From: a virus
Length of the DNA stretch: 64,000 nt
Strand: one strand, 5' to 3'
IMG/VR virus record: IMGVR_UViG_3300042892_002840
Location: 1-64,000 of that record
Part shown: one piece after another, positions 1 through 64,000 of the stretch
How positions within the stretch are numbered: position 1 is the first letter of the stretch
Layout of the letters: every line of letters starts with the position of its first letter
The notes under the pieces: generated by a model
The model's database searches: none
Seen by the model: only the letters and a program-made list of their open reading frames with translations
Told to the model about the DNA's origin: nothing
Position numbers and translations under genes: made by a program

Positions 1-56
1 ACAATACATTAACAGGTTATTGTTAGCCTCTGATGTTTCCTTTAAGCCTAAAGCTT

Positions 57-380
57 TTACAATTGCTTTGACTTGGGAATGGGCATAATGCGTGGAATCA
101 ATCTTCCTTGCGTAATTCCCTCGTATTGCCATGCTTTCTTCTTTCCAACATATACACCATAGAGCGTCATTAGGAACGCCCAGGATTCTCCGTCAAATTC
201 TACCGAAAAGCTAGGGTTTATGTCAAGTACTCTTGAATAACCCTTCGATTTCATGTCTTGAGTAAGAACTCTATCATATTGATTTCTTACTCTGATCATG
301 TCCGAATCGTCTTTAAATTTAACCTTTACTTGAAATCTTTTTATCTGCTTGTGATTCATTTTGCTGGAAAGGGTTCTCAT
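57..380 (-). CDS. Small basic protein downstream of the helicase, function unknown
   Basis: This is a 107-residue basic protein that I do not recognise. It overlaps the 3' end of the helicase gene by 62 bases, so it is probably translated from the same mRNA. A GTG start at 401 is possible, but the ATG at 380 has a purine-rich ribosome site (AAAGAGAT) at good spacing and is preferred. The sequence is mostly alternating beta-like segments with many Lys and Arg and no membrane segment. Its place beside DnaB suggests a replication or nucleic-acid role, by position only. The 56 bases to its left hold no gene I can define. Confidence 0.6.
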   Translation of the reverse strand: MRTLSSKMNHKQIKRFQVKVKFKDDSDMIRVRNQYDRVLTQDMKSKGYSRVLDINPSFSVEFDGESWAFLMTLYGVYVGKKKAWQYEGITQGRLIPRIMPIPKSKQL

Positions 381-1587
381 AAATCTCTTTGACGATACCA
401 CGGTTGATATCCCAATCTAAGTATAGTCCAAACTCATGCCCATGTCGATTCTTACGAGAAACAACTTCAATCATGTTTGTTCCTGGATATCTATGAACTG
501 CCATAGCCATATCAGCATCGTACTCAATAGCTTTCGACCAAGCCACCTGTGACATCATTGGTGGGTTGTCTTGATCTGAAACATCGTCAGCAGTCGCTGC
601 AGTAATATCAATAATAGGAATATTGTTTGATACAGCAAGCATTTTAAACTCACGAGATACATTTCGATTTCTCTCAACTTCAGACTGGCTTCGCTTGTTG
701 TCATTAAACAACTGATGATAGTCTAGGATAACTAGGTCTGGCTTATGCTGATCAATCTTTCCTTGAATAGTAGCTGGAGTAACTTCAGTGTTACCCTCAT
801 TTGAAATAAGAATAAAACTGTTCTTGTTCTCAAACTTTTTCTGAGACCATGAGCGGAAGTCATCAATATTAATATCTCCCTTTGAAAAATCTGAAGCCTT
901 AAATAGCCCTGACCCAAGCATAGTGTAGATACGGTCACGCATATTCTCTGGCGACATTTCAAGGGATACAATCATAGGCTTAAAGCCCTGCTCCCAAGCC
1001 TTGCAAGCAAGATACGATGTAAACCATGTCTTACCACGCCCTGGCCAGCCGATAGCGACGATTAGGTGTCCTGGAGCCATACCTGTTGGGTATGCCAGAT
1101 CTATGGCCTCAAAGCCCGTCTTGATGCCTGGAGAACCACCCATTTCAGCAGAGCGGACTCGAACCAGCTCCATATGCCTAATTGCAGCATCCGCATCAGT
1201 AATATCCAAGTCTCTTACATTGTTTGTAAATCTACTAAGGTTTGCTAGTTGGCTCTGCATTTGCTCTAGAACTCTAGATGCTGCATCTTCTTTTAGAGCT
1301 GAACCGCTTTTTAAAATAATATTCTTTAGCTTATTAGACAGAAACTCATTCTTTAATGTATCTAGGTAATAGCCAGTCTCCGCCTTTGTATCCACTGGCT
1401 CAAAGTCTTTAAACTTTTCCTGCAGGATTCCTGCTTCTGGTACAGCCTTAAACTTATAGTAATATGACTTTAGGCCTTCCCAAATATCTTTGTGGGAGGT
1501 AAATAGATCGTCTACGTTATCTGCAAGCAGTGTGCTGATATCTTTATTCTTGCATACAGCAGATATTAATGTTGCTTCTGTATTCAC
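319..1587 (-). CDS. DnaB-type replicative DNA helicase
   Basis: Replicative helicase of the RecA-fold DnaB family, expected to unwind DNA at the phage fork as a hexamer. Residues 1-120 look like the helical DnaB N-terminal domain. The ATPase domain follows: Walker A GWPGRGKT at 180-187, the SLEM segment at 208-211, Walker B LVILDYHQ at 284-291, and a C-terminal SRKNRHG segment in the arginine-finger region. At 422 residues it is slightly shorter than bacterial DnaB (about 450-470), as is common in phages. Its start overlaps the stop of the upstream 107-residue gene by 4 bases, indicating translational coupling. No primase domain is visible. The family assignment is secure. Confidence 0.93.
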   Translation of the reverse strand: MNTEATLISAVCKNKDISTLLADNVDDLFTSHKDIWEGLKSYYYKFKAVPEAGILQEKFKDFEPVDTKAETGYYLDTLKNEFLSNKLKNIILKSGSALKEDAASRVLEQMQSQLANLSRFTNNVRDLDITDADAAIRHMELVRVRSAEMGGSPGIKTGFEAIDLAYPTGMAPGHLIVAIGWPGRGKTWFTSYLACKAWEQGFKPMIVSLEMSPENMRDRIYTMLGSGLFKASDFSKGDINIDDFRSWSQKKFENKNSFILISNEGNTEVTPATIQGKIDQHKPDLVILDYHQLFNDNKRSQSEVERNRNVSREFKMLAVSNNIPIIDITAATADDVSDQDNPPMMSQVAWSKAIEYDADMAMAVHRYPGTNMIEVVSRKNRHGHEFGLYLDWDINRGIVKEIYENPFQQNESQADKKISSKG

Positions 1588-1907
1588 TCTATTCCGCCTT
1601 GCTCTACCATCTTCTTCGTTTCTTCTAGTAACAAACGACGCTTCTCTTTGTCTTTCTCAATCTCTAACTTTAAAGCATCCATCTTATCAAAATTATAAAA
1701 AAAGAATTGAAGTGGGTGACCATTTTTGGTTAAACCAAAGTAGTACTCAAGTAATTCTTTTGCACGGTCAAATCCTACACTATCAATAACATCTTGCATA
1801 GCCCATTTCTCACGAAACTTATTTATGGTTATGGCACGACCATACTTATCTTTATATAAGTTTTGATACAAGCTGATAAGAATATATGGCTCTTTGTTAT
1901 TTGCCAC
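1584..1907 (-). CDS. Small helical protein coupled to the helicase, possible helicase loader
   Basis: A 107-residue, mostly helical, charged protein with a Lys/Glu-rich C-terminal helix (about residues 78-103). It overlaps the helicase start by 4 bases and the preceding gene by 11. Phage helicases are often encoded beside a loader of about 100-130 residues (for example SPP1 G39P with G40P), and the size and position fit that role. I see no sequence motif that proves it, so loader is an inference from context. Alternatives are another replisome accessory or an unrelated early protein. Confidence 0.6.
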   Translation of the reverse strand: MANNKEPYILISLYQNLYKDKYGRAITINKFREKWAMQDVIDSVGFDRAKELLEYYFGLTKNGHPLQFFFYNFDKMDALKLEIEKDKEKRRLLLEETKKMVEQGGIE

Positions 1908-2100
1908 GCTTCAGCTCTTCTTCTACTTCTTGTGTTTTTTGAATTAACTTATTTTCAACAAATGTATAGATTCGTTCTGTGGCAGCATCAACAGTTTCTC
2001 CCTGTCTCACATCGTCTTCTATTCCAACACCAATCTTGATGCTCTCGTAGTTGCCCAAGTTTCTAGTAAATGATAGGTCAACCTTTACCTTAGTTGTCAT
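1897..2100 (-). CDS. Hypothetical 67-residue early protein
   Basis: Short protein beginning with a beta-rich segment (residues 4-28, alternating hydrophobic) and ending in a charged helix (about 42-67). Its start ATG overlaps the TGA of the zinc-finger gene at 2097-2207 (ATGA), and its end overlaps the next gene by 11 bases. The tight coupling and codon use match the neighbouring genes, so I consider it real. No family recognised. Confidence 0.6.
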   Translation of the reverse strand: MTTKVKVDLSFTRNLGNYESIKIGVGIEDDVRQGETVDAATERIYTFVENKLIQKTQEVEEELKRGK

Positions 2101-2207
2101 TTGTGCTCCTTCTTTATGTGATTAGATAGTGTTAGATGTGCAAAATCAGATCTGACTTCAAGTTCTTTATTGCATGTTGGGCATATTACGATTCTGCTGC
2201 TTGCCAT
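2097..2207 (-). CDS. 36-residue single zinc-finger protein
   Basis: A very short reading frame starting at 2207. It contains a classical zinc-finger pattern: Cys9-x2-Cys12, then 17 residues to His30 and x4 to His35 (an extra His is at 24). Its ATG overlaps the stop of the upstream HTH gene (TAATG) and its TGA overlaps the ATG of the next gene (ATGA). It therefore sits perfectly in a coupled operon, the main reason for trusting such a short gene. It is probably a zinc-binding peptide that contacts DNA or a protein partner. The exact function is unknown. Confidence 0.65.
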   Translation of the reverse strand: MASSRIVICPTCNKELEVRSDFAHLTLSNHIKKEHK

Positions 2208-2692
2208 TATTCCGCCTTCCAAACAGGTACAAACTTTCCTTCATCTGTTTTAGTATACAATATAAAATTGTTTTTGAGAAGCCCCTGAAGTTCTGCTTTT
2301 GATGGAACCTCAGATGAGTGGCCTGAATCTAAGATATGTTGATGTATATCTAATATGTTTTTTTGATTAAACATATACTTAGACCAGGTCTCGCTGTCTG
2401 GTGATCCTATTGGATATATCTTTGAAGGAGACATAACTTTGCCCTCAAGAATATAATCCTGAATAGTAACTCGATGCTTATTAAGCATTTCCGCTACTTG
2501 AACAATACTGTAGGCGTTCTCCATATTCTTTCTTACTTGTGAATATGAATAGAGCATTCTTTTCTTATCTGGATAGCACCAGGCGATTAATTCATCTTTT
2601 GATCTAGATGAGCTTATCACCTTATGTACTTTATCGTTTAAGAAGAAATACCGTATGTTTTTTGGTTTGCCGTTTCTTTTAGATCTAGCCAT
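2207..2692 (-). CDS. Helix-turn-helix DNA-binding protein
   Basis: A 161-residue protein with a basic N-terminus and a central helix-turn-helix at about residues 61-88 (AYSIVQVAEMLNKHRVTIQD), resembling excisionase/MerR-like HTH_17 domains. The C-terminal half is unassigned. It overlaps the zinc-ribbon gene upstream by 55 bases. Its place in an operon with a repressible promoter (3667-3705) makes it a candidate regulator of that promoter, but this is inference. It could also act in replication initiation or DNA packaging. Confidence 0.65.
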   Translation of the reverse strand: MARSKRNGKPKNIRYFFLNDKVHKVISSSRSKDELIAWCYPDKKRMLYSYSQVRKNMENAYSIVQVAEMLNKHRVTIQDYILEGKVMSPSKIYPIGSPDSETWSKYMFNQKNILDIHQHILDSGHSSEVPSKAELQGLLKNNFILYTKTDEGKFVPVWKAE

Positions 2693-2823
2693 TTACCAAA
2701 AGCACTCGTTTCCTTATTAACCATCTTGCGCCATCCGCACATGATGCAAAAAAGCTCAATATGTAATTTTTGTGAGAATACTCTGTCTACAAAAACCCTT
2801 CCATTACATTTAGCGCACCACAT
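2638..2823 (-). CDS. Small zinc-ribbon protein
   Basis: A 61-residue protein with two Cys pairs, CAKC at 3-6 and CIMC at 26-29, the layout of a zinc ribbon. The C-terminal half is polar with no other motif. Its ATG overlaps the stop of the metallophosphoesterase gene (TAATG), and its 3' end overlaps the HTH gene by 55 bases in another frame. Small zinc ribbons in phages often act as transcription or nuclease cofactors, but nothing here shows which. Function unknown. Confidence 0.6.
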   Translation of the reverse strand: MWCAKCNGRVFVDRVFSQKLHIELFCIMCGWRKMVNKETSAFGKWLDLKETANQKTYGISS

Positions 2824-3623
2824 TATAGTGTAAACAGCTTCCCGTCAACGACGCATGAATAGTCAGGAGCAACATGAATCATCTGAATATGAGGATAGTC
2901 ATTAACAATATGTGCAATTGCAAAACCTTTTTGCCAGTCATGGTGCTGCATATACTTCATTCCGTCTGACTTCTCATCACACATGTGACCTAATTCATAG
3001 CCACGAAGTGTCTCGCCTTCTCCATTATTTCTAAGCTCGTAAGTTACAAGGTGTGACGCAATTCTATGTGAGTGGCCTCTAATTAAAGAGATCTGAAGAT
3101 CTTCCATATCTTTACGAACAGAGCCCGTGGCTGCAATTGAAAGTCCATGGTGTACGTGAATATCTCCAAACCTTCGCTTAGGCAATTCGTTATAATAAAT
3201 ATATTCATATCCCAATGAATCTAAGCTCCATAGGGCTTCTGGAGTAACCTCTGAGATATAGTCTGGAAGCTTTGCATCCACATAATTAAATACTCGAATA
3301 TCGTGATTGCCAAGAGCTGAGAATAGCTGTGCGTCTGGAAGCATCTCTCTTGTCTTTGCATAAAAATCTCTAGCGCCTTTTGCTTCATGACGCATCATTG
3401 GAACAATTAAATCTTTGCTATCATTTTTGTGATAGTTTAAAAACTCTGCTGAACGTCCTTCTGTATACTTGCTATAGCAAGCCTGATCATCAGTATCACC
3501 AAGGTAGTCAACGACATCTGGCTTAAACCACTTCATGACCTTAAACCAAAGTGCGATCATCTTATCATCCTGATATGGGAACTGCTGGTCGGATGAAATC
3601 ATCCACTTTAAATCGTTACTCAT
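2823..3623 (-). CDS. Calcineurin-like metallophosphoesterase
   Basis: A 266-residue phosphoesterase of the calcineurin-like superfamily, which hydrolyses phosphate esters with two metal ions. Visible motifs in order: SDQQFPYQDD near residue 11 (usual D-x-H, here D-x-Q), YLGDTDD near 40, GNHD near 106, a His near 157 (VHHG) and GHSHR near 178. All metal-binding blocks are present except the first His, which is replaced by Gln as in many phage members. It is the first gene of the leftward early operon, just behind the promoter at 3678-3705. The substrate (nucleotide, DNA or protein) cannot be told from sequence. Confidence 0.88.
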   Translation of the reverse strand: MSNDLKWMISSDQQFPYQDDKMIALWFKVMKWFKPDVVDYLGDTDDQACYSKYTEGRSAEFLNYHKNDSKDLIVPMMRHEAKGARDFYAKTREMLPDAQLFSALGNHDIRVFNYVDAKLPDYISEVTPEALWSLDSLGYEYIYYNELPKRRFGDIHVHHGLSIAATGSVRKDMEDLQISLIRGHSHRIASHLVTYELRNNGEGETLRGYELGHMCDEKSDGMKYMQHHDWQKGFAIAHIVNDYPHIQMIHVAPDYSCVVDGKLFTL

Positions 3624-3638
3624 TATCTACCTCAATAT

Positions 3639-3665
3639 GTAAAAAAGTCACGGGTACGTGACTTT
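3639..3665 (-). terminator. Intrinsic terminator of the structural operon
   Basis: A perfect 9-bp stem (AAAGTCACG, loop of 4, CGTGACTTT) is followed on the minus strand by six T residues. It lies between the last structural gene (ending 3710) and the metallophosphoesterase gene, so it should end leftward late transcription. It also sits about 6 bases after the predicted start of the promoter at 3678-3705 and could act as an attenuator for that promoter. Confidence 0.75.
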
Positions 3666-3666
3666 G

Positions 3667-3705
3667 ATGTTACAGTAATTGTAACATATTGGTATGGGTT
3701 GTCAA
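3667..3705 (-). promoter_or_regulatory. Promoter with palindromic operator for the early leftward operon
   Basis: On the minus strand there is a -35 TTGACA (3700-3705), a 16-base spacer and a -10 TACAAT (3678-3683). The -10 is overlapped by a perfect 8-bp inverted repeat, ATGTTACA-N5-TGTAACAT (3667-3687), the form expected of a repressor operator. The promoter would drive the metallophosphoesterase-to-helicase operon. Repression is inferred from the position of the palindrome; no repressor gene is identified with certainty. Confidence 0.65.
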
Positions 3706-3709
3706 TAGG

Positions 3710-4165
3710 TTAGGCTAGTTGTCCTACAACAAAAGCAGTAAATTGTACTTTGCTATTTGCAGTATTTGTTCTAAATCTAATAAATGCATTTGTTGAGCTT
3801 ACGCTTTCAACCTGTGGGAAAACTTGTGAGTTTGCCCATGTAGGAGATGTTTGACCAATGCTGTCAATCTGAATAAAAACATGAGGGGTTCCAACAAATG
3901 TCTTGCCAAACTTGACTTCTTTTACGCTGCCATTTGCTGCGTTTGACTTCACAGTTAGCGATGAAGGCACTGCAACTATTGTGTTGTATGCAACAGTTGT
4001 GGGCTTGCCATCTGTTTTATTTGCAAGTCCTGCTGCATCAACTGCAATATTAGAAACCGTCTCTCCTTTTGCTACAGTTTGCAGGTTGGTAATAATTGAT
4101 GAGAGAAGGTCTGATGTCACTGGATCTCCAGGATTAATAGACATAGACTGTATTGTAATTGCCAT
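3710..4165 (-). CDS. Small tail/fibre protein, possibly with an H-type-lectin-like domain
   Basis: A 151-residue, signal-free, beta-rich protein at the end of the structural operon. The C-terminal 70 residues (from about VKEVKFGKTFVGTPHVFIQI) follow the pattern of phage fibre C-terminal domains of the H-type lectin or gp53-like kind: a F-x-x-P-x-V strand, then Ala/Val-rich strands ending in a short hydrophobic strand. Such domains bind sugars or cap trimeric fibres. It follows the 53-residue coiled-coil gene by 3 bases, with the ribosome site GGAG inside that gene's end. Receptor binding is a reasonable guess only. Confidence 0.6.
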   Translation of the reverse strand: MAITIQSMSINPGDPVTSDLLSSIITNLQTVAKGETVSNIAVDAAGLANKTDGKPTTVAYNTIVAVPSSLTVKSNAANGSVKEVKFGKTFVGTPHVFIQIDSIGQTSPTWANSQVFPQVESVSSTNAFIRFRTNTANSKVQFTAFVVGQLA

Positions 4166-4168
4166 TTG

Positions 4169-4330
4169 TTACTCCTCTGGTTGTTCCGTTGGAACTTCCT
4201 GCTTTTTAATTTGTTCTGAAAGCTGTGTAATTTCAGCACGAAGAATTGCTATGTGCGTCTCATATTGTGATACGAGCTCACCAATTCTTTGCTGTAGTGC
4301 TTGTACTACTAGCTCTATCTTGTTATCCAT
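4169..4330 (-). CDS. 53-residue coiled-coil protein in the tail operon
   Basis: A short frame starting at 4330 (ATG) and stopping with TAA at 4169. Residues 1-43 form one long amphipathic helix with regularly spaced Ile, Leu and Val, suggesting a coiled coil; the last ten residues are Glu- and Pro-rich. It sits 33 bases after the large fibre gene and 3 bases before the next gene. Small helical proteins here may be fibre assembly chaperones or trimerisation peptides; that is inference. No family recognised. Confidence 0.6.
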   Translation of the reverse strand: MDNKIELVVQALQQRIGELVSQYETHIAILRAEITQLSEQIKKQEVPTEQPEE

Positions 4331-4363
4331 TATATCTCTTTTCTACTTAAAACAAGGATACCA

Positions 4364-7216
4364 TTATCCTTCAAGTGCGTCAAGTCTTGTTTTGACTGAA
4401 TCAAGCTCTTCCTTTAATTCTTTTATTGCCAATACTAGCAAAGCTGACATTCTATCATATGCAATACTTATTGGAGCGCCCTCTAAGTCATAATTTACTA
4501 CGCCCTTAAACTTTTCAATCTCATCAAGCTCTTCTGCAATTAAACCAGAAACTACCTCTTCTTCGCCTATGTAGTTAAAGCTAACTGGGTTTACAAGCAT
4601 TAGTGAATTTAAGTATCCATCTTTAGGAATGCTATTTATATTTTCTTTAAATTTTCTACTTGAGCCCGATACCTTTAGATATCCAGATGAGTTTTGTATG
4701 ATTGCAGTTCCAGTTGATCCACCTGTAGCGGAGCCTTGCGAATTTAAGCTGTCGGCAAACAACGACCCATTTCCAAAAATTGCTATCTTTGGATTTGCAG
4801 ATCCAGTGCCTGGTGTATTTGTTGATCCGTCTCCTCCAAAATAGGCTGCATTAGTTAATCTTAAATTTCTCCATCTATATGTATTGTAATTTGATCCGCT
4901 TTTTATTCCAAGATCGACTGCTCCATCTGTATAAGGGTATAAGGAACTAGTCCATCCTCCAGTATTAACTGATATAAATGCTACAGCATTTAGCCCAAGG
5001 CTTGGTATTCCAGCTCTAGAGTATAGTGTAGAGAATGCATTTGATGTTGTACTTAAAACTACGTTTGGTCCACCTTCACCGTCATCTGAAACAATTCCGC
5101 TTCCTCCATCAATGTTTATCGAGCCGCCAGTTATGACTCCTCCGCTGATAGTTGATCCTGTAATGCTACCTGAAAATGCTGCTGCGCCTGTTTGTGCATT
5201 AAGAGTAAATGTTGAGCCAGTAGTATTGCTTGTACTAGAACTATTAAATGCTGCAATACCAGCGCTATTTAAAACAACTCTGGCTCCTGATGTTGGGACA
5301 ACTGTTGCAGATCCATTGTTATTTGCAAATATTGTTATTCCCTGTGCATTTATTCCTGTTACGTTATTGGAAGAATCTGTAATTGTGCTAGCACTTTTTG
5401 TCAACTTTTTAGCAACTTCTACAGCTGCAGCATCTGCAGTATTTTTAGCTGCGGTTGCAGTAGCGCTTGCTGTAGTTGCAGTGGCATTTGCAGTTGTGGC
5501 AGTCGTGTTTGCAGTAGTAGCGGTAGTATTTGCAGTGGTAGCAGTAGCGGCAGCATTATCGATTGCTGTTTTTGTTGCTCCCGCTGTTATTACTAGAGTT
5601 CCAGATATTTCTGCTCCAGTTGCATATAGTGTTCCATTAGAATGGACTTTAAATTTAGCATTAGAAGAAGATTGAGAGCCAACCCAAATTCTGTATGTGT
5701 CTGTTGCGCTAAGCTTTACAATTGATGTTAGGGTTCCAGTAGTGTCTCCCAAAACAATTGATCCAGCGCTATCGATAACTGTATTGCTGTTGGATATCTT
5801 TCCAGTTGTTTGTCCAGAAGCGTTGATTGTCCAGCCGCCTATGTAGCCTTGACGTGCATCTATTTTTCCATCTGACTGAGTAATTGCAACAGTTTGAGCA
5901 TTATTAGTATCGTAGGCAAATAATCCTGAGCTATTTAGTCTGACTCTTGCACCTGTATTTGCCTGTGAGCCAGCAAACAAAGACCCTCCGTTTAGCTGAA
6001 CATCTCCAGTAAAAGATCCTCCAGTTGCTGTTATCTTTCCTGTTGTATATAAATCTGATCCGCTCCAAAAAAGAAATGATGTTGCGCTTCCAACTCTAAA
6101 CTGACCAGTATTTAGCCAATAGTTATGCCCATAGTTTGTACTTGATCTGTCAAGAATAATTCCATTATATGTTCCTGTAGTAAATGATGGTGTAGTTGTA
6201 ATTGAAGTATTGATGTCTTGAGCTATTCCAGTTCCTATCTTAAATAGGTCTGCATTTTTACCACCGATAGAGAATACGGATCTTAGCTGTGCAAACACGT
6301 CTGCTGGCGCATTAGAATCAATTATGGGATTAATGGTGCCAGATCTTGGAGATGCCCATGAGATTGCGTTGTAAGGACTTTTTGAAGTAAGTTGCCAGTA
6401 GTATCTGGTGTTAGGAGTTAATCCTGTTATTTCAAATGTGGTTGTAGATTTACCATCAACCTGTCCGTATTCCCATAGTGGGTTAGTAACAACAGATGGG
6501 TCTTGAGCAGACCATCTTATTACGTATCCTGAAGTGTTTGCATCAGTGTTTGCAGCCCATGAAACTGTCATCTTCCCACTAAAACCACTTTTATCGTTTG
6601 CATCTATTGATCCTACTGCAGAACCTGAAGTTGGAGCACTTGGTGGCGTAGACGTATCTGGATCAGCATTTTTAGGTATGACAGATCCATTTGTATCTGG
6701 ACCAACTGCGATTACATCTGTATGGTTTTTTGTTAGCCACTTATCTCTTGATCTAACCTTTACCCAACGTGGTGCAAAATTAGATGTGTTTATACTAACA
6801 TTTGTAGAGTTTCCAACATACACAATATATTGATTGGCAAAGTCTGATGTAAGGCTTTCAAAAATAATAATATCTTCTTGAACACTTGTTGGGTCTATTG
6901 TAAATTTGACTCCATAGGATTTAAATCCTGCAGTTAATGTTAGCCCTTGCACACCTTTAGTTAAGTTTGGAATATCAAATCCATGCTCAACTATTGGAGA
7001 CCTTGGGCCTTCTCTTAAAACTTTAGTTTCTGGATCTTGATATAAATAGTTAAACCAAAAACGATAAATTTTATCTGATATTGTTAGTGGTAGCTTTATG
7101 GTTACATCATATGAGTCTTTTGTTGTACGGCTAGCCTTAGCTGCAGCATCAACTGTATTTAGCTCTAAATCTGGTGGCAGGTATTCTCCGCCACTGTCTG
7201 GGTCCCTAATAACCAT
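4364..7216 (-). CDS. Large tail fibre with fibronectin-III domain and S74 self-cleaving chaperone
   Basis: A 950-residue tail fibre or tip protein. Residues 1-190 are a beta-rich attachment region. A fibronectin type III domain follows at about 195-300 (ending TPNTRYYWQLTSKSP), then repeated beta-helix-like segments, an Ala/Thr-rich helical stretch near 555-600 (TATTANTTATTA repeats), and further beta repeats. The last 99 residues (852-950) are an intramolecular chaperone of peptidase family S74, with the Ser-x4-Lys dyad at Ser852/Lys857 and the C-terminal coiled coil. In this family the chaperone drives trimerisation and then cuts itself off. A ribosome-binding region is shared with the next gene upstream (start directly abuts 7217). 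Confidence 0.85.
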   Translation of the reverse strand: MVIRDPDSGGEYLPPDLELNTVDAAAKASRTTKDSYDVTIKLPLTISDKIYRFWFNYLYQDPETKVLREGPRSPIVEHGFDIPNLTKGVQGLTLTAGFKSYGVKFTIDPTSVQEDIIIFESLTSDFANQYIVYVGNSTNVSINTSNFAPRWVKVRSRDKWLTKNHTDVIAVGPDTNGSVIPKNADPDTSTPPSAPTSGSAVGSIDANDKSGFSGKMTVSWAANTDANTSGYVIRWSAQDPSVVTNPLWEYGQVDGKSTTTFEITGLTPNTRYYWQLTSKSPYNAISWASPRSGTINPIIDSNAPADVFAQLRSVFSIGGKNADLFKIGTGIAQDINTSITTTPSFTTGTYNGIILDRSSTNYGHNYWLNTGQFRVGSATSFLFWSGSDLYTTGKITATGGSFTGDVQLNGGSLFAGSQANTGARVRLNSSGLFAYDTNNAQTVAITQSDGKIDARQGYIGGWTINASGQTTGKISNSNTVIDSAGSIVLGDTTGTLTSIVKLSATDTYRIWVGSQSSSNAKFKVHSNGTLYATGAEISGTLVITAGATKTAIDNAAATATTANTTATTANTTATTANATATTASATATAAKNTADAAAVEVAKKLTKSASTITDSSNNVTGINAQGITIFANNNGSATVVPTSGARVVLNSAGIAAFNSSSTSNTTGSTFTLNAQTGAAAFSGSITGSTISGGVITGGSINIDGGSGIVSDDGEGGPNVVLSTTSNAFSTLYSRAGIPSLGLNAVAFISVNTGGWTSSLYPYTDGAVDLGIKSGSNYNTYRWRNLRLTNAAYFGGDGSTNTPGTGSANPKIAIFGNGSLFADSLNSQGSATGGSTGTAIIQNSSGYLKVSGSSRKFKENINSIPKDGYLNSLMLVNPVSFNYIGEEEVVSGLIAEELDEIEKFKGVVNYDLEGAPISIAYDRMSALLVLAIKELKEELDSVKTRLDALEG

Positions 7217-8179
7217 TTAAAAATTTATTCCTAATCTGTACTCAATGTCCATCTGTCTTCCTGGAGATTTAGTAATTGGAGAAGATAGAACTGATCTACT
7301 TATTAAACCAAAGTCTGGCTTAAAAGAGTCTTCATCATTAATTCTAAGCCCGTCCATTAAAACTGTTGTTGCCCCTGAAGACTTTGCTTTTGCTCCAACT
7401 GTAAACTTCACTATAGCAGAATTATCTGGGGTTCCAGATCCCAGGCCGCTGTCATACAAGCTAGACAGTGTTAATGAGTTTATCTTATTACCTATGGAAG
7501 AGCTACCTGGAAATCTAATTTCATGATAGCTATCATCTGAGCTATATGCTCTAACATATATGTAGTCTAGATTTAAGTCAGACTGATAGTAAGCAATTGT
7601 CATGCTGTCATTAATGCTGTAGCCTGAAAGATCAAAGTTAATTGAATAAGAATATTTCACCGAAGAATTTGATGGTGCAAGTATTTTCATATACGAAGAC
7701 CCTATTAGTGGAGTTGGCGAAGAAACAATTTCTGCCTGATCTCCAGAATCTGATATCCAGTACTGATTATTTTCAAAGCTAGATATCGACCTGCTTGAAT
7801 AATCAGTGGCACCAATTGTTACATTTGGAAACAATCCAATTTCTTTAATAACTCCAGCAACGTCGTTAGGTATAGTAGTTTTATAAACTACTCCATATGT
7901 AGTAAGTCCTGTAGATGAACTTGTCTGTATATCTACGCTGCTAAGGTTGACTTGAGATTTATAGAACTCAAAATTTAACTGTGTATCATTTACTGTTGGA
8001 GAGGAAGTTCCTATGCCTAAAGCTATATCTTTTGCTGGACTACTAGATTGGCCTGCAAGATAAGTTGTAATGTATCTCTTTCCATATTTTGTAAGAATAT
8101 TTTTTGATCTTCCAACTTCTTTACCGTCAATAAAAAAAACATACTCTCCATTAATTAAATTTTTATTGTCCATAGCCAT
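7217..8179 (-). CDS. Tail tip/baseplate structural protein
   Basis: A 320-residue beta-rich protein. The N-terminal half has a pattern I associate with phage tail-tip proteins: a short 'FIDGKEVGRSKNILTKYG' opening, then 'LGIG..SP...D..L..E', then 'GVIKEIGLFP'. The C-terminal half (about 165-300) resembles a carbohydrate-binding or jelly-roll domain with alternating Ser/Thr-rich strands. It overlaps the neighbouring gene at 8163 by 17 bases and abuts the fibre gene. Probably a connector between the tail hub and the large fibre; inferred from order. Confidence 0.65.
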   Translation of the reverse strand: MAMDNKNLINGEYVFFIDGKEVGRSKNILTKYGKRYITTYLAGQSSSPAKDIALGIGTSSPTVNDTQLNFEFYKSQVNLSSVDIQTSSSTGLTTYGVVYKTTIPNDVAGVIKEIGLFPNVTIGATDYSSRSISSFENNQYWISDSGDQAEIVSSPTPLIGSSYMKILAPSNSSVKYSYSINFDLSGYSINDSMTIAYYQSDLNLDYIYVRAYSSDDSYHEIRFPGSSSIGNKINSLTLSSLYDSGLGSGTPDNSAIVKFTVGAKAKSSGATTVLMDGLRINDEDSFKPDFGLISRSVLSSPITKSPGRQMDIEYRLGINF

Positions 8180-8528
8180 TTACTCCCACAACTTCTGAAC
8201 CCACATGGTTCTTGATATTAAACTTAAACTCAACATATTGAGCTCCGTTGCCATCCGTAATCATCGTCTTGCTAATTAACATTATGTCTCCGAGGTTTGG
8301 GGCTTCAAGCAAAGAGTCGTCGCCTGAATCTTCTGGATCTTCTGGATCTGTTGGATCTTCAGGATCTTCACCATTTCCAACACCTACTGAGTAGACTGGC
8401 TCAAGACTTCCTTTGCTAACAATGATATACGAGTTGGGATCCAATACACCTATGAGAGGGTCGCCTGGATACAACAAAACCTTCTTTTGTTTAGGTATCT
8501 TGGAAGCTGGTACTTTTATATTACTCAT
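8163..8528 (-). CDS. Minor tail protein with acidic Asp-Pro repeat linker
   Basis: A 121-residue protein with a flexible acidic linker at about residues 54-70 made of Asp-Pro-Glu and Asp-Pro-Thr units, between two short beta-rich segments. The linker suggests two small domains joined in the tail tip. It lies between the tail hub gene and the tip protein gene with tight spacing. No family recognised. The Pro-rich linker is one of several proline-rich elements in this phage. Confidence 0.6.
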   Translation of the reverse strand: MSNIKVPASKIPKQKKVLLYPGDPLIGVLDPNSYIIVSKGSLEPVYSVGVGNGEDPEDPTDPEDPEDSGDDSLLEAPNLGDIMLISKTMITDGNGAQYVEFKFNIKNHVGSEVVGVNGYGQ

Positions 8529-8545
8529 ATTAACATTCTACCATT

Positions 8546-11500
8546 TCATTCTGTATAAATCGACCTACATGTAACTGTTGTAGTTGCAGGATCATCTCCA
8601 TATGTTGTGTCTAGGGCAAGAATAACATACTTGCCCACGTATGGGGGATTTGTATCTTCAGATGAATATAAGTTGTTTAAGGGGTATGATACTTCTACCA
8701 CATCTCCTATTTGTAGAATTGGATTGATAAATGTCTCTATTGTTAAAACACGCTGTTGATTAGACCACTGTTTTGTTATCCATTCAGCAAGACTTTTTGC
8801 TTCAGATTCCTTTTGAATCCAAACTGATTCGAATCCTATCTGTTCCGCCTTGTCTGCATCTGTGAGCTTTGGGTCCATATATTCGTATGGGTCTGTTGGC
8901 CCAAGATAGTCTCCAACAACTATGAACTGTCTCTCCGCTCCATTATCTAGTGGTGCAAACGCTCCTGTATTATTCATAACAAAAACATCCATCGTGTATG
9001 AATCAAGAGAGGATCCAACTATACTGACATCTGGATTTTGAACTAATATTGGATATCTTGGAAACACTGGTGCGTTAGCATACCTAGATTGAACTCTGCG
9101 TAATTCTCTAGCTACTGGACCAAATTCTTTTACCCATACAGGATAGGTAGGGTCTGGCCCTTTATCGAAAACAAAGTCTGAAAAGTTTTTTACAATAAAT
9201 GAACCTGAGCCTAAGAATCCGTGGTAAATACTAAAGTAATTATTGCTTACAAAATCTTCATCTTTTATTGCAGCAGAATATACGTAATCAAATGCAGCAA
9301 TTCCCTGAAGAGATACTAGTCCTAATTTATTAGTTAATGTAATTGGGGATGTGTCTACAACTGAGAACTGCTTATTGTTAATCATTATCTTAAATACTCT
9401 TGAGGCCTGACCACCAATTGTTTGGTCTGTAGATCTTATATCAACACGATATAGCTCACCGCCATTAATATTTGTAATGATAGTTCCATCTTCATCTTTT
9501 TGGCTAGTTATCATGGATACGGGCTTACCGTCAACAATTTTATAAAAATTTATATCCTTGTATGCTTTGTCGACATTAGTATTTTGGGATGTACCCATAG
9601 TAAGCATATATCCGCTTTTATTATTTGATCCTAAAGAAAACGCAATACCTGCCAGAGTGCGTTGGTTTCCTGTAATTTCTTTTGTCTTAGGATCTTTAAT
9701 TAGAGGGAAGTACATGTTAGTCCCAATGATAAAATTCTTTTGGCCCTTGTAGTTGGCATCAATTGTAGCCATTGAATAAACTGTATTGTTTGTATATTTA
9801 GGAGGAAGTGCTGGATCTGTATTTGGAGTGGATGTAACATTCGGAGCAGTAAGTGTCATAAAGGATCTAGATACTGGATTCACTAAATTGTTTGTTGTGT
9901 CTGGAGTCATATTAGTAAGCTGGAACACATACTGGCTTGGAGTAAAATCTCCTGTTGCAGAGTTCCATTTAGTGCCAGCCCATTCATCAGTAAGAGATTT
10001 TGTTGATACCTCATGAGTTAAAGACTTAGTGTCTGTTGAGGAAATTACACCGAAGGCATTTCTTGATTTAATTCTATATCTTCCTGTTGGCTCAAATGTA
10101 TTTGGAGCAGCAAGACCTTGATACTTTGATATGTCAGAGTCTGAAGTAATCCATTTTGCTTTTGATATTCCAACATATTTATTTATTGCTGAGTTGTATG
10201 TTGCTGTTGCAATCTCTACGTACTGATACTCCACTGCATCAAATTCAATAATTTCTTTATCAATTAGAAGATAACCTGTTTGTGAATAAATAAGCTTATC
10301 GTTTCCACTAATTATAACTGGCTCTAACTTTACAACTCCATTTGGAGAAACCTCGCCCGACGAGTTGGTATCTGATGGAGCAACTGGTGGAAGTGAATCT
10401 ACTAATGCTGCGGCTCCGAGCATAGTTACAGATGATCTGTATACCATCTCAGCTGAAGCAAGATATGCTGAGCTAAGCTGTGGGCTATAAATAACCTTTA
10501 CAGATTTTACTGATGGAACATTTTCCAGCGAAAGCTGAGATATGTTTGCCAAATTTGATCCACTCTTATTGTATCTAAACTTAAACTGTGTAGATTTGTT
10601 TTTAAATATATAATCTCTTGGGTAAAACTGAAGAACATCATTCTCATCAAAAACAGCAATCATTTGAGTGTCTTTACAAAGATCTTGAATGTGCTCCCAA
10701 ACAGTTTTTGTATTATCTGTGTACCAGTATAGTGGTGAGATCGTTGAAGTATCTTCTGCAGAAACATTAAAGTAGTAGTTTGTAAATCCAACTCCATCTA
10801 GCAATCTTCTTATGATAGCAACCGAAGACATTTCTTTGCAAACAATATCTGGAGCATTCATATACTGAAGTTCTTTAGCGCCATCTAGACCAGTTATGTC
10901 TATATTTCCAAACTCTCCTACTGAGAATGCATCAGTATAGAAAACTCCTAGATTTACCTTTTCTGTGCCAATCTTTACAAACGGATACAGCTTAATATTG
11001 TTGTAAAGATTTACTTTATTTTTATCAAAAGCCTTTTTCTTGTCATGATATGCGTAAGACTGATCAAATGCATTTATTGAAAGATTAATTGAGTTTGCTG
11101 TGACATCTCCCACTGGGATTAATCCGTTAACAGAATCAGATGAGTTCTTGCCTATTGAAAACGACACAAGTCTTGGGCTTACATCTATAACATACTTAGG
11201 AGATATCTCTATTATACCTAGGTACCCGCCTGATTCTGATATTGAGTTTACCTGTAGCTTTAATCCAGCCAAATCTACTCCTGTAGTTGGTTCTGTAAAT
11301 TCTGCAGTTGACCATGTAGATCCATTATAATATAAATTTACTACGCCATCATTTGGGCATGTTGTTCCTGTAAATATAGTAGACTCTGTGCCCGTTAGTC
11401 CAACTGTTTTTAAATTCCATGACGTCGGCTTTCCATGAGATGTTTCAAACTTAATAGCAATCTTATTTGCTACTGCAGCAACATTGTTTATTTTAGGGTA

Positions 11501-11935
11501 TGTAACTGATATCGTACAATTTGGAAGAGACGATGCTGGCATAACTAAATACTTATATGCAGTCTTGCTTCCAGCATAGTACAGCCTGTTGTCAAAATTT
11601 TGAGATGAATTATAATTTTTAGCATTTAATATTCCAGATGCTTTTCTTGCTGCCAGGGTCGGGTCTCCAAGGATTAGGTATTGGACTCCAGCCTTTTTAG
11701 GCCTTCTTGGATCTATAATGCTTGTAATGGGGAACAGCTTACTGAATGGCTTTACGCCATCTGGGTTTGTGTAGGCAAGAGATCCTTCAGGGTTTTCATC
11801 TGTTCCGCCTGGCCCTCTGACTGTAACTCCAGCTATCAAATCATTCATGTTGTACTCTATCCAGCAGCCATTTGTCATTGACATTGATATAGATTGATTT
11901 ATTGAATCAAGCGTTTGCTGAGTTACAGATAGCAT
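8546..11935 (-). CDS. Large tail hub/baseplate protein
   Basis: A 1,129-residue protein in the place where siphophages encode the tail-associated hub. Around residues 260-460 it has the pattern of phage hub proteins (a Dit/Tal-like region): 'GLIPVGDVTANSINLSINAFD', 'LYPFVKIG', 'VNLGVFYTDAF', and 'LLDGVGFTNYYFN' leading to 'WEHIQDLCKDTQMIAVFDEN'. The rest is beta-rich, with a possible concanavalin-like domain in the middle and a C-terminal segment typical of hub proteins. It overlaps the gene at 11935 by one base. The role is assigned from gene order (after tape measure and distal tail genes) and these local patterns. Confidence 0.7.
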   Translation of the reverse strand: MLSVTQQTLDSINQSISMSMTNGCWIEYNMNDLIAGVTVRGPGGTDENPEGSLAYTNPDGVKPFSKLFPITSIIDPRRPKKAGVQYLILGDPTLAARKASGILNAKNYNSSQNFDNRLYYAGSKTAYKYLVMPASSLPNCTISVTYPKINNVAAVANKIAIKFETSHGKPTSWNLKTVGLTGTESTIFTGTTCPNDGVVNLYYNGSTWSTAEFTEPTTGVDLAGLKLQVNSISESGGYLGIIEISPKYVIDVSPRLVSFSIGKNSSDSVNGLIPVGDVTANSINLSINAFDQSYAYHDKKKAFDKNKVNLYNNIKLYPFVKIGTEKVNLGVFYTDAFSVGEFGNIDITGLDGAKELQYMNAPDIVCKEMSSVAIIRRLLDGVGFTNYYFNVSAEDTSTISPLYWYTDNTKTVWEHIQDLCKDTQMIAVFDENDVLQFYPRDYIFKNKSTQFKFRYNKSGSNLANISQLSLENVPSVKSVKVIYSPQLSSAYLASAEMVYRSSVTMLGAAALVDSLPPVAPSDTNSSGEVSPNGVVKLEPVIISGNDKLIYSQTGYLLIDKEIIEFDAVEYQYVEIATATYNSAINKYVGISKAKWITSDSDISKYQGLAAPNTFEPTGRYRIKSRNAFGVISSTDTKSLTHEVSTKSLTDEWAGTKWNSATGDFTPSQYVFQLTNMTPDTTNNLVNPVSRSFMTLTAPNVTSTPNTDPALPPKYTNNTVYSMATIDANYKGQKNFIIGTNMYFPLIKDPKTKEITGNQRTLAGIAFSLGSNNKSGYMLTMGTSQNTNVDKAYKDINFYKIVDGKPVSMITSQKDEDGTIITNINGGELYRVDIRSTDQTIGGQASRVFKIMINNKQFSVVDTSPITLTNKLGLVSLQGIAAFDYVYSAAIKDEDFVSNNYFSIYHGFLGSGSFIVKNFSDFVFDKGPDPTYPVWVKEFGPVARELRRVQSRYANAPVFPRYPILVQNPDVSIVGSSLDSYTMDVFVMNNTGAFAPLDNGAERQFIVVGDYLGPTDPYEYMDPKLTDADKAEQIGFESVWIQKESEAKSLAEWITKQWSNQQRVLTIETFINPILQIGDVVEVSYPLNNLYSSEDTNPPYVGKYVILALDTTYGDDPATTTVTCRSIYTE

Positions 11936-12393
11936 TATACTTCTTCCAGGCTAATAGAAACATCCCAAAATTCTTGAGCTGCATCTGCCATGTTGCTTTT
12001 TACATTTCTTTTTACAATGCTAAAGCTAGCAGATGAAAAAACTGCAGTAATAATTTCATCTCTTCCAGAAACTCCATTATATGAAATTTTTACTTTAAAC
12101 GAACCCGTGCCTTTGCCATGATAAAAAGACCTTAAGTCTAAGGCTCCATAACCACCGTCTACAGTCATTGTAGAATATGTGGGAATCATGCTCCATGAAG
12201 TAGCAATATTCTTTTTATCAGCAACGTGTATTTTTCTAAGTGAGCCGTTTGCCATTCTTTGGGAACGCTCAATTCTTTCTGGGTCTACAGATATAGGAGA
12301 TCTGTTATGCTCAGACAGCTTAACCCATGTTGGGGTATCCGTAGCGGATGTGTCTAAATATAGTACTGATCCTACTGGTAAAGTTAATGTCAT
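11935..12393 (-). CDS. Distal tail / minor tail protein
   Basis: A 152-residue protein between the tape measure and hub genes, overlapping the tape measure end by 4 bases. Position and size fit a distal tail or tube-like minor protein that joins the tube to the hub. Its beta-rich C-terminal half (residues 60-150, with a polar DGGYGALDLRSFYHGKG turn) fits such a fold. The gene order supports the role; I see no diagnostic motif. Confidence 0.6.
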   Translation of the reverse strand: MTLTLPVGSVLYLDTSATDTPTWVKLSEHNRSPISVDPERIERSQRMANGSLRKIHVADKKNIATSWSMIPTYSTMTVDGGYGALDLRSFYHGKGTGSFKVKISYNGVSGRDEIITAVFSSASFSIVKRNVKSNMADAAQEFWDVSISLEEV

Positions 12394-15300
12394 GATCTAA
12401 TGCTCACATTCTTACTGCTTCCAACCATTTTAGCATTAATCTTGGCATCCTGTCCAATAGCCACCTTTGTCTGCTGAACAACCTGTCTTACAAATGCTTC
12501 TGTATTCATTCCATCAGATGGATATATATTTTGAGTTAAATTAATAACTGATGACTTAGATCCTTCACGCATTGGCTCAAACATCTTGGCGGCCTGATTG
12601 ACATCATACCTTGGTGATGCATAAGGAACCTTTGCCATGTTGGGTATAACCATGTTATTAAATAGCATTTCTGGACCACGGTCACCAACAATTGTTGGTA
12701 CTGCTGGATTAACATTCATTAATCCCTTGCCAGCTTTTACGGCTTTTCCTACTGCTTGCTTTTCTTCATCAAAAGATTTGACTACTCCAGTCATTTTATC
12801 TACTGCATATGTTTTTCCAGCGTACTTAAATAAGTAGTATTGGTCTCCAGCAGCGCCAGTAAACTGCTTTGACTGTCTATCTGTTACAGCCTTTTTACTC
12901 GCTTCTTTTAGCGTCATATCTTCTTTTTTATAACTAGACATGCTATTACCAAAACTTTGGCCCTTAGATCCCGTTGGCTCTGGAGTTTTGGAAATATCCA
13001 TTTTTTTATTGTTTATATATACGTCGCCCTTGACTTCAATTCCCTTGGCTGCAAGACCCTTTGCAACAGCATCATTAGTTGTTGACATAATATCAAGAGC
13101 TTGATCTCCAACTGTTTTCTTTTTGCCGTCTGGAGTTTTAGTTTCTACTTTAACTCCTGATGTTGTTGTAGTTGAAACTACAACTGCAGCATCTTGCTTT
13201 CCAGCTTTTGTCTTGGCATACTCTTCTAACGTCTTTCCTGCTGCTATTGCATTAATTCTAAATGTTGTCATGGCAGTATTGACATCGTCAATTTTTTGCT
13301 TTTGCTTTGCAATCTTGTCGTTAAGTTTTCCTAAGCTTTCTCCAGCTAAGGCAGCCTTGTCAGACATCTTTTGCTGTCCATCATTTATAGCTTTTATCTT
13401 AGCTTCAAGAGGAGCATTCTTTAGCTTAAGAGCATCCTCAATTGCTTTTCTTTGTGCGTTATATTGCTGGTCTGATTGAAGACCCTTGATGTCAAGACTT
13501 GCCTGTTGTGCAGCTGCTGAATTTCCAGTTGCAATTGCTGCATCATATTCGGCCTGCTTCTTTGCAATTTGTCTTGCAATATCTCCTTCTTGCTTTGCTG
13601 CATCAAGTGCCTTTAATCTTGACTCTGCAAGTTTATTATTAGCATCTATTTGCTTTTGTAAATTCTTTAGCTGCTCTCTTGTGCTTATCTGTTCAGAAAC
13701 AGATTGTCCTCTTGCGGCTTTTGCCAAGGCATCTCTTTGCTTTGTAAGCTTACCCAACATATCATATTGAGACTTTAGAAGTCCGACTTTATTTTCTTCT
13801 ATGGTTGCTGCAGATATCGCATCTGCAACCTTTGAAAGTGTAGCAACTGCTTCTGCTCCAAGCTTAGATAGATCTCCTGTAAAACCTTTTGCCGCTAAAT
13901 TCATTTTCTGCCACAAGCTAACAACTGTATCTTGCTCTGTAGCAATTTTTTTAATAGCTGGATTCTGCTTGGCCATCTCGTTAATTGTTTCTTTGGTAAG
14001 CTTTGTCTTTGATGCTTCTAGATTATTCAGTCTATTGAGCATTTTTTCTTGTGCTTCATATTCTGTAATAACTTTAGTGTTTCCTGACTTGTCAGCCTTA
14101 GCTGCCTTCTTACTCTTGTCGACCATATCTTGAATACCAGTATCTATAGCTGTAAGTCCAGTATTTACTGCACCTGCGCCCTCACGCCCGCCTTCTCTTG
14201 AGGCTGCGCCGTAACCTGCAACAGCTCTTGCTGCTGCGTCTTGTTTTGTTTCAATTCTATTAAATCTGTCATTCTTAAGTGTAAATAAAGATGCTTCCCT
14301 TGCCTTGTTAGACATCTTAAACATTGCCCAAATTTTCTTTGTCGCATCTTCTGCAGACATACCTGCTGCCATTAGCTGAATCTTAAGATCTTCCGCCAAC
14401 TTCTTTGTATTGCCGCTACCCTTTGTCTGATTAATAAGCTTAATCTGATCTCCGTATGTATCTTTAACTTCTTTTCTAAGCTTTTTATATTCTTCAATTG
14501 TCATGCTAATTGGAGTTCCAGCATCCTCCATGCTTTCATAAAGAAGCTGATTTCTTTCTCTTAATGCTTTAATGTTAGTTACTGTGTCGGAAAGCTTAGC
14601 ATTATAGTCAGTAAACTTAAGTCCTGCTTTTTTGGCAGCCTCTTCGGTTAATCCATACTGAAGTGCACCAATTCTTAGGTGTTCGTTATGGGACCTCCAT
14701 GCCTTTATAACTCCATATATTGCAAGAGATCCTACTGCAAGCCCTACATTTAATCTTGTAAGCCCCAATCCAATTTTTGAAAGAACATTCTTAAATTTAT
14801 TTCCGCTGGTAGCAGCATCATCTAGGTACTGTCCGTATTTAGTAAATCCACCAGTTTTGCCAGAAATTACGCCCATAGGTGTTGTTGCTGAAGCTGGAAG
14901 CTTGGACATCATTCCCCCAACTTTTCCACTTCCAGTCTTCATGCTTGCGGTCATAATCATTTGTGGTAAAACAAAAGATAGCGCTTGCATTATTGTTTGG
15001 ATAACTGGATTTGCAACCTTACTAGCAAGCATCATTGGGATAATTGATGACGCCAGCATTCCTACTGTTCCGCCGATTCCATATTTGTTATTTGGAACAA
15101 TTCCTCCAGAGTTTCTAGGAACAAAAAGCTCTGGCCCCTTTTCTCCAACTAGGTAAGGCTTTCCAGCATTTACTGGTCCACCCATTTCTCTTGGCTCTAC
15201 ACTAAATATTAATTTCTTTAAAGCTTCTGTCATTGGAGTATCTTTTTTAGAATCCCAATTCATATACTTCTTTCTTAATATATCTTTATCAATAGGAGAA

Positions 15301-18300
15301 AGCTGCTTAGCTATATTTCTATCTGATATTAAATTGCTGGCAGCCATTCTAATTACAGGATCAAGTGAGTCTGGCTCCAGCCCATTCTTCAATGTGCCAT
15401 CTGGCATCTTTACATATCCATATGGTTTCTCTTGAGCTAATGCTGCTGCAAACTTATCATAAAGTAGCTTTTGAGTATTCTTCCTTAGTCCACTACTTGC
15501 AAAAAGTTTTTCTGCCATCTCGATAGACAATGAGTTTACTCCCCATGGAGCTGACTCGTACATGCTAGGTTTTGGTGCACCAGTTGGTCCAAATCCTGCG
15601 CCGATCCTATGCATTGCTTTGCCCTTAAGTACATTGCCAATAAGACCACCTATTGCAAATCCATTTGCAGCTGTTTTGAATGAAGCATCTGAAAGGCTTA
15701 CAGAGTGACCCTTTTGTCTGCGCTTTAGTTCATCTGCTGCAATCATTTTTGCAATTGCTGCAGGAGTCATTGGCCTTGACTCAGATATTTTAACAGAAGA
15801 GTGGACACCATGAAGTTCTCTCCAGTTAACTCCTCTAGCATCTGCAAGACGCTTAATCATAGAATTATATATGACCTTTTCTTCAGAGTTTAAATCAAAT
15901 CTTCCAACTGTTTGCTTAAGTTTTGGCAAAGCAGTTTCAATTTCCAAAAGCATTCTTTCATGATATTCGTTTGCAGTCATTCCTTTTGGAATATCTAAAG
16001 TTGATTCGGCAAAGAATTTCTTTGTTTGACTTCCCTTTACACCTAAAAGGTTAATCATTGCTTGATCTTTCATTGATGGCATTGTCTTAGAGTAATCTCT
16101 TAAGCCAGAGGCTGATCCAAATACACCAGCAGGGCCAACGTCAGCCAAAACATTGCCAGAAAGATTGCCTCTTCCTAAATCCTTATCGCCTCTAAGTGCT
16201 GAAGCAACTAGCTGTCTAAAGTATTGATCTGATGTAAACTTTCCATCTTGATTAGCAAATGCCTCATCATATTGTGATTCAAGAGCAAGTATTTTTCTTT
16301 TGCCCATAGGATCCGTTGGGTCACGCATAACAACAATCTTTTGCTTTGGAGCATTTAAGCCGTGTACTTCACGTGCAATTTGAGTTGCTCTCATTTCAGC
16401 TAAAGCTGCTTTTTCGTCTAGAACTGGCTTAACAAATACTCTTTCTCCTGCTTTTGAATAAACTCCACCGATTCCTGAGACTGGGAAACTTCTTCCAGAA
16501 GTTGGCTCTAAAAGTTCATCATATTGAGAAATTGGCTTTTTTGCAAACCTTGAATCATTAACTGCAGCGTTTGCTTTTTCCATTGCAGACTTTGCCGCTC
16601 TTTGAGCTTCAACCTGTTTTATAGTTCTAGGCATTCCAAGGAACATTGTTTTTCCACCGCCAAACAATCTCTGTGCAAACTGCCCTGGAATTTGTCCACC
16701 TTCATTACGTGCGACAATTGGCATCATCGTATTGTTTGGTCTAAAAGCAGATCTCTTATCTACAAGCCCTAGGAAAGCTCTCTTTAAAAATTCAATTGCT
16801 TGTTTTTTATTTGTTCCAATTCCTCGTTCTCTATTCCATCTTTGCTTTAGCTCTACGCCCTTGTTACTAAGCGTAAGCATGTCTGGAATTACTCCTCTTG
16901 TATCTCTGTTCAAATCATTGGTAAGAGAATTAATATCTCCTTCTCCAAGCATAGCCATTCCCAGATTACCTGCTAAAGTAACAACTTTTCCTCTTGAGTC
17001 TTTCCATAGTTTTCTTCTTGCAGTATGCTCTGAAACTGTTGAGTCTACTCCATTTTTAAATAATGAGTCTGACATGCTGTCAAAAACTTTAACTCCGCCG
17101 AATTCGCTTGCACGTGCTCTAAACTCTCCGATTAAATTTGTTGTAGGTCTAAATCTTTCTCCATGCTGACCTTGATATTGCATGAAGTGTCTAAACTTTC
17201 TAATGCTTTTTTGTGGCTGCTGACCTTCCTGCATATCGATCATGGCTTTAACCTGATTTTGTCTTTCGTTTGCTATATTAATTCTTTCTTGTATCCATCT
17301 TTTCATGTCAATATGGCCATCTTTTTGCTTGGCAGCATTCCATGCTCTTTCATAATCTGCTTTTGCCATATTAATTGCATCTTGTTCTTCAAAACCAGCA
17401 TAGGAGTTGTACACTCCAGCATCGTGAAGTACGTGTCTTAGCTTTACTTCTTCTTCCCAGTTTGGTGAATTAAACATTCTTGCATCTATTTTTAATGCTT
17501 TCTCTAGCATTTTTTTAGCTGCATCATCTAGCTGAGCTTTTGTATATCCGCCAGCATTGTGCATACCGCCTGATGTGTTGCCTGGACCACCATTTAATGA
17601 GTACATCAAAGGCATATTTTGTTGTGCTATTTCTGCAGGTATTACCGCTTCTCCTGGTGTTAATACAACAGGAACTTGTCCCCCTGCATTTCTAAATACT
17701 GGTCTTCCTCCTAAAAGATCTTGGATTATTGGCATATTCTGCTCGGTGCCCGCCTTGTTAATTACAAATGCTCCAGGCTCTGCAGTTGTATGATAAGTAT
17801 CAGTATTTCCTGTACCAGGAACTATGCCACCCTTTGCAAACTTTGGCTTTGTTGTTTCAATATTATATCCAGCTCCAGAAGTTCTTACTCCGCCTAATGC
17901 TCTTGCAATTCTATCCGCTATAGTTTTTGTTGTTCCTTTGTGAAACATTTCTTTCATGTTTGATTTTCCAGTTGATGGGTCAACTACTGGCTGGGAGGTA
18001 AGAGGAACTGTTGTGAGGTTTGCTACACGACCCATACCAGCTGCTGTAAGGTTTGTTGTTTCGATAAGCATTGCTTCTACTGTTGCATTTAGCTGAATAA
18101 CTTTTGCTCTCGCCTGATCTACCGTTATCTTGCTTGCCTGCAGCTGTGCAACTATTGCCTGTGTTTCCGCTGCTGCAAGCTGTGTGATCTCAGTAAATTG
18201 AGGAAGAAGCGCCTGGTAAGAATCAGACAAGCTTGATGTAACTGTTCCTGTTGCCATTACTTCTGTTTTTAATAACTTAATTTCTGCTTCTGACTGCATT

Positions 18301-20543
18301 GCAATTGCTGCTGTCATAGCATGCCATTTAGCAGCTTCTGCTGCAACAATTCCTGTTGATGTTCCGCCTACTGATGTGACTCCAGGAATTTTTGGTAGAT
18401 CTTGATTCATGTATGCCTGTGGGTTTTTACCAATTCTAACATTTACGGGGCCAGCTCCTGGCACTGTTCCAAATATTGTTCCTGCCTGTTGAGTTTGTGC
18501 TGGAATTAAATGAGACATGTCTCTTGAGTATGGTTCACCAATTAATGGATTAGACTTGTCTACCATTCTTTGTCCCATACCGCCAGATGTCAGGACTCCA
18601 CCCGCTACAGTCGATATGGCTGGCTGTACTGCAACCTTCGCTGCATTTGCCTTTAACTCAAGTGTGTCAAAAGATGCTGCTAGCGTATTGACGGCATTTG
18701 TTAAAACAATTGTTGCTTCTGAATCTGAGTAGAATGATGTAGCTAAACCTTTTGCCGCAGCATCTGCTGCCATGATTTCTGGCGTAAGTAGCTTAAATCC
18801 CTGTCCACCTTTTGCAAGTTGTCTAAGGTGAAATATTCCCTTGATAACATAACCGATAAAGTTGCCCATAACACCAGTAAGCATGATGAGTGGTCCAGCA
18901 AATGCTGTTATTCCACCTAGGGTATTAAGAAATGTTTTAACTGGACCTGGAAGCGATTGGAAGAAATTAATAATAGCATCTACTACTTTTAGAACCTTTG
19001 TGCTTATTCTTAAGAACTGCTCTCCAACAGTTGCAAGGTCTGCTTGAACAGATGCCCAGGCTCTTTTAAACTGTCCAGAAGCTGACTCTGTCATCATCTT
19101 TAATTCTCGTTCGGAAATGTTTGCAAGGTCTGTTACACTTGCTTTCATTAGATCCATAACCTGAAGAGTTTGAGATCCAGACTTTCCTAAGTTTTCAAAT
19201 AGCGCAGACATTCTTGCGTATTGAAACTTTCCAAAAAGCTGCTCGATTGCTCTTGATTTGCTTAATGGGTCTAGGTTATCCAATGCAGACTGTAGGTCAA
19301 CAATTGTTTGAGTTAGGTCTCCAGCATTTGATGTAACAATTTTATCTATATCTATACCGAATCCAGTGAACATCTCTCTTGCAACCTTTGTTGGGTTAAT
19401 AAGAGATGCCATTGCTGACTTGATTGCGTTAGCGCCTTCTGAGGCATTAACTCCGCCTTCTTTCATTGCAGTTAAATAGAGAGCTAAATCTTTTACATCT
19501 CCACCCAATGATTTAACAACGGGACCTGCTTTAGGAATTGCTTCAACTAGGTCTTGTAGAGATGTTGAAGTTTGGTTTTCAACTGCGTTAAGGAAGTCAA
19601 TTGATTGTGCTAGCTCTTCTGTATTTTGCTTAAATGCATTTTGAATTGCAAGAGTTGCTTTCATTGCTTCTTGTCTATCAACTTCACCAAGCACTGCTAG
19701 CCTTGTTGTTTGCTGAGTTGCTGCTATTAAATCATTTCCTTGCTGGCCAGTAGCTGCGAGATCTGCTGCTAGTGCAATTGTTTCTTTGTACGCAACTCCA
19801 TAAGAACTTGCAATCTCTTTTGCTGTTGCAGTTACATCTTTTCTAACTTGTGCAAGATCCGCTGAAGATACTGCAGCAAGTCCTCCATAAACCTTTGTGA
19901 GTCTTACTAGCTCTTGATCTGCTTCTCTAAATGCTTTTTGTGCTGCTGCGCCAAATGCAACTAATGGGACTGTCAAACCTACTGTTAGCTGACGACCAGC
20001 CCACTGGGTATTCTTACCCCAGTTAATAAGCTGATTTGATCCATCAAGCATTACCTTATTCATAATTGCAGCTTCTTGTCTTGCAATCATCATCTTGTTC
20101 TTTACTTCATCAAGACCCTTTGCAACCATTACGTTGTATTGCATCAAGCCCTGTGCGTTTTTACCAACTGGCTGAACAATTGCTTGCTGAAGCATAACTT
20201 GCTGCTTAGCTAAATCTCTAATTAATGTACTTGTTTTTTTGGTGTGGCCGCTCCATGCATTGTAATAATCATTAAGCTTTAAACGGCCACGATCAAGATT
20301 CTTTCCAAATTTGTCTACGTCTGAAGACAGCGACACAAAGTGCTGTGAAAACTGTCCTGTTGAAGTAAGCGTTGTTGCAAACGACTTATTCATTACTGCA
20401 ATTTGATTTGCAAGCTTAGCGTTTGTTCCCGCTGTTGTTTCTTGTAATTTTACGAGTTGGGCAGTAACCGCAGCCAGTTGAGTTCTTAAACTCGTAAAGT
20501 CTGCGTTGGCGGTAATATTGGTCGTGATTAAATTATCTGCCAT
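12390..20543 (-). CDS. Tape measure protein with large internal inserts
   Basis: A 2,717-residue tape measure protein that sets tail length; siphovirus tails average roughly 0.15 nm per residue, though the inserts mean not all residues count. Residues about 160-600 match the TP901-type tape measure core. Several hydrophobic stretches occur (near 540-575 and about 1,800-1,945). Gly-rich PGE-type motifs occur near 930, 970 and 1,800. Two non-helical inserts lie between them: about 1,000-1,290 (unassigned) and about 1,340-1,560, which looks like a protein-kinase-like fold (see findings). The C-terminal 800 residues are coiled coil. It is placed directly after the frameshifted chaperone gene, as in most siphophages. 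Confidence 0.93.
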   Translation of the reverse strand: MADNLITTNITANADFTSLRTQLAAVTAQLVKLQETTAGTNAKLANQIAVMNKSFATTLTSTGQFSQHFVSLSSDVDKFGKNLDRGRLKLNDYYNAWSGHTKKTSTLIRDLAKQQVMLQQAIVQPVGKNAQGLMQYNVMVAKGLDEVKNKMMIARQEAAIMNKVMLDGSNQLINWGKNTQWAGRQLTVGLTVPLVAFGAAAQKAFREADQELVRLTKVYGGLAAVSSADLAQVRKDVTATAKEIASSYGVAYKETIALAADLAATGQQGNDLIAATQQTTRLAVLGEVDRQEAMKATLAIQNAFKQNTEELAQSIDFLNAVENQTSTSLQDLVEAIPKAGPVVKSLGGDVKDLALYLTAMKEGGVNASEGANAIKSAMASLINPTKVAREMFTGFGIDIDKIVTSNAGDLTQTIVDLQSALDNLDPLSKSRAIEQLFGKFQYARMSALFENLGKSGSQTLQVMDLMKASVTDLANISERELKMMTESASGQFKRAWASVQADLATVGEQFLRISTKVLKVVDAIINFFQSLPGPVKTFLNTLGGITAFAGPLIMLTGVMGNFIGYVIKGIFHLRQLAKGGQGFKLLTPEIMAADAAAKGLATSFYSDSEATIVLTNAVNTLAASFDTLELKANAAKVAVQPAISTVAGGVLTSGGMGQRMVDKSNPLIGEPYSRDMSHLIPAQTQQAGTIFGTVPGAGPVNVRIGKNPQAYMNQDLPKIPGVTSVGGTSTGIVAAEAAKWHAMTAAIAMQSEAEIKLLKTEVMATGTVTSSLSDSYQALLPQFTEITQLAAAETQAIVAQLQASKITVDQARAKVIQLNATVEAMLIETTNLTAAGMGRVANLTTVPLTSQPVVDPSTGKSNMKEMFHKGTTKTIADRIARALGGVRTSGAGYNIETTKPKFAKGGIVPGTGNTDTYHTTAEPGAFVINKAGTEQNMPIIQDLLGGRPVFRNAGGQVPVVLTPGEAVIPAEIAQQNMPLMYSLNGGPGNTSGGMHNAGGYTKAQLDDAAKKMLEKALKIDARMFNSPNWEEEVKLRHVLHDAGVYNSYAGFEEQDAINMAKADYERAWNAAKQKDGHIDMKRWIQERINIANERQNQVKAMIDMQEGQQPQKSIRKFRHFMQYQGQHGERFRPTTNLIGEFRARASEFGGVKVFDSMSDSLFKNGVDSTVSEHTARRKLWKDSRGKVVTLAGNLGMAMLGEGDINSLTNDLNRDTRGVIPDMLTLSNKGVELKQRWNRERGIGTNKKQAIEFLKRAFLGLVDKRSAFRPNNTMMPIVARNEGGQIPGQFAQRLFGGGKTMFLGMPRTIKQVEAQRAAKSAMEKANAAVNDSRFAKKPISQYDELLEPTSGRSFPVSGIGGVYSKAGERVFVKPVLDEKAALAEMRATQIAREVHGLNAPKQKIVVMRDPTDPMGKRKILALESQYDEAFANQDGKFTSDQYFRQLVASALRGDKDLGRGNLSGNVLADVGPAGVFGSASGLRDYSKTMPSMKDQAMINLLGVKGSQTKKFFAESTLDIPKGMTANEYHERMLLEIETALPKLKQTVGRFDLNSEEKVIYNSMIKRLADARGVNWRELHGVHSSVKISESRPMTPAAIAKMIAADELKRRQKGHSVSLSDASFKTAANGFAIGGLIGNVLKGKAMHRIGAGFGPTGAPKPSMYESAPWGVNSLSIEMAEKLFASSGLRKNTQKLLYDKFAAALAQEKPYGYVKMPDGTLKNGLEPDSLDPVIRMAASNLISDRNIAKQLSPIDKDILRKKYMNWDSKKDTPMTEALKKLIFSVEPREMGGPVNAGKPYLVGEKGPELFVPRNSGGIVPNNKYGIGGTVGMLASSIIPMMLASKVANPVIQTIMQALSFVLPQMIMTASMKTGSGKVGGMMSKLPASATTPMGVISGKTGGFTKYGQYLDDAATSGNKFKNVLSKIGLGLTRLNVGLAVGSLAIYGVIKAWRSHNEHLRIGALQYGLTEEAAKKAGLKFTDYNAKLSDTVTNIKALRERNQLLYESMEDAGTPISMTIEEYKKLRKEVKDTYGDQIKLINQTKGSGNTKKLAEDLKIQLMAAGMSAEDATKKIWAMFKMSNKAREASLFTLKNDRFNRIETKQDAAARAVAGYGAASREGGREGAGAVNTGLTAIDTGIQDMVDKSKKAAKADKSGNTKVITEYEAQEKMLNRLNNLEASKTKLTKETINEMAKQNPAIKKIATEQDTVVSLWQKMNLAAKGFTGDLSKLGAEAVATLSKVADAISAATIEENKVGLLKSQYDMLGKLTKQRDALAKAARGQSVSEQISTREQLKNLQKQIDANNKLAESRLKALDAAKQEGDIARQIAKKQAEYDAAIATGNSAAAQQASLDIKGLQSDQQYNAQRKAIEDALKLKNAPLEAKIKAINDGQQKMSDKAALAGESLGKLNDKIAKQKQKIDDVNTAMTTFRINAIAAGKTLEEYAKTKAGKQDAAVVVSTTTTSGVKVETKTPDGKKKTVGDQALDIMSTTNDAVAKGLAAKGIEVKGDVYINNKKMDISKTPEPTGSKGQSFGNSMSSYKKEDMTLKEASKKAVTDRQSKQFTGAAGDQYYLFKYAGKTYAVDKMTGVVKSFDEEKQAVGKAVKAGKGLMNVNPAVPTIVGDRGPEMLFNNMVIPNMAKVPYASPRYDVNQAAKMFEPMREGSKSSVINLTQNIYPSDGMNTEAFVRQVVQQTKVAIGQDAKINAKMVGSSKNVSIRS

Positions 20544-20552
20544 ATACTTATG

Positions 20553-21217
20553 TTACTCTATTCGGTATCCTAATCCTGCTCCAACGCCAAAACCAGCTTC
20601 CGCTGCAAATGAGCCTTGTAGTGAAACAACATCATCTGCTGATGCATTTATACCAAGTGCTCTTCTTTTGACATCTTCGAAGGAGGAACCCCCCTCATCT
20701 TCATTACTGCTTTCATTTAAATCAACACCTTGAATTGAAGCTAAGAATCTTCTTTTCTCCGACTCAGTCTTTTGCATTGATTTAAAAGTCTGGATTAACT
20801 CTGGCATTGAAAGATTATCTTCTAGCTGTTCGTAATTTATCCAATTACCTAAAAGAAAAACTTCCCCTTCTAAAGCGGCTAGATCTAGTTCTGACCAGCC
20901 AGTACTGCTGCCGCTAGTAGGTTTGGGTCGTCCATCTTAATTCCTCCGCAAACCTCAAGTATGCGGTTGATAGTTGGAACGTCAAGTGTGTCTTCAAATG
21001 CGTCTTTATCTGCTACAAGGTCTGGAAGCTGCTTTTGCAGTGCTACTCCACATGCCTCAATAAGAATTGTTAGCGTCTCATCTTCTGATGTTACTTCTTG
21101 TGTCTTCTGAATGACTTTCATAAACTCACGAAGCTCTTTAATTGTTAAAGGCTTCAGCTTAACTGTTGCGCCATTTTGTAGTTGAATTTCTTCAACATCA
21201 TATACTGTAGTTGCCAA
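20553..21217 (-). CDS. Tail assembly chaperone fusion (G-T type) made by -1 frameshift
   Basis: The frame ending at 20553 is open well upstream of its first ATG (20807), through the stop of the first chaperone gene, and lies in the -1 frame relative to it. Slipping at CCCAAAC (20921-20927) joins 99 residues of the first protein to 122 residues of the second, giving a 221-residue protein. The joined segment (…SELDLAALEGEVFLLGNW…YEQLEDNLSMPEL) has the typical look of the T-part of lambda G-T-like chaperones. Such proteins load onto the tape measure during tail assembly. The gene stops 10 bases before the tape measure start. Confidence 0.85.
20885..21217 (-). CDS. Tail assembly chaperone, unshifted form (G-like)
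   Basis: A 110-residue protein preceding the tape measure gene, in the usual place of lambda gpG-like chaperones. It has a beta-rich N-terminus (ATVKLKPLTIKELREFM) and a helical C-terminal half, as in this group. It is translated from an unusual TTG start at 21217 with a strong AGGAGG site, or from a nearby alternative. Most ribosomes should stop at 20885 and a minority shift to make the longer fusion. It is the first gene behind the promoter at 21247-21275. Confidence 0.8.
   Translation of the reverse strand: MATTVYDVEEIQLQNGATVKLKPLTIKELREFMKVIQKTQEVTSEDETLTILIEACGVALQKQLPDLVADKDAFEDTLDVPTINRILEVCGGIKMDDPNLLAAAVLAGQN
20921..20927 (-). promoter_or_regulatory. Ribosomal -1 slippery site CCCAAAC
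   Basis: On the coding strand the heptamer C-CCA-AAC is in the exact zero-frame phase required for a -1 slip (X-XXY-YYZ). It lies 11 codons before the stop of the first chaperone frame, and the -1 frame is then open to 20553. Position, phase and gene context all match programmed frameshifting in siphophage chaperone genes. Confidence 0.85.
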
Positions 21218-21246
21218 TTTAATCCTCCTAGGATTTCGTCTTAATT

Positions 21247-21275
21247 ATTGTATCATATACAAAATACCAGCGCAA
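21247..21275 (-). promoter_or_regulatory. Promoter for the tail assembly operon
   Basis: On the minus strand: -35 TTGCGC (21270-21275), a 17-base spacer and -10 TACAAT (21247-21252). It is preceded immediately by the terminator at 21279-21302 and followed by a strong AGGAGG site and the chaperone gene. This terminator-promoter pair separates the abundant tail tube transcript from the chaperone and tape measure genes. Confidence 0.5.
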
Positions 21276-21278
21276 TAG

Positions 21279-21302
21279 AAAACCCCCTAATTTCTTAGGG
21301 GG
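21279..21302 (-). terminator. Intrinsic terminator after the tail tube gene
   Basis: Perfect 8-bp stem CCCCCTAA-TTTC-TTAGGGGG, followed on the minus strand by TTTTC. It lies 24 bases downstream of the major tail protein stop. Confidence 0.8.
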
Positions 21303-21325
21303 CATTCTATTAATTAATTATTTAA

Positions 21326-22015
21326 TTATACTGTCAAAACACGGTCTACGATGAAACCATATTCTGCGCCTGCGTTTGCTGAGTCACCTGATGGAAGCAA
21401 ACGGAATGTAACTGGGAATGTTGATGCTGCGTTACGAGCCAAAGAGAACTGTGACTGTTGTACAGAAAGAACACGACGTGCATAGTATACACGCTCAGTT
21501 GCTGTTGCTTCAGATGTTGGAGCCTGGCCTACTGCAATAAGCTGACGCTCTGTTGGAGCCTCACCTAGTGCACCACCAGCAAGACCGAGCTTGTCGGTTG
21601 CTGTTGCGCCTGTTCCTGCTGATGTAAGTGTTGATGAGCGCTGACCGAATACTGTAAGAACGTTCTCAAGAGTACCTTCTGCCATTTCTGTTGCGATCAT
21701 AACTTCCATTGACTCCTTGAAAAGCTTAGCTGTATCAAGAAGCTGATCTACTGTTACTGAACCGTATGATGGGTTATATGTAACCTGAAGACCATTGTTT
21801 GTGTAACCAACGTTACGGTATCCGAATTCTCCAGCTACCTGGTCGATATCGTTAAGTGTCTTTGTGTAAGAAATTCCTGATGCAAAAGCGTAGTCGCCTG
21901 TTGCACCTGGCTCTGCATTTTCTACATAATCTGCTGATGTGATGTCAATGTTCGAAAGGAACAATGGTGACGCACCAACAAGAATATTTTTAGCATTACC
22001 TGTATTTTGTGCCAT
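21326..22015 (-). CDS. Major tail (tube) protein
   Basis: A 229-residue beta-rich protein with the size and position of a siphophage tail tube subunit: between the tail terminator gene and the chaperone genes. It contains no Cys and is rich in Ala, Gly and Thr, as is common for tube proteins. A strong ribosome site (AGGAGG, 7 bases before ATG) and a dedicated terminator agree with a highly expressed structural protein. The family is inferred from position and composition; no catalytic motif is expected. Confidence 0.8.
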   Translation of the reverse strand: MAQNTGNAKNILVGASPLFLSNIDITSADYVENAEPGATGDYAFASGISYTKTLNDIDQVAGEFGYRNVGYTNNGLQVTYNPSYGSVTVDQLLDTAKLFKESMEVMIATEMAEGTLENVLTVFGQRSSTLTSAGTGATATDKLGLAGGALGEAPTERQLIAVGQAPTSEATATERVYYARRVLSVQQSQFSLARNAASTFPVTFRLLPSGDSANAGAEYGFIVDRVLTV

Positions 22016-22129
22016 TTGTAAAACCTCCTGTTAAATAAACATATATATATATTAATTCAATCTAAATCAAAGCTGGCTAGGCTTTTTACCTCAAGTCCAA
22101 TTTTACGGTATAGTCAATCAAAAGGCAAG

Positions 22130-22639
22130 CTAGATAAATCGTCCATCTGGGCCAGTAATTCTGGAATATTTAACCTCTAATATAATGTCTGCAGAAAGGA
22201 ATCCCTGAAGCTCCTCAGAGGGTGATATCGGGGATATTTCAAGCATATTGATGCTATGAAATTTAAGCTTTGGTTCTTCTTTAAATTTATTAATATCTCT
22301 TGCTGAATCATCCATTCGTCTAAACAGATCTGTCATTAAATTTCGGATTTCGTAGATATCTGTTATCTCCGTTGAATATACGGTAAATAAAATTTTCTCT
22401 GTGCATAGTAGCCAGATATCATCATATGATATTCCTATCTTGTCGTAGACTATATGCTTCTTCCCGCTCAAAAATTGATTCATTTCTGGCTGCTGCTGGA
22501 CAGGGATAATTGGGACTATTTCTAGCCCTATGTTGTCGCTATAATAATCGTTTTCGTCAAATATATTATTTACCTTAAGCTCATTCCAGAGGAACTTTCT
22601 GATCTCGAAAACTGAGTCAATTTTGTAATCTACTGTCAT
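22130..22639 (-). CDS. Tail terminator (tail completion) protein
   Basis: A 169-residue protein located between the connector genes and the tail tube gene, the standard place of the tail terminator, which caps the tube and joins it to the head. It has an alternating helix-strand pattern (residues 10-20 helix, 60-90 strands, 92-108 helix) similar to this group. It overlaps the next upstream gene by 4 bases. Assigned by order; moderate certainty. The 114 bases before the tail tube gene contain only its ribosome site and a weak hairpin (22072-22090). Confidence 0.65.
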   Translation of the reverse strand: MTVDYKIDSVFEIRKFLWNELKVNNIFDENDYYSDNIGLEIVPIIPVQQQPEMNQFLSGKKHIVYDKIGISYDDIWLLCTEKILFTVYSTEITDIYEIRNLMTDLFRRMDDSARDINKFKEEPKLKFHSINMLEISPISPSEELQGFLSADIILEVKYSRITGPDGRFI

Positions 22640-23424
22640 AATGATCCTCCAAATGCTGCCTGTAATTTTGAATCCGCCTCTAGTCTTATTTTACCAGGGC
22701 TGAAGCTATATTGCACTTTCTTAATTGTTACTGGGACTGATAATGCTTTTGCAATCTTAGGGTTAAATATTCTTTGAAAGCCTGAGTTCTTTATTGAACT
22801 ATTTACTAGCTCCCCGCCAAAATATCTTCCGAAGTGGAGTCTAAATTGATTTGAAGAGGCACGTCCTCCTGGGCTCTTGACGGTCACTGAGGAGCCCTTT
22901 GGCATGAATACTGTTATGCCATCTAACTCGAACACAAGTCGCTCTGCGGACCTTGGGCGAATTATCACGGGCATTCCTGCTTCCATCACTGAAGCCTTGT
23001 TAGCAAATATATATTTTTTCTTTTGTTTTTTATTTTTTGAAGGAACGCTAGTCTTAGATAATTTAAAATCATATCCTATTCTAAATGAAAGTCCATCTGC
23101 ATCTATTCGTTTTATCTTAAATAATCTTGAAGTCTTTTGTCCTGTACGGTTCCATTCATAAACATGGTGAAGAGACTTTGGCTTTACCCTTGCAGATGAA
23201 TCCATAAATTCACCGAAGTCTTTATCTATTTGATCAAACAATGTTTTCTTAAATAAATTCTTAAATTCTCTATTTGATGTAAGCCTTCCCATGACACTTG
23301 CTTGATAATATAGGAATGCAGATATTTGTGCTACAGAAGAATCTTTTATTATTCCAACTGGAGGAGCAGACATTGTTTTTTCAAGTCCGCTTGCTGTTTG
23401 TAATAAAGCAACACTAGAGTCCAA
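22636..23424 (-). CDS. Neck/connector protein (HK97 gp10-like position)
   Basis: A 262-residue basic protein in the neck gene cluster, overlapping both neighbours (4 and 11 bases). Position between head-tail stopper and tail terminator matches HK97 gp10-like proteins, but it is about twice their usual length, with a Lys-rich central loop (KNKKQKKKYIF, about 130-141). No catalytic residues seen. The role is from gene order. Confidence 0.6.
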   Translation of the reverse strand: MDSSVALLQTASGLEKTMSAPPVGIIKDSSVAQISAFLYYQASVMGRLTSNREFKNLFKKTLFDQIDKDFGEFMDSSARVKPKSLHHVYEWNRTGQKTSRLFKIKRIDADGLSFRIGYDFKLSKTSVPSKNKKQKKKYIFANKASVMEAGMPVIIRPRSAERLVFELDGITVFMPKGSSVTVKSPGGRASSNQFRLHFGRYFGGELVNSSIKNSGFQRIFNPKIAKALSVPVTIKKVQYSFSPGKIRLEADSKLQAAFGGSL

Positions 23425-23839
23425 TTACCTGATTCTCCGATCTACGGGCTACAAGGCTGTATCCAAGCACTCCACCAAACGGGTCTGTTATTGGCGTAGT
23501 TCCTGTTAGCTCAAATACGGTTGGAGTTTCTGTAGGATAATCAAGCTCGGTCCAGATAACGTTTTCAGATGAATCTCTAATATTTGTTACCTTCTCCCGC
23601 AATGTTATTCTTTTTTGGGTTCTAATTTCAATAGTCTGCTGATTTACATATGTGTTTCCCATTGTTTGCTTGTCAGAAGTTCTTGTTGTTGAATTGCTAA
23701 TTATCCCCTTAGCGTAGCACGGCACTGTTCTTGAGTAGTGCCAGCTTTTTTTAATAGCGCCAGTATTGGGATCCTGGACATCTTGCTGAACATAAACATC
23801 CATCTTCATATTTAGGATGGAGTCAACAAGAATACTCAT
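23414..23839 (-). CDS. Head-tail joining (stopper-like) protein
   Basis: A 141-residue beta-rich protein starting with 'MDVYVQQDVQDPNTGAIKKSW', a pattern seen in head-closure/stopper proteins (an N-terminal strand, a D-P-x-T-G turn, then Trp). It sits directly after the adaptor gene with a one-base gap. The likely role is sealing the portal before tail attachment. Assigned by position and this opening pattern. Confidence 0.65.
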   Translation of the reverse strand: MSILVDSILNMKMDVYVQQDVQDPNTGAIKKSWHYSRTVPCYAKGIISNSTTRTSDKQTMGNTYVNQQTIEIRTQKRITLREKVTNIRDSSENVIWTELDYPTETPTVFELTGTTPITDPFGGVLGYSLVARRSENQVIGL

Positions 23840-23840
23840 T

Positions 23841-24755
23841 TTATATCAACACCATCTTGCTTATAACATAAGGAAGCAAGAGCTGATCTACGTAGTTATT
23901 GCCAGTACCAGAGAACGTGGCTGAGTTAAAATCAAATTGCCAGTCAAATGTAGATATAGACTTAATGTATTTATTACGCCATACCTTATCTTTTGAGAAG
24001 TAATCCTTCATTAACTCTATCGCCGCCATCTCAACTTCATTTGGAACTCTTGTCCACCCAAATGAACCAGTGATTTTGTACCTAGCATCTTTATTAAATA
24101 TGCCTGAATAATCATTAATTGTTGGAGGGATCATTCCGTTAGCCGTATAAACAGTATTATCTAGCATGTTGGCTCTATTTAATCTTACGGCAAATCCACT
24201 TTCAGCAATCTCAAATGGCATATTTTCAAGAGGAAGATCGTTTACAAAAACTTCATCAAGACTGTTAATCTTGCGAGTTAATGGAAGGATATCATTTCCT
24301 GAGCCATATGCTATCTCAGATGAATCGTAGCTATAAAATTTTTGCTGAGTATAGTTTTCAATAACCTTACGAGCATATCTTTCTGCTTCTATTAAGTCCT
24401 GATATGTTCTGCTATTTGGATCGTTGTAATCAGACCCTAAGCCTAGCCCATTAATAACTTGTGAAAGGTCTACATATGGTTTAACGATATCAATATTCTG
24501 ATCATGAGATATAGAAACTCCCTCTACCTCATATTCCCATGTTGCAATAAGAGATAGTCCAGCCAGCTTTGTGATCTGTGGCGCATAAAAATTATACACA
24601 CCGATATCTGTTTCTGACTCGACTGCTTCTCCAGAATACAACATTTCTTCGCCATCAAATAAAGATACTACTGGTGCGCTATCTGCCACTGCAGATTCGC
24701 CTTTCCAGAATACTCTATGCTGTATTGGTGAATTTGTTCCTATTGATATTTCCAT
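23841..24755 (-). CDS. Head-tail adaptor with an added N-terminal domain
   Basis: A 304-residue protein in the place of the head-tail adaptor that binds beneath the portal. Residues 1-90 look like an immunoglobulin-like strand-rich domain. Residues about 105-300 are helical and fit gp6-like adaptors ('DLIEAERYARKVIENYTQQKF', later 'VPNEVEMAAIELMKDYFSKDKVWR'). The extra N-terminal domain is longer than usual. It is followed by the stopper gene with a one-base gap. Confidence 0.7.
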   Translation of the reverse strand: MEISIGTNSPIQHRVFWKGESAVADSAPVVSLFDGEEMLYSGEAVESETDIGVYNFYAPQITKLAGLSLIATWEYEVEGVSISHDQNIDIVKPYVDLSQVINGLGLGSDYNDPNSRTYQDLIEAERYARKVIENYTQQKFYSYDSSEIAYGSGNDILPLTRKINSLDEVFVNDLPLENMPFEIAESGFAVRLNRANMLDNTVYTANGMIPPTINDYSGIFNKDARYKITGSFGWTRVPNEVEMAAIELMKDYFSKDKVWRNKYIKSISTFDWQFDFNSATFSGTGNNYVDQLLLPYVISKMVLI

Positions 24756-24769
24756 AGTTTGTGTTAAGT

Positions 24770-25162
24770 TTAGCTATAAAAGTCTTGAACTTCCTTTGGT
24801 GTTGCTAAACGAAAACCCTCCTCTAAATCAAAAATTAACTGAGCATCTTCTTCTGACATTGCTACAAACGGATGGGTCTTTGTGAATGTATGATTTGCAA
24901 TATCATATCTTGCGTTGTCTCTTGTCATTCTTACCAAGACAGAATCTTTATCTACCGTCTTAGGGTCAAACTTTGGAAGAATTTCAATTTCTTCTGTGTC
25001 CTTTTCAATTGCCTCTAGTGTGCTTTGATATACGGCCCATGTGACGCCTTCTTCTGATAGAGCTGCAATTACGTCTTTTTTGTTCTTGAGTCCTTCTGTA
25101 TCTACAGCAAACTCGGTTGCAATTTCTTTAAGTTCGGCTACTTTTAATGTGTCAAATGACAT
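24770..25162 (-). CDS. Small SAP/Rho-N-like head-completion protein
   Basis: A 130-residue protein whose first 40 residues fit a SAP or Rho-N type helix-extended-helix motif (LKVAELKEIATEFAVDTEGLK, then a second helix). Such modules bind nucleic acid or act as docking domains in several phage neck proteins. The rest is acidic. It is the first gene behind the promoter at 25192-25220 and lies between capsid and adaptor genes. Function is uncertain; the SAP-like match is moderate. Confidence 0.65.
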   Translation of the reverse strand: MSFDTLKVAELKEIATEFAVDTEGLKNKKDVIAALSEEGVTWAVYQSTLEAIEKDTEEIEILPKFDPKTVDKDSVLVRMTRDNARYDIANHTFTKTHPFVAMSEEDAQLIFDLEEGFRLATPKEVQDFYS

Positions 25163-25191
25163 ATTTATTTCTCCTCTTTCTAGGTCCTTTA

Positions 25192-25220
25192 ATTATAGCA
25201 TTGATAAATTAAAATGAAAA
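25192..25220 (-). promoter_or_regulatory. Promoter after the capsid gene, driving the neck genes
   Basis: On the minus strand: -35 TTTTCA (25215-25220), a 17-base spacer and a perfect -10 TATAAT (25192-25197). It directly follows the capsid terminator and precedes a GAGGAG ribosome site for the SAP-like gene. Confidence 0.55.
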
Positions 25221-25243
25221 GCCCCCAAAATTAATTGGGGGCT
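25216..25243 (-). terminator. Intrinsic terminator after the major capsid gene
   Basis: Stem AGCCCCC…GGGGGCT with an AT-rich loop, followed on the minus strand by TTTTC. It lies 26 bases after the capsid stop. Its T tail overlaps the -35 box of the next promoter. Confidence 0.8.
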
Positions 25244-25268
25244 CTTCGGTGGTTTAATTCTTAATTAA

Positions 25269-26339
25269 TTAAGAAGCAACCTTAATGTTCTTAACAACGA
25301 CCCAAGCGTCTGCCTGCTCGACCTGAACACCAACACGAGTATACATTGTGTACTCGATTGAGTCCTTACGTGGCCAGAAGAAGCGGTAAACTGTGATGTC
25401 ACGCTTGATACCAATAACAACGTTATTTGGGAATGTCAAGTGGATATCACCGTGTGAGCCTGCTGCTCCTGTGTATGAACCTGTCTGTGTCTCAGGAAGA
25501 AGTGGAACTTCAACGATTGGAATACCAAATGCGTATGGAGCTACATATCCTGCTGGACCACCAAGAACTGGAACATCTCCACGGATGATGCCTGAAGCAA
25601 TGTCCTGTGGGTTAACGTTCTGAATGTTCTGTGATGTTGAGTATAAGTAATCCTGGATCAAGTTTGAACCTGATAGGAAGCGAAGGTCTGTACGACGTTG
25701 CTTGTACTTACGTGGGAGTGCCTTAAGAGCTGCGTTGAATACTGCACGGTCAAGACCTGTTGCTGTATTTGCGCCCTTGATCTGTGCAGCGTCGACTACG
25801 TGGCCTGAAGCCTTAGCCTTCTTAACTACACCATTGAATGACTTGTAAAGTGCATCGCTTGTTAGTGACTCATCACCGTTAAGAATAACATCTTCGATGT
25901 CATTTCCTGCCTGTGTTGCCATCAAACGTGCAATGTGATCTTCAAGATCTGCACCTTCAATATTGTCTTCTAGAGACTCTGTTGAAAGCTCCCAGTCCAT
26001 GCGAAGCTTCTTAGTTGTGAGAGAGATTTTTGAGAAAGTAACACCGCTGTTTGAAGCTGTGTTCTCGCCTTCAGATGCAAGCTTAACAAGCTTTTCTCCT
26101 ACTGACATACGATCAATCTCTGTTGTGTCAGACTTCATTCGGACAGTACGTGCAACCTTACCAATTACGGTAGCATCGAACATATAGTCCAAGAATCGTG
26201 CTGATTGTTCTGGGTTTAGAAGTCCACCATTGCCATTTTCTGAAGCAACGTGAACGCCTGAACCACCAGTTGTTGAGCCAAAGCCAGTTGATACTGTTGT
26301 ACCTGCTGCTGCAGCCTTTTCTAATAATTCATTACTCAT
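25269..26339 (-). CDS. Major capsid protein, HK97 fold
   Basis: A 356-residue capsid subunit. The N-terminal 35 residues are Gly/Ser-rich and flexible. The segment 'LLNPEQSARFLDYMFDATVIGKVARTVRM' and 'LRMDWELSTESLEDNIEG' followed by a helix with 'IARLMATQAGNDIEDVILNGDES' is typical of the HK97 spine helix and P-domain in this type of capsid. It follows the protease/scaffold gene by 21 bases and has its own terminator. Codon use is slightly richer in GC-ending codons than in neighbouring genes, as expected for a highly expressed protein. Confidence 0.92.
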   Translation of the reverse strand: MSNELLEKAAAAGTTVSTGFGSTTGGSGVHVASENGNGGLLNPEQSARFLDYMFDATVIGKVARTVRMKSDTTEIDRMSVGEKLVKLASEGENTASNSGVTFSKISLTTKKLRMDWELSTESLEDNIEGADLEDHIARLMATQAGNDIEDVILNGDESLTSDALYKSFNGVVKKAKASGHVVDAAQIKGANTATGLDRAVFNAALKALPRKYKQRRTDLRFLSGSNLIQDYLYSTSQNIQNVNPQDIASGIIRGDVPVLGGPAGYVAPYAFGIPIVEVPLLPETQTGSYTGAAGSHGDIHLTFPNNVVIGIKRDITVYRFFWPRKDSIEYTMYTRVGVQVEQADAWVVVKNIKVAS

Positions 26340-26360
26340 TTTTATTTCACCTACCTTATT

Positions 26361-26954
26361 TTAGTTAAAGATTTCATTTACGGAACCGAGGAAAGCTCCT
26401 GACCATTTTGATTTTGATTTAGTAAAAACCTCAGACCCGCCAAGGTCAGAGGACTTCTTGATTGCTGTGTCGCCTTCTACGGCATCCACACGCTTTTGAA
26501 CACCATCAATGGTGCCCTTGATTTCTGCAACAGCCTCACTGAGGGCATTGCTCTTTTCTGCCAAATCTGCAATTCTAACATCTACGCTCTTGCTGAAAGC
26601 TTCAACAGTCTCTTGGATTGTTGTTACTTGTGCTGCATTTGCTTCAGATGCCTTATTGAGAGTCTCTGAGAAAAAGCCTTTTAGATCGCCTAACATTTTT
26701 GCAAAATCAGGTTCATCAACCATAACTTCTACTGCTTCGGCTGCTTTTTCAACGTTATCGGCAGAGGTATCTTCTGTTGCAACTTCTGCAACTTCAGATG
26801 ATTTGTCAAAAAGATTGACGTTTGATTCATCTGCTGCTTCAGCAACTGGTGCTTCTTCAACTGGTGTCTCAACTTCTGGAGTAACTTCAGCTGGAGCTTC
26901 AACAATTGCTTCTGCAACTACTGACTCTTCTTTGCCTACATTAAGTTTTTCCAT
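26361..26954 (-). CDS. Nested scaffold protein from an internal start
   Basis: Inside the protease gene, in the same frame, the ATG at 26954 (Met263 of the long protein) is preceded by AGAAGGAGGT six bases upstream, one of the strongest ribosome sites in the window. Initiation here gives a 197-residue protein made only of the acidic linker and helical scaffold region. This mirrors lambda C/Nu3 and similar nested scaffold genes. The start is inferred from the ribosome site. Confidence 0.7.
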   Translation of the reverse strand: MEKLNVGKEESVVAEAIVEAPAEVTPEVETPVEEAPVAEAADESNVNLFDKSSEVAEVATEDTSADNVEKAAEAVEVMVDEPDFAKMLGDLKGFFSETLNKASEANAAQVTTIQETVEAFSKSVDVRIADLAEKSNALSEAVAEIKGTIDGVQKRVDAVEGDTAIKKSSDLGGSEVFTKSKSKWSGAFLGSVNEIFN

Positions 26955-27740
26955 GTCATTACCTCCTTCTACGTTTGCCTGTTTTGCTAATTGTGTTTCA
27001 GGCAACGGTAATCTTGACTTCTTAAATGAAGCAAGAATCTTGTCTATTTCTTTTGATTTGTTAATATCAGAACTTTCTACCCAGCCTATTAGCGATGCTG
27101 GCTTTCCTGATATTGGTGATTCAAATGTCTTTTCTGTTGACATAAATACTGAATCACTTTCTTCGCAATAAAAAATGTTTTCTGTTACAACCTCTGTTGC
27201 TAAACCTTTGTAAATCATTTTGCCGCCAACTTTCTCTATGGAAAAAATGTTGCATAGCTCGTTTGCTGGTGAGTCAACAATTGATAACTCAATAAGATCG
27301 TAGTCTTTAATAAATCTTACTTGCTCTCCAGTTGCTTTGTTCATTTCATTATCTGAGTCATTAATCTTTCCGCCAATAGAAAAACCAGAAAGAGTGCCGT
27401 CAAGAACTTTTTCCCAAGTATCTTGTGCACCCTTTGAAATATATGATGTTACGTAAACACCATTGTAAAAATTTTGAGACTTCTGGTCATAGTATGTTTC
27501 AGGTTTAAAAGAAACAACTTTACCAACTGCAACTGACTGATGCATCTCACGGAGATTTCCTCTGAAATTTTCAAACGCTTTGATACTTGCTTCCGCTGTT
27601 ACAACGTCGCCTGTTTGATCTATGTTGTCTAGTGTTGCAAATCCAGAGACAGTTCTGTTTTCTCTGTTTACCTTTGTGAAGGGAACAGATAAATGCAGGT
27701 TATCGCCATTGCTGGACCAGTGTGATTTCTCGATGTTCAT
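26361..27740 (-). CDS. Prohead protease fused to scaffold
   Basis: A 459-residue fusion. Residues 1-170 are an HK97-type (family S78/U35-like) prohead protease: catalytic His67 in REMHQS and Ser121 in SGFSIGG, followed by 'DLIELSIVDSPANE'. Residues about 265-345 are a Glu/Pro/Ala/Val-rich linker. The last 100 residues are helical, as in scaffold proteins. The enzyme would mature the capsid and digest the scaffold after assembly. It lies between portal and capsid genes as usual. An internal start for the scaffold part is very likely (next entry). Confidence 0.88.
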   Translation of the reverse strand: MNIEKSHWSSNGDNLHLSVPFTKVNRENRTVSGFATLDNIDQTGDVVTAEASIKAFENFRGNLREMHQSVAVGKVVSFKPETYYDQKSQNFYNGVYVTSYISKGAQDTWEKVLDGTLSGFSIGGKINDSDNEMNKATGEQVRFIKDYDLIELSIVDSPANELCNIFSIEKVGGKMIYKGLATEVVTENIFYCEESDSVFMSTEKTFESPISGKPASLIGWVESSDINKSKEIDKILASFKKSRLPLPETQLAKQANVEGGNDMEKLNVGKEESVVAEAIVEAPAEVTPEVETPVEEAPVAEAADESNVNLFDKSSEVAEVATEDTSADNVEKAAEAVEVMVDEPDFAKMLGDLKGFFSETLNKASEANAAQVTTIQETVEAFSKSVDVRIADLAEKSNALSEAVAEIKGTIDGVQKRVDAVEGDTAIKKSSDLGGSEVFTKSKSKWSGAFLGSVNEIFN

Positions 27741-27793
27741 ATGCTTAATTTTATAGGTTTATCTACTCTAACGCAAATAGCAGTCGATTAAAC

Positions 27794-29386
27794 TTATTTG
27801 ACTTTGGGACCATCGCCTTTCGCATTTCGGCCTTCCCCATTTTTATCTGGGGCATTTTTGGCTCGCTCTTGGTCTCGTGACCTATTGCCTGTGGATTTAG
27901 CATTTTGGTCAGCAGCCTGCTGAGGCTTTAATTCTACTACTTCGTCGCCTCCGTCACGAGGAATCATATTCCTTCTAATTCTAACTTCGTTAGGAGTAAT
28001 TACCTGCATTCTCAAATAGATCTCGTCTATCTGGCTTTGTGTAATTTCGTCAGTAAGGCTGAGCTCGTTAAACTTCAATTCAACGACATCTGTCTTTTCT
28101 GCAATTAAATAGTTTAATTTCTTTTCAAGTCTATCTTGGGCTGGTCTACAAACCTGCTCTTTAAATGTTTTATCTGCGTCACGAGCATTTGCAAGAGAAG
28201 CACCTTCAGGCAAACCAATCTTATTGATTGGAACTCTGTGGGCTAAAAGGATTTCATCTCTATTTGTTTTACGATAAATATTAAATGAAGACTCTTGCTC
28301 TCCAGCCTCAATAGGCTCCATTTTGAATTCAGTTTTTGAATCTGGTGTATCTGCAGGCAATGGAATATAAAGAGATCTATGGTTCTTTCCCTTTAGGCCA
28401 ACCTGGAAAAATTCAAGAAGCTTTCTTTCTGACTCTGGTGAAAGCTTTGCTCCTTTTACTGTGATAATATATCTTGGCACCGCCTTATTTTCAAAGTAGT
28501 CTAAGTTATATCGTCCCGCAAATTCGTTACCCGCAAGGGCTTGCTGAGCAGCAATAATATCTGGCACTCCGTAGTAGTTATTGTTTGGAGTGTACTTCTT
28601 TAAATGAATAATTTCGTTTGGTCGGTCTTCTTGGCCAGCAATAGGGCTAAGAGTTTCTAGGTCTCCAAAGTTTCTAAAGAAAACAGCCTTGCCATAAAGC
28701 AACTGAATAAATCCGTCACGGAATCTACGCACACGCATTGTTTTAGCTGGTATGTGGCCGATGTAGCCTATGTCACCTGCTGTTGTACGTCCTATCTCAA
28801 TGTAACCGTTACCTGTAGCCTCAAGGTCTGTGTAAGCCTTTATGAGGGTCTCTGTGAAAGACTCTTCCTCGTTACAATCATCAAGCCATTTATCTAAATT
28901 TGTTTTAATTCGATTAATCTTTGATCTTGCTCTATCAAGCTGCTTTGGATCAGTTATTTCGTCCATTGCGTCTTTTGCTTTTGATGTCTCTGCAAATGTA
29001 TACCCTAGGCCTACAATATTAGAAACCTTTGCATTAATAGCTGCATAGTTATATGTTGACACTTCGTAAATTCTTGATAGATACTCTAGATTATATGTTG
29101 GCTCAACTAAATCAAAAAGAGCATATCCGCTAATTGCTTGTTGCAATAAATTTTGCTGTGTGCCTACTCCAGATGTTCCTACAAATGCTTTTGAAAAATC
29201 TCTGTTTATCTTGCGCTTAAAATTGCTTCCAAGCCCTCTGAGTTTTTTAATATCATCTAAGCCGATGTTGAATGGATCTTCGTGCTCCTCTGCTTTCTTA
29301 AAGGAGAACCAGTCGGCTGTATTTGAAATATCAATTGTTTGTGATTGTGAATCTGACTCGAAGTCTTCTACATATTCAGCTCTCAA
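27794..29386 (-). CDS. Portal protein
   Basis: A 530-residue portal protein of the kind called PBSX/HK97-type portal. Diagnostic parts are 'YLSRIYEVSTYNYAAINAKVSNIVGLGY' near residues 100-130, a 'YTDLEATGNGYIEIGR' core segment, and 'YFENKAVPRYIITVKGAKLSPESERKLLEFF' (split here by position near 310-340). The C-terminus is a hydrophilic charged tail. It forms the dodecameric ring through which DNA enters. It overlaps the 117-residue gene by 4 bases. Confidence 0.9.
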   Translation of the reverse strand: MRAEYVEDFESDSQSQTIDISNTADWFSFKKAEEHEDPFNIGLDDIKKLRGLGSNFKRKINRDFSKAFVGTSGVGTQQNLLQQAISGYALFDLVEPTYNLEYLSRIYEVSTYNYAAINAKVSNIVGLGYTFAETSKAKDAMDEITDPKQLDRARSKINRIKTNLDKWLDDCNEEESFTETLIKAYTDLEATGNGYIEIGRTTAGDIGYIGHIPAKTMRVRRFRDGFIQLLYGKAVFFRNFGDLETLSPIAGQEDRPNEIIHLKKYTPNNNYYGVPDIIAAQQALAGNEFAGRYNLDYFENKAVPRYIITVKGAKLSPESERKLLEFFQVGLKGKNHRSLYIPLPADTPDSKTEFKMEPIEAGEQESSFNIYRKTNRDEILLAHRVPINKIGLPEGASLANARDADKTFKEQVCRPAQDRLEKKLNYLIAEKTDVVELKFNELSLTDEITQSQIDEIYLRMQVITPNEVRIRRNMIPRDGGDEVVELKPQQAADQNAKSTGNRSRDQERAKNAPDKNGEGRNAKGDGPKVK

Positions 29387-29736
29387 TGTACTTTACCATC
29401 CCTAAGTAGTCCGTCTTTGTAAACACCAATATCTAGTGGGTCTGGAGTAAGACCCCACTTCAATCTTTCATGTTGGTGCTCAAACTCTTCATCGTCAATT
29501 TTTCGTCTTCCAGACAAGAACTTGGGCTTGCCTTCATAAATACCGTATGACTGAACTTCTCTTGCCAGCGCATCGATTCTGGAACGATTGTCTTTCATTG
29601 ATGTTATAGACAAAAAGTTACCGTCGTCGTCGCCAATCCATCTGCCGTCTGGCATTTCCCAGACGTATATACCTAGTCTGGTTTCTTCTACGAATCGAGT
29701 ATTTTTATTTAATATTTCCATGATGTAACATATCAT
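29383..29736 (-). CDS. Small protein upstream of the portal, function unknown
   Basis: A 117-residue protein overlapping the portal start by 4 bases. It has a Trp-rich central region (YVWEMPDGRWIGDDDGNFLSI) and a basic patch (FLSGRRKIDD). The start at 29736 is preceded by AGGAAT; an in-frame Met at position 6 has no ribosome site. Small conserved proteins are often found just before portal genes in such phages, and the translational coupling suggests a packaging or portal assembly role. No family recognised. Confidence 0.6.
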   Translation of the reverse strand: MICYIMEILNKNTRFVEETRLGIYVWEMPDGRWIGDDDGNFLSITSMKDNRSRIDALAREVQSYGIYEGKPKFLSGRRKIDDEEFEHQHERLKWGLTPDPLDIGVYKDGLLRDGKVH

Positions 29737-29785
29737 ACCATTATTCCTGGCCCAAGTCCAGAGAATGTACTGGCTATGTACAGAA

Positions 29786-31588
29786 TTAAATAGATACTGC
29801 TTCTGGTTGTACCGAAATTACTATGTATGGGGTAGAATCTGTACCAGATGTGGACTCTGCTATTGAAAATGAAGTATCTGAAATAGGCTCTGAATCTATT
29901 TCTCTGTACATCAAGTAGTGTTTTGATATCTGATAGGATGAAAGCTCATAGTCATATAGGCCTAGGTTATTGTAGGTATTTGATCCGCCGCTTTTAGAGT
30001 CTGCCTGGTTCTGATTAAACTTAAGTCCTTCTTCAACCGCAGATGAGAGTATTACTATTATGTGGTGTGTTGCCCTGTCTACAAAAAACTCAGAGATATT
30101 TGAGGCTGTTGTGACATCAACCCCATTGACATATACTGAGTCTATTCCAGACTTGCTTATCGCCCCAAGGCTATCCCACTCATATATTGCGGATGGAGTT
30201 GAAAATAAAACATTTTCATCCATATCTGGTGTAAACAAAACCTCTATGGTTTTTGTAGACAAATCTGAGTTTATTGTAAACCCATGACCATTTACCATTC
30301 TTAGGCCATTGTTTATATTGTAAGATAGTGCTCTCTTATTGGATAGAGGAAGGGCGTAGTCGTAGTCAGAAGAAACAAAGTACCCAAAGTTGTCTGAGTA
30401 AAAATCTTTATCATTAAAGAAATCAATAATAATAGATCTTAGGATTGGAAGATGAAGTGATGTATCTGAAGAGGACATCTCAACCTTTATATATAATACC
30501 TCTGCTGTAATTGGCTCATTTTTATTAAAATGCGGAAGAGGGAATCCGTTTACACAGGGAATCCATGTGTCTCCATCTGTAGATGCACTGATAGATATTC
30601 CATCTGTATCTGAGTCCCAGTATATCTGTGAGCTAGAAACATTAAGTGTACTTGGAACTGTTATTACATCTGTAAATGTAAATGATCCATCTAAGGATTC
30701 GTCAAAGAACAAATAGGATGAGTCTCCTGATAACCTTACTGAGTCATTAATAAACCCAGTCCATCTTATTCTAGAAGGGTATGCATATCTGTATACTGGC
30801 TTCATCAAGGAGGCATTCATTGTAAAAAGGTATCCATTGTCATTATGAACAATTTGCAATGGACTGGTTTCTTTAATTCCAGCCGAGTAATGCTTAAATA
30901 TTTGAGCAGGTAACAGGTTGTACTTATAAAAAGCTACAGCATCTATCATAAAGGCAGATGTAGTAGTTCCAGATTTAAATGAGGCCTCTTCGTTTAAAAA
31001 TTTATATGAATCAATAGATATTGTGCTAACTTTATTGCCATTTATAAATAAAGACATTGAGCTTGAGGAAAACTGTCCAACAATATGTATCGCCTCGTTT
31101 GATGTAACTTTATAGAATACCTTATTTTCGCCTACCTGAAATATGACATTGCCTGATTGATAAAATACGCCAACATTATTTGCCTCGTCTGAAACTATGC
31201 CTATTTTTGAAGTAGTGTATTCTGGCATAATGGCCCACAGCTCTATGTCAAAAGAATTGTCTGCATAATACTTGTTTGCTATACCATTAACTGTATAACT
31301 TATAACTGTCTCTGGCTCAACAAGGGTTCCTCTTACTCCACCGCTCACAAGTGGCATAAGCTGCATGATAGAAGCATTAATTGCATATCCATGATTTGAG
31401 TTCCCAGAGTAGTCGTAAACTGGAAGCCCGCTTAAAGCAGAATATGAAACTCCGTTATCTTTTAAGTCCTGATAGGTTGCAAATATATCTTTAAGGCTGT
31501 TGTAAGAGCCAATGTCTCCAGATCTAACCTCATCTAACAAAAAGAAAGATGATGGCTTATCCTGTAAGACCGTGTATTTATATGACAT
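29786..31588 (-). CDS. Virion protein with LamG/concanavalin-like domains
   Basis: A 600-residue beta-rich protein. Residues about 60-235 follow a LamG-like (laminin G/concanavalin A) pattern: 'DYSGNSNHGYAINA', then 'SFDIELWAIMP', 'IHIVGQFSSSSMSLFINGNKV' and a late 'IDAVAFYKYNLLPAQIFKHY'. A second, weaker copy occupies about 430-570 and ends similarly ('NLGLYDYELSSYQISKHYLMY'). Such domains bind sugars, so this is probably a tail fibre or capsid decoration protein. It is 49 bases upstream of the small portal-linked gene. No terminase gene stands here, which is unusual. Confidence 0.7.
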   Translation of the reverse strand: MSYKYTVLQDKPSSFFLLDEVRSGDIGSYNSLKDIFATYQDLKDNGVSYSALSGLPVYDYSGNSNHGYAINASIMQLMPLVSGGVRGTLVEPETVISYTVNGIANKYYADNSFDIELWAIMPEYTTSKIGIVSDEANNVGVFYQSGNVIFQVGENKVFYKVTSNEAIHIVGQFSSSSMSLFINGNKVSTISIDSYKFLNEEASFKSGTTTSAFMIDAVAFYKYNLLPAQIFKHYSAGIKETSPLQIVHNDNGYLFTMNASLMKPVYRYAYPSRIRWTGFINDSVRLSGDSSYLFFDESLDGSFTFTDVITVPSTLNVSSSQIYWDSDTDGISISASTDGDTWIPCVNGFPLPHFNKNEPITAEVLYIKVEMSSSDTSLHLPILRSIIIDFFNDKDFYSDNFGYFVSSDYDYALPLSNKRALSYNINNGLRMVNGHGFTINSDLSTKTIEVLFTPDMDENVLFSTPSAIYEWDSLGAISKSGIDSVYVNGVDVTTASNISEFFVDRATHHIIVILSSAVEEGLKFNQNQADSKSGGSNTYNNLGLYDYELSSYQISKHYLMYREIDSEPISDTSFSIAESTSGTDSTPYIVISVQPEAVSI

Positions 31589-31591
31589 GTC

Positions 31592-32743
31592 TTACGCCTC
31601 TTCTAGTGCTTTTACTCTCGCTGTAAGTTCTTGTACCGCTTTAATTAATGGAGAAATAAACTCTTCGTATCTAAGAGCTTGTTGTCCTTCTGAATCATTT
31701 ACATCAGATATTACCCAACCACCAAAATCTTCGACGTCAGAGTCATCTACTGCTTGTTTTACCTCTTGTGCGATCAAGCCGTAGTGTGTTCTGTCCCCAT
31801 CAATCTTGGTATACTTAACTGGGTTTAATCTATTGATAAAGTCTAAACCTAAATCAGTTTCAATTATATTTTCTTTTGTTCTTGAATCAGAGATGACTGT
31901 TGCTGCAGTATTCAAATATATGTTTTTCCAGGCTCTGGTTGTTGAGCTTGTTCCTCCATCAATTGGCCCAATAATTCCCAAAGAGTATTGGTTAGTTGAA
32001 AGAGGAAACCAGTTAGACGAAACTCCAACTGAGGATGTAATAGTAGTATTTAAACCTATGATTGTTGAAATTGGATTAAGCGAAGGAGTAACTCCAGCTG
32101 GCCCCTGTGCGCCCTGTGCGCCTGCAGCGCCTGGCTCTCCTGGTGCCCCATCTTGTCCTCTTGGGATAACAAAGTTTAAAAGAACATTACTTGATGTCCC
32201 AGAGTTTGTTACATCTGCATTTGATCCAGGTGCCGAAGTAGTTGTTGAAACAACCTGAATTGTTGCCGCTGCATCTCCCTTTGCTCCTGTAGCTCCAGTA
32301 CTTCCTGTAGCACCCGTAGGTCCAACCATGGTTGTTCCCGCTGGCCATGCACCAGAAACTTTTGGGCCAAATATTGTTGTTGAAGATGTATTAATATAAA
32401 AGTCTCCATCTGAACCAACTTCTGAGCTTGGGTTAGATGTTCCGTTAAGCACACTGTTTCCGCCCATTGCTGTTCCAGATCCCCATGCTCCAGATGTTTT
32501 AGGGCCAAATATTGAGTTGCTTACTGTGTTGATGTAAAAGTCTCCATCAACCCCAGTAACGCTTGTTGGGTTTGATGTCCCGTTAAGTACGCTAGTGCCT
32601 CGCTCTCCCTGCTCACCTTGTGGGCCTGGGTTAGCCTCAATAAAGGCAGAGATATCCTCTGCAAGAACCCCTAGATCTCTAGGGACATCTGGTGAATCGG
32701 AGTAGCTGGGAAAACGCCAGCCGTTTATACCTGTTGTGCTCAT
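31592..32743 (-). CDS. Collagen-like fibre with S74 chaperone
   Basis: A 383-residue fibre. Three short Gly-X-Y collagen-like stretches are seen at 40-49, 141-156 and 196-217, the last including Gly-Ala-Pro-Gly-Glu-Pro-Gly. Between them are two copies of a module with 'LNGTSNP…DGDFYINT…IFGPK.SGAW'. Residues 285-383 are an S74 intramolecular chaperone with Ser285/Lys290 dyad and C-terminal coiled coil. Collagen-like stretches form trimers in phage fibres and prolines in the Y position are the classical substrate of prolyl 4-hydroxylases; nine such oxygenase genes start only 19 bases away. Confidence 0.85.
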   Translation of the reverse strand: MSTTGINGWRFPSYSDSPDVPRDLGVLAEDISAFIEANPGPQGEQGERGTSVLNGTSNPTSVTGVDGDFYINTVSNSIFGPKTSGAWGSGTAMGGNSVLNGTSNPSSEVGSDGDFYINTSSTTIFGPKVSGAWPAGTTMVGPTGATGSTGATGAKGDAAATIQVVSTTTSAPGSNADVTNSGTSSNVLLNFVIPRGQDGAPGEPGAAGAQGAQGPAGVTPSLNPISTIIGLNTTITSSVGVSSNWFPLSTNQYSLGIIGPIDGGTSSTTRAWKNIYLNTAATVISDSRTKENIIETDLGLDFINRLNPVKYTKIDGDRTHYGLIAQEVKQAVDDSDVEDFGGWVISDVNDSEGQQALRYEEFISPLIKAVQELTARVKALEEA

Positions 32744-32762
32744 TTTTTAATTATACCACCTA

Positions 32763-33374
32763 TTAATTTAATTTACTTCTTTTGAACATGAATGCTGGAC
32801 ACATATACTTAAACCCAGAAACAATCGGTGTTGATTCGTGATAGTAAGGCTTTACTGATGGGAACATCAAAAGGCTTCCTGGCTCTGGCTTTAATTTAAT
32901 GTTGTGATTTTTAAATATAACATCGCCACCCTCAAAATCATCATTTAGATATAGGACAATTGAAGCTGTTAATCTTGCTTCGTCATCATCATCTTCACAA
33001 TCAATGTGTGGACCCATTTGTCCACCTGGGTGATACTTTCTAATGGTTATTTCATCTGGTAAAAAACCAAGGTCTTTATCGACTGACTCAGAGTAATCAT
33101 TAATGCACATCTGTATTGCATCATGAATAGTTGATATAATCAAAAAAGATTCTTCGTCTACAGAACCATCAAGACCGCTTCTATATGCACCCGCTTTAAA
33201 CTCTCCGAACACATCATCTGGCCTAGTACTTGAAACCCATGGTTCCCAATTACTGAGAGTAGGATTGCTTGCCATCTTAAGATTAAGCTCTTCTATTTTT
33301 TTAATAAAAGCATTAGGATTTGGAATTAATTCTTTGTAATAAAAAATCCCATCTGCTAAAACTTCTTTTATCAT
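32763..33374 (-). CDS. 2OG-Fe(II) oxygenase 1 (prolyl 4-hydroxylase-like)
   Basis: A 203-residue oxygenase with a double-stranded beta-helix core. Iron ligands are His123-x-Asp125 (GPHIDCED) and His179. Lys189, ten residues after His179, is the expected 2-oxoglutarate-binding residue. The strand 'YLNDDFEGGDVIF' is the hallmark of the P4H subgroup. Family members hydroxylate proline or other residues using oxygen and 2-oxoglutarate. All active-site residues are present, so it should be functional. It directly follows (by 19 bases) the collagen-like fibre gene and overlaps the next oxygenase by 4 bases. Confidence 0.9.
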   Translation of the reverse strand: MIKEVLADGIFYYKELIPNPNAFIKKIEELNLKMASNPTLSNWEPWVSSTRPDDVFGEFKAGAYRSGLDGSVDEESFLIISTIHDAIQMCINDYSESVDKDLGFLPDEITIRKYHPGGQMGPHIDCEDDDDEARLTASIVLYLNDDFEGGDVIFKNHNIKLKPEPGSLLMFPSVKPYYHESTPIVSGFKYMCPAFMFKRSKLN

Positions 33375-34069
33375 TCTCTACCCTTTGGCATAGATGGCTT
33401 TCCTTCTGGAGTTGCCCATTTTTTATAAAGCTCTTCTTGCTCTTCTCTGACTTTCTTTAACTCTTCTGCCCATGCTTGCTTCTGTTCTTCTGTATACACA
33501 CATCTAGCATCATCCCAAAAGGATCCGATTGTGTATCTTATTCCGCCTCGAACAGTTGTGACCATGTGCTCTCTTGTATGACCGCCAGCAAAAAATGCTG
33601 CTAGGCCAATCTCTGGCTTTACGTCAATGCCATTGTCTTTAAATTTTAAATGACCACCTTCAAAATCATCATTTAAATAAATGAAGACTGCATATTTACT
33701 TTTTTCAAAAGCTGTTGGATTTCCATCATCGTCTGAGTTATCTGAGTGATAGTCAGCAAATGCACCATCAATCCATCTCTGTGCATGGTAGCTGACTTCA
33801 TTAACCTCAAACCCTAAAAGCTCTTCAGTCTTTGACTTAATTTTTTCTTTAAGTTGACCGAAGAAGTCTGGGTCAAGGCCAAATAACTTAAGCCTATCGT
33901 CTGTTGGCCAGTATCCCATGGCTTGTGATCCGTAAAAAGAGATCTCGTTCCATTTAAGAACCTTATTGTCTACAAGGTAGTCAAAGTATTTAATGACAGC
34001 TTCGCAGGTCTCTTTATCTATAAAATTTTCTACAAGAAAAAATTCATCTCTAATAGGCCTGTCTGTCAT
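33371..34069 (-). CDS. 2OG-Fe(II) oxygenase 2
   Basis: A 232-residue oxygenase with His108-x-Asp110 (YHSDNSDDDGNP), His168 and Arg178 for 2-oxoglutarate; 'YLNDDFEGGHLKF' marks the P4H-like subgroup. The C-terminal 45 residues are a charged helix (EEQKQAWAEELKKVREEQEE) absent from most paralogues and may mediate interactions. It overlaps its neighbours by 4 bases each. It is complete and probably active; the substrate is unknown. Confidence 0.9.
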   Translation of the reverse strand: MTDRPIRDEFFLVENFIDKETCEAVIKYFDYLVDNKVLKWNEISFYGSQAMGYWPTDDRLKLFGLDPDFFGQLKEKIKSKTEELLGFEVNEVSYHAQRWIDGAFADYHSDNSDDDGNPTAFEKSKYAVFIYLNDDFEGGHLKFKDNGIDVKPEIGLAAFFAGGHTREHMVTTVRGGIRYTIGSFWDDARCVYTEEQKQAWAEELKKVREEQEELYKKWATPEGKPSMPKGRE

Positions 34070-34854
34070 GATTCATACCCTAAATGTTTTCTTTCTGAGT
34101 ATTTCATGTTTTTTGGATTTTCTTTTTCAATTCTATCCCACTCCATCTTAGCCCATCTGTATGCCCCAATGTGTTTTTGGTTAGCTATCCATTCTGGGGT
34201 TCCATCAAAGATATGCTGAATAAAATTACGAATAAAGAATTTTTCTCCATTTTTAATTACTCTAACTCCATGGAAATATGGTTCTGTTGAAGGGAATACA
34301 AGGATGTCTCCCGCCTTTGGCTTGTATGGATAGTATACGTCATCAACAATAAACTCAATATCTCCGCCCTCGTAGTCATCGTTTATGTATGTTGTGCAAG
34401 TCAGCAAAAACTTTGGACCTGGCATATCTCTTTCAGAAATAATATAATCCGTGTGGTATTGCATTGTCATTTCATTTCGCATAGTATCAATGTTTGAATT
34501 ATATTTTGAAAACGAAGATGTCATCAACTTTGAGGTTGGTGGCATTTGAACATTGTATCTTTCTACGTAGTCTTCAATTGCAGTATTGTATGCCTCGTAA
34601 ACTCTATCAGACAAATGCTTTTCTTCATCATACATAGGGCCAAACTCTCTAGGCTCATTGTCGTCGTGTTTTTGCTGTGAGTATGTACCAAAAATAGACC
34701 ATTGGTCCCAAGTTCTTAAGTAGTACTTTCCTTCTGATGTGCGCTCAGATCTCTTCATTATGTCATAAAGATTATCTGCGTCAGGTAGTAATCCCTGATA
34801 AATTCTTACATTTGGCAGTAACTCAAATGATGTGTACTCTTGCTTACTTGTCAT
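34066..34854 (-). CDS. 2OG-Fe(II) oxygenase 3
   Basis: A 262-residue oxygenase with His134-x-Asp136 (QYHTDY), His195 and Lys205, and the strand 'YINDDYEGGDIEF'. It resembles the two oxygenases at 60166 and 61040 in its N-terminal layout (an opening 'NVRIYQGLLPD.DNLYDIMKRSE', a Trp-rich 'TWDQWSIFG' segment, and a basic C-terminal tail), suggesting a subfamily within the window. It overlaps both neighbours by 4-11 bases. Confidence 0.9.
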   Translation of the reverse strand: MTSKQEYTSFELLPNVRIYQGLLPDADNLYDIMKRSERTSEGKYYLRTWDQWSIFGTYSQQKHDDNEPREFGPMYDEEKHLSDRVYEAYNTAIEDYVERYNVQMPPTSKLMTSSFSKYNSNIDTMRNEMTMQYHTDYIISERDMPGPKFLLTCTTYINDDYEGGDIEFIVDDVYYPYKPKAGDILVFPSTEPYFHGVRVIKNGEKFFIRNFIQHIFDGTPEWIANQKHIGAYRWAKMEWDRIEKENPKNMKYSERKHLGYES

Positions 34855-35521
34855 CCTCTAATCCCAACTTTGTTATTGTCCAGAAAAATGGGGCAGTATA
34901 TCTAGTCCCACTTGTAACCTTTGTCACTCCATGAATATAGTTCTTGTCCCCAGGGAAAAAGTACGCTGCTCTTGGTTTAGGTTTAAATTTAATATTTTGA
35001 AGTGGAAAGAATAGCTCTCCGCCTTCATAGTCGTCGTTTAAATAAAATACAGTTCCTAAGTCATACCATGGAAATTCATTTGGTGTTCCTGCGTCTGGGC
35101 CTTCGTGAAGCTCTTTATCTGCATGTGGAAACTGCATTGTGCCTACAGGCCACCTTACAATAGCTGCATCAGTCGGCTTTACTTCAACCTGAAACTTTTC
35201 TCTAATATAAGGTGTCATTCTTTCAATTACACGATCTAAAATTGCTACAACTTCGCCTGTTGGATCTGCTTTCAAAAGAGTATTCATTGTTGCTACTCTG
35301 TCTTCCCAAACCCTGTGGTCATATATAATGCTTCCATTTTCATTCCATTGGGACTCTGTTACATCCCATACAGTGTTGCTTTTTGCAAAAGTAAGAAGAT
35401 AGTCTTGCTCTTCTGGTGTCACCATGTCCTCTAGCTCGACAACATTATCTGGTGAATTGCCAAAGTATCCAGAAGGAGTGATAGTTTCTCTTGCGTATCG
35501 TGCTCTTTTAGTATATTCCAT
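34844..35521 (-). CDS. 2OG-Fe(II) oxygenase 4
   Basis: A 225-residue oxygenase with His133-x-Asp135 (FPHADKELHEG), His197 and Arg207, and 'YLNDDYEGGELFF'. The N-terminal 35 residues are Tyr/Arg-rich and unlike the paralogues. All catalytic residues are present. It lies 7 bases after the first member of the unrecognised interleaved family (35529-36257) and overlaps oxygenase 3 by 11 bases. Confidence 0.9.
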   Translation of the reverse strand: MEYTKRARYARETITPSGYFGNSPDNVVELEDMVTPEEQDYLLTFAKSNTVWDVTESQWNENGSIIYDHRVWEDRVATMNTLLKADPTGEVVAILDRVIERMTPYIREKFQVEVKPTDAAIVRWPVGTMQFPHADKELHEGPDAGTPNEFPWYDLGTVFYLNDDYEGGELFFPLQNIKFKPKPRAAYFFPGDKNYIHGVTKVTSGTRYTAPFFWTITKLGLEDDK

Positions 35522-35528
35522 TTTTTAC

Positions 35529-36257
35529 CTATTCATATTTCTTTAGAGATCGAACGGTTTGCTTGTATGCACCGCCGTCTTTTGTTCTAAACTTTTTTGC
35601 CTGAGCATTGTGTCTTTCTTGCAAAGAAACAAGGTCATGAAATTTTGGCTCCATTTTCCACTCTTCTCTTTTATATGGAATTAGCTGAAGGTAAGGAGTT
35701 CCTTTTGGAACCTTACCCTCAAAGTCATTCCTTAAGAAAAACGGTATAAGACCTGGAGTATTCATCTTATCATTATCTATTATAGCAGAGGTGGTTATAA
35801 ACGGTAAATCAAATCTGTTGATTGGATTTACATATAAAACGCTATATCCATCTGGAACCTCTGGTGCCCAATTAGGATACCAGTGGAAGTGTCTGTCTAG
35901 GTATCCGTGTGGAACTGGAAACTCATTCATAGGGGCTCTTGACCCAACAAAATCTTCGTATCCTGGTTCTGGTATTGCTATCATCTCACCATTTGGCAGT
36001 TTGCTAAAAACAATATCGCATGGGGTTACATAAAAATATCCAGTGATAAATATATCAAGTAAACCTGGGCAAGACTTAAAGCTTCTTACTAGTCCACCTT
36101 CAGGGTTGGGCCAGTACTCTCCTGTCTGCTTGTTAAGCTCAAACTTGTCTGCTTTTTTAAACCATTCTGGAGTTAAATTTCTTGCTGGCTTTGGCTGATA
36201 TTCTTCGCTTATAATGTTGTACAGCCTATTAGAATGAAATTTTATTTTATTGCTCAT
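35529..36257 (-). CDS. Unrecognised family, copy 1 (interleaved with oxygenases)
   Basis: A 242-residue protein that shares a pattern with the genes at 36247 and 39473. Each has a mid-protein 'GYS.LY..P.NRFDLPF' or equivalent, a 'I.NDKM..PG..PFFL' segment and a terminal 'I/VPKGTPY.Q.IP.K' motif. It also has 'KSCPGLLDIFITGYFYVTPCDI'. The second copy at 39473 is closest to it (about 243 residues, same motifs). The beta-rich motif order would suit a barrel-like fold, but I cannot name the family. Always placed between oxygenases, so it probably works with them, perhaps as a modifying enzyme or partner. No catalytic residues can be assigned. Confidence 0.75.
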   Translation of the reverse strand: MSNKIKFHSNRLYNIISEEYQPKPARNLTPEWFKKADKFELNKQTGEYWPNPEGGLVRSFKSCPGLLDIFITGYFYVTPCDIVFSKLPNGEMIAIPEPGYEDFVGSRAPMNEFPVPHGYLDRHFHWYPNWAPEVPDGYSVLYVNPINRFDLPFITTSAIIDNDKMNTPGLIPFFLRNDFEGKVPKGTPYLQLIPYKREEWKMEPKFHDLVSLQERHNAQAKKFRTKDGGAYKQTVRSLKKYE

Positions 36258-36945
36258 TTGTTTTTAACCTAATTACCTTTAGCTCGTGTTCACCTATTTT
36301 GTTGCCTAGATGATCTGTTGCATTCCTATAAAAGCCAGCCCACTTACCCTGCTGATTAATTCTTTCTGCTGTCTCTCCATATTCTCTTCCATCAAATTGA
36401 GCACCGACGTAATCCTTACCGTCGTGTAAATTAATTTCAGAATTATTTAATTCAGACAAAGTAATTGGGAGTATGGCAGCTACTGGTGTATTTGCTGGTA
36501 TTGTTATAATCTTTCCTGGGGAAGTTATTCTCCAAACAACTGGAATCTCGCCTGAAAAAAATGATGTTGTTAATAGCGTAGTAAATGCTTGAGCTCCATC
36601 TATAAATTGATTTGGAACTGGCATAATAAGAGTTGTTGTCTCCAAGTTAGTCTTAAAGGTTAGCCCTGTCCTAAAGCTTATTGTTCCATTTGCTCTATTT
36701 GTGTGACAATAATTTTCTCCAGAAAGAACCTTTACATGATCTGGGCTGCTATTAGAAATGCCATCCCATATAAAAGAAATATCTTCTGGAAAAGAAATTC
36801 CCCATCCTAGTTGATTTGCAAGGCTTACTGGAAAACAATTGTAGGCGTGTCTATCTACAGTATTTTCCATCCAGTCTCTCTTTACAGAAAGCTGGGATAT
36901 CTCCCCTGGATTTTTATCAGCCTTATAAACCTCTATTTTATGCAT
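36247..36945 (-). CDS. Unrecognised family, divergent copy 2
   Basis: A 232-residue protein with the same general layout as 35529 and 39473: 'DRHAYNCFPVSLANQLGWGISFPEDISFIWDG' in the N-terminal part (split here), a beta-rich middle containing 'TTLIMPVPNQFIDGAQAFTTL', and the motif 'IITIPANTPVAAILPI' that matches the 'VPKGTPYLQLIPY' motif of the others. It is clearly the most divergent of the three. It overlaps copy 1 by 11 bases and oxygenase 5 by 8. Proteins with this opening occur beside oxygenases in other marine phages as far as I recall, but I give no family number. Confidence 0.7.
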   Translation of the reverse strand: MHKIEVYKADKNPGEISQLSVKRDWMENTVDRHAYNCFPVSLANQLGWGISFPEDISFIWDGISNSSPDHVKVLSGENYCHTNRANGTISFRTGLTFKTNLETTTLIMPVPNQFIDGAQAFTTLLTTSFFSGEIPVVWRITSPGKIITIPANTPVAAILPITLSELNNSEINLHDGKDYVGAQFDGREYGETAERINQQGKWAGFYRNATDHLGNKIGEHELKVIRLKTNEQ

Positions 36946-37636
36946 AGCCCTCAGTGTATCTCTTTTCTATTTCCCTATAGTCTGGAGTATGCGGAGCCTC
37001 TAAATAGTCTAGCATTGTTACTATTGAATATTTTGTGCCGCTTGTTACTGGAAGCGAAGCGTGAGAAAACAGATAGCTTGAAGGGAAAAGGTACAGGTCT
37101 CCTGCTTTAGGCTTAATCTTTAAATTAAATTTATCAAAGTAAAGTTCGCCTCCTTCATAGTCATCATTAATATATCCTACCGATGACAGCACACATATAT
37201 AAGAGTATCCATGATCTGAGTGTACTTGAAAATGCTGGCCTGGCCCATACTTTACAAAATTAAATGATTCCCAGTACTTGAGTGGAGCAACATTAAAGCG
37301 CTGTCTATAATCTTCAACAGGACCTATTTGCACATCTCTTGAGTCTTCCCAAATTTTTTCTAGCTTTATCTGATCTGGGCTCTTGTTGGAATCATCTGGA
37401 TTGTTTTTCTTAACTTTAAAATCAAAAGCATCTCTATACTTAAGGTCGTTGTTAGCGTATCCCGTTGTAGCCTGCTTCCATTTGTATGTGGAGTGAGGGG
37501 AATCAGAATATCCAACCCCTTCTGCATTAGGGTCTGAAGATAGGCATTCTTCTAACCTATTAATTAGATCCATTTCTTTTGTAAATACATTTCTGTAAAC
37601 AAGCACACCTGGTGCTAAAATTTCTGGCTGGTTCAT
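36938..37636 (-). CDS. 2OG-Fe(II) oxygenase 5
   Basis: A 232-residue oxygenase with His139-x-Asp141 (QVHSDHG), His182 and Lys192, and 'YINDDYEGGELYF'. It is closely similar to oxygenase 9 (40204-40911): both share an N-terminal 'EILAPGVLVYRN' type opening, 'YKWKQATTGY' and 'HFQ.H.DHG.SY', indicating a recent duplication. It is the first gene behind the internal promoter at 37655-37683. Confidence 0.9.
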   Translation of the reverse strand: MNQPEILAPGVLVYRNVFTKEMDLINRLEECLSSDPNAEGVGYSDSPHSTYKWKQATTGYANNDLKYRDAFDFKVKKNNPDDSNKSPDQIKLEKIWEDSRDVQIGPVEDYRQRFNVAPLKYWESFNFVKYGPGQHFQVHSDHGYSYICVLSSVGYINDDYEGGELYFDKFNLKIKPKAGDLYLFPSSYLFSHASLPVTSGTKYSIVTMLDYLEAPHTPDYREIEKRYTEGYA

Positions 37637-37654
37637 TTTGTCTCCCTTATCTAT

Positions 37655-37683
37655 ATTATATATAATTCTTGCAGTTTAGTCAA
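37655..37683 (-). promoter_or_regulatory. Internal promoter of the oxygenase cluster
   Basis: On the minus strand: -35 TTGACT (37678-37683), a 17-base spacer and a perfect -10 TATAAT (37655-37660), within the last bases of oxygenase 6 and the 39-base gap after it. It would drive oxygenases 5 to 1 and the collagen-like fibre. Confidence 0.6.
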
Positions 37684-38437
37684 TCAACTTATCTTTTATA
37701 AATCTACCTCTTTTTTTATCTATAGCAACAAGACTTGACTTATATAAGTCTTTTGTCCAAAAGCTTGTGTGAGTGTATCTGTTGCCAGAAGTTATCTGTC
37801 TGATACCGTGCATTGTATTTATGTCACCACTGAATATTAAAAGCATTCCAGCTTTTGGCTTAATTGAAAACTCATTATGTTGAGGAAAGAAAAGCTCTCC
37901 TCCTTCAAAATCATCATTAAGATACAGCATTGAGGTGTAAAGTTTATTTGTAAATAGCCTTTTATATTCAGTTATATTTTTTTCTTCAAAGAAATATTTG
38001 CATTGCTCTGGGACTAAAGATAAATCAATAGTGCTTAGGTCAAAGTTTGGATCGATAAAGTCAACATGTGGCTCTTGAAGATGTGGGTAATACCATTTAA
38101 CTATTTCCCATAACTCGCTGTATATTTCAAAATCAGGCTTAAAGAAATCTTTTACTTGCTCTTCCATTCTTTCTTGAATTGGAACAACAAATTTAAACAG
38201 TTCTTTGTAGTTTTCCATGCCCTCTCTGTAAAGCTCATTTATCTCTATTCTACGATTATCCCAGTGCTCTGCTGCAGACTTATAGTCTTCTTCTGTCTTA
38301 AAAGTTTGTCTTTGTCTATTATGCTTAGACCATAATCCAGATTCTTCTGAATATTTAATTAGCCAGTCGCATTCTTCCTTGCTTATAAAATTCTCAACTA
38401 TTCTACAATGTGGTGATTTTAGGTCTTTTATATTCAT
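37676..38437 (-). CDS. 2OG-Fe(II) oxygenase 6
   Basis: A 253-residue oxygenase with His124-x-Asp126 (PHVDFIDP), His210 and Arg220, and 'YLNDDFEGGELFF'. A larger insert lies between the first strand pair (residues 128-170) than in the paralogues. Start overlaps the next upstream gene by 4 bases. All catalytic residues are present. Confidence 0.9.
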   Translation of the reverse strand: MNIKDLKSPHCRIVENFISKEECDWLIKYSEESGLWSKHNRQRQTFKTEEDYKSAAEHWDNRRIEINELYREGMENYKELFKFVVPIQERMEEQVKDFFKPDFEIYSELWEIVKWYYPHLQEPHVDFIDPNFDLSTIDLSLVPEQCKYFFEEKNITEYKRLFTNKLYTSMLYLNDDFEGGELFFPQHNEFSIKPKAGMLLIFSGDINTMHGIRQITSGNRYTHTSFWTKDLYKSSLVAIDKKRGRFIKDKLID

Positions 38438-39000
38438 CTCAACCAGCTTGCTATTGCGTATCTGGTTCCAGAGATTACTGGATTAACCTTATGCCTATAT
38501 GCATATGAAGAAGGAAACATTATAAAATCTCCTGCCTGTGGCTTATACTTTACATCAAATGAAGGGAACTCTATTTCCCCTCCCTCATAGTTATCATTTA
38601 AATAAAATACAGTTGATGCCCTTCTAAAAGTTGCGCCTGCGTCATCTATGTGTAGATCAAATTTGCCGCCGACATCGTACTTTAGTATCTTGTAGGGCTG
38701 ATGAACCTTAAATTTAATATAATGGTCTTCTTCATAATCTTTCTCTATTTCAGAGAATGTTTTATTGAAAAGGCTTGAAAAAAACTTAACATAGTCTTCG
38801 TCTTCTTCCCTTGAGTAAGCTGTAATATCTATTGATTTTGTATCTCTGTAAGAACTGTCTAGTGATTTGTTTCCGTCATTAGCATCAACAACATACTCTG
38901 ATAGCCATTCGGCATTTGACAAAGATTCTATTTCTTTAAAAATTTTTGAGCTATCTATCTTGTAGACAACTATTCCTGGCGCTAGTGTACTTTTAATCAC
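38434..39000 (-). CDS. 2OG-Fe(II) oxygenase 7 (shortest intact copy)
   Basis: At 188 residues this is the shortest intact oxygenase of the set. It has His117-x-Asp119 (LHIDDAG), His170 and Arg180, and 'YLNDNYEGGEIEF'. It ends directly after the core (…ASWLR), so it is nearly a minimal P4H-like domain. It overlaps its neighbours by 4 bases each. Confidence 0.9.
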   Translation of the reverse strand: MIKSTLAPGIVVYKIDSSKIFKEIESLSNAEWLSEYVVDANDGNKSLDSSYRDTKSIDITAYSREEDEDYVKFFSSLFNKTFSEIEKDYEEDHYIKFKVHQPYKILKYDVGGKFDLHIDDAGATFRRASTVFYLNDNYEGGEIEFPSFDVKYKPQAGDFIMFPSSYAYRHKVNPVISGTRYAIASWLR

Positions 39001-39473
39001 ATAAACATCCTGTAGTAGGGCCTAATAAACCATTTTGGAGTAATAGGATTTACATGCATCTTCCATATTATTGCAAATGCATAGGTGTCGTTATTAAAAT
39101 TATTTAAATATGATTCTCCATTTTTAATAACAAATGTGCTGTTTTCATATTCACCATTTAAATATGTTAGAGTCTGACAAAATGTGTCTTCGTCAAACTT
39201 AGCATTCTCTATATTTCCATTAATTTTTAAAATTTGATAATAAAATGGAAACACTTTTTCTGAAACATTATGGTTGTCGTATATTATTTGCTGAACAGAT
39301 AGCCCAGTCTCTTCGACAATTCTAGCTGAGTGCCTATGTATTTTATACATCATCTCGCCATCAATTCTATTTTCTGTCCACAGCTTTGGCTGTTTAGAAA
39401 GGTTCCATTGATCTAATGATATTAGTACTTCTTTGTAAGGGTCAAGCAAAGAAGATGGTATGTGTGTGTACAT
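38997..39473 (-). CDS. Degenerate oxygenase paralogue lacking the His-x-Asp motif
   Basis: A 158-residue protein that aligns to the oxygenase cores by its late segment: 'TLTYLNGEYENSTFVIKNG' corresponds to 'VLYLNDDFEGGDVIFKNH' in oxygenase 1, and 'KMHVNPITPKWFIRPYYR' corresponds to the distal-His and Arg region. His140 is kept. Where the paralogues have His-x-Asp, 14-16 residues before the YLN strand, this protein has 'NGNIENAKFDED' with no His. It should not bind iron normally, so it may be a non-catalytic partner or a decaying copy. The open frame and tight coupling argue for the former. Confidence 0.7.
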   Translation of the reverse strand: MYTHIPSSLLDPYKEVLISLDQWNLSKQPKLWTENRIDGEMMYKIHRHSARIVEETGLSVQQIIYDNHNVSEKVFPFYYQILKINGNIENAKFDEDTFCQTLTYLNGEYENSTFVIKNGESYLNNFNNDTYAFAIIWKMHVNPITPKWFIRPYYRMFM

Positions 39474-40204
39474 TACTTATACTCTCTTCTTTCCCAAAAC
39501 TTATCCTTATATACTCCGCCATCTGGCTTTCTAAATATCTTTCTTGTTTTTATAATTCTATCATATATATCGCCAGCCTTGTCTATCTGCAATTCTGATT
39601 CCCAATTTTCTCTTTTGAATGGTATTATTTGTGCATATGGGGTGCCAGCTGGTATTACTCCTAGCCAACCTTCAATTAAAAAAAATGGCAAAGATCCTGG
39701 CATAGAAACTTTATCTGTATCTATAATCCCAGATGTGTTGATAAACGGTAAATCAAATCTATTCATTGGCGTTATATACAGAGAGCTATAGCCGTCTGGA
39801 GTTTTAATTCCCCAGTCAGACATCCAAGCAAAGGATTCTTTTCTATATCCTAATGGCGTGGGAAATCCAGAGAGCGGATGCCTTATTTCACAAAAGTCTT
39901 CATATTTTGAATCTTCTATTTTTACATCTATTTCTAAGTTTTCATTAATAAAAAATTCAATATCACATGGTGTTTTTAATACATATCCTGTTGTAAATGC
40001 ATCAAGTAAAGCTGGACAACCTTTCCATGTTGCCATCTTTCCACCATCTGAGTCTAAAACATATTCATTTTTTTCATTTTTAAAAAATCTATCTGCAATA
40101 CTATACCATTTTGGAATAAATTTAGATGTTGGCATTGGGCTGCTTATGCTTGACTTATTCAGCCAATGCCTATTAGCAATAAATGTTATTAGGCTTGCTT
40201 TCAT
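39473..40204 (-). CDS. Unrecognised family, copy 3
   Basis: A 243-residue paralogue of the 35529 protein, sharing 'GCPALLDAFTTGYVLKTPCDI', 'GYSSLYITPMNRFDLPF', 'DTDKVSMPGSLPFFL' and 'IPAGTPYAQIIPFKRENW', and a Lys/Arg-rich C-terminal end. The two are full-length homologues, indicating duplication within the cluster. It overlaps both neighbours by a single base or so (shared stop/start), showing translational coupling to an oxygenase on each side. Function unknown. Confidence 0.75.
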   Translation of the reverse strand: MKASLITFIANRHWLNKSSISSPMPTSKFIPKWYSIADRFFKNEKNEYVLDSDGGKMATWKGCPALLDAFTTGYVLKTPCDIEFFINENLEIDVKIEDSKYEDFCEIRHPLSGFPTPLGYRKESFAWMSDWGIKTPDGYSSLYITPMNRFDLPFINTSGIIDTDKVSMPGSLPFFLIEGWLGVIPAGTPYAQIIPFKRENWESELQIDKAGDIYDRIIKTRKIFRKPDGGVYKDKFWERREYK

Positions 40205-40911
40205 TACTGTGTCTTAAGAAATGAATTTGTTTTAGCCCCTTGAGAACTAACAACATGGCCTCTGTCTGTATAATCAAGCATTGTAACTACTGAATACTTG
40301 GTTCCGCTTGTTACTGGCATGGCTCTATGTGGGTACATAAAATTAGATGGGAATACAACAAGGTCCCCCTCTGAAGGATTATACATTATGTCTTGAAGCC
40401 TAAAATATAATTCCCCTCCATCATAATCGTCGTTAATGTATCCTACAAGAGATACAGTGGATGTGTAAGAAAAACCATGGTCCGTGTGCTCTTGGAAATG
40501 CTGACCCTCATGATATCTGATAAAATTCATTACTTCCCAGTACTGTAACTCGCTTATATTGTACATTAAACAATAATCTTTTACGGCTTCAGACATTACG
40601 TCGTAGCATTGTTGCCACATATCTTTTAAAATTTCAGTTCCTTCATCTGTATTATGAAGGTCATCTTTTCTAAATTTAAAGTCAACACAGTCTCTGTAGT
40701 CTGGCTTTTTAAATCCGTATCCTACTGTTGCTTCTCTCCATTTATATGGGTTAAGCGTTGATCCTAAAACAGACTCTATTTTATTTATAATTCCTATATC
40801 TTTTTTTAAAAGATTTTTATAAACAACTATACCTGGAGCGAGAATTTCTTTCTCGCTCCAGGTTTTAGTTATAGAGTTAGGATCAATTAATTTAGGTCCT
40901 ATTGTTGACAA
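40204..40911 (-). CDS. 2OG-Fe(II) oxygenase 9 (paralogue of oxygenase 5)
   Basis: A 235-residue oxygenase with His142-x-Asp144 (EHTDHGFSY), His185 and Lys195, and 'YINDDYDGGELYF'. Very similar to oxygenase 5. It follows the first Hint-domain fibre gene by 23 bases, the nearest oxygenase to the PPGFF repeats. I number it 9 by position; number 8 is the degenerate copy. All catalytic residues are present. Confidence 0.9.
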   Translation of the reverse strand: MSTIGPKLIDPNSITKTWSEKEILAPGIVVYKNLLKKDIGIINKIESVLGSTLNPYKWREATVGYGFKKPDYRDCVDFKFRKDDLHNTDEGTEILKDMWQQCYDVMSEAVKDYCLMYNISELQYWEVMNFIRYHEGQHFQEHTDHGFSYTSTVSLVGYINDDYDGGELYFRLQDIMYNPSEGDLVVFPSNFMYPHRAMPVTSGTKYSVVTMLDYTDRGHVVSSQGAKTNSFLKTQ

Positions 40912-40934
40912 GCTAATCTCTTTTCTTTTAAATA

Positions 40935-42254
40935 TTACTTATTATGTATAAGTAATCCGCTGACAAAGAACCAGTCGTATGGTTCGCAAGAAAGTTGATA
41001 AACGCTTGTTGGTGCTTCATTTGAATACTTAATGTCTTCTATAGGGACTTCAGTCATTAGACCGTTTGAGTCTACAACAATTAAGTTTTCTCCAATTTCA
41101 GCATAGTAAGATTCTTTAATCTTATACTGTCCGTCAGATGTTTTAACGAATATAGGCTGAGTAAATGTCATTCTGATGTCAGTGTTTCCATTAAAGTACA
41201 TAATATCTGACTCTTGAGTTTCAATTATTTCAGTAATTGTTGTTTCAACAAATTGTCCTAAAGATAATGCATCTGAATTCCATGTCGAGAACTGATATGA
41301 ATCTGGTGTAGTTGGATCAATTTGATTGATCACTACAGACTTAATCTTGTCTCCGACCTGTAAGAACTTAGCTGGTACTTGACCATCCATTGTATCTACA
41401 AGTGTGTTTTCTTCTACACAAGGAGGTCCAAACCAAGGGATGAAGTAAAAGCTTGGAGGTGCAAAGAACCCTGGGGGCGAGAAGAACCCTGGAGGCGAGA
41501 AGAACCCTGGAGGTGCGAAGAACCCTGGAGGTGCGAAGAACCCTGGGGGCGAAAAGAACCCTGGAGGTGCAAAGAACCCTGGGGGCGAGAAGAACCCTGG
41601 AGGTGCGAAGAACCCTGGGGGCGAAAAGAACCCTGGAGGGCTAAAGAATGAAGGTGGTGAGAAGAAGGTTGTAATGCTATTTGATGGAGATGATGTTTCA
41701 CCATTACCGTTAGCATTAGCTGCATAGACTGTATATGTCTGTGCGGTTCCTTGTTCTTGAGATACAGATACTGATGTAGATGCTGTGCTTCCAGATTTTC
41801 CGTCTGATGATGCCCAGTAGTATGCTGTTATTGCTGATCCACCATTTGCTGGTGCTGACCAAGACACTACGTCTGTTCCTGCAGATGATGATGATGCTGA
41901 AGGAGCACCAACCTGTGCTGGAACCGTTGTAGGTGTTGTGGCGTTTGATGTGGTTGTAAGACCATTACCAACTGCATTAGATGGAGTTATTGTGAATGTG
42001 TATGATGTTCCACCAGCTAGTCCTGTGAAGGAAAACGAGGTAGAAGATGTTGTTTTTGTTGTTGTTGCTGGACTTGACACTATTGTATATAGTGTTGCTG
42101 CTGGTGAATCGGATGGAAGCGTCCAAGCTAGGTTCGCTGAACCGTTATTGAACGCCCCTCCGTTAACACCAGTGGCAGTAAATCCAGTAACAGCCTTTGG
42201 CTCTAGGAAGTTATCCTGAGCTGAAGACTTAATACCGATTTTCTTATTTGCCAT
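40935..42254 (-). CDS. Fibronectin/PPGFF-repeat protein with C-terminal Hint domain (A)
   Basis: A 439-residue virion-type protein. Residues about 18-108 and 112-200 are two fibronectin type III domains. Residues 200-270 are ten PPGFF units separated by Ser or Ala, flanked by PPSFF and PPSFY. A Hint (hedgehog/intein) domain spans 279-439: Cys279 follows 'WFGPP', the QVGDKI strand is at 299-304, and the protein ends His437-Asn438-Lys439. The block-B 'T-x-x-H' is TFTQP here, with Gln instead of His. Hint domains cleave or ligate at their N-terminal Cys. The end one residue after His-Asn means no C-extein exists. Probably a surface fibre that is processed. Confidence 0.88.
   Translation of the reverse strand: MANKKIGIKSSAQDNFLEPKAVTGFTATGVNGGAFNNGSANLAWTLPSDSPAATLYTIVSSPATTTKTTSSTSFSFTGLAGGTSYTFTITPSNAVGNGLTTTSNATTPTTVPAQVGAPSASSSSAGTDVVSWSAPANGGSAITAYYWASSDGKSGSTASTSVSVSQEQGTAQTYTVYAANANGNGETSSPSNSITTFFSPPSFFSPPGFFSPPGFFAPPGFFSPPGFFAPPGFFSPPGFFAPPGFFAPPGFFSPPGFFSPPGFFAPPSFYFIPWFGPPCVEENTLVDTMDGQVPAKFLQVGDKIKSVVINQIDPTTPDSYQFSTWNSDALSLGQFVETTITEIIETQESDIMYFNGNTDIRMTFTQPIFVKTSDGQYKIKESYYAEIGENLIVVDSNGLMTEVPIEDIKYSNEAPTSVYQLSCEPYDWFFVSGLLIHNK
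41445..41657 (-). repeat. 18-bp tandem repeat coding for PPGFF units (A)
   Basis: About twelve 18-bp units coding for P-P-G-F-F-S/A, of which ten have Gly and the two flanking ones Ser. Unit sequences differ mainly at the Ser/Ala codon and third positions. Such repeats can change copy number by slippage; the partner gene at 47848 has five Gly units instead of ten. Confidence 0.85.
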
Positions 42255-42280
42255 TTTTATCTCCTATTTTTTTAATCTAA

Positions 42281-44095
42281 TTAAGCTGAAAGGTCTCCGA
42301 CAAGCACCCAAGTATTTGCCGCTCTCTTGATGAGAGTTGCTGATGACCATTGTGCACGAAGCTTTAATCCTGGAGTTGCATTTACTGTAACTCCACCTGC
42401 TGCTGCAACATCTACTGCGCCTGCTCCCACTCTCAGAACATCTAGGGATGTACCGATTGGGAATGCAACTGCTGCATCTGTTGGAATTGTTACTGTTGTT
42501 GCAGAAGCTGAGTTCATTTCAATCATTGAGTCTTTTTCATTGACTGATGAAAGAGTGTAGCTTGCTGTCTTCTGTGAAATTGGTGTAGCAGAAGGAACCT
42601 TGCCAGCTAACGCTGTTGTTACAGTAGCTGCGTAGTTTGCGTCATCTCCAAGTGCTGCTGCTAATTCATCAAGTGTGTTTAGCGCTGCTGGTGCTGATGC
42701 AATTACTGCATTCACCTGTGCTGTTGCATCTGCAATAGCTTCTGACTTAGCTGTTGCAATTGCTGTAGCCTGTGCTGAAGATACTGGCTTATTAGCATCT
42801 GATGTATTGTCAACGTTTCCTAGGCCAAGTGTAGTTGCTGTGACAGCTGCTACTTCTGACTTAAGTGCTAGAAGTGATGTATCTGAAATTCCGTGTACAT
42901 TTGTTGTATCTGAGTTGTGATCTGATACCTTTGTGTCAGCAGCTGTTGCTGCTGCTGTAATAGCTTCTGACTTAGCATTTGCTGCCTTTGTTGTAGCATC
43001 TGCTGCTGCTGCTGAAACTGCACCATCTGCTTTAGTTGTAGCGTCTGCTGCTGCTGTAGCTAGTGCAGTTGTAATCGCTGAGTCACGATCTGCAACTGTT
43101 GAAATTACAGTCTGGTCAACGCTAAGTGTTAATAGGTTTCCTGCATCGTCATATACTCTTCCAAGACCGTTTCCAGCAGTAACCTGAATCATTCCTGCTG
43201 CTGTATCTTGAATTAGCTCTGCAGCATTTGCCTGAGAAACGTATGTTGTTGATGCGTTGTTAATTGTTAAATATGTGCTTGCAGCATCTGTCTTTGCAAG
43301 GTAGTCGGCATCATTGAGTGCCTTATTCTGATAGCTTGCTTCTAGAGCTGTTGTTGTGACGTATCCTTCAATTGAAGCACCAGCTGGAATTGTTACTGTT
43401 CCAGTAAATGTTGGTGATGCGATTGTTGCCTTTGTTGCTAAAGCAGATGTTACTGTTGTAGCGTAGTTAGCATCATTAGCTATTGCTGTTGCAAGCTCAT
43501 TAATTGTATCTAGGGCCTCTGGAGCTCCGTTTACAAGTGTTTGAAGTGATGCATCTACATATGTGCGTGTAGCAACTGTTGAGTTAATTGCAATTGCACC
43601 TGTTGTATTGTCGTATGAAATTCCTGTTCCGCCTGAGAGCTTTGCTCTAACTGATGCGTCTGAAATTTGATCCGCAAGGACCTTTGCGTTTGCATCAAGT
43701 GATGCTACACCAAAAGCTACACCCTTATCGGCTTCTGGAACATATGTTCCATCAGCTGAGTTAGATAGTGCAGTAACTGCGTTATCTACGTAATCTCTAT
43801 TTGCCCATACTGTATCACTAATTTCAATAGTAATTGTATTTGCACCATCGTTGTATGTCTTTGTAAGACCAGTTCCAACTACGAGTGCTGAGTTAATTGC
43901 ATCTTGTGCAATTTCTGTAACTCCTGGGGTATCTGATGCGCCGTATGAAAGTGTATTCCATGCTCCTGTACCATTACCAAATTTAAACTTATTACTATCT
44001 GTCTCATATCCCATTTCACCTGCGGCTAATACTGGGTTTACTGAAGACCAGTCTGCTGCCAGACCTCTTCTTACTTGAATTCTTACTGTTGACAT
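42281..44095 (-). CDS. Tail fibre with Mtd-like N-terminal domain and helical repeats
   Basis: A 604-residue fibre. Residues 1-52 match the common phage fibre opening 'VRIQVRRGLAADWSSVNPVL…GEMGYETDSNKFKFGNG' (major tropism determinant N-terminal-like). The rest alternates beta segments with Ala-rich helical stretches (TTALATAAADATTKADGAVS and similar), and has several repeated elements such as 'LNTLDELAAALGDDANYAATVT' that occur twice. The C-terminal 90 residues are beta-rich. Its paralogue lies at 50483. Probably a long trimeric fibre. Confidence 0.8.
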   Translation of the reverse strand: MSTVRIQVRRGLAADWSSVNPVLAAGEMGYETDSNKFKFGNGTGAWNTLSYGASDTPGVTEIAQDAINSALVVGTGLTKTYNDGANTITIEISDTVWANRDYVDNAVTALSNSADGTYVPEADKGVAFGVASLDANAKVLADQISDASVRAKLSGGTGISYDNTTGAIAINSTVATRTYVDASLQTLVNGAPEALDTINELATAIANDANYATTVTSALATKATIASPTFTGTVTIPAGASIEGYVTTTALEASYQNKALNDADYLAKTDAASTYLTINNASTTYVSQANAAELIQDTAAGMIQVTAGNGLGRVYDDAGNLLTLSVDQTVISTVADRDSAITTALATAAADATTKADGAVSAAAADATTKAANAKSEAITAAATAADTKVSDHNSDTTNVHGISDTSLLALKSEVAAVTATTLGLGNVDNTSDANKPVSSAQATAIATAKSEAIADATAQVNAVIASAPAALNTLDELAAALGDDANYAATVTTALAGKVPSATPISQKTASYTLSSVNEKDSMIEMNSASATTVTIPTDAAVAFPIGTSLDVLRVGAGAVDVAAAGGVTVNATPGLKLRAQWSSATLIKRAANTWVLVGDLSA

Positions 44096-44151
44096 TTATG
44101 CCACCCCTTATTTTATATTATTTGTAAAGTATACCATTTTTTCAATTACAA

Positions 44152-44511
44152 TTATGCGTTAATTGTGCTTGAGTCAAATGATAGGTCAAACGATGTTGTT
44201 GCTGGGGTTCCGCCATCAGCGAATTTAGTCGCTGTTGTGACAACCCCGTTTGCTTGTACTGTATAAACAGGATTGCCATCATAATCAATAGCCAATCCAA
44301 TATCCATAAAGCTTATTGCACCTGATGTGTCTACTACATCTGTTGTATGTGCCAAAGAGACCCAAGTTCCGTTGATCTGAACCTTGAGCCTTCCTGATGT
44401 TTCGTCGAATGCTATTGGGGCGGTGCCTAATACGATGTCAGAATCAAATGTTGCTGTACCAGCTACATTTAACCCATTCTTTACTCTAAAATTTTTATTT
44501 ACTGTTGCCAT
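44152..44511 (-). CDS. Small fibre protein sharing the 'ATV.KNFR.K.GL' opening
   Basis: A 119-residue beta-rich protein whose opening (ATVNKNFRVKNGLNVAGTATF) matches that of the next gene upstream (ATVVKNFRIKSGLIVEGTTG). Both probably attach by the same N-terminal module. The remainder has no recognised domain. Likely a minor fibre or adaptor. It is 70 bases downstream of the 44582 gene, with a hairpin between them. Confidence 0.6.
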   Translation of the reverse strand: MATVNKNFRVKNGLNVAGTATFDSDIVLGTAPIAFDETSGRLKVQINGTWVSLAHTTDVVDTSGAISFMDIGLAIDYDGNPVYTVQANGVVTTATKFADGGTPATTSFDLSFDSSTINA

Positions 44512-44543
44512 TTAAGTTCACTTATCCCCTAATTGTTTATTGT

Positions 44544-44566
44544 GGGGGATTTTTAAGGAATCCCCC
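44544..44566 (-). terminator. Hairpin between fibre genes
   Basis: A perfect 8-bp stem GGGGGATT-N7-AATCCCCC. On the minus strand it is not followed by a T run, so it may be a processing or partial terminator signal rather than a full intrinsic terminator. Confidence 0.4.
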
Positions 44567-44581
44567 GAAACCTTTATTTAA

Positions 44582-46009
44582 TTATTTAAGAAGTGTTCCA
44601 GTTACTTTGATTGTTGAATCATTTACTGGATCTACTCTTAGCTGAACATTTGCACCAGATACTGATGCTGTTATTGTTCCTCTTGATCCATTAGTTCCGA
44701 CAATTGCGTATTCTGTAATTGCTACGTTATCTGATGAATCTAGTGTTACTAGAATTTCTGATATTTCATTGTTTGTTCCATTGTCAATTTTAACAAGGAA
44801 CTTACCTGAGCGGAAATCCGCTTTTGCCCACTGATAAGCAGTTACTGGAACTGATCCCAATGATGCTGATGTAGCTGCAATATGCTTAGCCTCATCATTT
44901 ACATTAATTTCTGTGAATGCTGTTGTGCCGTCTACAAGATTGTCTACAAGGCCATCTGCATGTCCTTCTGCTGCTGTCTGTGCTGCTGAAGCAGATCCTG
45001 CTGCATCGTAGTTAGATGCTAGGCTGTCTGCATATCCTCTTGCTGAGGTATCTGCAGCATTTGCTTTATTTGTAGCATCGGTTGCTGCTGCTGTCTGTGC
45101 TGCTGAAGCAGATCCTGCTGCATCGTATGCTGCTGATGTTGCAGAAAGTGCTGCTGTGTTGAAATCTGAGATATCTGCTGAATCAAGACCAGTTACAGAA
45201 ATTGTTGATCCTGTAATATCAATGTTTGATCCTGCTGTTAATGTATCTTGCTTTCCTGCTGCAATATCCTGAAGATCAGAGATAATGTCTGGATTGTCCT
45301 GAAGTGCTGCTGCCAACTCGTTGAGTGTATCAAGTGTTGCTGGGGCTGAGTCTACAAGGTTTGCAATTGCGGTGTCTGCATGAAGTTCTGCTGCTGCTTG
45401 AGCAAGACCAATTTCTGTGCTTGTCTTGTATGCTGACCAGACCTTATCTGAAGCGCTTGAAGCGTCATTGATCTTGTTGTCTGCATAATCTTCTGCTGCA
45501 GACTGAGCATTATTTGCAGCTGTTGTAGCAAATGATTCTGCTGCTGACTGTGCTGCATTTGCCTTATTTGTAGCATCTGTTGATGCTGTAGCTTCTGCGG
45601 CTGCCTGAGCATTATTTGCTGCAGTTGTTGCAAATCCTTCTGCTGCAGTCTGTGCTGCTGCTGCAGCGCCTGCTGCATCGTAATTTGATGCTAAGCTGTT
45701 TGAGTATGATTGTGCATCTGCAAGAGCTTGATTAGCCTTATTAGTTGCATCTGTTGCTGCTGCTGCTTGAGCCGCTGAAGCAGATCCGTATGAATCAAAA
45801 GTATTAGCATTTACTGTAAGGTTTCCTGAACCATCTACATTAAATACGCTGGTGTCAACGGACTTAACAAGAGTCGCTCCGCCAACAAGGTTGAGGATAT
45901 AGCTATCTCCACCTGTTTCTGTAAGGATGTTTTGGCCATTGATTGTACCTGTGGTACCTTCAACTATAAGGCCAGATTTAATTCTAAAGTTTTTAACTAC
46001 TGTTGCCAT
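44582..46009 (-). CDS. Fibre with long Ala/Gln-rich coiled-coil
   Basis: A 475-residue fibre. After the shared N-terminal module (1-25) come long Ala-rich helical tracts (QAAAATDATNKANQALADAQ and many similar) and a beta-rich C-terminal domain (about 380-475). Several 20-30 residue elements occur two or three times, as with 'YDAAGSASAAQTAA', so internal duplication has shaped it. Probably a trimeric shaft. Confidence 0.7.
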   Translation of the reverse strand: MATVVKNFRIKSGLIVEGTTGTINGQNILTETGGDSYILNLVGGATLVKSVDTSVFNVDGSGNLTVNANTFDSYGSASAAQAAAATDATNKANQALADAQSYSNSLASNYDAAGAAAAAQTAAEGFATTAANNAQAAAEATASTDATNKANAAQSAAESFATTAANNAQSAAEDYADNKINDASSASDKVWSAYKTSTEIGLAQAAAELHADTAIANLVDSAPATLDTLNELAAALQDNPDIISDLQDIAAGKQDTLTAGSNIDITGSTISVTGLDSADISDFNTAALSATSAAYDAAGSASAAQTAAATDATNKANAADTSARGYADSLASNYDAAGSASAAQTAAEGHADGLVDNLVDGTTAFTEINVNDEAKHIAATSASLGSVPVTAYQWAKADFRSGKFLVKIDNGTNNEISEILVTLDSSDNVAITEYAIVGTNGSRGTITASVSGANVQLRVDPVNDSTIKVTGTLLK

Positions 46010-46036
46010 TTATATGACTCCTCTTGTTGCTTTTTA

Positions 46037-46588
46037 TTATGCCTTGATTGCTGTTCTAATAAATCTTACTGATATAGAACCGCTCACAGGGGTGACTCTT
46101 AGATTAATTATACCTGAAGTTTCTTCAAATGTATAAGTAAATAAATTATTATCTGTTGTGGAAATAATGTTAGTCTCTGAGACTAGAACATTTGTTCCAT
46201 CATGTGTCGTTGAGATGTCAGAAGAATAAACATCTGCACCCTTTGTTACCTGTATTTTATAAAATACAGACTTCCAAACACTTTTTGCAAAAGAATCAAT
46301 TGTTGTTTGATTCTCAATTCCATTTACCTCTAGGTCATTGTTACCGTCAAGTCCTAGCAGCTCTTCTACGTATCCTGAGTTGTTAGTAAGCCCATCTACT
46401 GCTGTAGATAGATTGTTTATCTTGTATGTTAATGAATTTGAGTCTGCTGAGTTTGTAACTCCTACTACAGTTTCCAAAGCCTCAATAGCGTCGTTTGCAT
46501 TGGCATGCTGAGCAGCATGTCCTACTAGCTCGTCTGTTGAATTTGGATTTGTAAGGTTGTCCTTACTTGTTGGGAAAACTGTTGCCAT
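46037..46588 (-). CDS. Fibre-type protein with small trimer-like region
   Basis: A 183-residue protein with an N-terminal helical region containing a 'NDAIEALETVVGV' segment seen in several phage fibre and collar proteins, then a Asn/Leu-rich middle and a beta-rich C-terminal half ending in a short Ile/Arg strand. The C-terminal half is similar in outline to that of the 44582 fibre. Likely a fibre component. Confidence 0.65.
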   Translation of the reverse strand: MATVFPTSKDNLTNPNSTDELVGHAAQHANANDAIEALETVVGVTNSADSNSLTYKINNLSTAVDGLTNNSGYVEELLGLDGNNDLEVNGIENQTTIDSFAKSVWKSVFYKIQVTKGADVYSSDISTTHDGTNVLVSETNIISTTDNNLFTYTFEETSGIINLRVTPVSGSISVRFIRTAIKA

Positions 46589-46644
46589 TTATATAAGCCT
46601 CCTGGCGGTGGTGCATGTTATCTAATTATATCTTATATATTTTT

Positions 46645-47829
46645 TTAAGACGGAATAAAACCAGAAGGCAGTCCTTTTATTACACGCTCTTCTAATTCAC
46701 CAGTTGAGAAGTGTATGCCAGAATACCTTTCAAAATCTTCAAGTGTTCTCTCTGCAAATAAGCCATTTACTGGATCAATCTTGTTTTTAACTATAATCTG
46801 CTGAAAGTAAGACTTCGATGCATTATGTCTTGGATAAAATTCTTCTGGAAAGTCGTCCCAAAACAAGACTCTGTCTGGTCTACCGTATCTATGATACACG
46901 AATACTTTTCTTGGAGTTACTAGATTGTAACCCGCTGTAAAAAACCTAAGTGCCATAAGTGGCTCTTCCTCAGTAAATGTAACTTCATCTACAAATGGCA
47001 CAGATTCAATTACTGTTTTTTCAGTAAAGAAAAAGTGGCCAGACAAATAGGGGGAAAGCACATTTGTTTCTGGGTTAGTGTATTGTGGGGTAAACTGAGG
47101 AACAAGAGTAGACTTAAAATGTGCAATGTTTGACTCTGACATAAAGAATGTTGGATTAGCCTCACATTCCTGAAGTTCGTCATTTCCATTTTCATCTACT
47201 GTATATGGTGGTACATATGCTGTAAATACAAGTTCATCAAAGTTTTGCTTGGCATAGTTATACTCTTTAATTAATTCTGTATCCCACCCAGATATTGATC
47301 TCATGTGGGAGTCCATGTTAAGATAGTAGTCTTGGTTGTTATAAAACTTGTGAGAATTCTTCCTAGCAGGCTGGCAACCAATAATTGATCCAGGATTTAA
47401 TGAATCAACTGACACATTTTTTCTTTTTGATGCTTCTGCTATATTAAAATCTATGTCATCATCCTGAATAGTTAATCCAAAATACACTCTATCTGGAAAC
47501 TCAGCATTCTTTAAGAAGTTATCTACTGTGGTCCAAATCTCTGGGTCTTTATATGATGGAATATTGATAAATATAGTAGCTTCATTCTGTATCATAAGCA
47601 ATTCCATTTCTTTTTCTGTTACTGGATCTTCTCCGCCCCATTTATGAATAGGGCATTCTGCTAACTGCAATTTGGTTTTGAATTTCATAAAACAACCACA
47701 CTTTTTACATTGCTTGGTTGTATTAATAAACTCTGGGCATGCCTTGCATATCTCATATCTTGATTTAGCAAGATCTGGAGTGGCATATTGACTATTAGGG
47801 TTTAATAGGTCCCATGGCTTTACTGACAT
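46645..47829 (-). CDS. Glycosyltransferase resembling the hydroxyproline GlcNAc-transferase family
   Basis: A 394-residue protein. Residues 28-59 are a Cys-rich zinc-binding module (C28, C31, C41, C44, C46, C59). From about 86 comes a GT-A glycosyltransferase domain with the pattern I know from the GlcNAc family (Pfam GlcNAc, CAZy GT60): 'IFINIPSYKDPEIWTTVDNFL', 'RVYFGLTIQDDD', and 'YYLNMDSHMRSISGWD' with a metal-binding Asp173-Ser-His175. Known eukaryotic members add GlcNAc to hydroxyproline on Skp1. It lies between fibre genes and the second Hint-domain protein. The family call is from memory of its motifs; the substrate is inferred. Confidence 0.8.
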   Translation of the reverse strand: MSVKPWDLLNPNSQYATPDLAKSRYEICKACPEFINTTKQCKKCGCFMKFKTKLQLAECPIHKWGGEDPVTEKEMELLMIQNEATIFINIPSYKDPEIWTTVDNFLKNAEFPDRVYFGLTIQDDDIDFNIAEASKRKNVSVDSLNPGSIIGCQPARKNSHKFYNNQDYYLNMDSHMRSISGWDTELIKEYNYAKQNFDELVFTAYVPPYTVDENGNDELQECEANPTFFMSESNIAHFKSTLVPQFTPQYTNPETNVLSPYLSGHFFFTEKTVIESVPFVDEVTFTEEEPLMALRFFTAGYNLVTPRKVFVYHRYGRPDRVLFWDDFPEEFYPRHNASKSYFQQIIVKNKIDPVNGLFAERTLEDFERYSGIHFSTGELEERVIKGLPSGFIPS

Positions 47830-47847
47830 ATATATATGATATCATTT

Positions 47848-50469
47848 TTACTTGTTGTGGACAAGCATGCCATTTACAAAGAACCAGTCATATGGTTCAC
47901 AAGAGAACTGATATACATTTACAGTCTCGTTTGCCATAAACTCTATCTTATTAACAATAGTTTCATTAATTGTTCCATCAGAATTAACAGTTATTAAATA
48001 TTCTCCACGCTCAACATAATATGCCTCTTTAATCTTATATTTACCGTCTAGGGTTTTAACAAAAACTGGCTGAGTATATGTCATTCTTGTATCAACATCA
48101 TCGTTAAAATATAATATGTCAGATTCTTGTGTTTCAATAATATCTGTTATTGTTGTTTCAACAAATTCATTAACGGATAAGTTGTCTGAAGACCATGTTG
48201 AGAATTGATAAGAGTCTGGTGTGGACGCATCTATTTCATCAATTACTATAGACTTAATCTTGTCTCCGACCTGTAAGAACTTAGCTGGTACTTGACCATC
48301 CATTGTATCTACAAGTGTGTTTTCTTCTACACAAGGAGGTCCAAACCAAGGGATGAATACAAAGCTTGGGGGTGCGAAGAACCCTGGAGGAGAAAAGAAT
48401 CCTGGAGGAGAAAAGAACCCTGGAGGTGCGAAGAACCCTGGAGGGCTAAAGAACCCTGGAGGTGCAAAGAAACTTGGAGGGCCAAATGCTAAAGCTCCTC
48501 CACAGCATGACCAGCCTGAAGGAACATTGTATACATCAGATCCACCAAGACGTGAATAGCCAAGCTCTGAACATGTGTAAGAAGTTGGATTTGTTATTGT
48601 TCCAGGACAATCTTGTTTTGTTGGTGTAGGAGTTGGTGTAGGAGTTGGTGTAGGAGTTGCTGTAGGATTTGGTGGTGTTGGGGTTGCAGTTGGTGTTGGG
48701 GTAGGTGTCGGAGTTGGTGTAGGAAGCGCTCCTCCACAGCATGACCAGCCGCTTGGTACATTGTAAGCATCAGATCCGCCAAGTCTTGTATATCCTAATT
48801 CTGAACATGTAGAAGACACTGGATTGGTTATAGTTCCAGGGCAGTCTTGTAAAGGTGTTGGGGTGGGCGTTGGAGTTGGAGTAGGTGTTGGAGTTGGGGT
48901 TGCAGTTGGTGTTGGGGTAACTGTTGGATCACAAGCAGCAGCTGCAGCATCCCGTAATGCAGCCGCATAGGTTGTTCTATAAACTGTTTTTACTGTTCCG
49001 TTAACGTTATAAACCGATGTATCTGCAGGAATTCCTGTTGTATTTGTAGTTGGTCCAGAAGCTGAAGGTGCAGACACATATTCTCCGCTAGTACCCTTGC
49101 ATGTAGATGTTCCAGTGTAGTAAACATATGTTGTTGGGGTTGCAGTTGGTGTTGGGGTAGGTGTAATTGTTGGATCACAAGCGGAGTTTCCTGCATCCAC
49201 AAGGGCGGCAGAATAAGTCGTTCTATAAACTGTTTTAATGCTTACTGTTCCATCAAGTACCTGTGTATCTTGTGGAAGAGTGTTGCCTTCTGCAACAAAT
49301 GGGCCAGTAACTGAAGGAGATGCGGAATAAACTCCACTGAATCCATTACATCTAGAGACTCCAGTGTAATAGCTTACTCCAGTTAAAGTAGTGAATTCGA
49401 CAGTATTCGATGTCCAGGATGTCTCATCAAAATTTGGTGTTGTTCCAGATGCTACAACTTTATACCTATATGTTTCTCCAGCTGTTAGGAATGTTATTGG
49501 AATTGTATTAGTTGTTCCTGAGTCATTTCCTGCTGGCAAAGAAGATCCATCTGGGTTTACCCAGTAAAGCTGCCAGCCATTTTGAGTAAAGTTAGATGTA
49601 GACCATGAAAGTGTTGCTGTGGTTTGTCCGATATCTGAAACTGATAAAACTACAGTTGGATCAAATGGTTTCATATCTGGGACAACATATTCTTTATAGG
49701 CGCCTTGAAGAGGCTGTCCTGTTGCTTGAAAATAAGGGTTGTTTGTGTTTTGTGAAGCAATATAAACTAACAATGGACCATCTGCTTTACCTAAAAGACT
49801 TTCAAATGGAGCTATTGATGAAACTAAAGATGTGGTTTCATAAGCAGTTTGATTTTCTACTGAATCAACAATCTTTTCGTTTTGAATTCCTGCTCCTACA
49901 AAATAAATTTTAAATTTATTTGCACTTGGAACCCTTAACCATCTTAAATTAACTTTGCTATTTTCTGGAACAGTAGCATCTATATATATTACATCTTGTG
50001 GCTTTACTAAATAGTCATTGAGTCCAGCTAAAAGGTTATTGCCATTTACGTAAACTGGTTCGCTATCACCAAACTCATTTGTTGCCACAACTTTACACCT
50101 AAGAACATATCCTACCATTTGCTTATCAATATAAGAAGAATTGTTATTTGAACCAAAATCAATCCATGTTGCATTTGTATAATCATTTGAAATCAAGTAT
50201 GCAGCTTTTTGCCAAGTATATCTGTAAGAGGTTGGTGTATTTGTCCATGTGCCGCTTGTAATTGTTACAAACTGATCTGCCATTCGATTATTATTTTGCC
50301 AATTAAAAACTGGAGATTCTGTAAGAACTGGGACAGCAGCCCCAAACTTTTTCCATTCAGTTCCATCGAAAACATAAGATGCCTTTGAATCAACCCATGA
50401 AGAACCGTCATGTATCTTGATTTTCTTTAATGGCTTCCATTCGGATCCATCAAATATATTTAAAGGCAT
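47848..50469 (-). CDS. Large Thr-Pro/PPGFF-repeat protein with C-terminal Hint domain (B)
   Basis: An 873-residue protein. The N-terminal 45 residues have three copies of 'DGS.W…'; an Ig/fibronectin-like region follows (to about 365). Then two related Cys-containing modules ('YYTG…C…YRTTY…AAC'), two more short Cys modules ('DCPG…TCSELGY…SCCGG'), separated by long Thr-Pro runs near residues 515-540 and 581-620. Five PPGFF units lie at 670-699. The Hint domain is 713-873 with Cys713, QVGDKI, TYTQP (Gln for the block-B His) and final His-Asn-Lys. The Hint and PPGFF parts are shared with 40935. Probably a long processed surface fibre. Confidence 0.88.
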   Translation of the reverse strand: MPLNIFDGSEWKPLKKIKIHDGSSWVDSKASYVFDGTEWKKFGAAVPVLTESPVFNWQNNNRMADQFVTITSGTWTNTPTSYRYTWQKAAYLISNDYTNATWIDFGSNNNSSYIDKQMVGYVLRCKVVATNEFGDSEPVYVNGNNLLAGLNDYLVKPQDVIYIDATVPENSKVNLRWLRVPSANKFKIYFVGAGIQNEKIVDSVENQTAYETTSLVSSIAPFESLLGKADGPLLVYIASQNTNNPYFQATGQPLQGAYKEYVVPDMKPFDPTVVLSVSDIGQTTATLSWSTSNFTQNGWQLYWVNPDGSSLPAGNDSGTTNTIPITFLTAGETYRYKVVASGTTPNFDETSWTSNTVEFTTLTGVSYYTGVSRCNGFSGVYSASPSVTGPFVAEGNTLPQDTQVLDGTVSIKTVYRTTYSAALVDAGNSACDPTITPTPTPTATPTTYVYYTGTSTCKGTSGEYVSAPSASGPTTNTTGIPADTSVYNVNGTVKTVYRTTYAAALRDAAAAACDPTVTPTPTATPTPTPTPTPTPTPTPLQDCPGTITNPVSSTCSELGYTRLGGSDAYNVPSGWSCCGGALPTPTPTPTPTPTATPTPPNPTATPTPTPTPTPTPTKQDCPGTITNPTSYTCSELGYSRLGGSDVYNVPSGWSCCGGALAFGPPSFFAPPGFFSPPGFFAPPGFFSPPGFFSPPGFFAPPSFVFIPWFGPPCVEENTLVDTMDGQVPAKFLQVGDKIKSIVIDEIDASTPDSYQFSTWSSDNLSVNEFVETTITDIIETQESDILYFNDDVDTRMTYTQPVFVKTLDGKYKIKEAYYVERGEYLITVNSDGTINETIVNKIEFMANETVNVYQFSCEPYDWFFVNGMLVHNK
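48358..48480 (-). repeat. 18-bp tandem repeat coding for PPGFF units (B)
   Basis: Seven 18-bp units coding for PP(G/S)FF with Ser/Ala spacers, five of them PPGFF. It has the same unit as 41445-41657 and fewer copies. The block directly 5' in the Hint gene (48251-48357) is identical to 41338-41444. Confidence 0.85.
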
Positions 50470-50482
50470 TTAATGTCTCCTA

Positions 50483-52192
50483 TTAGTACTGTATGTAAAT
50501 ATCTCCAGCTACTGGTGTAGCTATTGATGTGTATCCTGTAGCAGATGTGCCATATGCAATCTTATTTGCAATAGATCCATCTGAAGAATTATGGTATCCA
50601 TATTCTTTTGCGTTATCAATTGTTGCATATGTTGTTGATGCCAATAAGGATGTCAGATATAGACTAAAATCAACATCTTCCCAAGAAGAATTTGTTCCGT
50701 CTGTTTTTAGATACTTACCCGCATAACCTAGTTGGTTAGGAAGTGTGGATGGCAGCCCAGATAACGATACGTTAGTAAAATCTATTGATCCAGTAAATAC
50801 TGGGTTATTAGAATTTGCTTTGTCGTCTAAAGCTGTTTGTGTAAGTGTAGATATTGGCTTATCTAGATCTGATGTATTGTCTACATTTGCAAGCTCTACC
50901 ATTGATTTTGTTATCCCAGAAACAGTTCCTGTAAATGAAGGTGATTCAATCGGTGCTTTTAATGTCAAAATTTCTGTAAGTCCTGCTGTGCTTTCTGCTG
51001 ACTGTAATAAGGATGCAATTTCTCCGAGAGTATTTAGTGTTCCTGGAGCAGAATCAACTAATGTATCTATAGCTGCAGTAATTGCAGAGTTTCTGTTTGT
51101 AACCTCTGTAGATATTGCTGATGAAATTTCTGTTGTTACTGCAGATGCTCTTGCAATTGAAGAAGGAATTCTATCTACATTTATTTTAGAAGATGCGTCC
51201 AGGCCTGGGAATCCAAAAGCTGCGTCTCTCTGACCCTCATCAACATACCCATCAAGTGAGTTCTGTAATCCGCTTTGAAGAACATACTTGCTATCTGCAT
51301 CAGATGTGTTAGTATAGTTATTAAATAAGTAAGTTGACAAAGAGTCAATATTGCTATTAACGCTAATTACTGTATCTGTAATTGTTGTATTAAGAGCTTC
51401 TACTGCTCTTGAATTTGTAAAATAAAGATTTTCTGATCCTTCAGCAAGGTCATCAGTTGTTTTGGTTGCAAGACTTATGTCATTTAGCTGTGACTGAACT
51501 GCTGATACTGCTCTAGCATTTGTAAAATACAAATTTGTGCCTTCGGCAACATCTGAAGTTGTTACTGCAGCAATTGCAATGTTTCTATTTGTAATTTCTG
51601 AATTTATAGCATCAGATATAGCTATACTTCTATTTGAAGATTCTTGATCTATAGCGGAATCTGTATATGAATTTGCTGCCGCTGTAGCAGTAGATATAGC
51701 TGTAACATCTTTTAGTTCTGCAGCATTAATTGCATTTAATTGCGCTGCTGCAGCTTTATTTGTAGCATCTGTTGTAGAAATTACAACCGCTTGGCTTTTT
51801 GCAGATTCGATAGCAGCATTGATTTCAACAACTTCCGATGCAATTTCTGAAGCAACTGCTTCAATTGCTCTTTCGTCTGTAAAGTATAGATTTGATCCTT
51901 CAACTAATGTGGTTGTTGAAAGAGCTGCAAAGGCTGCATTAATATCTGCTGTAATAGAAACGGCATCTGGAAGCTGTGAGGATACTAGTTTGCCAGATGA
52001 GTTGAGTGTTGCAACTCCATTTGCCTCGCCAGGCTTAAATGCATAAGATGTAATCTGGTTCCATCTGAGACCATTTCCAATTTTAAACTTAAGTGTATCT
52101 GTCTCAATTCCAATTTCACCACTAAGCAATGTAGGGTTAATTGATTGCCATTGAGCGGCTGTATCTCTTCTAAGTTGAATTCTTACTGTCAT
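50483..52192 (-). CDS. Tail fibre with Mtd-like N-terminal domain
   Basis: A 569-residue fibre paralogous to 42281. I place the start at 52192, because the ATG there begins 'TVRIQLRRDTAAQWQSINP' (same as the paralogue) and has a GGAGGAG site eight bases upstream; an earlier in-frame ATG at 52210 has none. After the N-terminal domain come repeated elements 'EGSNLYFTDERAIEAV' occurring four times, linked by helical segments. The C-terminus (about 490-569) is beta-rich. Likely an elongated trimeric fibre. Confidence 0.75.
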   Translation of the reverse strand: MTVRIQLRRDTAAQWQSINPTLLSGEIGIETDTLKFKIGNGLRWNQITSYAFKPGEANGVATLNSSGKLVSSQLPDAVSITADINAAFAALSTTTLVEGSNLYFTDERAIEAVASEIASEVVEINAAIESAKSQAVVISTTDATNKAAAAQLNAINAAELKDVTAISTATAAANSYTDSAIDQESSNRSIAISDAINSEITNRNIAIAAVTTSDVAEGTNLYFTNARAVSAVQSQLNDISLATKTTDDLAEGSENLYFTNSRAVEALNTTITDTVISVNSNIDSLSTYLFNNYTNTSDADSKYVLQSGLQNSLDGYVDEGQRDAAFGFPGLDASSKINVDRIPSSIARASAVTTEISSAISTEVTNRNSAITAAIDTLVDSAPGTLNTLGEIASLLQSAESTAGLTEILTLKAPIESPSFTGTVSGITKSMVELANVDNTSDLDKPISTLTQTALDDKANSNNPVFTGSIDFTNVSLSGLPSTLPNQLGYAGKYLKTDGTNSSWEDVDFSLYLTSLLASTTYATIDNAKEYGYHNSSDGSIANKIAYGTSATGYTSIATPVAGDIYIQY

Positions 52193-52193
52193 T

Positions 52194-52655
52194 TTATGCT
52201 CCTCCAGCATCTACTATGTTCTCATAGACTGATGATGCGTTTCCAATATCATTAATTGTATCATTATTATCTGGCCAATACAGAGAATCTGGTTGACCAG
52301 CATCAAATAAGGTTAAGCTTTCCCATGTAGGGTCTTGTACTGTACTAGATGGGTCTCCGCCATCTACTCCAACCACTTGTGGCAATGTTATTGCGGGAGA
52401 TGCAACTTCATTGTAATCCGTAAATCTGATTGGGTTCTGAATATCAATGCTGTGTACTTCACCGTCAAATGTGTGTGTGTGTCTATAAAATGGAGTTGGG
52501 TCATTACTTGGTGGTGTTAGCTCAACCCAAACCTCGCCATTATATATGCGTAAGTTTTTGCTTAAAACATTAAAATAGACGTCACCAGACTTAGCGTTAT
52601 CTGGATCTGAAGCCACTGTAAGTAGATTAAGGGCAACTTTCATTTGACGTGACAT
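52194..52655 (-). CDS. Small virion-type protein
   Basis: A 153-residue protein with an N-terminal segment 'AKSGDVYFNVLSKNLRIYNGEVW' that matches the '[22 protein letters not shown]' segment of the next gene upstream, a common element of fibre attachment modules, followed by a His-rich loop and an Asp/Asn-rich region. Probably a fibre adaptor. No further domain recognised. Confidence 0.6.
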   Translation of the reverse strand: MSRQMKVALNLLTVASDPDNAKSGDVYFNVLSKNLRIYNGEVWVELTPPSNDPTPFYRHTHTFDGEVHSIDIQNPIRFTDYNEVASPAITLPQVVGVDGGDPSSTVQDPTWESLTLFDAGQPDSLYWPDNNDTINDIGNASSVYENIVDAGGA

Positions 52656-52657
52656 TT

Positions 52658-53626
52658 TTAGCCTACTACTACTACTTTAAATTCTCCAGCTGATGGTGCG
52701 ACTGCAAAATCAACCTTAATATTATTAGCATCATGTAGCTTAATGTCGGCTTCAACTAGTGCGCCTGTTGCGACATCAAAAACTTGAGCAGTGACATCTA
52801 ATGATCCTAGCTTATGGTTTACTGTGTATGATGTAGCTGATGTGCCAAGCGTCGTTACTGATTTTCTAACAATTGCATGATAATCTGTTCCATTATTTGT
52901 TAATGTCCAGTTATTTGATGTTTCGTTCCATAGAAGCTCTACATCTGCTTCATCTCCACGCTCAACACGAATTCCAGCATCTGTAGTAGGTGTTCCTGTG
53001 AAGTTGGTATTAAGGTTTACCTTATTATCTTCAATGTTAATCTGTGTAGTATTTACAGAGTTAACTGTTCCAATAACATTTAGGTTTCCGCCTACCTGTA
53101 AGTTACCAACAATTTCAACATCATCTGGTAAACCAACTGTGACAGCTGCATTTGAGCCAGAGTTCGGAGATACATCAATTTGGCCTTCTGTACCAACAAT
53201 AGTTGCTACATAGTCTCCAGTTGTCTGTGTTGCCAAATCAATGCTAATATTTGCATCGCTAGCATTTGTGAGTCTACCTTGAGCATCGACTGTAAATGTT
53301 ACTGTCTTTGATGTAGAGCCATATGTTCCTGCAGATACATCTGTGTCTGCTAAATCTATTGTTGTTGTGCCTGTAGAGTCAGAATATGTAGAAACAATTC
53401 CTGTTCCACCTGCTACATATGTACCGATAGCATCTTGAATTACCTCAAGAGAACCAGATGTAGATATCCACTCTGTACCGTTCCAGAAGTACATAACGTT
53501 GTCTTGTGAGTTATAGTAAATCTGACCAGATACTGGATTTGAAGGGGCTGACCCTAAGTTTTGAATTCTAGCATTGAGTAATTCATTTTTATTAAGATCA
53601 ATGCTTACTAAATATTTTTTTGCCAT
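52658..53626 (-). CDS. Fibre-type virion protein
   Basis: A 322-residue beta-rich protein. The opening '[40 protein letters not shown]…WNGTEW' is typical of phage fibre and collar proteins. The central '[24 protein letters not shown]' and '[28 protein letters not shown]' regions look like beta-helical shaft repeats. The last 75 residues fold as a beta domain ('[20 protein letters not shown]…'). Probably a fibre. Confidence 0.7.
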
Positions 53627-53640
53627 TTCTTATCTCCCTT

Positions 53641-54087
53641 TTAAGACAGGTATGCTGTCCCTGAAAATGGTTGTGCCATTGTCAATGTTAATTTATTGTT
53701 ATTGTTATAGTCTATACCTGTTTCAAGTATATCCCCTGCGCTTGATTTAATTGTAACGTTTGGATTAAACCCAAGGTTATGATTTACAACCACTGAATAT
53801 ATTCCATCTACTGGTCCAACTATTTGTGCCATTTCCCAGGAATAAGAAAAGTTTTCTGGAGTAGATGCAAGCAATATTACATTTGCTCCCGCCCAACTTG
53901 AGTCTTCTGGTTTTGGTCCGTAGAAATCTGATGTGGTACTGTTAAAATAAAAATCTCCAGCGAGACCTAGGTTATTTGATGGGGGCACAGTCCCGCTAAG
54001 GATTGTTCGACCTCTTGGACCTTGTGGACCTGGAGAAGATATTATTACCTTGTTTTTAGTTTCTGATACTTTTACTGACTCGGCCAT
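53641..54087 (-). CDS. Small fibre module with short collagen-like start
   Basis: A 148-residue protein with a brief Gly-X-Y segment (GPQGPRG, near residues 19-25) and then 'ILSGTVPPSNNLGLAGDFYFNSTTSDFYGPKP', matching the repeated module in the collagen-like fibre at 31592. Its last 55 residues resemble the C-terminal domain of 52658 ('VVNHNLGFNPNVTIKSSAGD'). It overlaps the next gene by one base. Likely a fibre or adaptor, and a further potential prolyl hydroxylation substrate. Confidence 0.65.
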   Translation of the reverse strand: MAESVKVSETKNKVIISSPGPQGPRGRTILSGTVPPSNNLGLAGDFYFNSTTSDFYGPKPEDSSWAGANVILLASTPENFSYSWEMAQIVGPVDGIYSVVVNHNLGFNPNVTIKSSAGDILETGIDYNNNNKLTLTMAQPFSGTAYLS

Positions 54088-54437
54088 TATATAGTCACCG
54101 ATCTATTAAGAGTCATAAAACCCTCAAGGAGTTTTATTTTGTTCCCATTAGAATCGATAACCATAACATCGTATGATGACTTAGGATAAAAAAGCTTGTT
54201 TGTTTGTGTAGGTGTCATCTTTATATTTAAAACACCTTCTGGACCGTCAATTGTTATACCACCAGACGGGGATGTAAGTGTTACAGCTAGCTTATTGCCA
54301 CCTTTTGTATCACGAACTTGCATCTTTGCAGATGCACCAGTTAGATCAATGGGCGTAGTTTCATCTTCTTCGGTATAAGTAACCTGAAAGCTGAAAGTAG
54401 CATTTTGATCTACTTCAAAGTTTTTTTGTCCTGCCAT
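54087..54437 (-). CDS. Ig-like attachment module of fibre or baseplate
   Basis: A 116-residue protein with the pattern of BppU/Ig-like baseplate N-terminal domains: 'ATFSFQVTYTEEDETTPIDLTGASAKMQVRD' followed by 'GGITIDGPEGVLNIKMTPTQT' and 'YPKSSYDVMVIDSNGNKIKLLEGFMTL'. This pattern is widespread in phage baseplate and fibre connector proteins. It is the first gene of the fibre operon, 22 bases beyond the terminator at 54460-54493. Confidence 0.7.
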   Translation of the reverse strand: MAGQKNFEVDQNATFSFQVTYTEEDETTPIDLTGASAKMQVRDTKGGNKLAVTLTSPSGGITIDGPEGVLNIKMTPTQTNKLFYPKSSYDVMVIDSNGNKIKLLEGFMTLNRSVTI

Positions 54438-54459
54438 TTGCCATAGTCTCCTAAATAGG

Positions 54460-54493
54460 AATACTCCTGTACTAATTTTAGCACAGGAGTATT
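54460..54493 (-). terminator. Hairpin terminator between holin and fibre genes
   Basis: Stem AATACTCCTGT…ACAGGAGTATT (11 bp, loop of about 12). On the minus strand it lies 16 bases after the holin-candidate stop and is followed by CCTATTT, a weak T tail. Probably an intrinsic or partial terminator. Confidence 0.6.
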
Positions 54494-54508
54494 TCTAATC
54501 GACTATAT

Positions 54509-54748
54509 TTAAGCCTTGTTTGTAAAACCGAAGTTTTTGTCGTTCGGATTAAGGGCCTTCAAAATTACTGGCGCTACAGCTGCAATGCCACCCATAATCA
54601 GGTCATTTGGATCTGTATTCCCAGTCATGTAAAGAGCAATTGCTGCTGACAAGAATGCTCGCCCGTAAGTTCCTAATGCTGATAGAATCTGTTCCTGCAT
54701 TGTTACTTTCCCATCTTTGTTTAAATCCGCTTTATCGAATTTAGCCAT
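54509..54748 (-). CDS. Holin candidate with N-terminal EF-hand loop
   Basis: A 79-residue protein. Residues 8-19 are a textbook EF-hand calcium loop (DLNKDGKVTMQE with Asp1, Asn3, Asp5, Gly6, Val8, Glu12 in place). Residues about 24-43 and 48-66 are hydrophobic and could be two membrane spans. The end is polar. Small size, two spans and the location near the lysozyme-like gene suggest a holin, which makes holes for the lysin; the Ca-binding loop is unusual for that role. A hairpin at about 54765-54781 lies just before its ribosome site. Confidence 0.6.
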   Translation of the reverse strand: MAKFDKADLNKDGKVTMQEQILSALGTYGRAFLSAAIALYMTGNTDPNDLIMGGIAAVAPVILKALNPNDKNFGFTNKA

Positions 54749-54814
54749 TTTATCGTCTCCTCGTGGGCGGGTTGCCCATGAATTTTGGTATTACCCAATA
54801 CTATAATTCTACCA

Positions 54815-56749
54815 CTATGCTGAGATATCCACAAGCTCACAATTTCCATCTGAGCTACAAGCAAGTGTAGCTGAAGGAGATGTTCCATCTTCTGTTTCAT
54901 AAAAAGATAGATCTTCCCATCTAATGTTAGTTGGCATCTTTGCAACAAGAGCATCATATTCTTCTTTGCTTACCTCTTGGTATGGAGCCTGCTTATATGT
55001 ATGATCTGAATGCGGAAGGAATGATATTCCAGAAACCTCGTCAAAGTTTTTATAAACCCAAGCTCCAACCTCCATCCATTCATCTTCTTTTACAGAAACT
55101 GTAATTGATGGTTTGTGCTCACACCAAGCACGTTGGTATACAAGCCAAATATTAAGGTGATCAATTGCCGTCAAATCGTTTCTTACAATTGCTCCTTCTG
55201 GTGCCTTAACTGGAAATGAAAAAACATATGTGTCGTTTGGTTTCATAACATCATCTTCTACTGGAATTCCAACTTCCTTTAAAAATGTAGAGATTGGATC
55301 TCCCTTTGAGCCACGAACTGTGCGAATGTAATATGGTGAATGCCATGGGTGCATTCCTGAAGACACTCCTACTAGCTGAGATACTGTTCCAGAAGGCTTT
55401 ACACATGTGATAGCAGCTGATTCGGGGATTCCAATTTTCCCAGATTCTTCTTGATTAATTTCTCTTGCACGATCACGCATTGACATCAAGAATGCCTCTA
55501 ATGCAATAATATCTTGCTTGCCAGACATGAACTTGTGTCCAAACTGTCCAGTTAAAGAAACACCTAGCAACCTTTCTTCTTCTGTATTGTCTTTCCAAAT
55601 TTTGCGAAGGTATTTAAAATCAGTTAGCGTTGACTGCCATGTTCCAAGAATTGTTGCAAGTTCAACTTTACGCTTAATATCTTCTTTTGTATCATTTTCA
55701 CGTAATACGACTTCTGAAAGATTACAAAACTGGTAAGGACGTAAAATAATTTCTGAGCATGGGTTAGTCCCGTAGTGTATATCTGGATCTCTTCTTCCAA
55801 ACTTGGCTGCTTGGGCTTGAGCTGCGGCCACATTGTATATACCTCGTTCTCCTGACTTGGAGTCATATAAAGATTTCCATTCTGCAATAAACTGCTCCAT
55901 CTCTGGTTTGCGTGAGTATGCAACAGAGTTATTTGATAAAGCTCTTTGTGGACTATTTTCCCACCAGTTTCCTGCCTTTGCTTGCGCCATCTCAATATCA
56001 TTAATGTTAGACAAAGAAATCATTGCTGAGCGTCGAACTCCTCCAACTACAACAACTTCGCCAATCTTGCACATGATGTCATGGCACTCAATTGGCTTTA
56101 GGTTTCTTCCTGCTGCATTCTTAAACTTTGCAATAGTAAAATCAAAAAGATTAATAAGTGGTTGTGGTCCAGATGATCTTCCGCCCATTGTCTTTAGACG
56201 TGCACCTGCTGGTCTTACCTTAGAAACATCAATTGCTGGAATATGACCAGTCCATAGGAGGGCAAGTAGCTCACGGTATGCCTTTGCCCAACCTTGCTTT
56301 GAATCCTCTACAACAATTACTGTATCTGACTTTTCAAGTTTTTCTGGGACGGCAGGAAGCTTATTAATATACTTATACTCAACAGAGAATCCAACTCCAG
56401 TTCCACACATCAACACATACATTGTTTCATCAAATGAGCGAGGAGAATCAACTGGTAAAAATGCACAATTGTACCCAGCTACATTATCTCTATCCAATGC
56501 TGCTCCAGATGTCATAACTGATCTCATGGATGGCATAACATTTCGTTCAAAAACAAACTCTTTTAATTCCGCAACTAGCTTTTCATTTGGAATGTAATTA
56601 TGATTTAACTTTAAATGATTAGTCATAAAGTCAAAATATCTATCTACTGTTTCTCCCCATGTTTCTCTACGTCCTTCTGATTCTACCCATTTTGCATATC
56701 TGGATAAAGCAATAAAGTTCTCATATGGATTTTCAATAGTTTGTGACAT
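54815..56749 (-). CDS. nrdJ: Adenosylcobalamin-dependent (class II) ribonucleotide reductase
   Basis: A 644-residue reductase of the monomeric class II type, which makes deoxyribonucleotides from ribonucleotides using adenosylcobalamin. The thiyl Cys332 is in NPCSEI (N-x-C-x-E), with the reducible pair Cys95 (GYNCAFLPV) and Cys343 (QFCNLSEV), and the C-terminal shuttle pair Cys631-x5-Cys637. The P-loop-like 'VKPSGTVSQLVGVSSGMHP' region is present. It is shorter than the Lactobacillus enzyme (739) but has all catalytic residues. It supplies DNA precursors during infection. No cobalamin riboswitch is visible upstream. Confidence 0.92.
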   Translation of the reverse strand: MSQTIENPYENFIALSRYAKWVESEGRRETWGETVDRYFDFMTNHLKLNHNYIPNEKLVAELKEFVFERNVMPSMRSVMTSGAALDRDNVAGYNCAFLPVDSPRSFDETMYVLMCGTGVGFSVEYKYINKLPAVPEKLEKSDTVIVVEDSKQGWAKAYRELLALLWTGHIPAIDVSKVRPAGARLKTMGGRSSGPQPLINLFDFTIAKFKNAAGRNLKPIECHDIMCKIGEVVVVGGVRRSAMISLSNINDIEMAQAKAGNWWENSPQRALSNNSVAYSRKPEMEQFIAEWKSLYDSKSGERGIYNVAAAQAQAAKFGRRDPDIHYGTNPCSEIILRPYQFCNLSEVVLRENDTKEDIKRKVELATILGTWQSTLTDFKYLRKIWKDNTEEERLLGVSLTGQFGHKFMSGKQDIIALEAFLMSMRDRAREINQEESGKIGIPESAAITCVKPSGTVSQLVGVSSGMHPWHSPYYIRTVRGSKGDPISTFLKEVGIPVEDDVMKPNDTYVFSFPVKAPEGAIVRNDLTAIDHLNIWLVYQRAWCEHKPSITVSVKEDEWMEVGAWVYKNFDEVSGISFLPHSDHTYKQAPYQEVSKEEYDALVAKMPTNIRWEDLSFYETEDGTSPSATLACSSDGNCELVDISA

Positions 56750-56889
56750 TTATTATACGACCTGTTCTCCGCCTTGCGGTGTAATTTTTTAGATGAAGTC
56801 CTAGTGTATCAAACTTTTATTTAATGGTCTAGCGTTAAAAAAACATTTTTAATATATCACATTGTGAGATTTACTTTTGGTTGACTGGC

Positions 56890-56919
56890 TTGACACGGGT
56901 TTGCATTTAATGCTATTCT
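56890..56919 (+). promoter_or_regulatory. Promoter of the lysozyme-like gene
   Basis: Plus strand: -35 TTGACA (56890-56895), an 18-base spacer, -10 TATTCT (56914-56919), followed 34 bases later by the AGGAGG site of the lysin gene. The 140 bases before it, up to the RNR gene, hold a small hairpin (CCGCAAGGCGG on the minus strand at 56770-56780) and AT-rich sequence. No clear promoter for the RNR gene is seen there. Confidence 0.6.
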
Positions 56920-56952
56920 TATAGTTCGTTATCTCTATAGGAGGAAATGCCA

Positions 56953-57498
56953 ATGGAGAATATAAAACAGCAGTTTAGCGATTTAGTTCGTGACTGGACG
57001 ATAATAGCAATGGCAACATTGTTTTTATTTTCTGGACCACAAGCAAGTGCTTTGACTGTAGTAGAACCTTTAGTGAAAACTGAAGCCCAATTAAAGCAAG
57101 AAGTCTTAGATAGTTTTAGTAAAGAGATTTACAAGCCATCTGAGATGCTTACAGACGAAGAGTTAGTTTTACTACTTGAATCTGTAGGATTCGAAGGGCT
57201 AGGCCTTAAAAAAGCTTGGTCAATAGCAAAGCGTGAATCTAATGGAAGACCGCTTGCATATAACGGGAATAGGAATACAGGAGATAGTTCTTACGGACTG
57301 TTTCAGATAAACATGATTGGAAATCTTGGTCCCACAAGACTTAAGAAATTTGATCTACAGAGTAACAAGGAGTTATTCGACCCAGTAACAAACGCAGAGA
57401 TAACGTACTATATGACCGAAGGCGGAAGTGATTGGTCGGCTTGGAAGGGTATGACCCCAAGAGCACAGGAATTTTATTTAAAATTTCCGACAAAGTAA
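56953..57498 (+). CDS. Secreted lysozyme-like transglycosylase
   Basis: A 181-residue protein with an N-terminal signal peptide or anchor (hydrophobic 16-29, then PQASA-L, a plausible signal peptidase site) and a lytic transglycosylase/lysozyme-like domain. The catalytic Glu95 is in IAKRESNGRPLAY, followed by the typical GLFQIN at 115-120. I chose Met at 56953 because AGGAGG is 8 bases upstream; the ATG at 56947 is too close. It most likely degrades host peptidoglycan in lysis, perhaps exported by Sec, as in signal-arrest endolysins. The holin candidate is nearby. Confidence 0.85.
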   Translation: MENIKQQFSDLVRDWTIIAMATLFLFSGPQASALTVVEPLVKTEAQLKQEVLDSFSKEIYKPSEMLTDEELVLLLESVGFEGLGLKKAWSIAKRESNGRPLAYNGNRNTGDSSYGLFQINMIGNLGPTRLKKFDLQSNKELFDPVTNAEITYYMTEGGSDWSAWKGMTPRAQEFYLKFPTK

Positions 57499-57508
57499 AG
57501 GAGATGGG

Positions 57509-57724
57509 ATGAGGATACAATATGTATCAACTTACATCTCCATGTCAAAAGATGGATTGGTTGAAAAGCTTTTATGCCCAGTAGACCAATCTTTCCTTTT
57601 TTGTAATCAAGATTTAGAAGATAACATATTCCTATACTGCCTTGAATGCAGTTATAAAAAAGATTTGGGCGTAGCGACTTACGCAAAGCTTGCTTTAGCA
57701 GTAGAAGCACAAAATGTGCGATAA
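57509..57724 (+). CDS. Small zinc-binding protein
   Basis: A 71-residue protein with Cys23, Cys32, Cys44 and Cys47 (pattern C…C…C-x2-C), probably one zinc site. It follows the lysin gene by 10 bases with a good AAAGGAG site. Function unknown; the context is an operon of short genes. Confidence 0.65.
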   Translation: MRIQYVSTYISMSKDGLVEKLLCPVDQSFLFCNQDLEDNIFLYCLECSYKKDLGVATYAKLALAVEAQNVR

Positions 57725-57818
57725 CGAAAATGCGGTTCAAAATGAATCAGAGCCAATTAGGGTTACTGATGCAATGGGTAGAGAGATGTTTTGGTTAGAT
57801 GCAGGAAGACCAGACTAA
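57714..57818 (+). CDS. 34-residue hypothetical protein
   Basis: Short frame beginning at 57714, overlapping the end of the zinc-binding gene by 11 bases and the next gene by 20. It has an acidic start and 'VTDAMGREMFWLDAGRPD', a motif that looks conserved by its Trp and Gly-rich turn, but I recognise no family. The ribosome site is weak. It is retained because the frame fills the gap between two coupled genes, but the call is uncertain. Confidence 0.4.
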   Translation: MCDNENAVQNESEPIRVTDAMGREMFWLDAGRPD

Positions 57819-58014
57819 AGAAGACCAGGTAGAAAACAACTTGGAAGATAATTTGCCTATGGTAAATTATATTATGATGCACAGAGTGTACGACATGCTA
57901 ACGCTTATAGCCAATAAGGTAGTTGGCAACGAAGACACTCAAAAAATGATAGACTATCATGATCAGGGGTATTTATTAGGACCTGCCCCTTCATTTCAAC
58001 CTAGTGAGGAATAA
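57799..58014 (+). CDS. Hypothetical 71-residue acidic protein
   Basis: Acidic Gln/Asn-rich N-terminus (1-18), then a helix 'MVNYIMMHRVYDMLTLIANKV' that may be membrane-associated or a coiled coil, and a Pro-rich tail. It overlaps the previous frame and is followed by 2 bases to the next gene. No family recognised. Confidence 0.5.
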   Translation: MQEDQTKEDQVENNLEDNLPMVNYIMMHRVYDMLTLIANKVVGNEDTQKMIDYHDQGYLLGPAPSFQPSEE

Positions 58015-58016
58015 AT

Positions 58017-58205
58017 ATGGAAAAAGAAAAAGTAGTACTACTAATGCTAGAAAAATTGAACAACGATACACGATTTGCTGGAGTTTCTAGCGGTGCAGAT
58101 ATTGCAGATGTAGAACAGCAGATTATCAAGAACCAGCCATTCTTGCAATGGCAAATGGGAAACATGTACGACCTTCTTCTTGAAAAAGGCGTAATTAAAC
58201 CTTGA
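58017..58205 (+). CDS. Hypothetical 62-residue protein
   Basis: A small protein with two predicted helices and a GAGGAA site just before its ATG. 'LQWQMGNMYDLLLEKGVIKP' ends it. It is the last gene of the operon; the next promoter overlaps its stop. Function unknown. Confidence 0.55.
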   Translation: MEKEKVVLLMLEKLNNDTRFAGVSSGADIADVEQQIIKNQPFLQWQMGNMYDLLLEKGVIKP

Positions 58206-58230
58206 CATTGTATTTATAATACCTTATACT
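58202..58230 (+). promoter_or_regulatory. Consensus promoter overlapping the stop of the 58017 gene
   Basis: Plus strand: -35 TTGACA (58202-58207), a 17-base spacer and -10 TATACT (58225-58230). It is among the best promoter matches in the window. It is followed only about 30 bases later by a terminator hairpin. Confidence 0.7.
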
Positions 58231-58236
58231 TTTAAG

Positions 58237-58308
58237 GTGTTGGTCGAGTTTTGCTCCCAGTACATAAAGCCCTATTCGGATCCGCCTCTGAATGGGGCTT
58301 TATTATTT
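58237..58308 (+). ncRNA. Possible small RNA of about 70 bases
   Basis: Transcription from the promoter at 58202-58230 would start near 58237 and meet the terminator at 58266-58301, giving a transcript of about 70 bases. No coding sequence with a ribosome site lies in it. It could be a regulatory RNA or just an attenuated leader. This is inferred from signals only. Confidence 0.35.
58266..58301 (+). terminator. Intrinsic terminator
   Basis: Stem AAAGCCC-TATTC paired with GAATG-GGGCTTT around a short loop, followed by TTATTATTT on the plus strand. It ends both the short-gene operon and the putative small RNA. Confidence 0.7.
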
Positions 58309-58311
58309 AGG

Positions 58312-58320
58312 TGGTATAAT
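58312..58320 (+). promoter_or_regulatory. Extended -10 promoter for a leaderless gene
   Basis: TGGTATAAT (extended -10) at 58312-58320 stands 9 bases before the ATG of the next gene, so the transcript should start at or very near the start codon. No ribosome site precedes that ATG. Leaderless translation is common in actinobacteria; here it is an inference. Confidence 0.45.
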
Positions 58321-58329
58321 TATAATACT

Positions 58330-58488
58330 ATGACAAGAGACCATTTTGCAAAGGCAAATAGGAATTCTAGATATCAAAGTAGCTTCTATAAAAACAGCGA
58401 ATCTAGAGAGGCTAAGGCTGAGCAAAATATAGAAAATTTTTTATCTAAAATGATAAATAAGACTAAAAGAATATTTGGTAGAAAATAA
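58330..58488 (+). CDS. 52-residue basic protein, possibly leaderless
   Basis: A basic Asn/Ser/Arg-rich protein starting at the ATG at 58330. A longer reading to a GTG at 58237 would run through the terminator hairpin and is not preferred. The next gene, an oxygenase, begins at the same base where this one ends, so they are coupled. Its charge would suit binding to nucleic acid or to the oxygenase. Function unknown. Confidence 0.5.
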   Translation: MTRDHFAKANRNSRYQSSFYKNSESREAKAEQNIENFLSKMINKTKRIFGRK

Positions 58489-59327
58489 TGTTTACGGATA
58501 ACGAAAATTTTGAGCAAATAGCAGATCAAGTTTGGGTCTGGAGAAACTTTGTAACCGAAGAAGAAAATGAGTTAATAACTTCTTTGATGAGAGAGCACGA
58601 ATCACGATTTGACGACAAAGACGAAGCATTTAAATTTGAAGATCAGGCCATCGATTGGTACAAAGACAAGACTGGCCCACTAATGATTGAGCTAAAGCCA
58701 ATCTGGGACAGAATATCAGCATCTCTATATCCTGAGCACTATATCCATCCACAGCTATTCGTTAACGTAATGCGTCCAGGCGATGAGGGAATGTTCGTAC
58801 ACGCAGACAGCCCAGGGATGAACATGGAGCACGAGTTAACTCAGCTAGACAGATGGAAGACTTGCTGCAGATTAAGCCATGGAATAGTAACATACTTTGG
58901 CGACTATACAGATGGACAGATCTTTTATCCTAACATTGAAAAAGACGGTACTGTAAAAGAAAGACCTGGAGACCCATTTGATTGCCTAGAAGTAGATGTC
59001 AGACCTAGAGATCTTGCAATACATGGAGCAGTTCATCCATGGGAGCACGGTGTAAGAAAGATTACATCTGGAACAAGATATGCTTATTCAAACTTCTGCA
59101 TGGAAAAAGAGCATGCTCCAGGAACATATGAATTATTTGATCCGAACAAGCATCCACACATGACTGATAGAGCAGAGATTATAGAATGGGTTGAAAAGGT
59201 TCATCCTGAAACAACATTCTGTAAGAAGAAGTGTATCTGCGGTCAATCAGGAGATCTTCCTTATTGTGACAACACACACAAGATTATTAATAAGAAGAAA
59301 CAAGAAGAGGGCAATTCGGACATTTAG
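58488..59327 (+). CDS. 2OG-Fe(II) oxygenase fused to a CDGSH-type iron-sulfur domain
   Basis: A 279-residue fusion. The oxygenase part has His105-x-Asp107 (VHADSPG), His187 and Arg197, so it should be active. Residues 235-254 are a CDGSH-type motif, C239-x-C241-x2-S244-x3-P248-x-C250-D-N-T-H254, with exactly the mitoNEET spacing of its [2Fe-2S] ligands (C-x-C-x8-C-x3-H); the Gly of CDGSH is Asn here. The combination suggests an oxygenase with an added redox or iron-delivery module. It is on the opposite strand and far from the main cluster, so it may act on other substrates. Confidence 0.9.
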   Translation: MFTDNENFEQIADQVWVWRNFVTEEENELITSLMREHESRFDDKDEAFKFEDQAIDWYKDKTGPLMIELKPIWDRISASLYPEHYIHPQLFVNVMRPGDEGMFVHADSPGMNMEHELTQLDRWKTCCRLSHGIVTYFGDYTDGQIFYPNIEKDGTVKERPGDPFDCLEVDVRPRDLAIHGAVHPWEHGVRKITSGTRYAYSNFCMEKEHAPGTYELFDPNKHPHMTDRAEIIEWVEKVHPETTFCKKKCICGQSGDLPYCDNTHKIINKKKQEEGNSDI

Positions 59328-59383
59328 TGCGAAAAGTGCAAAAGTGAAAAAATTGAAGTGCGGCGGCGGAAGAAGAGCCTATT

Positions 59384-59674
59384 TTAATCCCATGGATCAT
59401 TCTTAGCAAACTCTGCTATATATCGATCATCTGAGCTATATTCATATATTAGATTCATTAGTAATAAACAGTCAGAATGGGATTCTAAGTACCATATGTC
59501 ACATACCCCTGAACTTGCATTCATACAAGTCTCTAATCGCCTCTTAAGACCTTCTGAGACCCATTCTAGCAAACACTCTGCAATGAATCTGTCAGCTTGG
59601 TAGTAGTTGCATTCCTCATATCGACGATTTTGCAGATATTTAGCTAGTTCGTCTCTTTTGTCCGAATTGTACAT
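59384..59674 (-). CDS. Hypothetical 96-residue protein
   Basis: A helical protein with Cys residues at 22, 34, 50, 58 and 69 and a mixed acidic and aromatic composition ('VCDIWYLESHSDCLLLMNLIYEYSSDD'). It stands alone on the minus strand, convergent with the oxygenase gene. No family recognised. Confidence 0.5.
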   Translation of the reverse strand: MYNSDKRDELAKYLQNRRYEECNYYQADRFIAECLLEWVSEGLKRRLETCMNASSGVCDIWYLESHSDCLLLMNLIYEYSSDDRYIAEFAKNDPWD

Positions 59675-59708
59675 GTTGTACCCAATCTACGATAGCCAGA
59701 GTATTGAC

Positions 59709-59852
59709 CTAGTATGTTTCTTGATCGATATCTTCATTTAGGTCGAAATCAAAGATTTCTACTTGTCCCGCCCAATTTAAAAATTTAGACAATGCAACTC
59801 CTGAAAGGATTGCTATCGCAATTAGCATAATTAGAGCTAAGATTTTTTTCAT
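59709..59852 (-). CDS. 47-residue single-span membrane protein
   Basis: Starts at 59852 with an AAAGGAG site 5 bases upstream. Residues 4-20 are a hydrophobic span (ILALIMLIAIAILSGVA), the rest is acidic (DFDLNEDIDQETY). It looks like a small membrane or lipid-associated protein, possibly a superinfection or lysis accessory. Function unknown. It lies directly downstream of the tRNA. Confidence 0.6.
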   Translation of the reverse strand: MKKILALIMLIAIAILSGVALSKFLNWAGQVEIFDFDLNEDIDQETY

Positions 59853-59864
59853 TTTTCTCCTTTG

Positions 59865-59939
59865 TAGGGATACTGGGATTTGAACCCAGAGTCGATTGTA
59901 TATAAGACAATTGCTTTAACCAGATTAAGCTATATCCCC
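59865..59939 (-). tRNA. tRNA-Ile with anticodon UAU
   Basis: A 75-base cloverleaf read on the minus strand. The acceptor stem GGGGATA pairs with TATCCCT (one G-U), and the D stem is GCTT/AAGC with a GG in the loop. The anticodon stem is ATTGT/ACAAT around the seven-base loop CTTATAT, giving anticodon UAU, which reads AUA (Ile). The T arm is CTGGG-TTCAAAT-CCCAG, the discriminator is A, and CCA is not encoded. All stems fit, so the call is firm. Confidence 0.93.
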
Positions 59940-60019
59940 TAGAACATATATATCTGCATTAATATGCCACATATATGAACTAGGATAGCTACGATGCCGA
60001 TCCAAAGTATTGTCTTCAT
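59939..60019 (-). CDS. 26-residue hydrophobic peptide
   Basis: Starts at 60019 with GGCGGG upstream and overlaps the previous stop (ATGA). It is nearly all hydrophobic (TILWIGIVAILVHICGILMQIYMF), one membrane span. Its stop overlaps the first base of the tRNA. The coupling supports it, but it is very short. Confidence 0.45.
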   Translation of the reverse strand: MKTILWIGIVAILVHICGILMQIYMF

Positions 60020-60129
60020 TTCCCGCCTTTAATTAATTTCTGAATGCACTCTACACAAAAATTCTCAAGAACTCCTTTAGAGTTAAGTCTTTCTACATAT
60101 TTTTGATTATCACAAAAGTTACATTTCAT
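60016..60129 (-). CDS. 37-residue zinc-binding protein
   Basis: Starts at 60129. Two Cys pairs, C3-x2-C6 and C25-x2-C28, make a mini zinc ribbon. It overlaps the next gene by ATGA and lies 36 bases after the oxygenase stop. No ribosome site of note; the coupling and Cys pattern support it. Function unknown. Confidence 0.55.
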   Translation of the reverse strand: MKCNFCDNQKYVERLNSKGVLENFCVECIQKLIKGGK

Positions 60130-60165
60130 ATTATTATTATACCATAATCTTAGTCAACTAGAATA

Positions 60166-61047
60166 TTACCTAACTATGAATTTCTTACTTAGGTTTCCTA
60201 GGCTTGCAATTTCTTCAACTGAAGTATAAATATTAGCCTGATGCGAATAGGTTGCAAAACATTCTTTTCTAGATATATCACGTTTTTCATTTATTTGATC
60301 TTGAGTCATAAATTCTGTTTCTTTCTTGTACCAATTAGGCATAGGTGATTCAACATACATTCTTATAAATACCTTTTCGCCATTCTTAGTTCCATATACA
60401 CCATGATAGTGTAATGAAGAGAAGAACATTGCATCTCCCGCTTCTGGGAAATACTCTACTGGCTTATCTATTTCATAATATTCTACGCCATTATCTGTAA
60501 ACTTTCTTTCTGCCGTTTCCATGTCTATAAATGCTAATCCGCCACCTTCAAAGTCATCGTATGGATATACGTTTAATGTAAATGCATGTGGAGAAGATCC
60601 CCAAAATGGAGTTCTGTCTACGTGATATCCATTAATAAATCCATCATCTCCAAAGCTATCTGAATAGTCTACAAGAAGTATATCTGCAGATCCCCATCCA
60701 CCTGAATTTACTGCTTCTTCATGTGTTGCTGGTATATTATAGTTTGGTTCTACATCCAAAGACTTTAGGTAATCCATATCAAGATAATTGTCTTTGTAGT
60801 AGTTAATGCATTGAGTATATATACTAGCGAGCTCTTTGATAATCTCTCCAGGCTCGTTATCCAAGTCTCTAGTTTCATATGGATCTAGTGTAGACTTATA
60901 TCCTGAGATTCCCCAGTCCATCCAGTCTGTAAACAACTCATGCTTGTCTACTTGAGATCTCTTTATGATGTCGTATGTTCTTTTGGGATCTTTGAGTACA
61001 TTCTTGAATACAAGAACACCCTTAGTTAATTCGAATGAATCAAACAC
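60166..61047 (-). CDS. 2OG-Fe(II) oxygenase 10
   Basis: A 293-residue oxygenase with His142-x-Asp144 (GYHVDRTPFWG), His215 and Lys225. It is close to the gene at 61040: both start with 'L.KGVLVFKNVLKDP' or similar, contain 'DWMDWG' or 'DWQDWR', a 90-residue helical insert before the core, and a long strand pair with 'YPYDDFEGGGLAFI'. These two and oxygenase 3 form a subfamily. It overlaps 61040 by 8 bases. Confidence 0.9.
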   Translation of the reverse strand: MFDSFELTKGVLVFKNVLKDPKRTYDIIKRSQVDKHELFTDWMDWGISGYKSTLDPYETRDLDNEPGEIIKELASIYTQCINYYKDNYLDMDYLKSLDVEPNYNIPATHEEAVNSGGWGSADILLVDYSDSFGDDGFINGYHVDRTPFWGSSPHAFTLNVYPYDDFEGGGLAFIDMETAERKFTDNGVEYYEIDKPVEYFPEAGDAMFFSSLHYHGVYGTKNGEKVFIRMYVESPMPNWYKKETEFMTQDQINEKRDISRKECFATYSHQANIYTSVEEIASLGNLSKKFIVR

Positions 61048-61939
61048 CTTTAATCACACAGACTATTTGATTGTTATCTCCACCGTTGCCTATTTCTTCT
61101 TTTGAATTGAATACTCTGCACTGCCAGCCAAACTGCTCAAATCCTTCTTTTTCTTTTTCTTTTAGGAAAGCTTCAAATTCTGATTCAGACATGGATTTTT
61201 GCATATTTCTGTATTCTTCTTTAAATGTTGCAGTTAAAAATTGACGAACATAAAACTTGTTCCCAGTCACTGGAGTTACTGCATGGAAAACATCTGTTCT
61301 AAATAGAAGTCCATCCCCAGCTTCCATTTTGTATCTTACTGGTTCATCAATCATTAGACATTCTTTCTCAACCCCATTAGCATCTGTGTATGTTGACTTT
61401 TCTGCATCTTCAGTATTGATAATTAATATTTCGCCACCCTCGTAATCGTCATTTGTGTAGATATTGAAATTGAATATATGTGGAGTTCCGCCGAACCAAG
61501 GTCTGCGATCCTGATGATATTCCATTGATAGATGTAGTGACTCGTCAGTGTTTTCGGACTCAAGTATAACGACATCTGCAGAACAATATGTTGGATGTCT
61601 TCTTGCTTCACTCATTGAAGTTGGAATATTTGGATCTTCGCCAATTAGCTCAAAATATTTTTGATTAAAATAGTTTTCTTTGTATATCTTGATAGCTTCC
61701 CAGAATACATCTAGAAATTCTTTTAAGTGCTCAGCACCCTCTGAAGTATCATTTACATATTCAGGGTTCTCATATGGATAGGCTTTTGAATATTGACCCC
61801 ATGGTCTCCAGTCCTGCCAGTCCCCAAACCATTTGTCTTTATTAGTTTTTGATCGAATTACAAAGTCTTGAGTTGCAGCTGCGTCTTTCAGTACATTCTT
61901 AAAAAGAATTACGTCTTTAGTTAAAAGTTTATGTTCCAT
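61040..61939 (-). CDS. 2OG-Fe(II) oxygenase 11
   Basis: A 299-residue oxygenase. The start at 61939 (MEHKLL) has an AGGAG site 7 bases upstream; an earlier in-frame ATG at 61963 has none. His142-x-Asp144 (YHQDRRPWFG) and His219 bind iron and Lys228 is in the 2-oxoglutarate position, with 'YTNDDYEGGEILII'. Paralogue of oxygenase 10, coupled to it by an 8-base overlap. The promoter for the pair is not clear. Confidence 0.9.
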   Translation of the reverse strand: MEHKLLTKDVILFKNVLKDAAATQDFVIRSKTNKDKWFGDWQDWRPWGQYSKAYPYENPEYVNDTSEGAEHLKEFLDVFWEAIKIYKENYFNQKYFELIGEDPNIPTSMSEARRHPTYCSADVVILESENTDESLHLSMEYHQDRRPWFGGTPHIFNFNIYTNDDYEGGEILIINTEDAEKSTYTDANGVEKECLMIDEPVRYKMEAGDGLLFRTDVFHAVTPVTGNKFYVRQFLTATFKEEYRNMQKSMSESEFEAFLKEKEKEGFEQFGWQCRVFNSKEEIGNGGDNNQIVCVIKGV

Positions 61940-61985
61940 ATTGCTCCTAAGCCTAGAATACAATTATATCATCCAGATATCCTAG

Positions 61986-62013
61986 TTGACTGTAATTTCA
62001 TATATAGTAGAAT
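61986..62013 (+). promoter_or_regulatory. Possible promoter in the intergenic region
   Basis: TTGACT, 16-base spacer, TAGAAT on the plus strand. It would give a leader of about 370 bases before the first gene, or an unannotated RNA. Confidence 0.4.
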
Positions 62014-62330
62014 GTTAATAAAATATTTTTTTGGGTTCTATCACTTGATCTTAGGTCTTAGGTCTTACTATATATTTAATATTTATTATTTATTGATTTA
62101 CTGACCCCCCGACCCCCCTAGAAAAATTATACTATTTCTATTTTCGATGTCAACACTTTTGGAATTTATAAAAATGTTAATATAGATTTTTCTTGTATGA
62201 TACACATATTTAGCAAATTCGGACATTTAGGATAGTCCGCACATATCAGGCGTGATTAAGTGGTCAATGTGATGCACCTCACAAAGTATTTTGGCAAGAT
62301 GTCCCTAATGTCCGTTTTGCGAGTTGATAT

Positions 62331-62383
62331 TTGTCAGACCCCCATGTTAAGATTTATATATAAAGAAAAACAAACGAAAGGGG
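62331..62383 (+). promoter_or_regulatory. Promoter and leader of the right-end early genes
   Basis: Plus strand: -35 TTGTCA (62331-62336), -10 TATATA (62355-62360, spacer 18), then AACGAAAGGGG (62373-62383) just before the ATG at 62389. It is the first of four similar promoter-leader modules (see findings). Confidence 0.6.
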
Positions 62384-62388
62384 TCAAT

Positions 62389-62544
62389 ATGACTCAACTA
62401 ACCGAACAACTGTTCAGCACTATCGTGCATGACTTCCACAATGGTGGAGTAAAGTCCTCATATGGTTTAGATACCTACACACGCAAGGAAGTCCTTGCCT
62501 ACCTTATCCGCTCTAAGGGTTGTGAGTGTATCAACTGCCTGTGA
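62389..62544 (+). CDS. Small 51-residue protein with C-terminal Cys
   Basis: Starts at 62389 with a GAAAGGGG site. It has a helical middle (YTRKEVLAYLIRSKG) and a C-terminal CECINC. No family recognised; first gene of the right-end block of very small genes. Confidence 0.6.
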   Translation: MTQLTEQLFSTIVHDFHNGGVKSSYGLDTYTRKEVLAYLIRSKGCECINCL

Positions 62545-62599
62545 GGTATCTCACACGACACGACCCCCTAACCTCCCCCTATTTGTCCTACCTATCCGC

Positions 62600-62632
62600 T
62601 ACAATTACAACATAACGAACTAACGAAAGAAG
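62600..62632 (+). promoter_or_regulatory. Promoter-leader module, copy 2
   Basis: TACAAT (62600-62605), 16 bases, then AACGAAAGAAG (62622-62632), then the ATG at 62639. Neither a good -35 nor another gene lies between 62545 and 62599. Confidence 0.45.
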
Positions 62633-62638
62633 AAAAAC

Positions 62639-62818
62639 ATGTCCTACGCTTACTCATACGAAACTAACTCTATCTCTAAGTGGGATACAATTCAGGAAGA
62701 TGTTGCAGACGCTTACTCTTACCTAGATGAAGAAACCGAACAACCACCCGTTGATGATTTTAATGATGAAGATGATGAACAACTAGCCAAACTATTCGCA
62801 CTAACATGGGAGAACTAA
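62639..62818 (+). CDS. 59-residue acidic protein
   Basis: Starts at 62639 after the module. Tyr-rich N-terminus (SYAYSYETNSISKW) and an acidic C-terminal half (DDFNDEDDEQLAKLF). Likely a binding inhibitor or DNA mimic by composition only; no family. Confidence 0.55.
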   Translation: MSYAYSYETNSISKWDTIQEDVADAYSYLDEETEQPPVDDFNDEDDEQLAKLFALTWEN

Positions 62819-62820
62819 TC

Positions 62821-62988
62821 ATGACTATCACTTACTCAATTTGGCAAGGTGGGCGCTTGCTTTCTATCGACAACATGGCAAAAGATGTAAAGGAAATCGA
62901 TACACTAATTAAAACGCTAAACGATAGCGACCTAGGAAAACGCACTAAGTTTTCCGCTAACATAATGACTCTAAAGGCTGGTGAATAA
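62821..62988 (+). CDS. 55-residue hypothetical protein
   Basis: Starts at 62821, two bases after the previous stop, so it is translationally coupled. Mixed charge with a possible beta-helix-beta layout ('YSIWQGGRLLSIDNMAKDVKEIDTLIK'). Function unknown. Confidence 0.55.
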   Translation: MTITYSIWQGGRLLSIDNMAKDVKEIDTLIKTLNDSDLGKRTKFSANIMTLKAGE

Positions 62989-63080
62989 TGATAACTCTAC
63001 AATGTCGCACATGCGACGAAGATGTGTCTAGCATGTGGCTAGATGAAGATGATGTAGTTACATGTGAGGGGTGTTGGTAA
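62988..63080 (+). CDS. 30-residue zinc-ribbon peptide
   Basis: Starts at 62988, overlapping the previous stop (TAATG). Two pairs C6-x2-C9 and C26-x2-C29 suggest a minimal zinc site; the loop is acidic. Supported by coupling on both sides. Confidence 0.5.
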   Translation: MITLQCRTCDEDVSSMWLDEDDVVTCEGCW

Positions 63081-63184
63081 TGACTAGACTACTAACCACT
63101 ATCGTGCAATTAGGTATTGCTATTCCCGCCCTAATCATGTTGCGCCTTGTAATTAAAGACCTTAGAGAGAATGGATTAAATTAA
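63080..63184 (+). CDS. 34-residue membrane peptide
   Basis: Starts at 63080 overlapping the previous stop. One hydrophobic span (TTIVQLGIAIPALIMLRLVI) and a basic tail. Function unknown. Confidence 0.5.
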   Translation: MTRLLTTIVQLGIAIPALIMLRLVIKDLRENGLN

Positions 63185-63355
63185 ATGATAACTAGAAAAC
63201 ACTACATAGCCACCGCCGACATACTTGCATCTTATAAAGATTTAATCGGAGACGAATTTACTTTCCATGATCTAGTTGATGAATTTGCGGGCATGTTCGC
63301 AGAAGATAACCCCGCATTCGATGCGGATAAATTTATAACCGCTTGCAATAAATAA
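63185..63355 (+). CDS. 56-residue hypothetical early protein
   Basis: Directly follows the previous stop. Contains 'LVDEFAGMFAEDNPAFDADKF', an acidic-aromatic helix I have seen in similar short phage proteins, but I cannot name a family. Function unknown. Confidence 0.55.
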   Translation: MITRKHYIATADILASYKDLIGDEFTFHDLVDEFAGMFAEDNPAFDADKFITACNK

Positions 63356-63614
63356 AAATAAATAACGGCGTGTCGGCTTGACAAAATCAAGCTGGCCCGC
63401 AAAGGCACGGGGTCGGGCGTGTCGTTACGGCATTGTTATAAAACCCCTGAAAATTTACGGCGTGTCGATTTGACAGACAAATCGGACATTTGCATGTGAC
63501 CTTTATCACATGACTTGAGCGTCTCACATCATGGACTTACTGGCTAGTAGGTAGATAAATGTCAGTCCCCTAATGTATAATGTCTACTATAACAACAACG
63601 AAAGAAGGTCACTC
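63356..63614. repeat. Regulatory region with GGCGTGTCG repeats
   Basis: This non-coding stretch is more GC-rich than its surroundings and has three copies of GGCGTGTCG (63367-63375, 63416-63424, 63459-63467). Two of them extend to ACGGCGTGTCG-N2-TTGACA. It also has one CGGACATT motif (63483-63490). A TATAAT (63576-63581) and AACGAAAGAAGG (63597-63608) precede the next gene. Repeated elements could be regulator or replication initiator sites. Confidence 0.55.
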
Positions 63615-63731
63615 ATGAACCTAGATGAATTCAAGGCGCACATCACCGCCACCCGTCAAGCAAGCAAGGCAGAAGCCTTGTCAGTGCTATCTGCTACAAT
63701 TACCAAATCAACAACGAAAGAAGGCAACTAA
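63615..63731 (+). CDS. 38-residue protein
   Basis: Starts at 63615 after the leader module (copy 3). Basic, helical (LDEFKAHITATRQASKAEAL). Its 3' end contains a further leader-like stretch TACAAT…AACGAAAGAAGG (63695-63724), so this short gene may be partly a duplicate of the leader. It ends in TAATG overlapping the next gene. Confidence 0.45.
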   Translation: MNLDEFKAHITATRQASKAEALSVLSATITKSTTKEGN

Positions 63732-63931
63732 TGTCAGCAAATGTCTATACTGTAGAAAGTCTCCTAGTGGGAAAAATGTATTACTCAAATTCTGTAAAGG
63801 GAGAAATTATCTCCGCAGAAAAAAATGATGATGTCTGGTATTCCGACTCAGACACTTACAAGGTGCAGGTGCGCCCTCTAAATTCTTTTAAGGATACTTA
63901 CCGCTATGTAGCGGTGAAGGTCGGTGACTAA
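63731..63931 (+). CDS. 66-residue hypothetical protein
   Basis: A beta-rich small protein (YTVESLLVGKMYYSNSVKGEII… then VRPLNSFKDTYRYVAVKVG) that looks like a small barrel. Start overlaps the previous stop; it is preceded by AACGAAAGAAGG. No family recognised. Confidence 0.55.
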   Translation: MSANVYTVESLLVGKMYYSNSVKGEIISAEKNDDVWYSDSDTYKVQVRPLNSFKDTYRYVAVKVGD

Positions 63932-64000
63932 TGACTTTAACAATTTACAAAACTGAATTTTATGAAATCATAGACGAGCAACACTTTTGCTGTGATGAAA
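63931..64000 (+). CDS. Start of a gene cut by the window end
   Basis: ATG at 63931 overlapping the previous stop (TAATG). The visible 23 residues (TLTIYKTEFYEIIDEQHFCCDE) continue past 64000. Coupling and codon use support it. Function unknown. Confidence 0.5.
   Translation, partial: MTLTIYKTEFYEIIDEQHFCCDE

Follow-up and report, generated by a model that had tools for sequence, protein, structure and literature searches.

Prolyl-hydroxylase-like oxygenase genes covary with proline-rich fiber repeats in uncultured aquatic phages

Oxygenases dependent on Fe(II) and 2-oxoglutarate (2OG) are numerous in aquatic phages. The window analyzed here (64,000 nucleotides of the IMG/VR virus record IMGVR_UViG_3300042892_002840) raises the question of what a run of such genes does beside putative fiber genes. 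The original prediction had joined eight intact oxygenases, a GlcNAc-transferase-like enzyme, and repeat-bearing virion-type proteins into one pathway of proline hydroxylation and glycosylation of tail fibers. Its overall observation was confirmed, as oxygenases, transferase, and PPGFF repeats are all present. The analysis added C-terminal Hint (intein-like) domains on two proteins, three DUF6065-like genes, a degenerate ninth oxygenase, and a zinc-ribbon-like N terminus on the transferase (Table 1). The gene set is shared with dozens of viral contigs at 36 to 91% identity, and the Pro codons of the PPGFF repeat array are varied and synonymous (ccc, cct, cca). Given this recurrence and the varied codons, a chance origin was dismissed. 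The carriers form a family of uncultured aquatic phages in which an array of 5 to 10 genes for prolyl-hydroxylase-like enzymes adjoins a fiber built of proline-proline-aromatic repeats, the main-fiber family comprising 75 viral loci. The PPGFF protein had no match among 50,697 cultured-phage records, and scanning 84,980 bacterial and archaeal genomes revealed no relative of it.

Table 1 Features of the fiber and oxygenase region, in window coordinates
Feature	Position	Strand	Evidence or remark
Fiber with short Gly-X-Y runs and S74 chaperone	31592..32743	-	Array neighbor, no constant partner
2OG oxygenase 8, last of the array	32763..33374	-	PF13640, 44 bits
2OG oxygenase 7	33371..34069	-	PF13640, 38.9 bits
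2OG oxygenase 6	34066..34854	-	PF13640, 36.4 bits
2OG oxygenase 5	34844..35521	-	PF13640, 32.5 bits
DUF6065-like protein (phrog_7084)	35529..36257	-	phrog_7084, 3.7e-28
DUF6065 protein	36247..36945	-	PF19541, 95.8 bits
2OG oxygenase 4	36938..37636	-	PF13640, 50.3 bits; AF2 pLDDT 92; Foldseek
2OG oxygenase 3	37676..38437	-	PF13640, 36.2 bits
2OG oxygenase 2	38434..39000	-	PF13640, 64.6 bits; PDB matches PiuC and bacterial P4H
Degenerate oxygenase paralog	38997..39473	-	Lacks HxD/His; no Pfam match
DUF6065/phrog_7084-like protein	39473..40204	-	Profile; AF2 pLDDT 95.9; Foldseek: dUTPase-like beta-clip fold
2OG oxygenase 1	40204..40911	-	PF13640, 53.6 bits; 23 bases after fiber gene
Main fiber, putative array substrate	40935..42254	-	fn3 domains (2.8e-9), (S/A)PPGFF x12, C-terminal Hint
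Hint (intein-like) domain of main fiber	40938..41420	-	Alignment; PDB profile search
Repeat block of 12 hexapeptides [S/A]PPGFF	41445..41660	-	
Zinc-ribbon-like and GT60 alpha-GlcNAc-transferase-like protein	46645..47829	-	PF11397; phrog_13558; directly after second fiber
Second fiber, putative GT60 substrate	47848..50469	-	fn3 below cutoff, Thr-Pro runs, (S/A)PPGFF x6 (48376-48483), Hint (47851-48333)
Thr-Pro repeat runs of second fiber	48619..49164	-	

All eight oxygenases scored above the PF13640 cutoff (32.5 to 64.6 bits versus 27), and the HxD motif, distal His, and 2OG-binding Arg/Lys are readable in each. The HxD/E...H...R/K pattern fits 640 of 670 near-full-length homologs, and H139, D141, and H192 are invariant across 60 aligned relatives, the window's eight included. 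A Foldseek search with the model of oxygenase 4 gave as best PDB match the collagen prolyl hydroxylase vCPH of the chlorovirus PBCV-1 (E = 5e-10), followed by PHD, the P4H of P. putida, PHD2, and an algal P4H. Nearly all of the top 50 PDB fold matches were prolyl hydroxylases; the ranking covers one modeled oxygenase of eight and is skewed by the abundance of PHD2 entries in the PDB. Judged from this model, the array oxygenases are prolyl-hydroxylase-like in fold. The degenerate paralog is kept in many related arrays, and its family weakly matches true oxygenases (3e-5). The DUF6065 proteins had been considered as further oxygenases, a candidacy excluded by the dUTPase-like beta-clip fold (AF2 model, Foldseek).

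The expected PPGFF repeats were located in two proteins, both of which carry a C-terminal Hint domain with Cys1 and HN. In the main fiber, Cys1 directly follows ...FGPP, the domain ends in His-Asn-Lys, and the block-B His is replaced by Gln. The Pfam match from a single sequence fell below the cutoff; a profile of 43 rows of the family, searched against the PDB, matched the bacterial intein-like (BIL) domain 2LWY (E = 3e-9) and the gp41-1 intein (2e-5). This profile match, Cys1, and the terminal His-Asn are shared with BIL/Hint domains, from which the window's copies differ in their C-terminal position on a phage fiber, in the Pro at residue -1, and in lacking a splicing partner residue; in many of the phage domains, the block-B His is Gln. 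Both proteins end in HNK, with no C-extein Cys, Ser, or Thr at +1 as in a splicing intein, and cleavage or transfer is a possible activity rather than splicing.

The relation between array and fiber was examined in 113 nonredundant main-fiber relatives by counting the oxygenases within 9 kb downstream. None was found in any of the 28 loci with proline-free repeats (GAFGAF, GHYGGF), where the Hint domain has Ser1 and lacks His-Asn. Single-proline repeats (n = 64) had 0 to 2 oxygenases, and 4 in one locus; 18 of these loci had none, and the oxygenases lay a median 4.8 kb away. With Pro-Pro repeats, 5 to 10 oxygenases were present in 18 of 21 loci, the first being 19 to 84 bases from the fiber in most; the exceptions, L047, L304, and L313, are classed as Pro-Pro yet have 0 or 1. 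Oxygenase number and repeat proline correlated with a Spearman coefficient of 0.69 over the 113 fibers. When only fibers with a Ser1-type Hint were compared, oxygenases occurred in 0 of 27 proline-free versus 27 of 38 proline-containing cases (p = 8e-10). Whole records scored for any match to the independent Pfam profile PF13640 were positive in 14 of 30 proline-free, 38 of 47 single-proline, and 29 of 29 Pro-Pro cases, with 28 matches in total in the proline-free group and mostly 5 to 14 per Pro-Pro record. None of the oxygenases found elsewhere in proline-free genomes lies near a proline-rich fiber. The array is retained where the repeat switches from PPGFF to PFFPPFF. DUF6065 genes are retained in proline-free loci, so that the module is present there and the oxygenases alone are missing. 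Covariation with proline is what the original prediction entails, and it supports that idea well beyond proximity. As a comparison of sequences, it suggests that the array hydroxylates prolines of the adjoining fiber.

Shared ancestry alone might create the same pattern, if arrays and Pro-Pro repeats had been inherited together and proline-free fibers represented another lineage, with no functional link. The Pro-Pro arrays do share orthologous oxygenases across PPGFF and FFPP phages and therefore count as effectively one origin, or about three with the single-proline sets. With only about three origins behind the association, its phylogenetic significance is borderline. Every independent pair drawn from the Hint tree either ran in the predicted direction or was tied, but such pairs are few: for Pro-Pro repeats with four or more oxygenases, 4.8 were in the same direction, 0 opposite, and 2.2 ties (p about 0.06). 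We nevertheless consider descent without function unlikely, since the association persists inside one Hint class, the array is kept even though Hint domains diverge strongly within the Pro-Pro class (identity to those of the window falls as low as about 25%), and single-proline repeats have different oxygenase sets. These sets fall mostly into separate clades, which implies recruitment more than once. It is very improbable that the enzymes target the Gly-X-Y fiber or, within the repeat, aromatic residues or glycine. The repeats are rich in Phe and Tyr, but those without proline have no oxygenases beside them. Gly-X-Y repeats are present as predicted but amount to only three short stretches, each 4 to 8 triplets long, and the Pfam Collagen match is below the cutoff (19.2 versus 27.2 bits). 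About half of the arrays have a gene of this kind in their vicinity; among the 18 Pro-Pro loci with arrays of four or more oxygenases, 9 had none within 10 kb, and a collagen-like partner or substrate of the array was rejected on this count. There is also a small chance that the oxygenases hitchhike in the tail module and modify host translation factors or the ribosome, small molecules, or nucleic acid. Known bacterial relatives include the EF-Tu P4H and PiuC, and cyanophage oxygenases, which often adjoin replication genes, have been interpreted as genes for host metabolic reprogramming (PMC9602691). Such targets do not predict 5 to 10 paralogs only beside Pro-Pro repeats, nor the absence of oxygenases beside proline-free fibers while DUF6065 remains. 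The cultured cyanophage S-SCSM1 has 24 2OG-Fe(II) oxygenase genes of the same superfamily; seven flank tail-fiber genes, including ORF245 with a Pro/Arg/aromatic repeat, whereas many others, unlike the window's array, sit among replication genes. These genes, and the phages' oxygenases away from proline-rich fibers, indicate other uses too. The rule is not universal among cyanophages, since the tail fibers that adjoin oxygenases in S-H9-1 lack a comparable repeat.

The original prediction went further, to a sequence like that on Skp1, in which hydroxyproline formed by the oxygenases on PPGFF or TP repeats would receive GlcNAc from the GT60 enzyme. Its components withstood scrutiny: the Thr-Pro runs were found, and the transferase, for which failure to match PF11397 (GlcNAc) had been named in advance as a refutation, scored 141 bits against a cutoff of 21 (E = 7e-41). 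The protein has a DSH motif, which 89 of the 90 near-full-length homologs from phages share in the form D[S/T/A]H, and its N terminus is zinc-ribbon-like by the phrog_13558 match; a sequence search of the PDB gave nothing useful. Both enzyme families are thus present, and an oxygenase lies between the Thr-rich fiber and GT60 in several loci (L007, L008, L017, L023, L028, and L031, among others). We still judge this route improbable. A Thr-rich fiber lies within 4.5 kb of GT60 in 37 of 46 cases, and GT60 also follows Thr-rich, proline-poor fibers (T runs, TTQATTQ). An oxygenase was near the GT60-linked fiber in 7 of 16 proline-poor versus 7 of 21 proline-containing cases (Fisher p = 0.73), with no link between oxygenase presence and proline for these fibers. 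Many Pro-Pro array loci have no nearby GT60; in the window the TP fiber and GT60 stand apart from the array, and in its own clade GT60 directly follows the TP fiber with no oxygenase between them. GT60 tracks Thr-rich fibers regardless of proline. The single pathway is supported in its first part, as oxygenase number covaries with fiber proline, above all Pro-Pro, but not in the GT60 step on hydroxyproline. Members of the GT60 family also act on Thr, in T. cruzi mucins and by Dictyostelium Gnt2 (PMC3769586), and we infer a Thr acceptor of mucin type in the second fiber. The putative enzyme resembles TcOGNT of T. cruzi and Gnt2 and the Skp1 enzyme Gnt1 of Dictyostelium in its PF11397 score over the cutoff, the DSH motif, and Thr-rich, mucin-like neighbors; it differs in being phage encoded and fused to a Cys-rich zinc-ribbon-like domain.

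The best explanation overall, to which we give fair credence, is that the array hydroxylates the repeat of the upstream fiber, with DUF6065 and Hint as accessories and GT60 acting separately on Thr. The predicted protein prolyl hydroxylases of 32763 to 40911 would modify the repeat of the fiber encoded immediately upstream (40935 to 42254), each using Fe(II) and 2-oxoglutarate to hydroxylate proline. The likeliest reason for several paralogs is that their preferences for proline context differ, with the consecutive prolines of Pro-Pro among these contexts, and the one without metal ligands may be a binding partner. DUF6065, with its dUTPase-like beta-clip, would have some fiber role independent of proline, and Hint probably cleaves or transfers the fiber C terminus at FGPP|C. 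Separately, GT60 would glycosylate Thr of the Thr-Pro-rich second fiber in mucin style. More tentatively, the parts could amount to combinatorial fiber finishing, in which hydroxylases each tuned to one context of a low-complexity Pro-Pro-aromatic repeat, a catalytically dead paralog, the beta-clip DUF6065, and a self-cleaving or cross-linking Hint yield an adhesive fiber like extensin or mussel foot protein, in parallel with a mucin-type O-GlcNAc fiber made by GT60.

If this is true, phages modify their own fibers by hydroxylation and, separately, by glycosylation, protein chemistry that is usually tied to the extracellular matrix of animals and plants. The literature searched gave no precedent for hydroxyproline in phage fibers, or for virion protein chemistry of this sort in any bacterial virus. 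Covariation with the proline of a neighboring fiber points to a specific candidate substrate for one oxygenase class, to our knowledge the first for this class in aquatic phages. With such a candidate, fiber hydroxylation becomes a question for mass spectrometry, for which S-SCSM1 is suited because it is cultured and has oxygenases flanking a proline-repeat fiber. The nearest viral parallel is vCPH of PBCV-1, a virus-encoded prolyl hydroxylase and the best fold match; it is a single characterized enzyme of a eukaryote virus, whereas here phages have 5 to 10 paralogs adjoining a putative substrate. A chlorovirus review (PMC7019647) refers to an amino acid analysis of PBCV-1 particles that detected no hydroxyproline. 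Prolyl 4-hydroxylation of the extensin and collagen type in plants and algae likewise involves 2OG hydroxylases on Pro-rich structural repeats, and the fold matches of oxygenase 4 include an algal P4H with (Ser-Pro)5 (PDB 3GZE). The phage system differs in its Pro-Pro-aromatic rather than Gly-X-Y or Ser-Pro repeat, in having no secretory pathway, and in the Hint domain fused to the substrate. As to the host, the portal protein is 54 to 58% identical to those of Streptomyces phages, the one examined belonging to the Stanwilliamsviridae, and this identity suggests an actinobacterium.

The original prediction had described eight intact prolyl-4-hydroxylase-like oxygenases, a GT60-type GlcNAc-transferase and several repeat proteins, and these observations on genes and motifs were confirmed. 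Profile searches placed 8/8 oxygenase ORFs above the PF13640 cut-off and gave a strong PF11397 match for the transferase. The [S/A]PPGFF repeat is present in two proteins, the main fibre (12 units) and the second fibre (6 units), the latter also carrying the claimed Thr-Pro runs. Gly-X-Y repeats are present in 31592-32743, yet make up a minor share of that protein. The source record of this uncultured virus totals 97,029 bases, of which the window is part. Its portal is 54-58% identical to those of Streptomyces phages, among them Muntaha (Stanwilliamsviridae), which suggests an actinobacterial host. None of 50,697 cultured-phage records searched encodes a PPGFF fibre. Two further fibres carry the Major tropism determinant N-terminal domain (PF18454), which is known from diversity-generating systems.

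Features of the window discussed in the text
Feature	Position	Remark
Portal	27794-29386	
Oxygenase array with DUF6065-like genes	32763-40911 (-)	
DUF6065/phrog_7084 proteins	35529-36257, 36247-36945, 39473-40204	dUTPase-like beta-clip fold (confident model, pLDDT 95.9)
Degenerate oxygenase paralogue, ninth of the array	38997-39473	HxD/His ligands lost; conserved in PPGFF and FFPP arrays (158-175 aa); candidate pseudoenzyme
Main fibre	40935-42254 (-)	
PF18454 fibres	42281-44095, 50483-52210	
GT60 gene	46645-47829 (-)	
Second fibre	47848-50469 (-)	
ORFs weakly resembling 2OG oxygenases, distant from the array	58488-59327, 60166-61047, 61040-61963	61040-61963 slightly under the PF13640 cut-off

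A repeat-Hint query retrieved 75 loci from viral contigs. Nearly all of those with enough flank show the same order, a short fn3-repeat-Hint protein followed by 5-11 oxygenase genes that are interrupted by 1-3 DUF6065-like genes. The repeat varies among phages carrying the module ([SA]PPGFF, PFFPPFFPPYFP), and more distant Hint relatives carry FSPFGVFG, GFTPFGFTPFG, GAFGAFSAFG or GHYGGFYHGF. The proline-free repeats are a natural control that was invisible to the original prediction. Oxygenases were counted in the 9 kb downstream of 113 main fibres; near-duplicates were dropped, and each locus had to extend 8.5 kb or more beyond the fibre on that side. Proline-free loci have none (28/28), the 64 single-proline loci have 0, 1 or 2 (one locus has 4), and 18 of the 21 Pro-Pro loci have 5-10. 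DUF6065 genes, which co-occur with aromatic repeat fibres whether proline is present or absent, are kept in all 28 proline-free loci, and the module is therefore not merely absent or truncated there. Whole-record counts with the Pfam PF13640 profile, independent of our own HMM, agree with the locus counts: matches occur in 14/30 proline-free (28 matches in total), 38/47 single-proline and 29/29 Pro-Pro records. One genome (loci L039/L154) has both kinds of fibre, a VTPAVTP-plus-GAF fibre adjoined by one oxygenase and a proline-free GAF fibre adjoined by none. In most Pro-Pro loci the array begins 19-84 bases past the fibre; in the single-proline class the median distance is 4.8 kb, which makes that part of the dose-response weaker.

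Among fibres with a Ser-start Hint domain, an oxygenase accompanies 0/27 proline-free versus 27/38 proline-containing loci (p 8e-10, kinship ignored). Such p-values on locus counts assume independence, whereas the loci are in fact related, and independent contrasts were computed on a tree of Hint domains. In the main-fibre set the opposite direction was never seen, but contrasts were few: Pro-Pro with at least 4 oxygenases gave 4.8 same, 0 opposite and 2.2 ties (p about 0.06), and proline with any oxygenase gave 2.8, 0 and 3.2. Proline and DUF6065 showed no relation in these contrasts. A looser earlier set that included second fibres gave about half a pair in the opposite direction. In the oxygenase tree, PPGFF and FFPP arrays have orthologous members in common, which argues for a single origin of the array, and pairs from FTPFG and FSPFG phages fall mostly in separate clades; the association thus appears to have about three origins. 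The division of the repeats into three classes and the cut-offs for distance were chosen only once the data had been inspected, a further reason to use a fresh sample.

The catalytic pattern is retained in 95% of 670 oxygenase homologues. The AlphaFold2 model of 36938-37636 (60-row alignment, pLDDT 92) best matches the collagen prolyl hydroxylase of PBCV-1 in the PDB, followed by Dictyostelium PHD, Pseudomonas P4H, PHD2 and algal P4H. This ranking is supportive of prolyl hydroxylases, not proof, because PHD2 is abundant in the PDB. For PBCV-1 particles, an amino acid analysis cited in PMC7019647 detected no hydroxyproline. Among cultured phages, the closest parallel comes from Synechococcus phage S-SCSM1, where two adjacent tail-fibre genes have four oxygenases just before and three after. 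Its ORF245 (L366:4955-6220) is a short tail fibre with a long Pro/Arg/aromatic repeat (FRQPRNFRQPR / RAPFNFRAPVPF). This arrangement is a lead, not a rule, because the remaining S-SCSM1 oxygenases are encoded in other parts of the genome, several of them amid replication genes, and a comparable fibre repeat was not seen in S-H9-1. The S-SCSM1 paper ascribes its 2OG oxygenase genes to host reprogramming and states that their viral functions are not yet studied (PMC9602691); ORF245 with its seven flanking oxygenase genes offers a cultured test case.

Of the predicted hydroxylation-glycosylation pathway, putative prolyl hydroxylation of the fibre repeat by the array thus gains comparative support from the relation between oxygenase number and repeat proline. 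The second half, GlcNAc addition to hydroxyproline as on Skp1, gains no such support: GT60-associated fibres also include proline-poor ones with T-runs and TTQATTQ repeats, and the presence of an oxygenase nearby is not related to how much proline these fibres contain. For 37/46 non-redundant phage GT60 genes whose upstream flank was long enough, a protein containing a Thr-rich segment is encoded within 4.5 kb, a moderate enrichment given a background of 15% per ORF and several ORFs per 4.5 kb. In T. cruzi and Dictyostelium, relatives attach alpha-GlcNAc to Thr residues in mucin-like proteins (PMC3769586). On these grounds the predicted role of GT60 is to O-glycosylate the second fibre in mucin fashion, as a process of its own; the Skp1-type sequence is ranked below this reading. 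Residues 1-66 of the transferase form a Cys-rich, zinc-ribbon-like domain (phrog_13558) that occurs in many phages on GT60 and other proteins, often directly after a Thr-rich fibre.

Each PPGFF protein has a Hint (intein-like) domain at its C-terminus. This domain matched weakly in a single-sequence Pfam search; a profile of 43 relatives retrieved the bacterial intein-like domain 2LWY (3e-9) and several inteins from the PDB. Because Cys1 directly follows ...FGPP and His-Asn-Lys is the protein's end, ordinary splicing is not expected, and the fibre C-terminus is possibly cleaved or transferred. Proline-free fibres (e.g., L167 and L209) have Ser1 and lack the terminal His-Asn, and Pro-Pro fibres mostly have Cys1 and His-Asn, so that tail chemistry may differ between the fibre classes.
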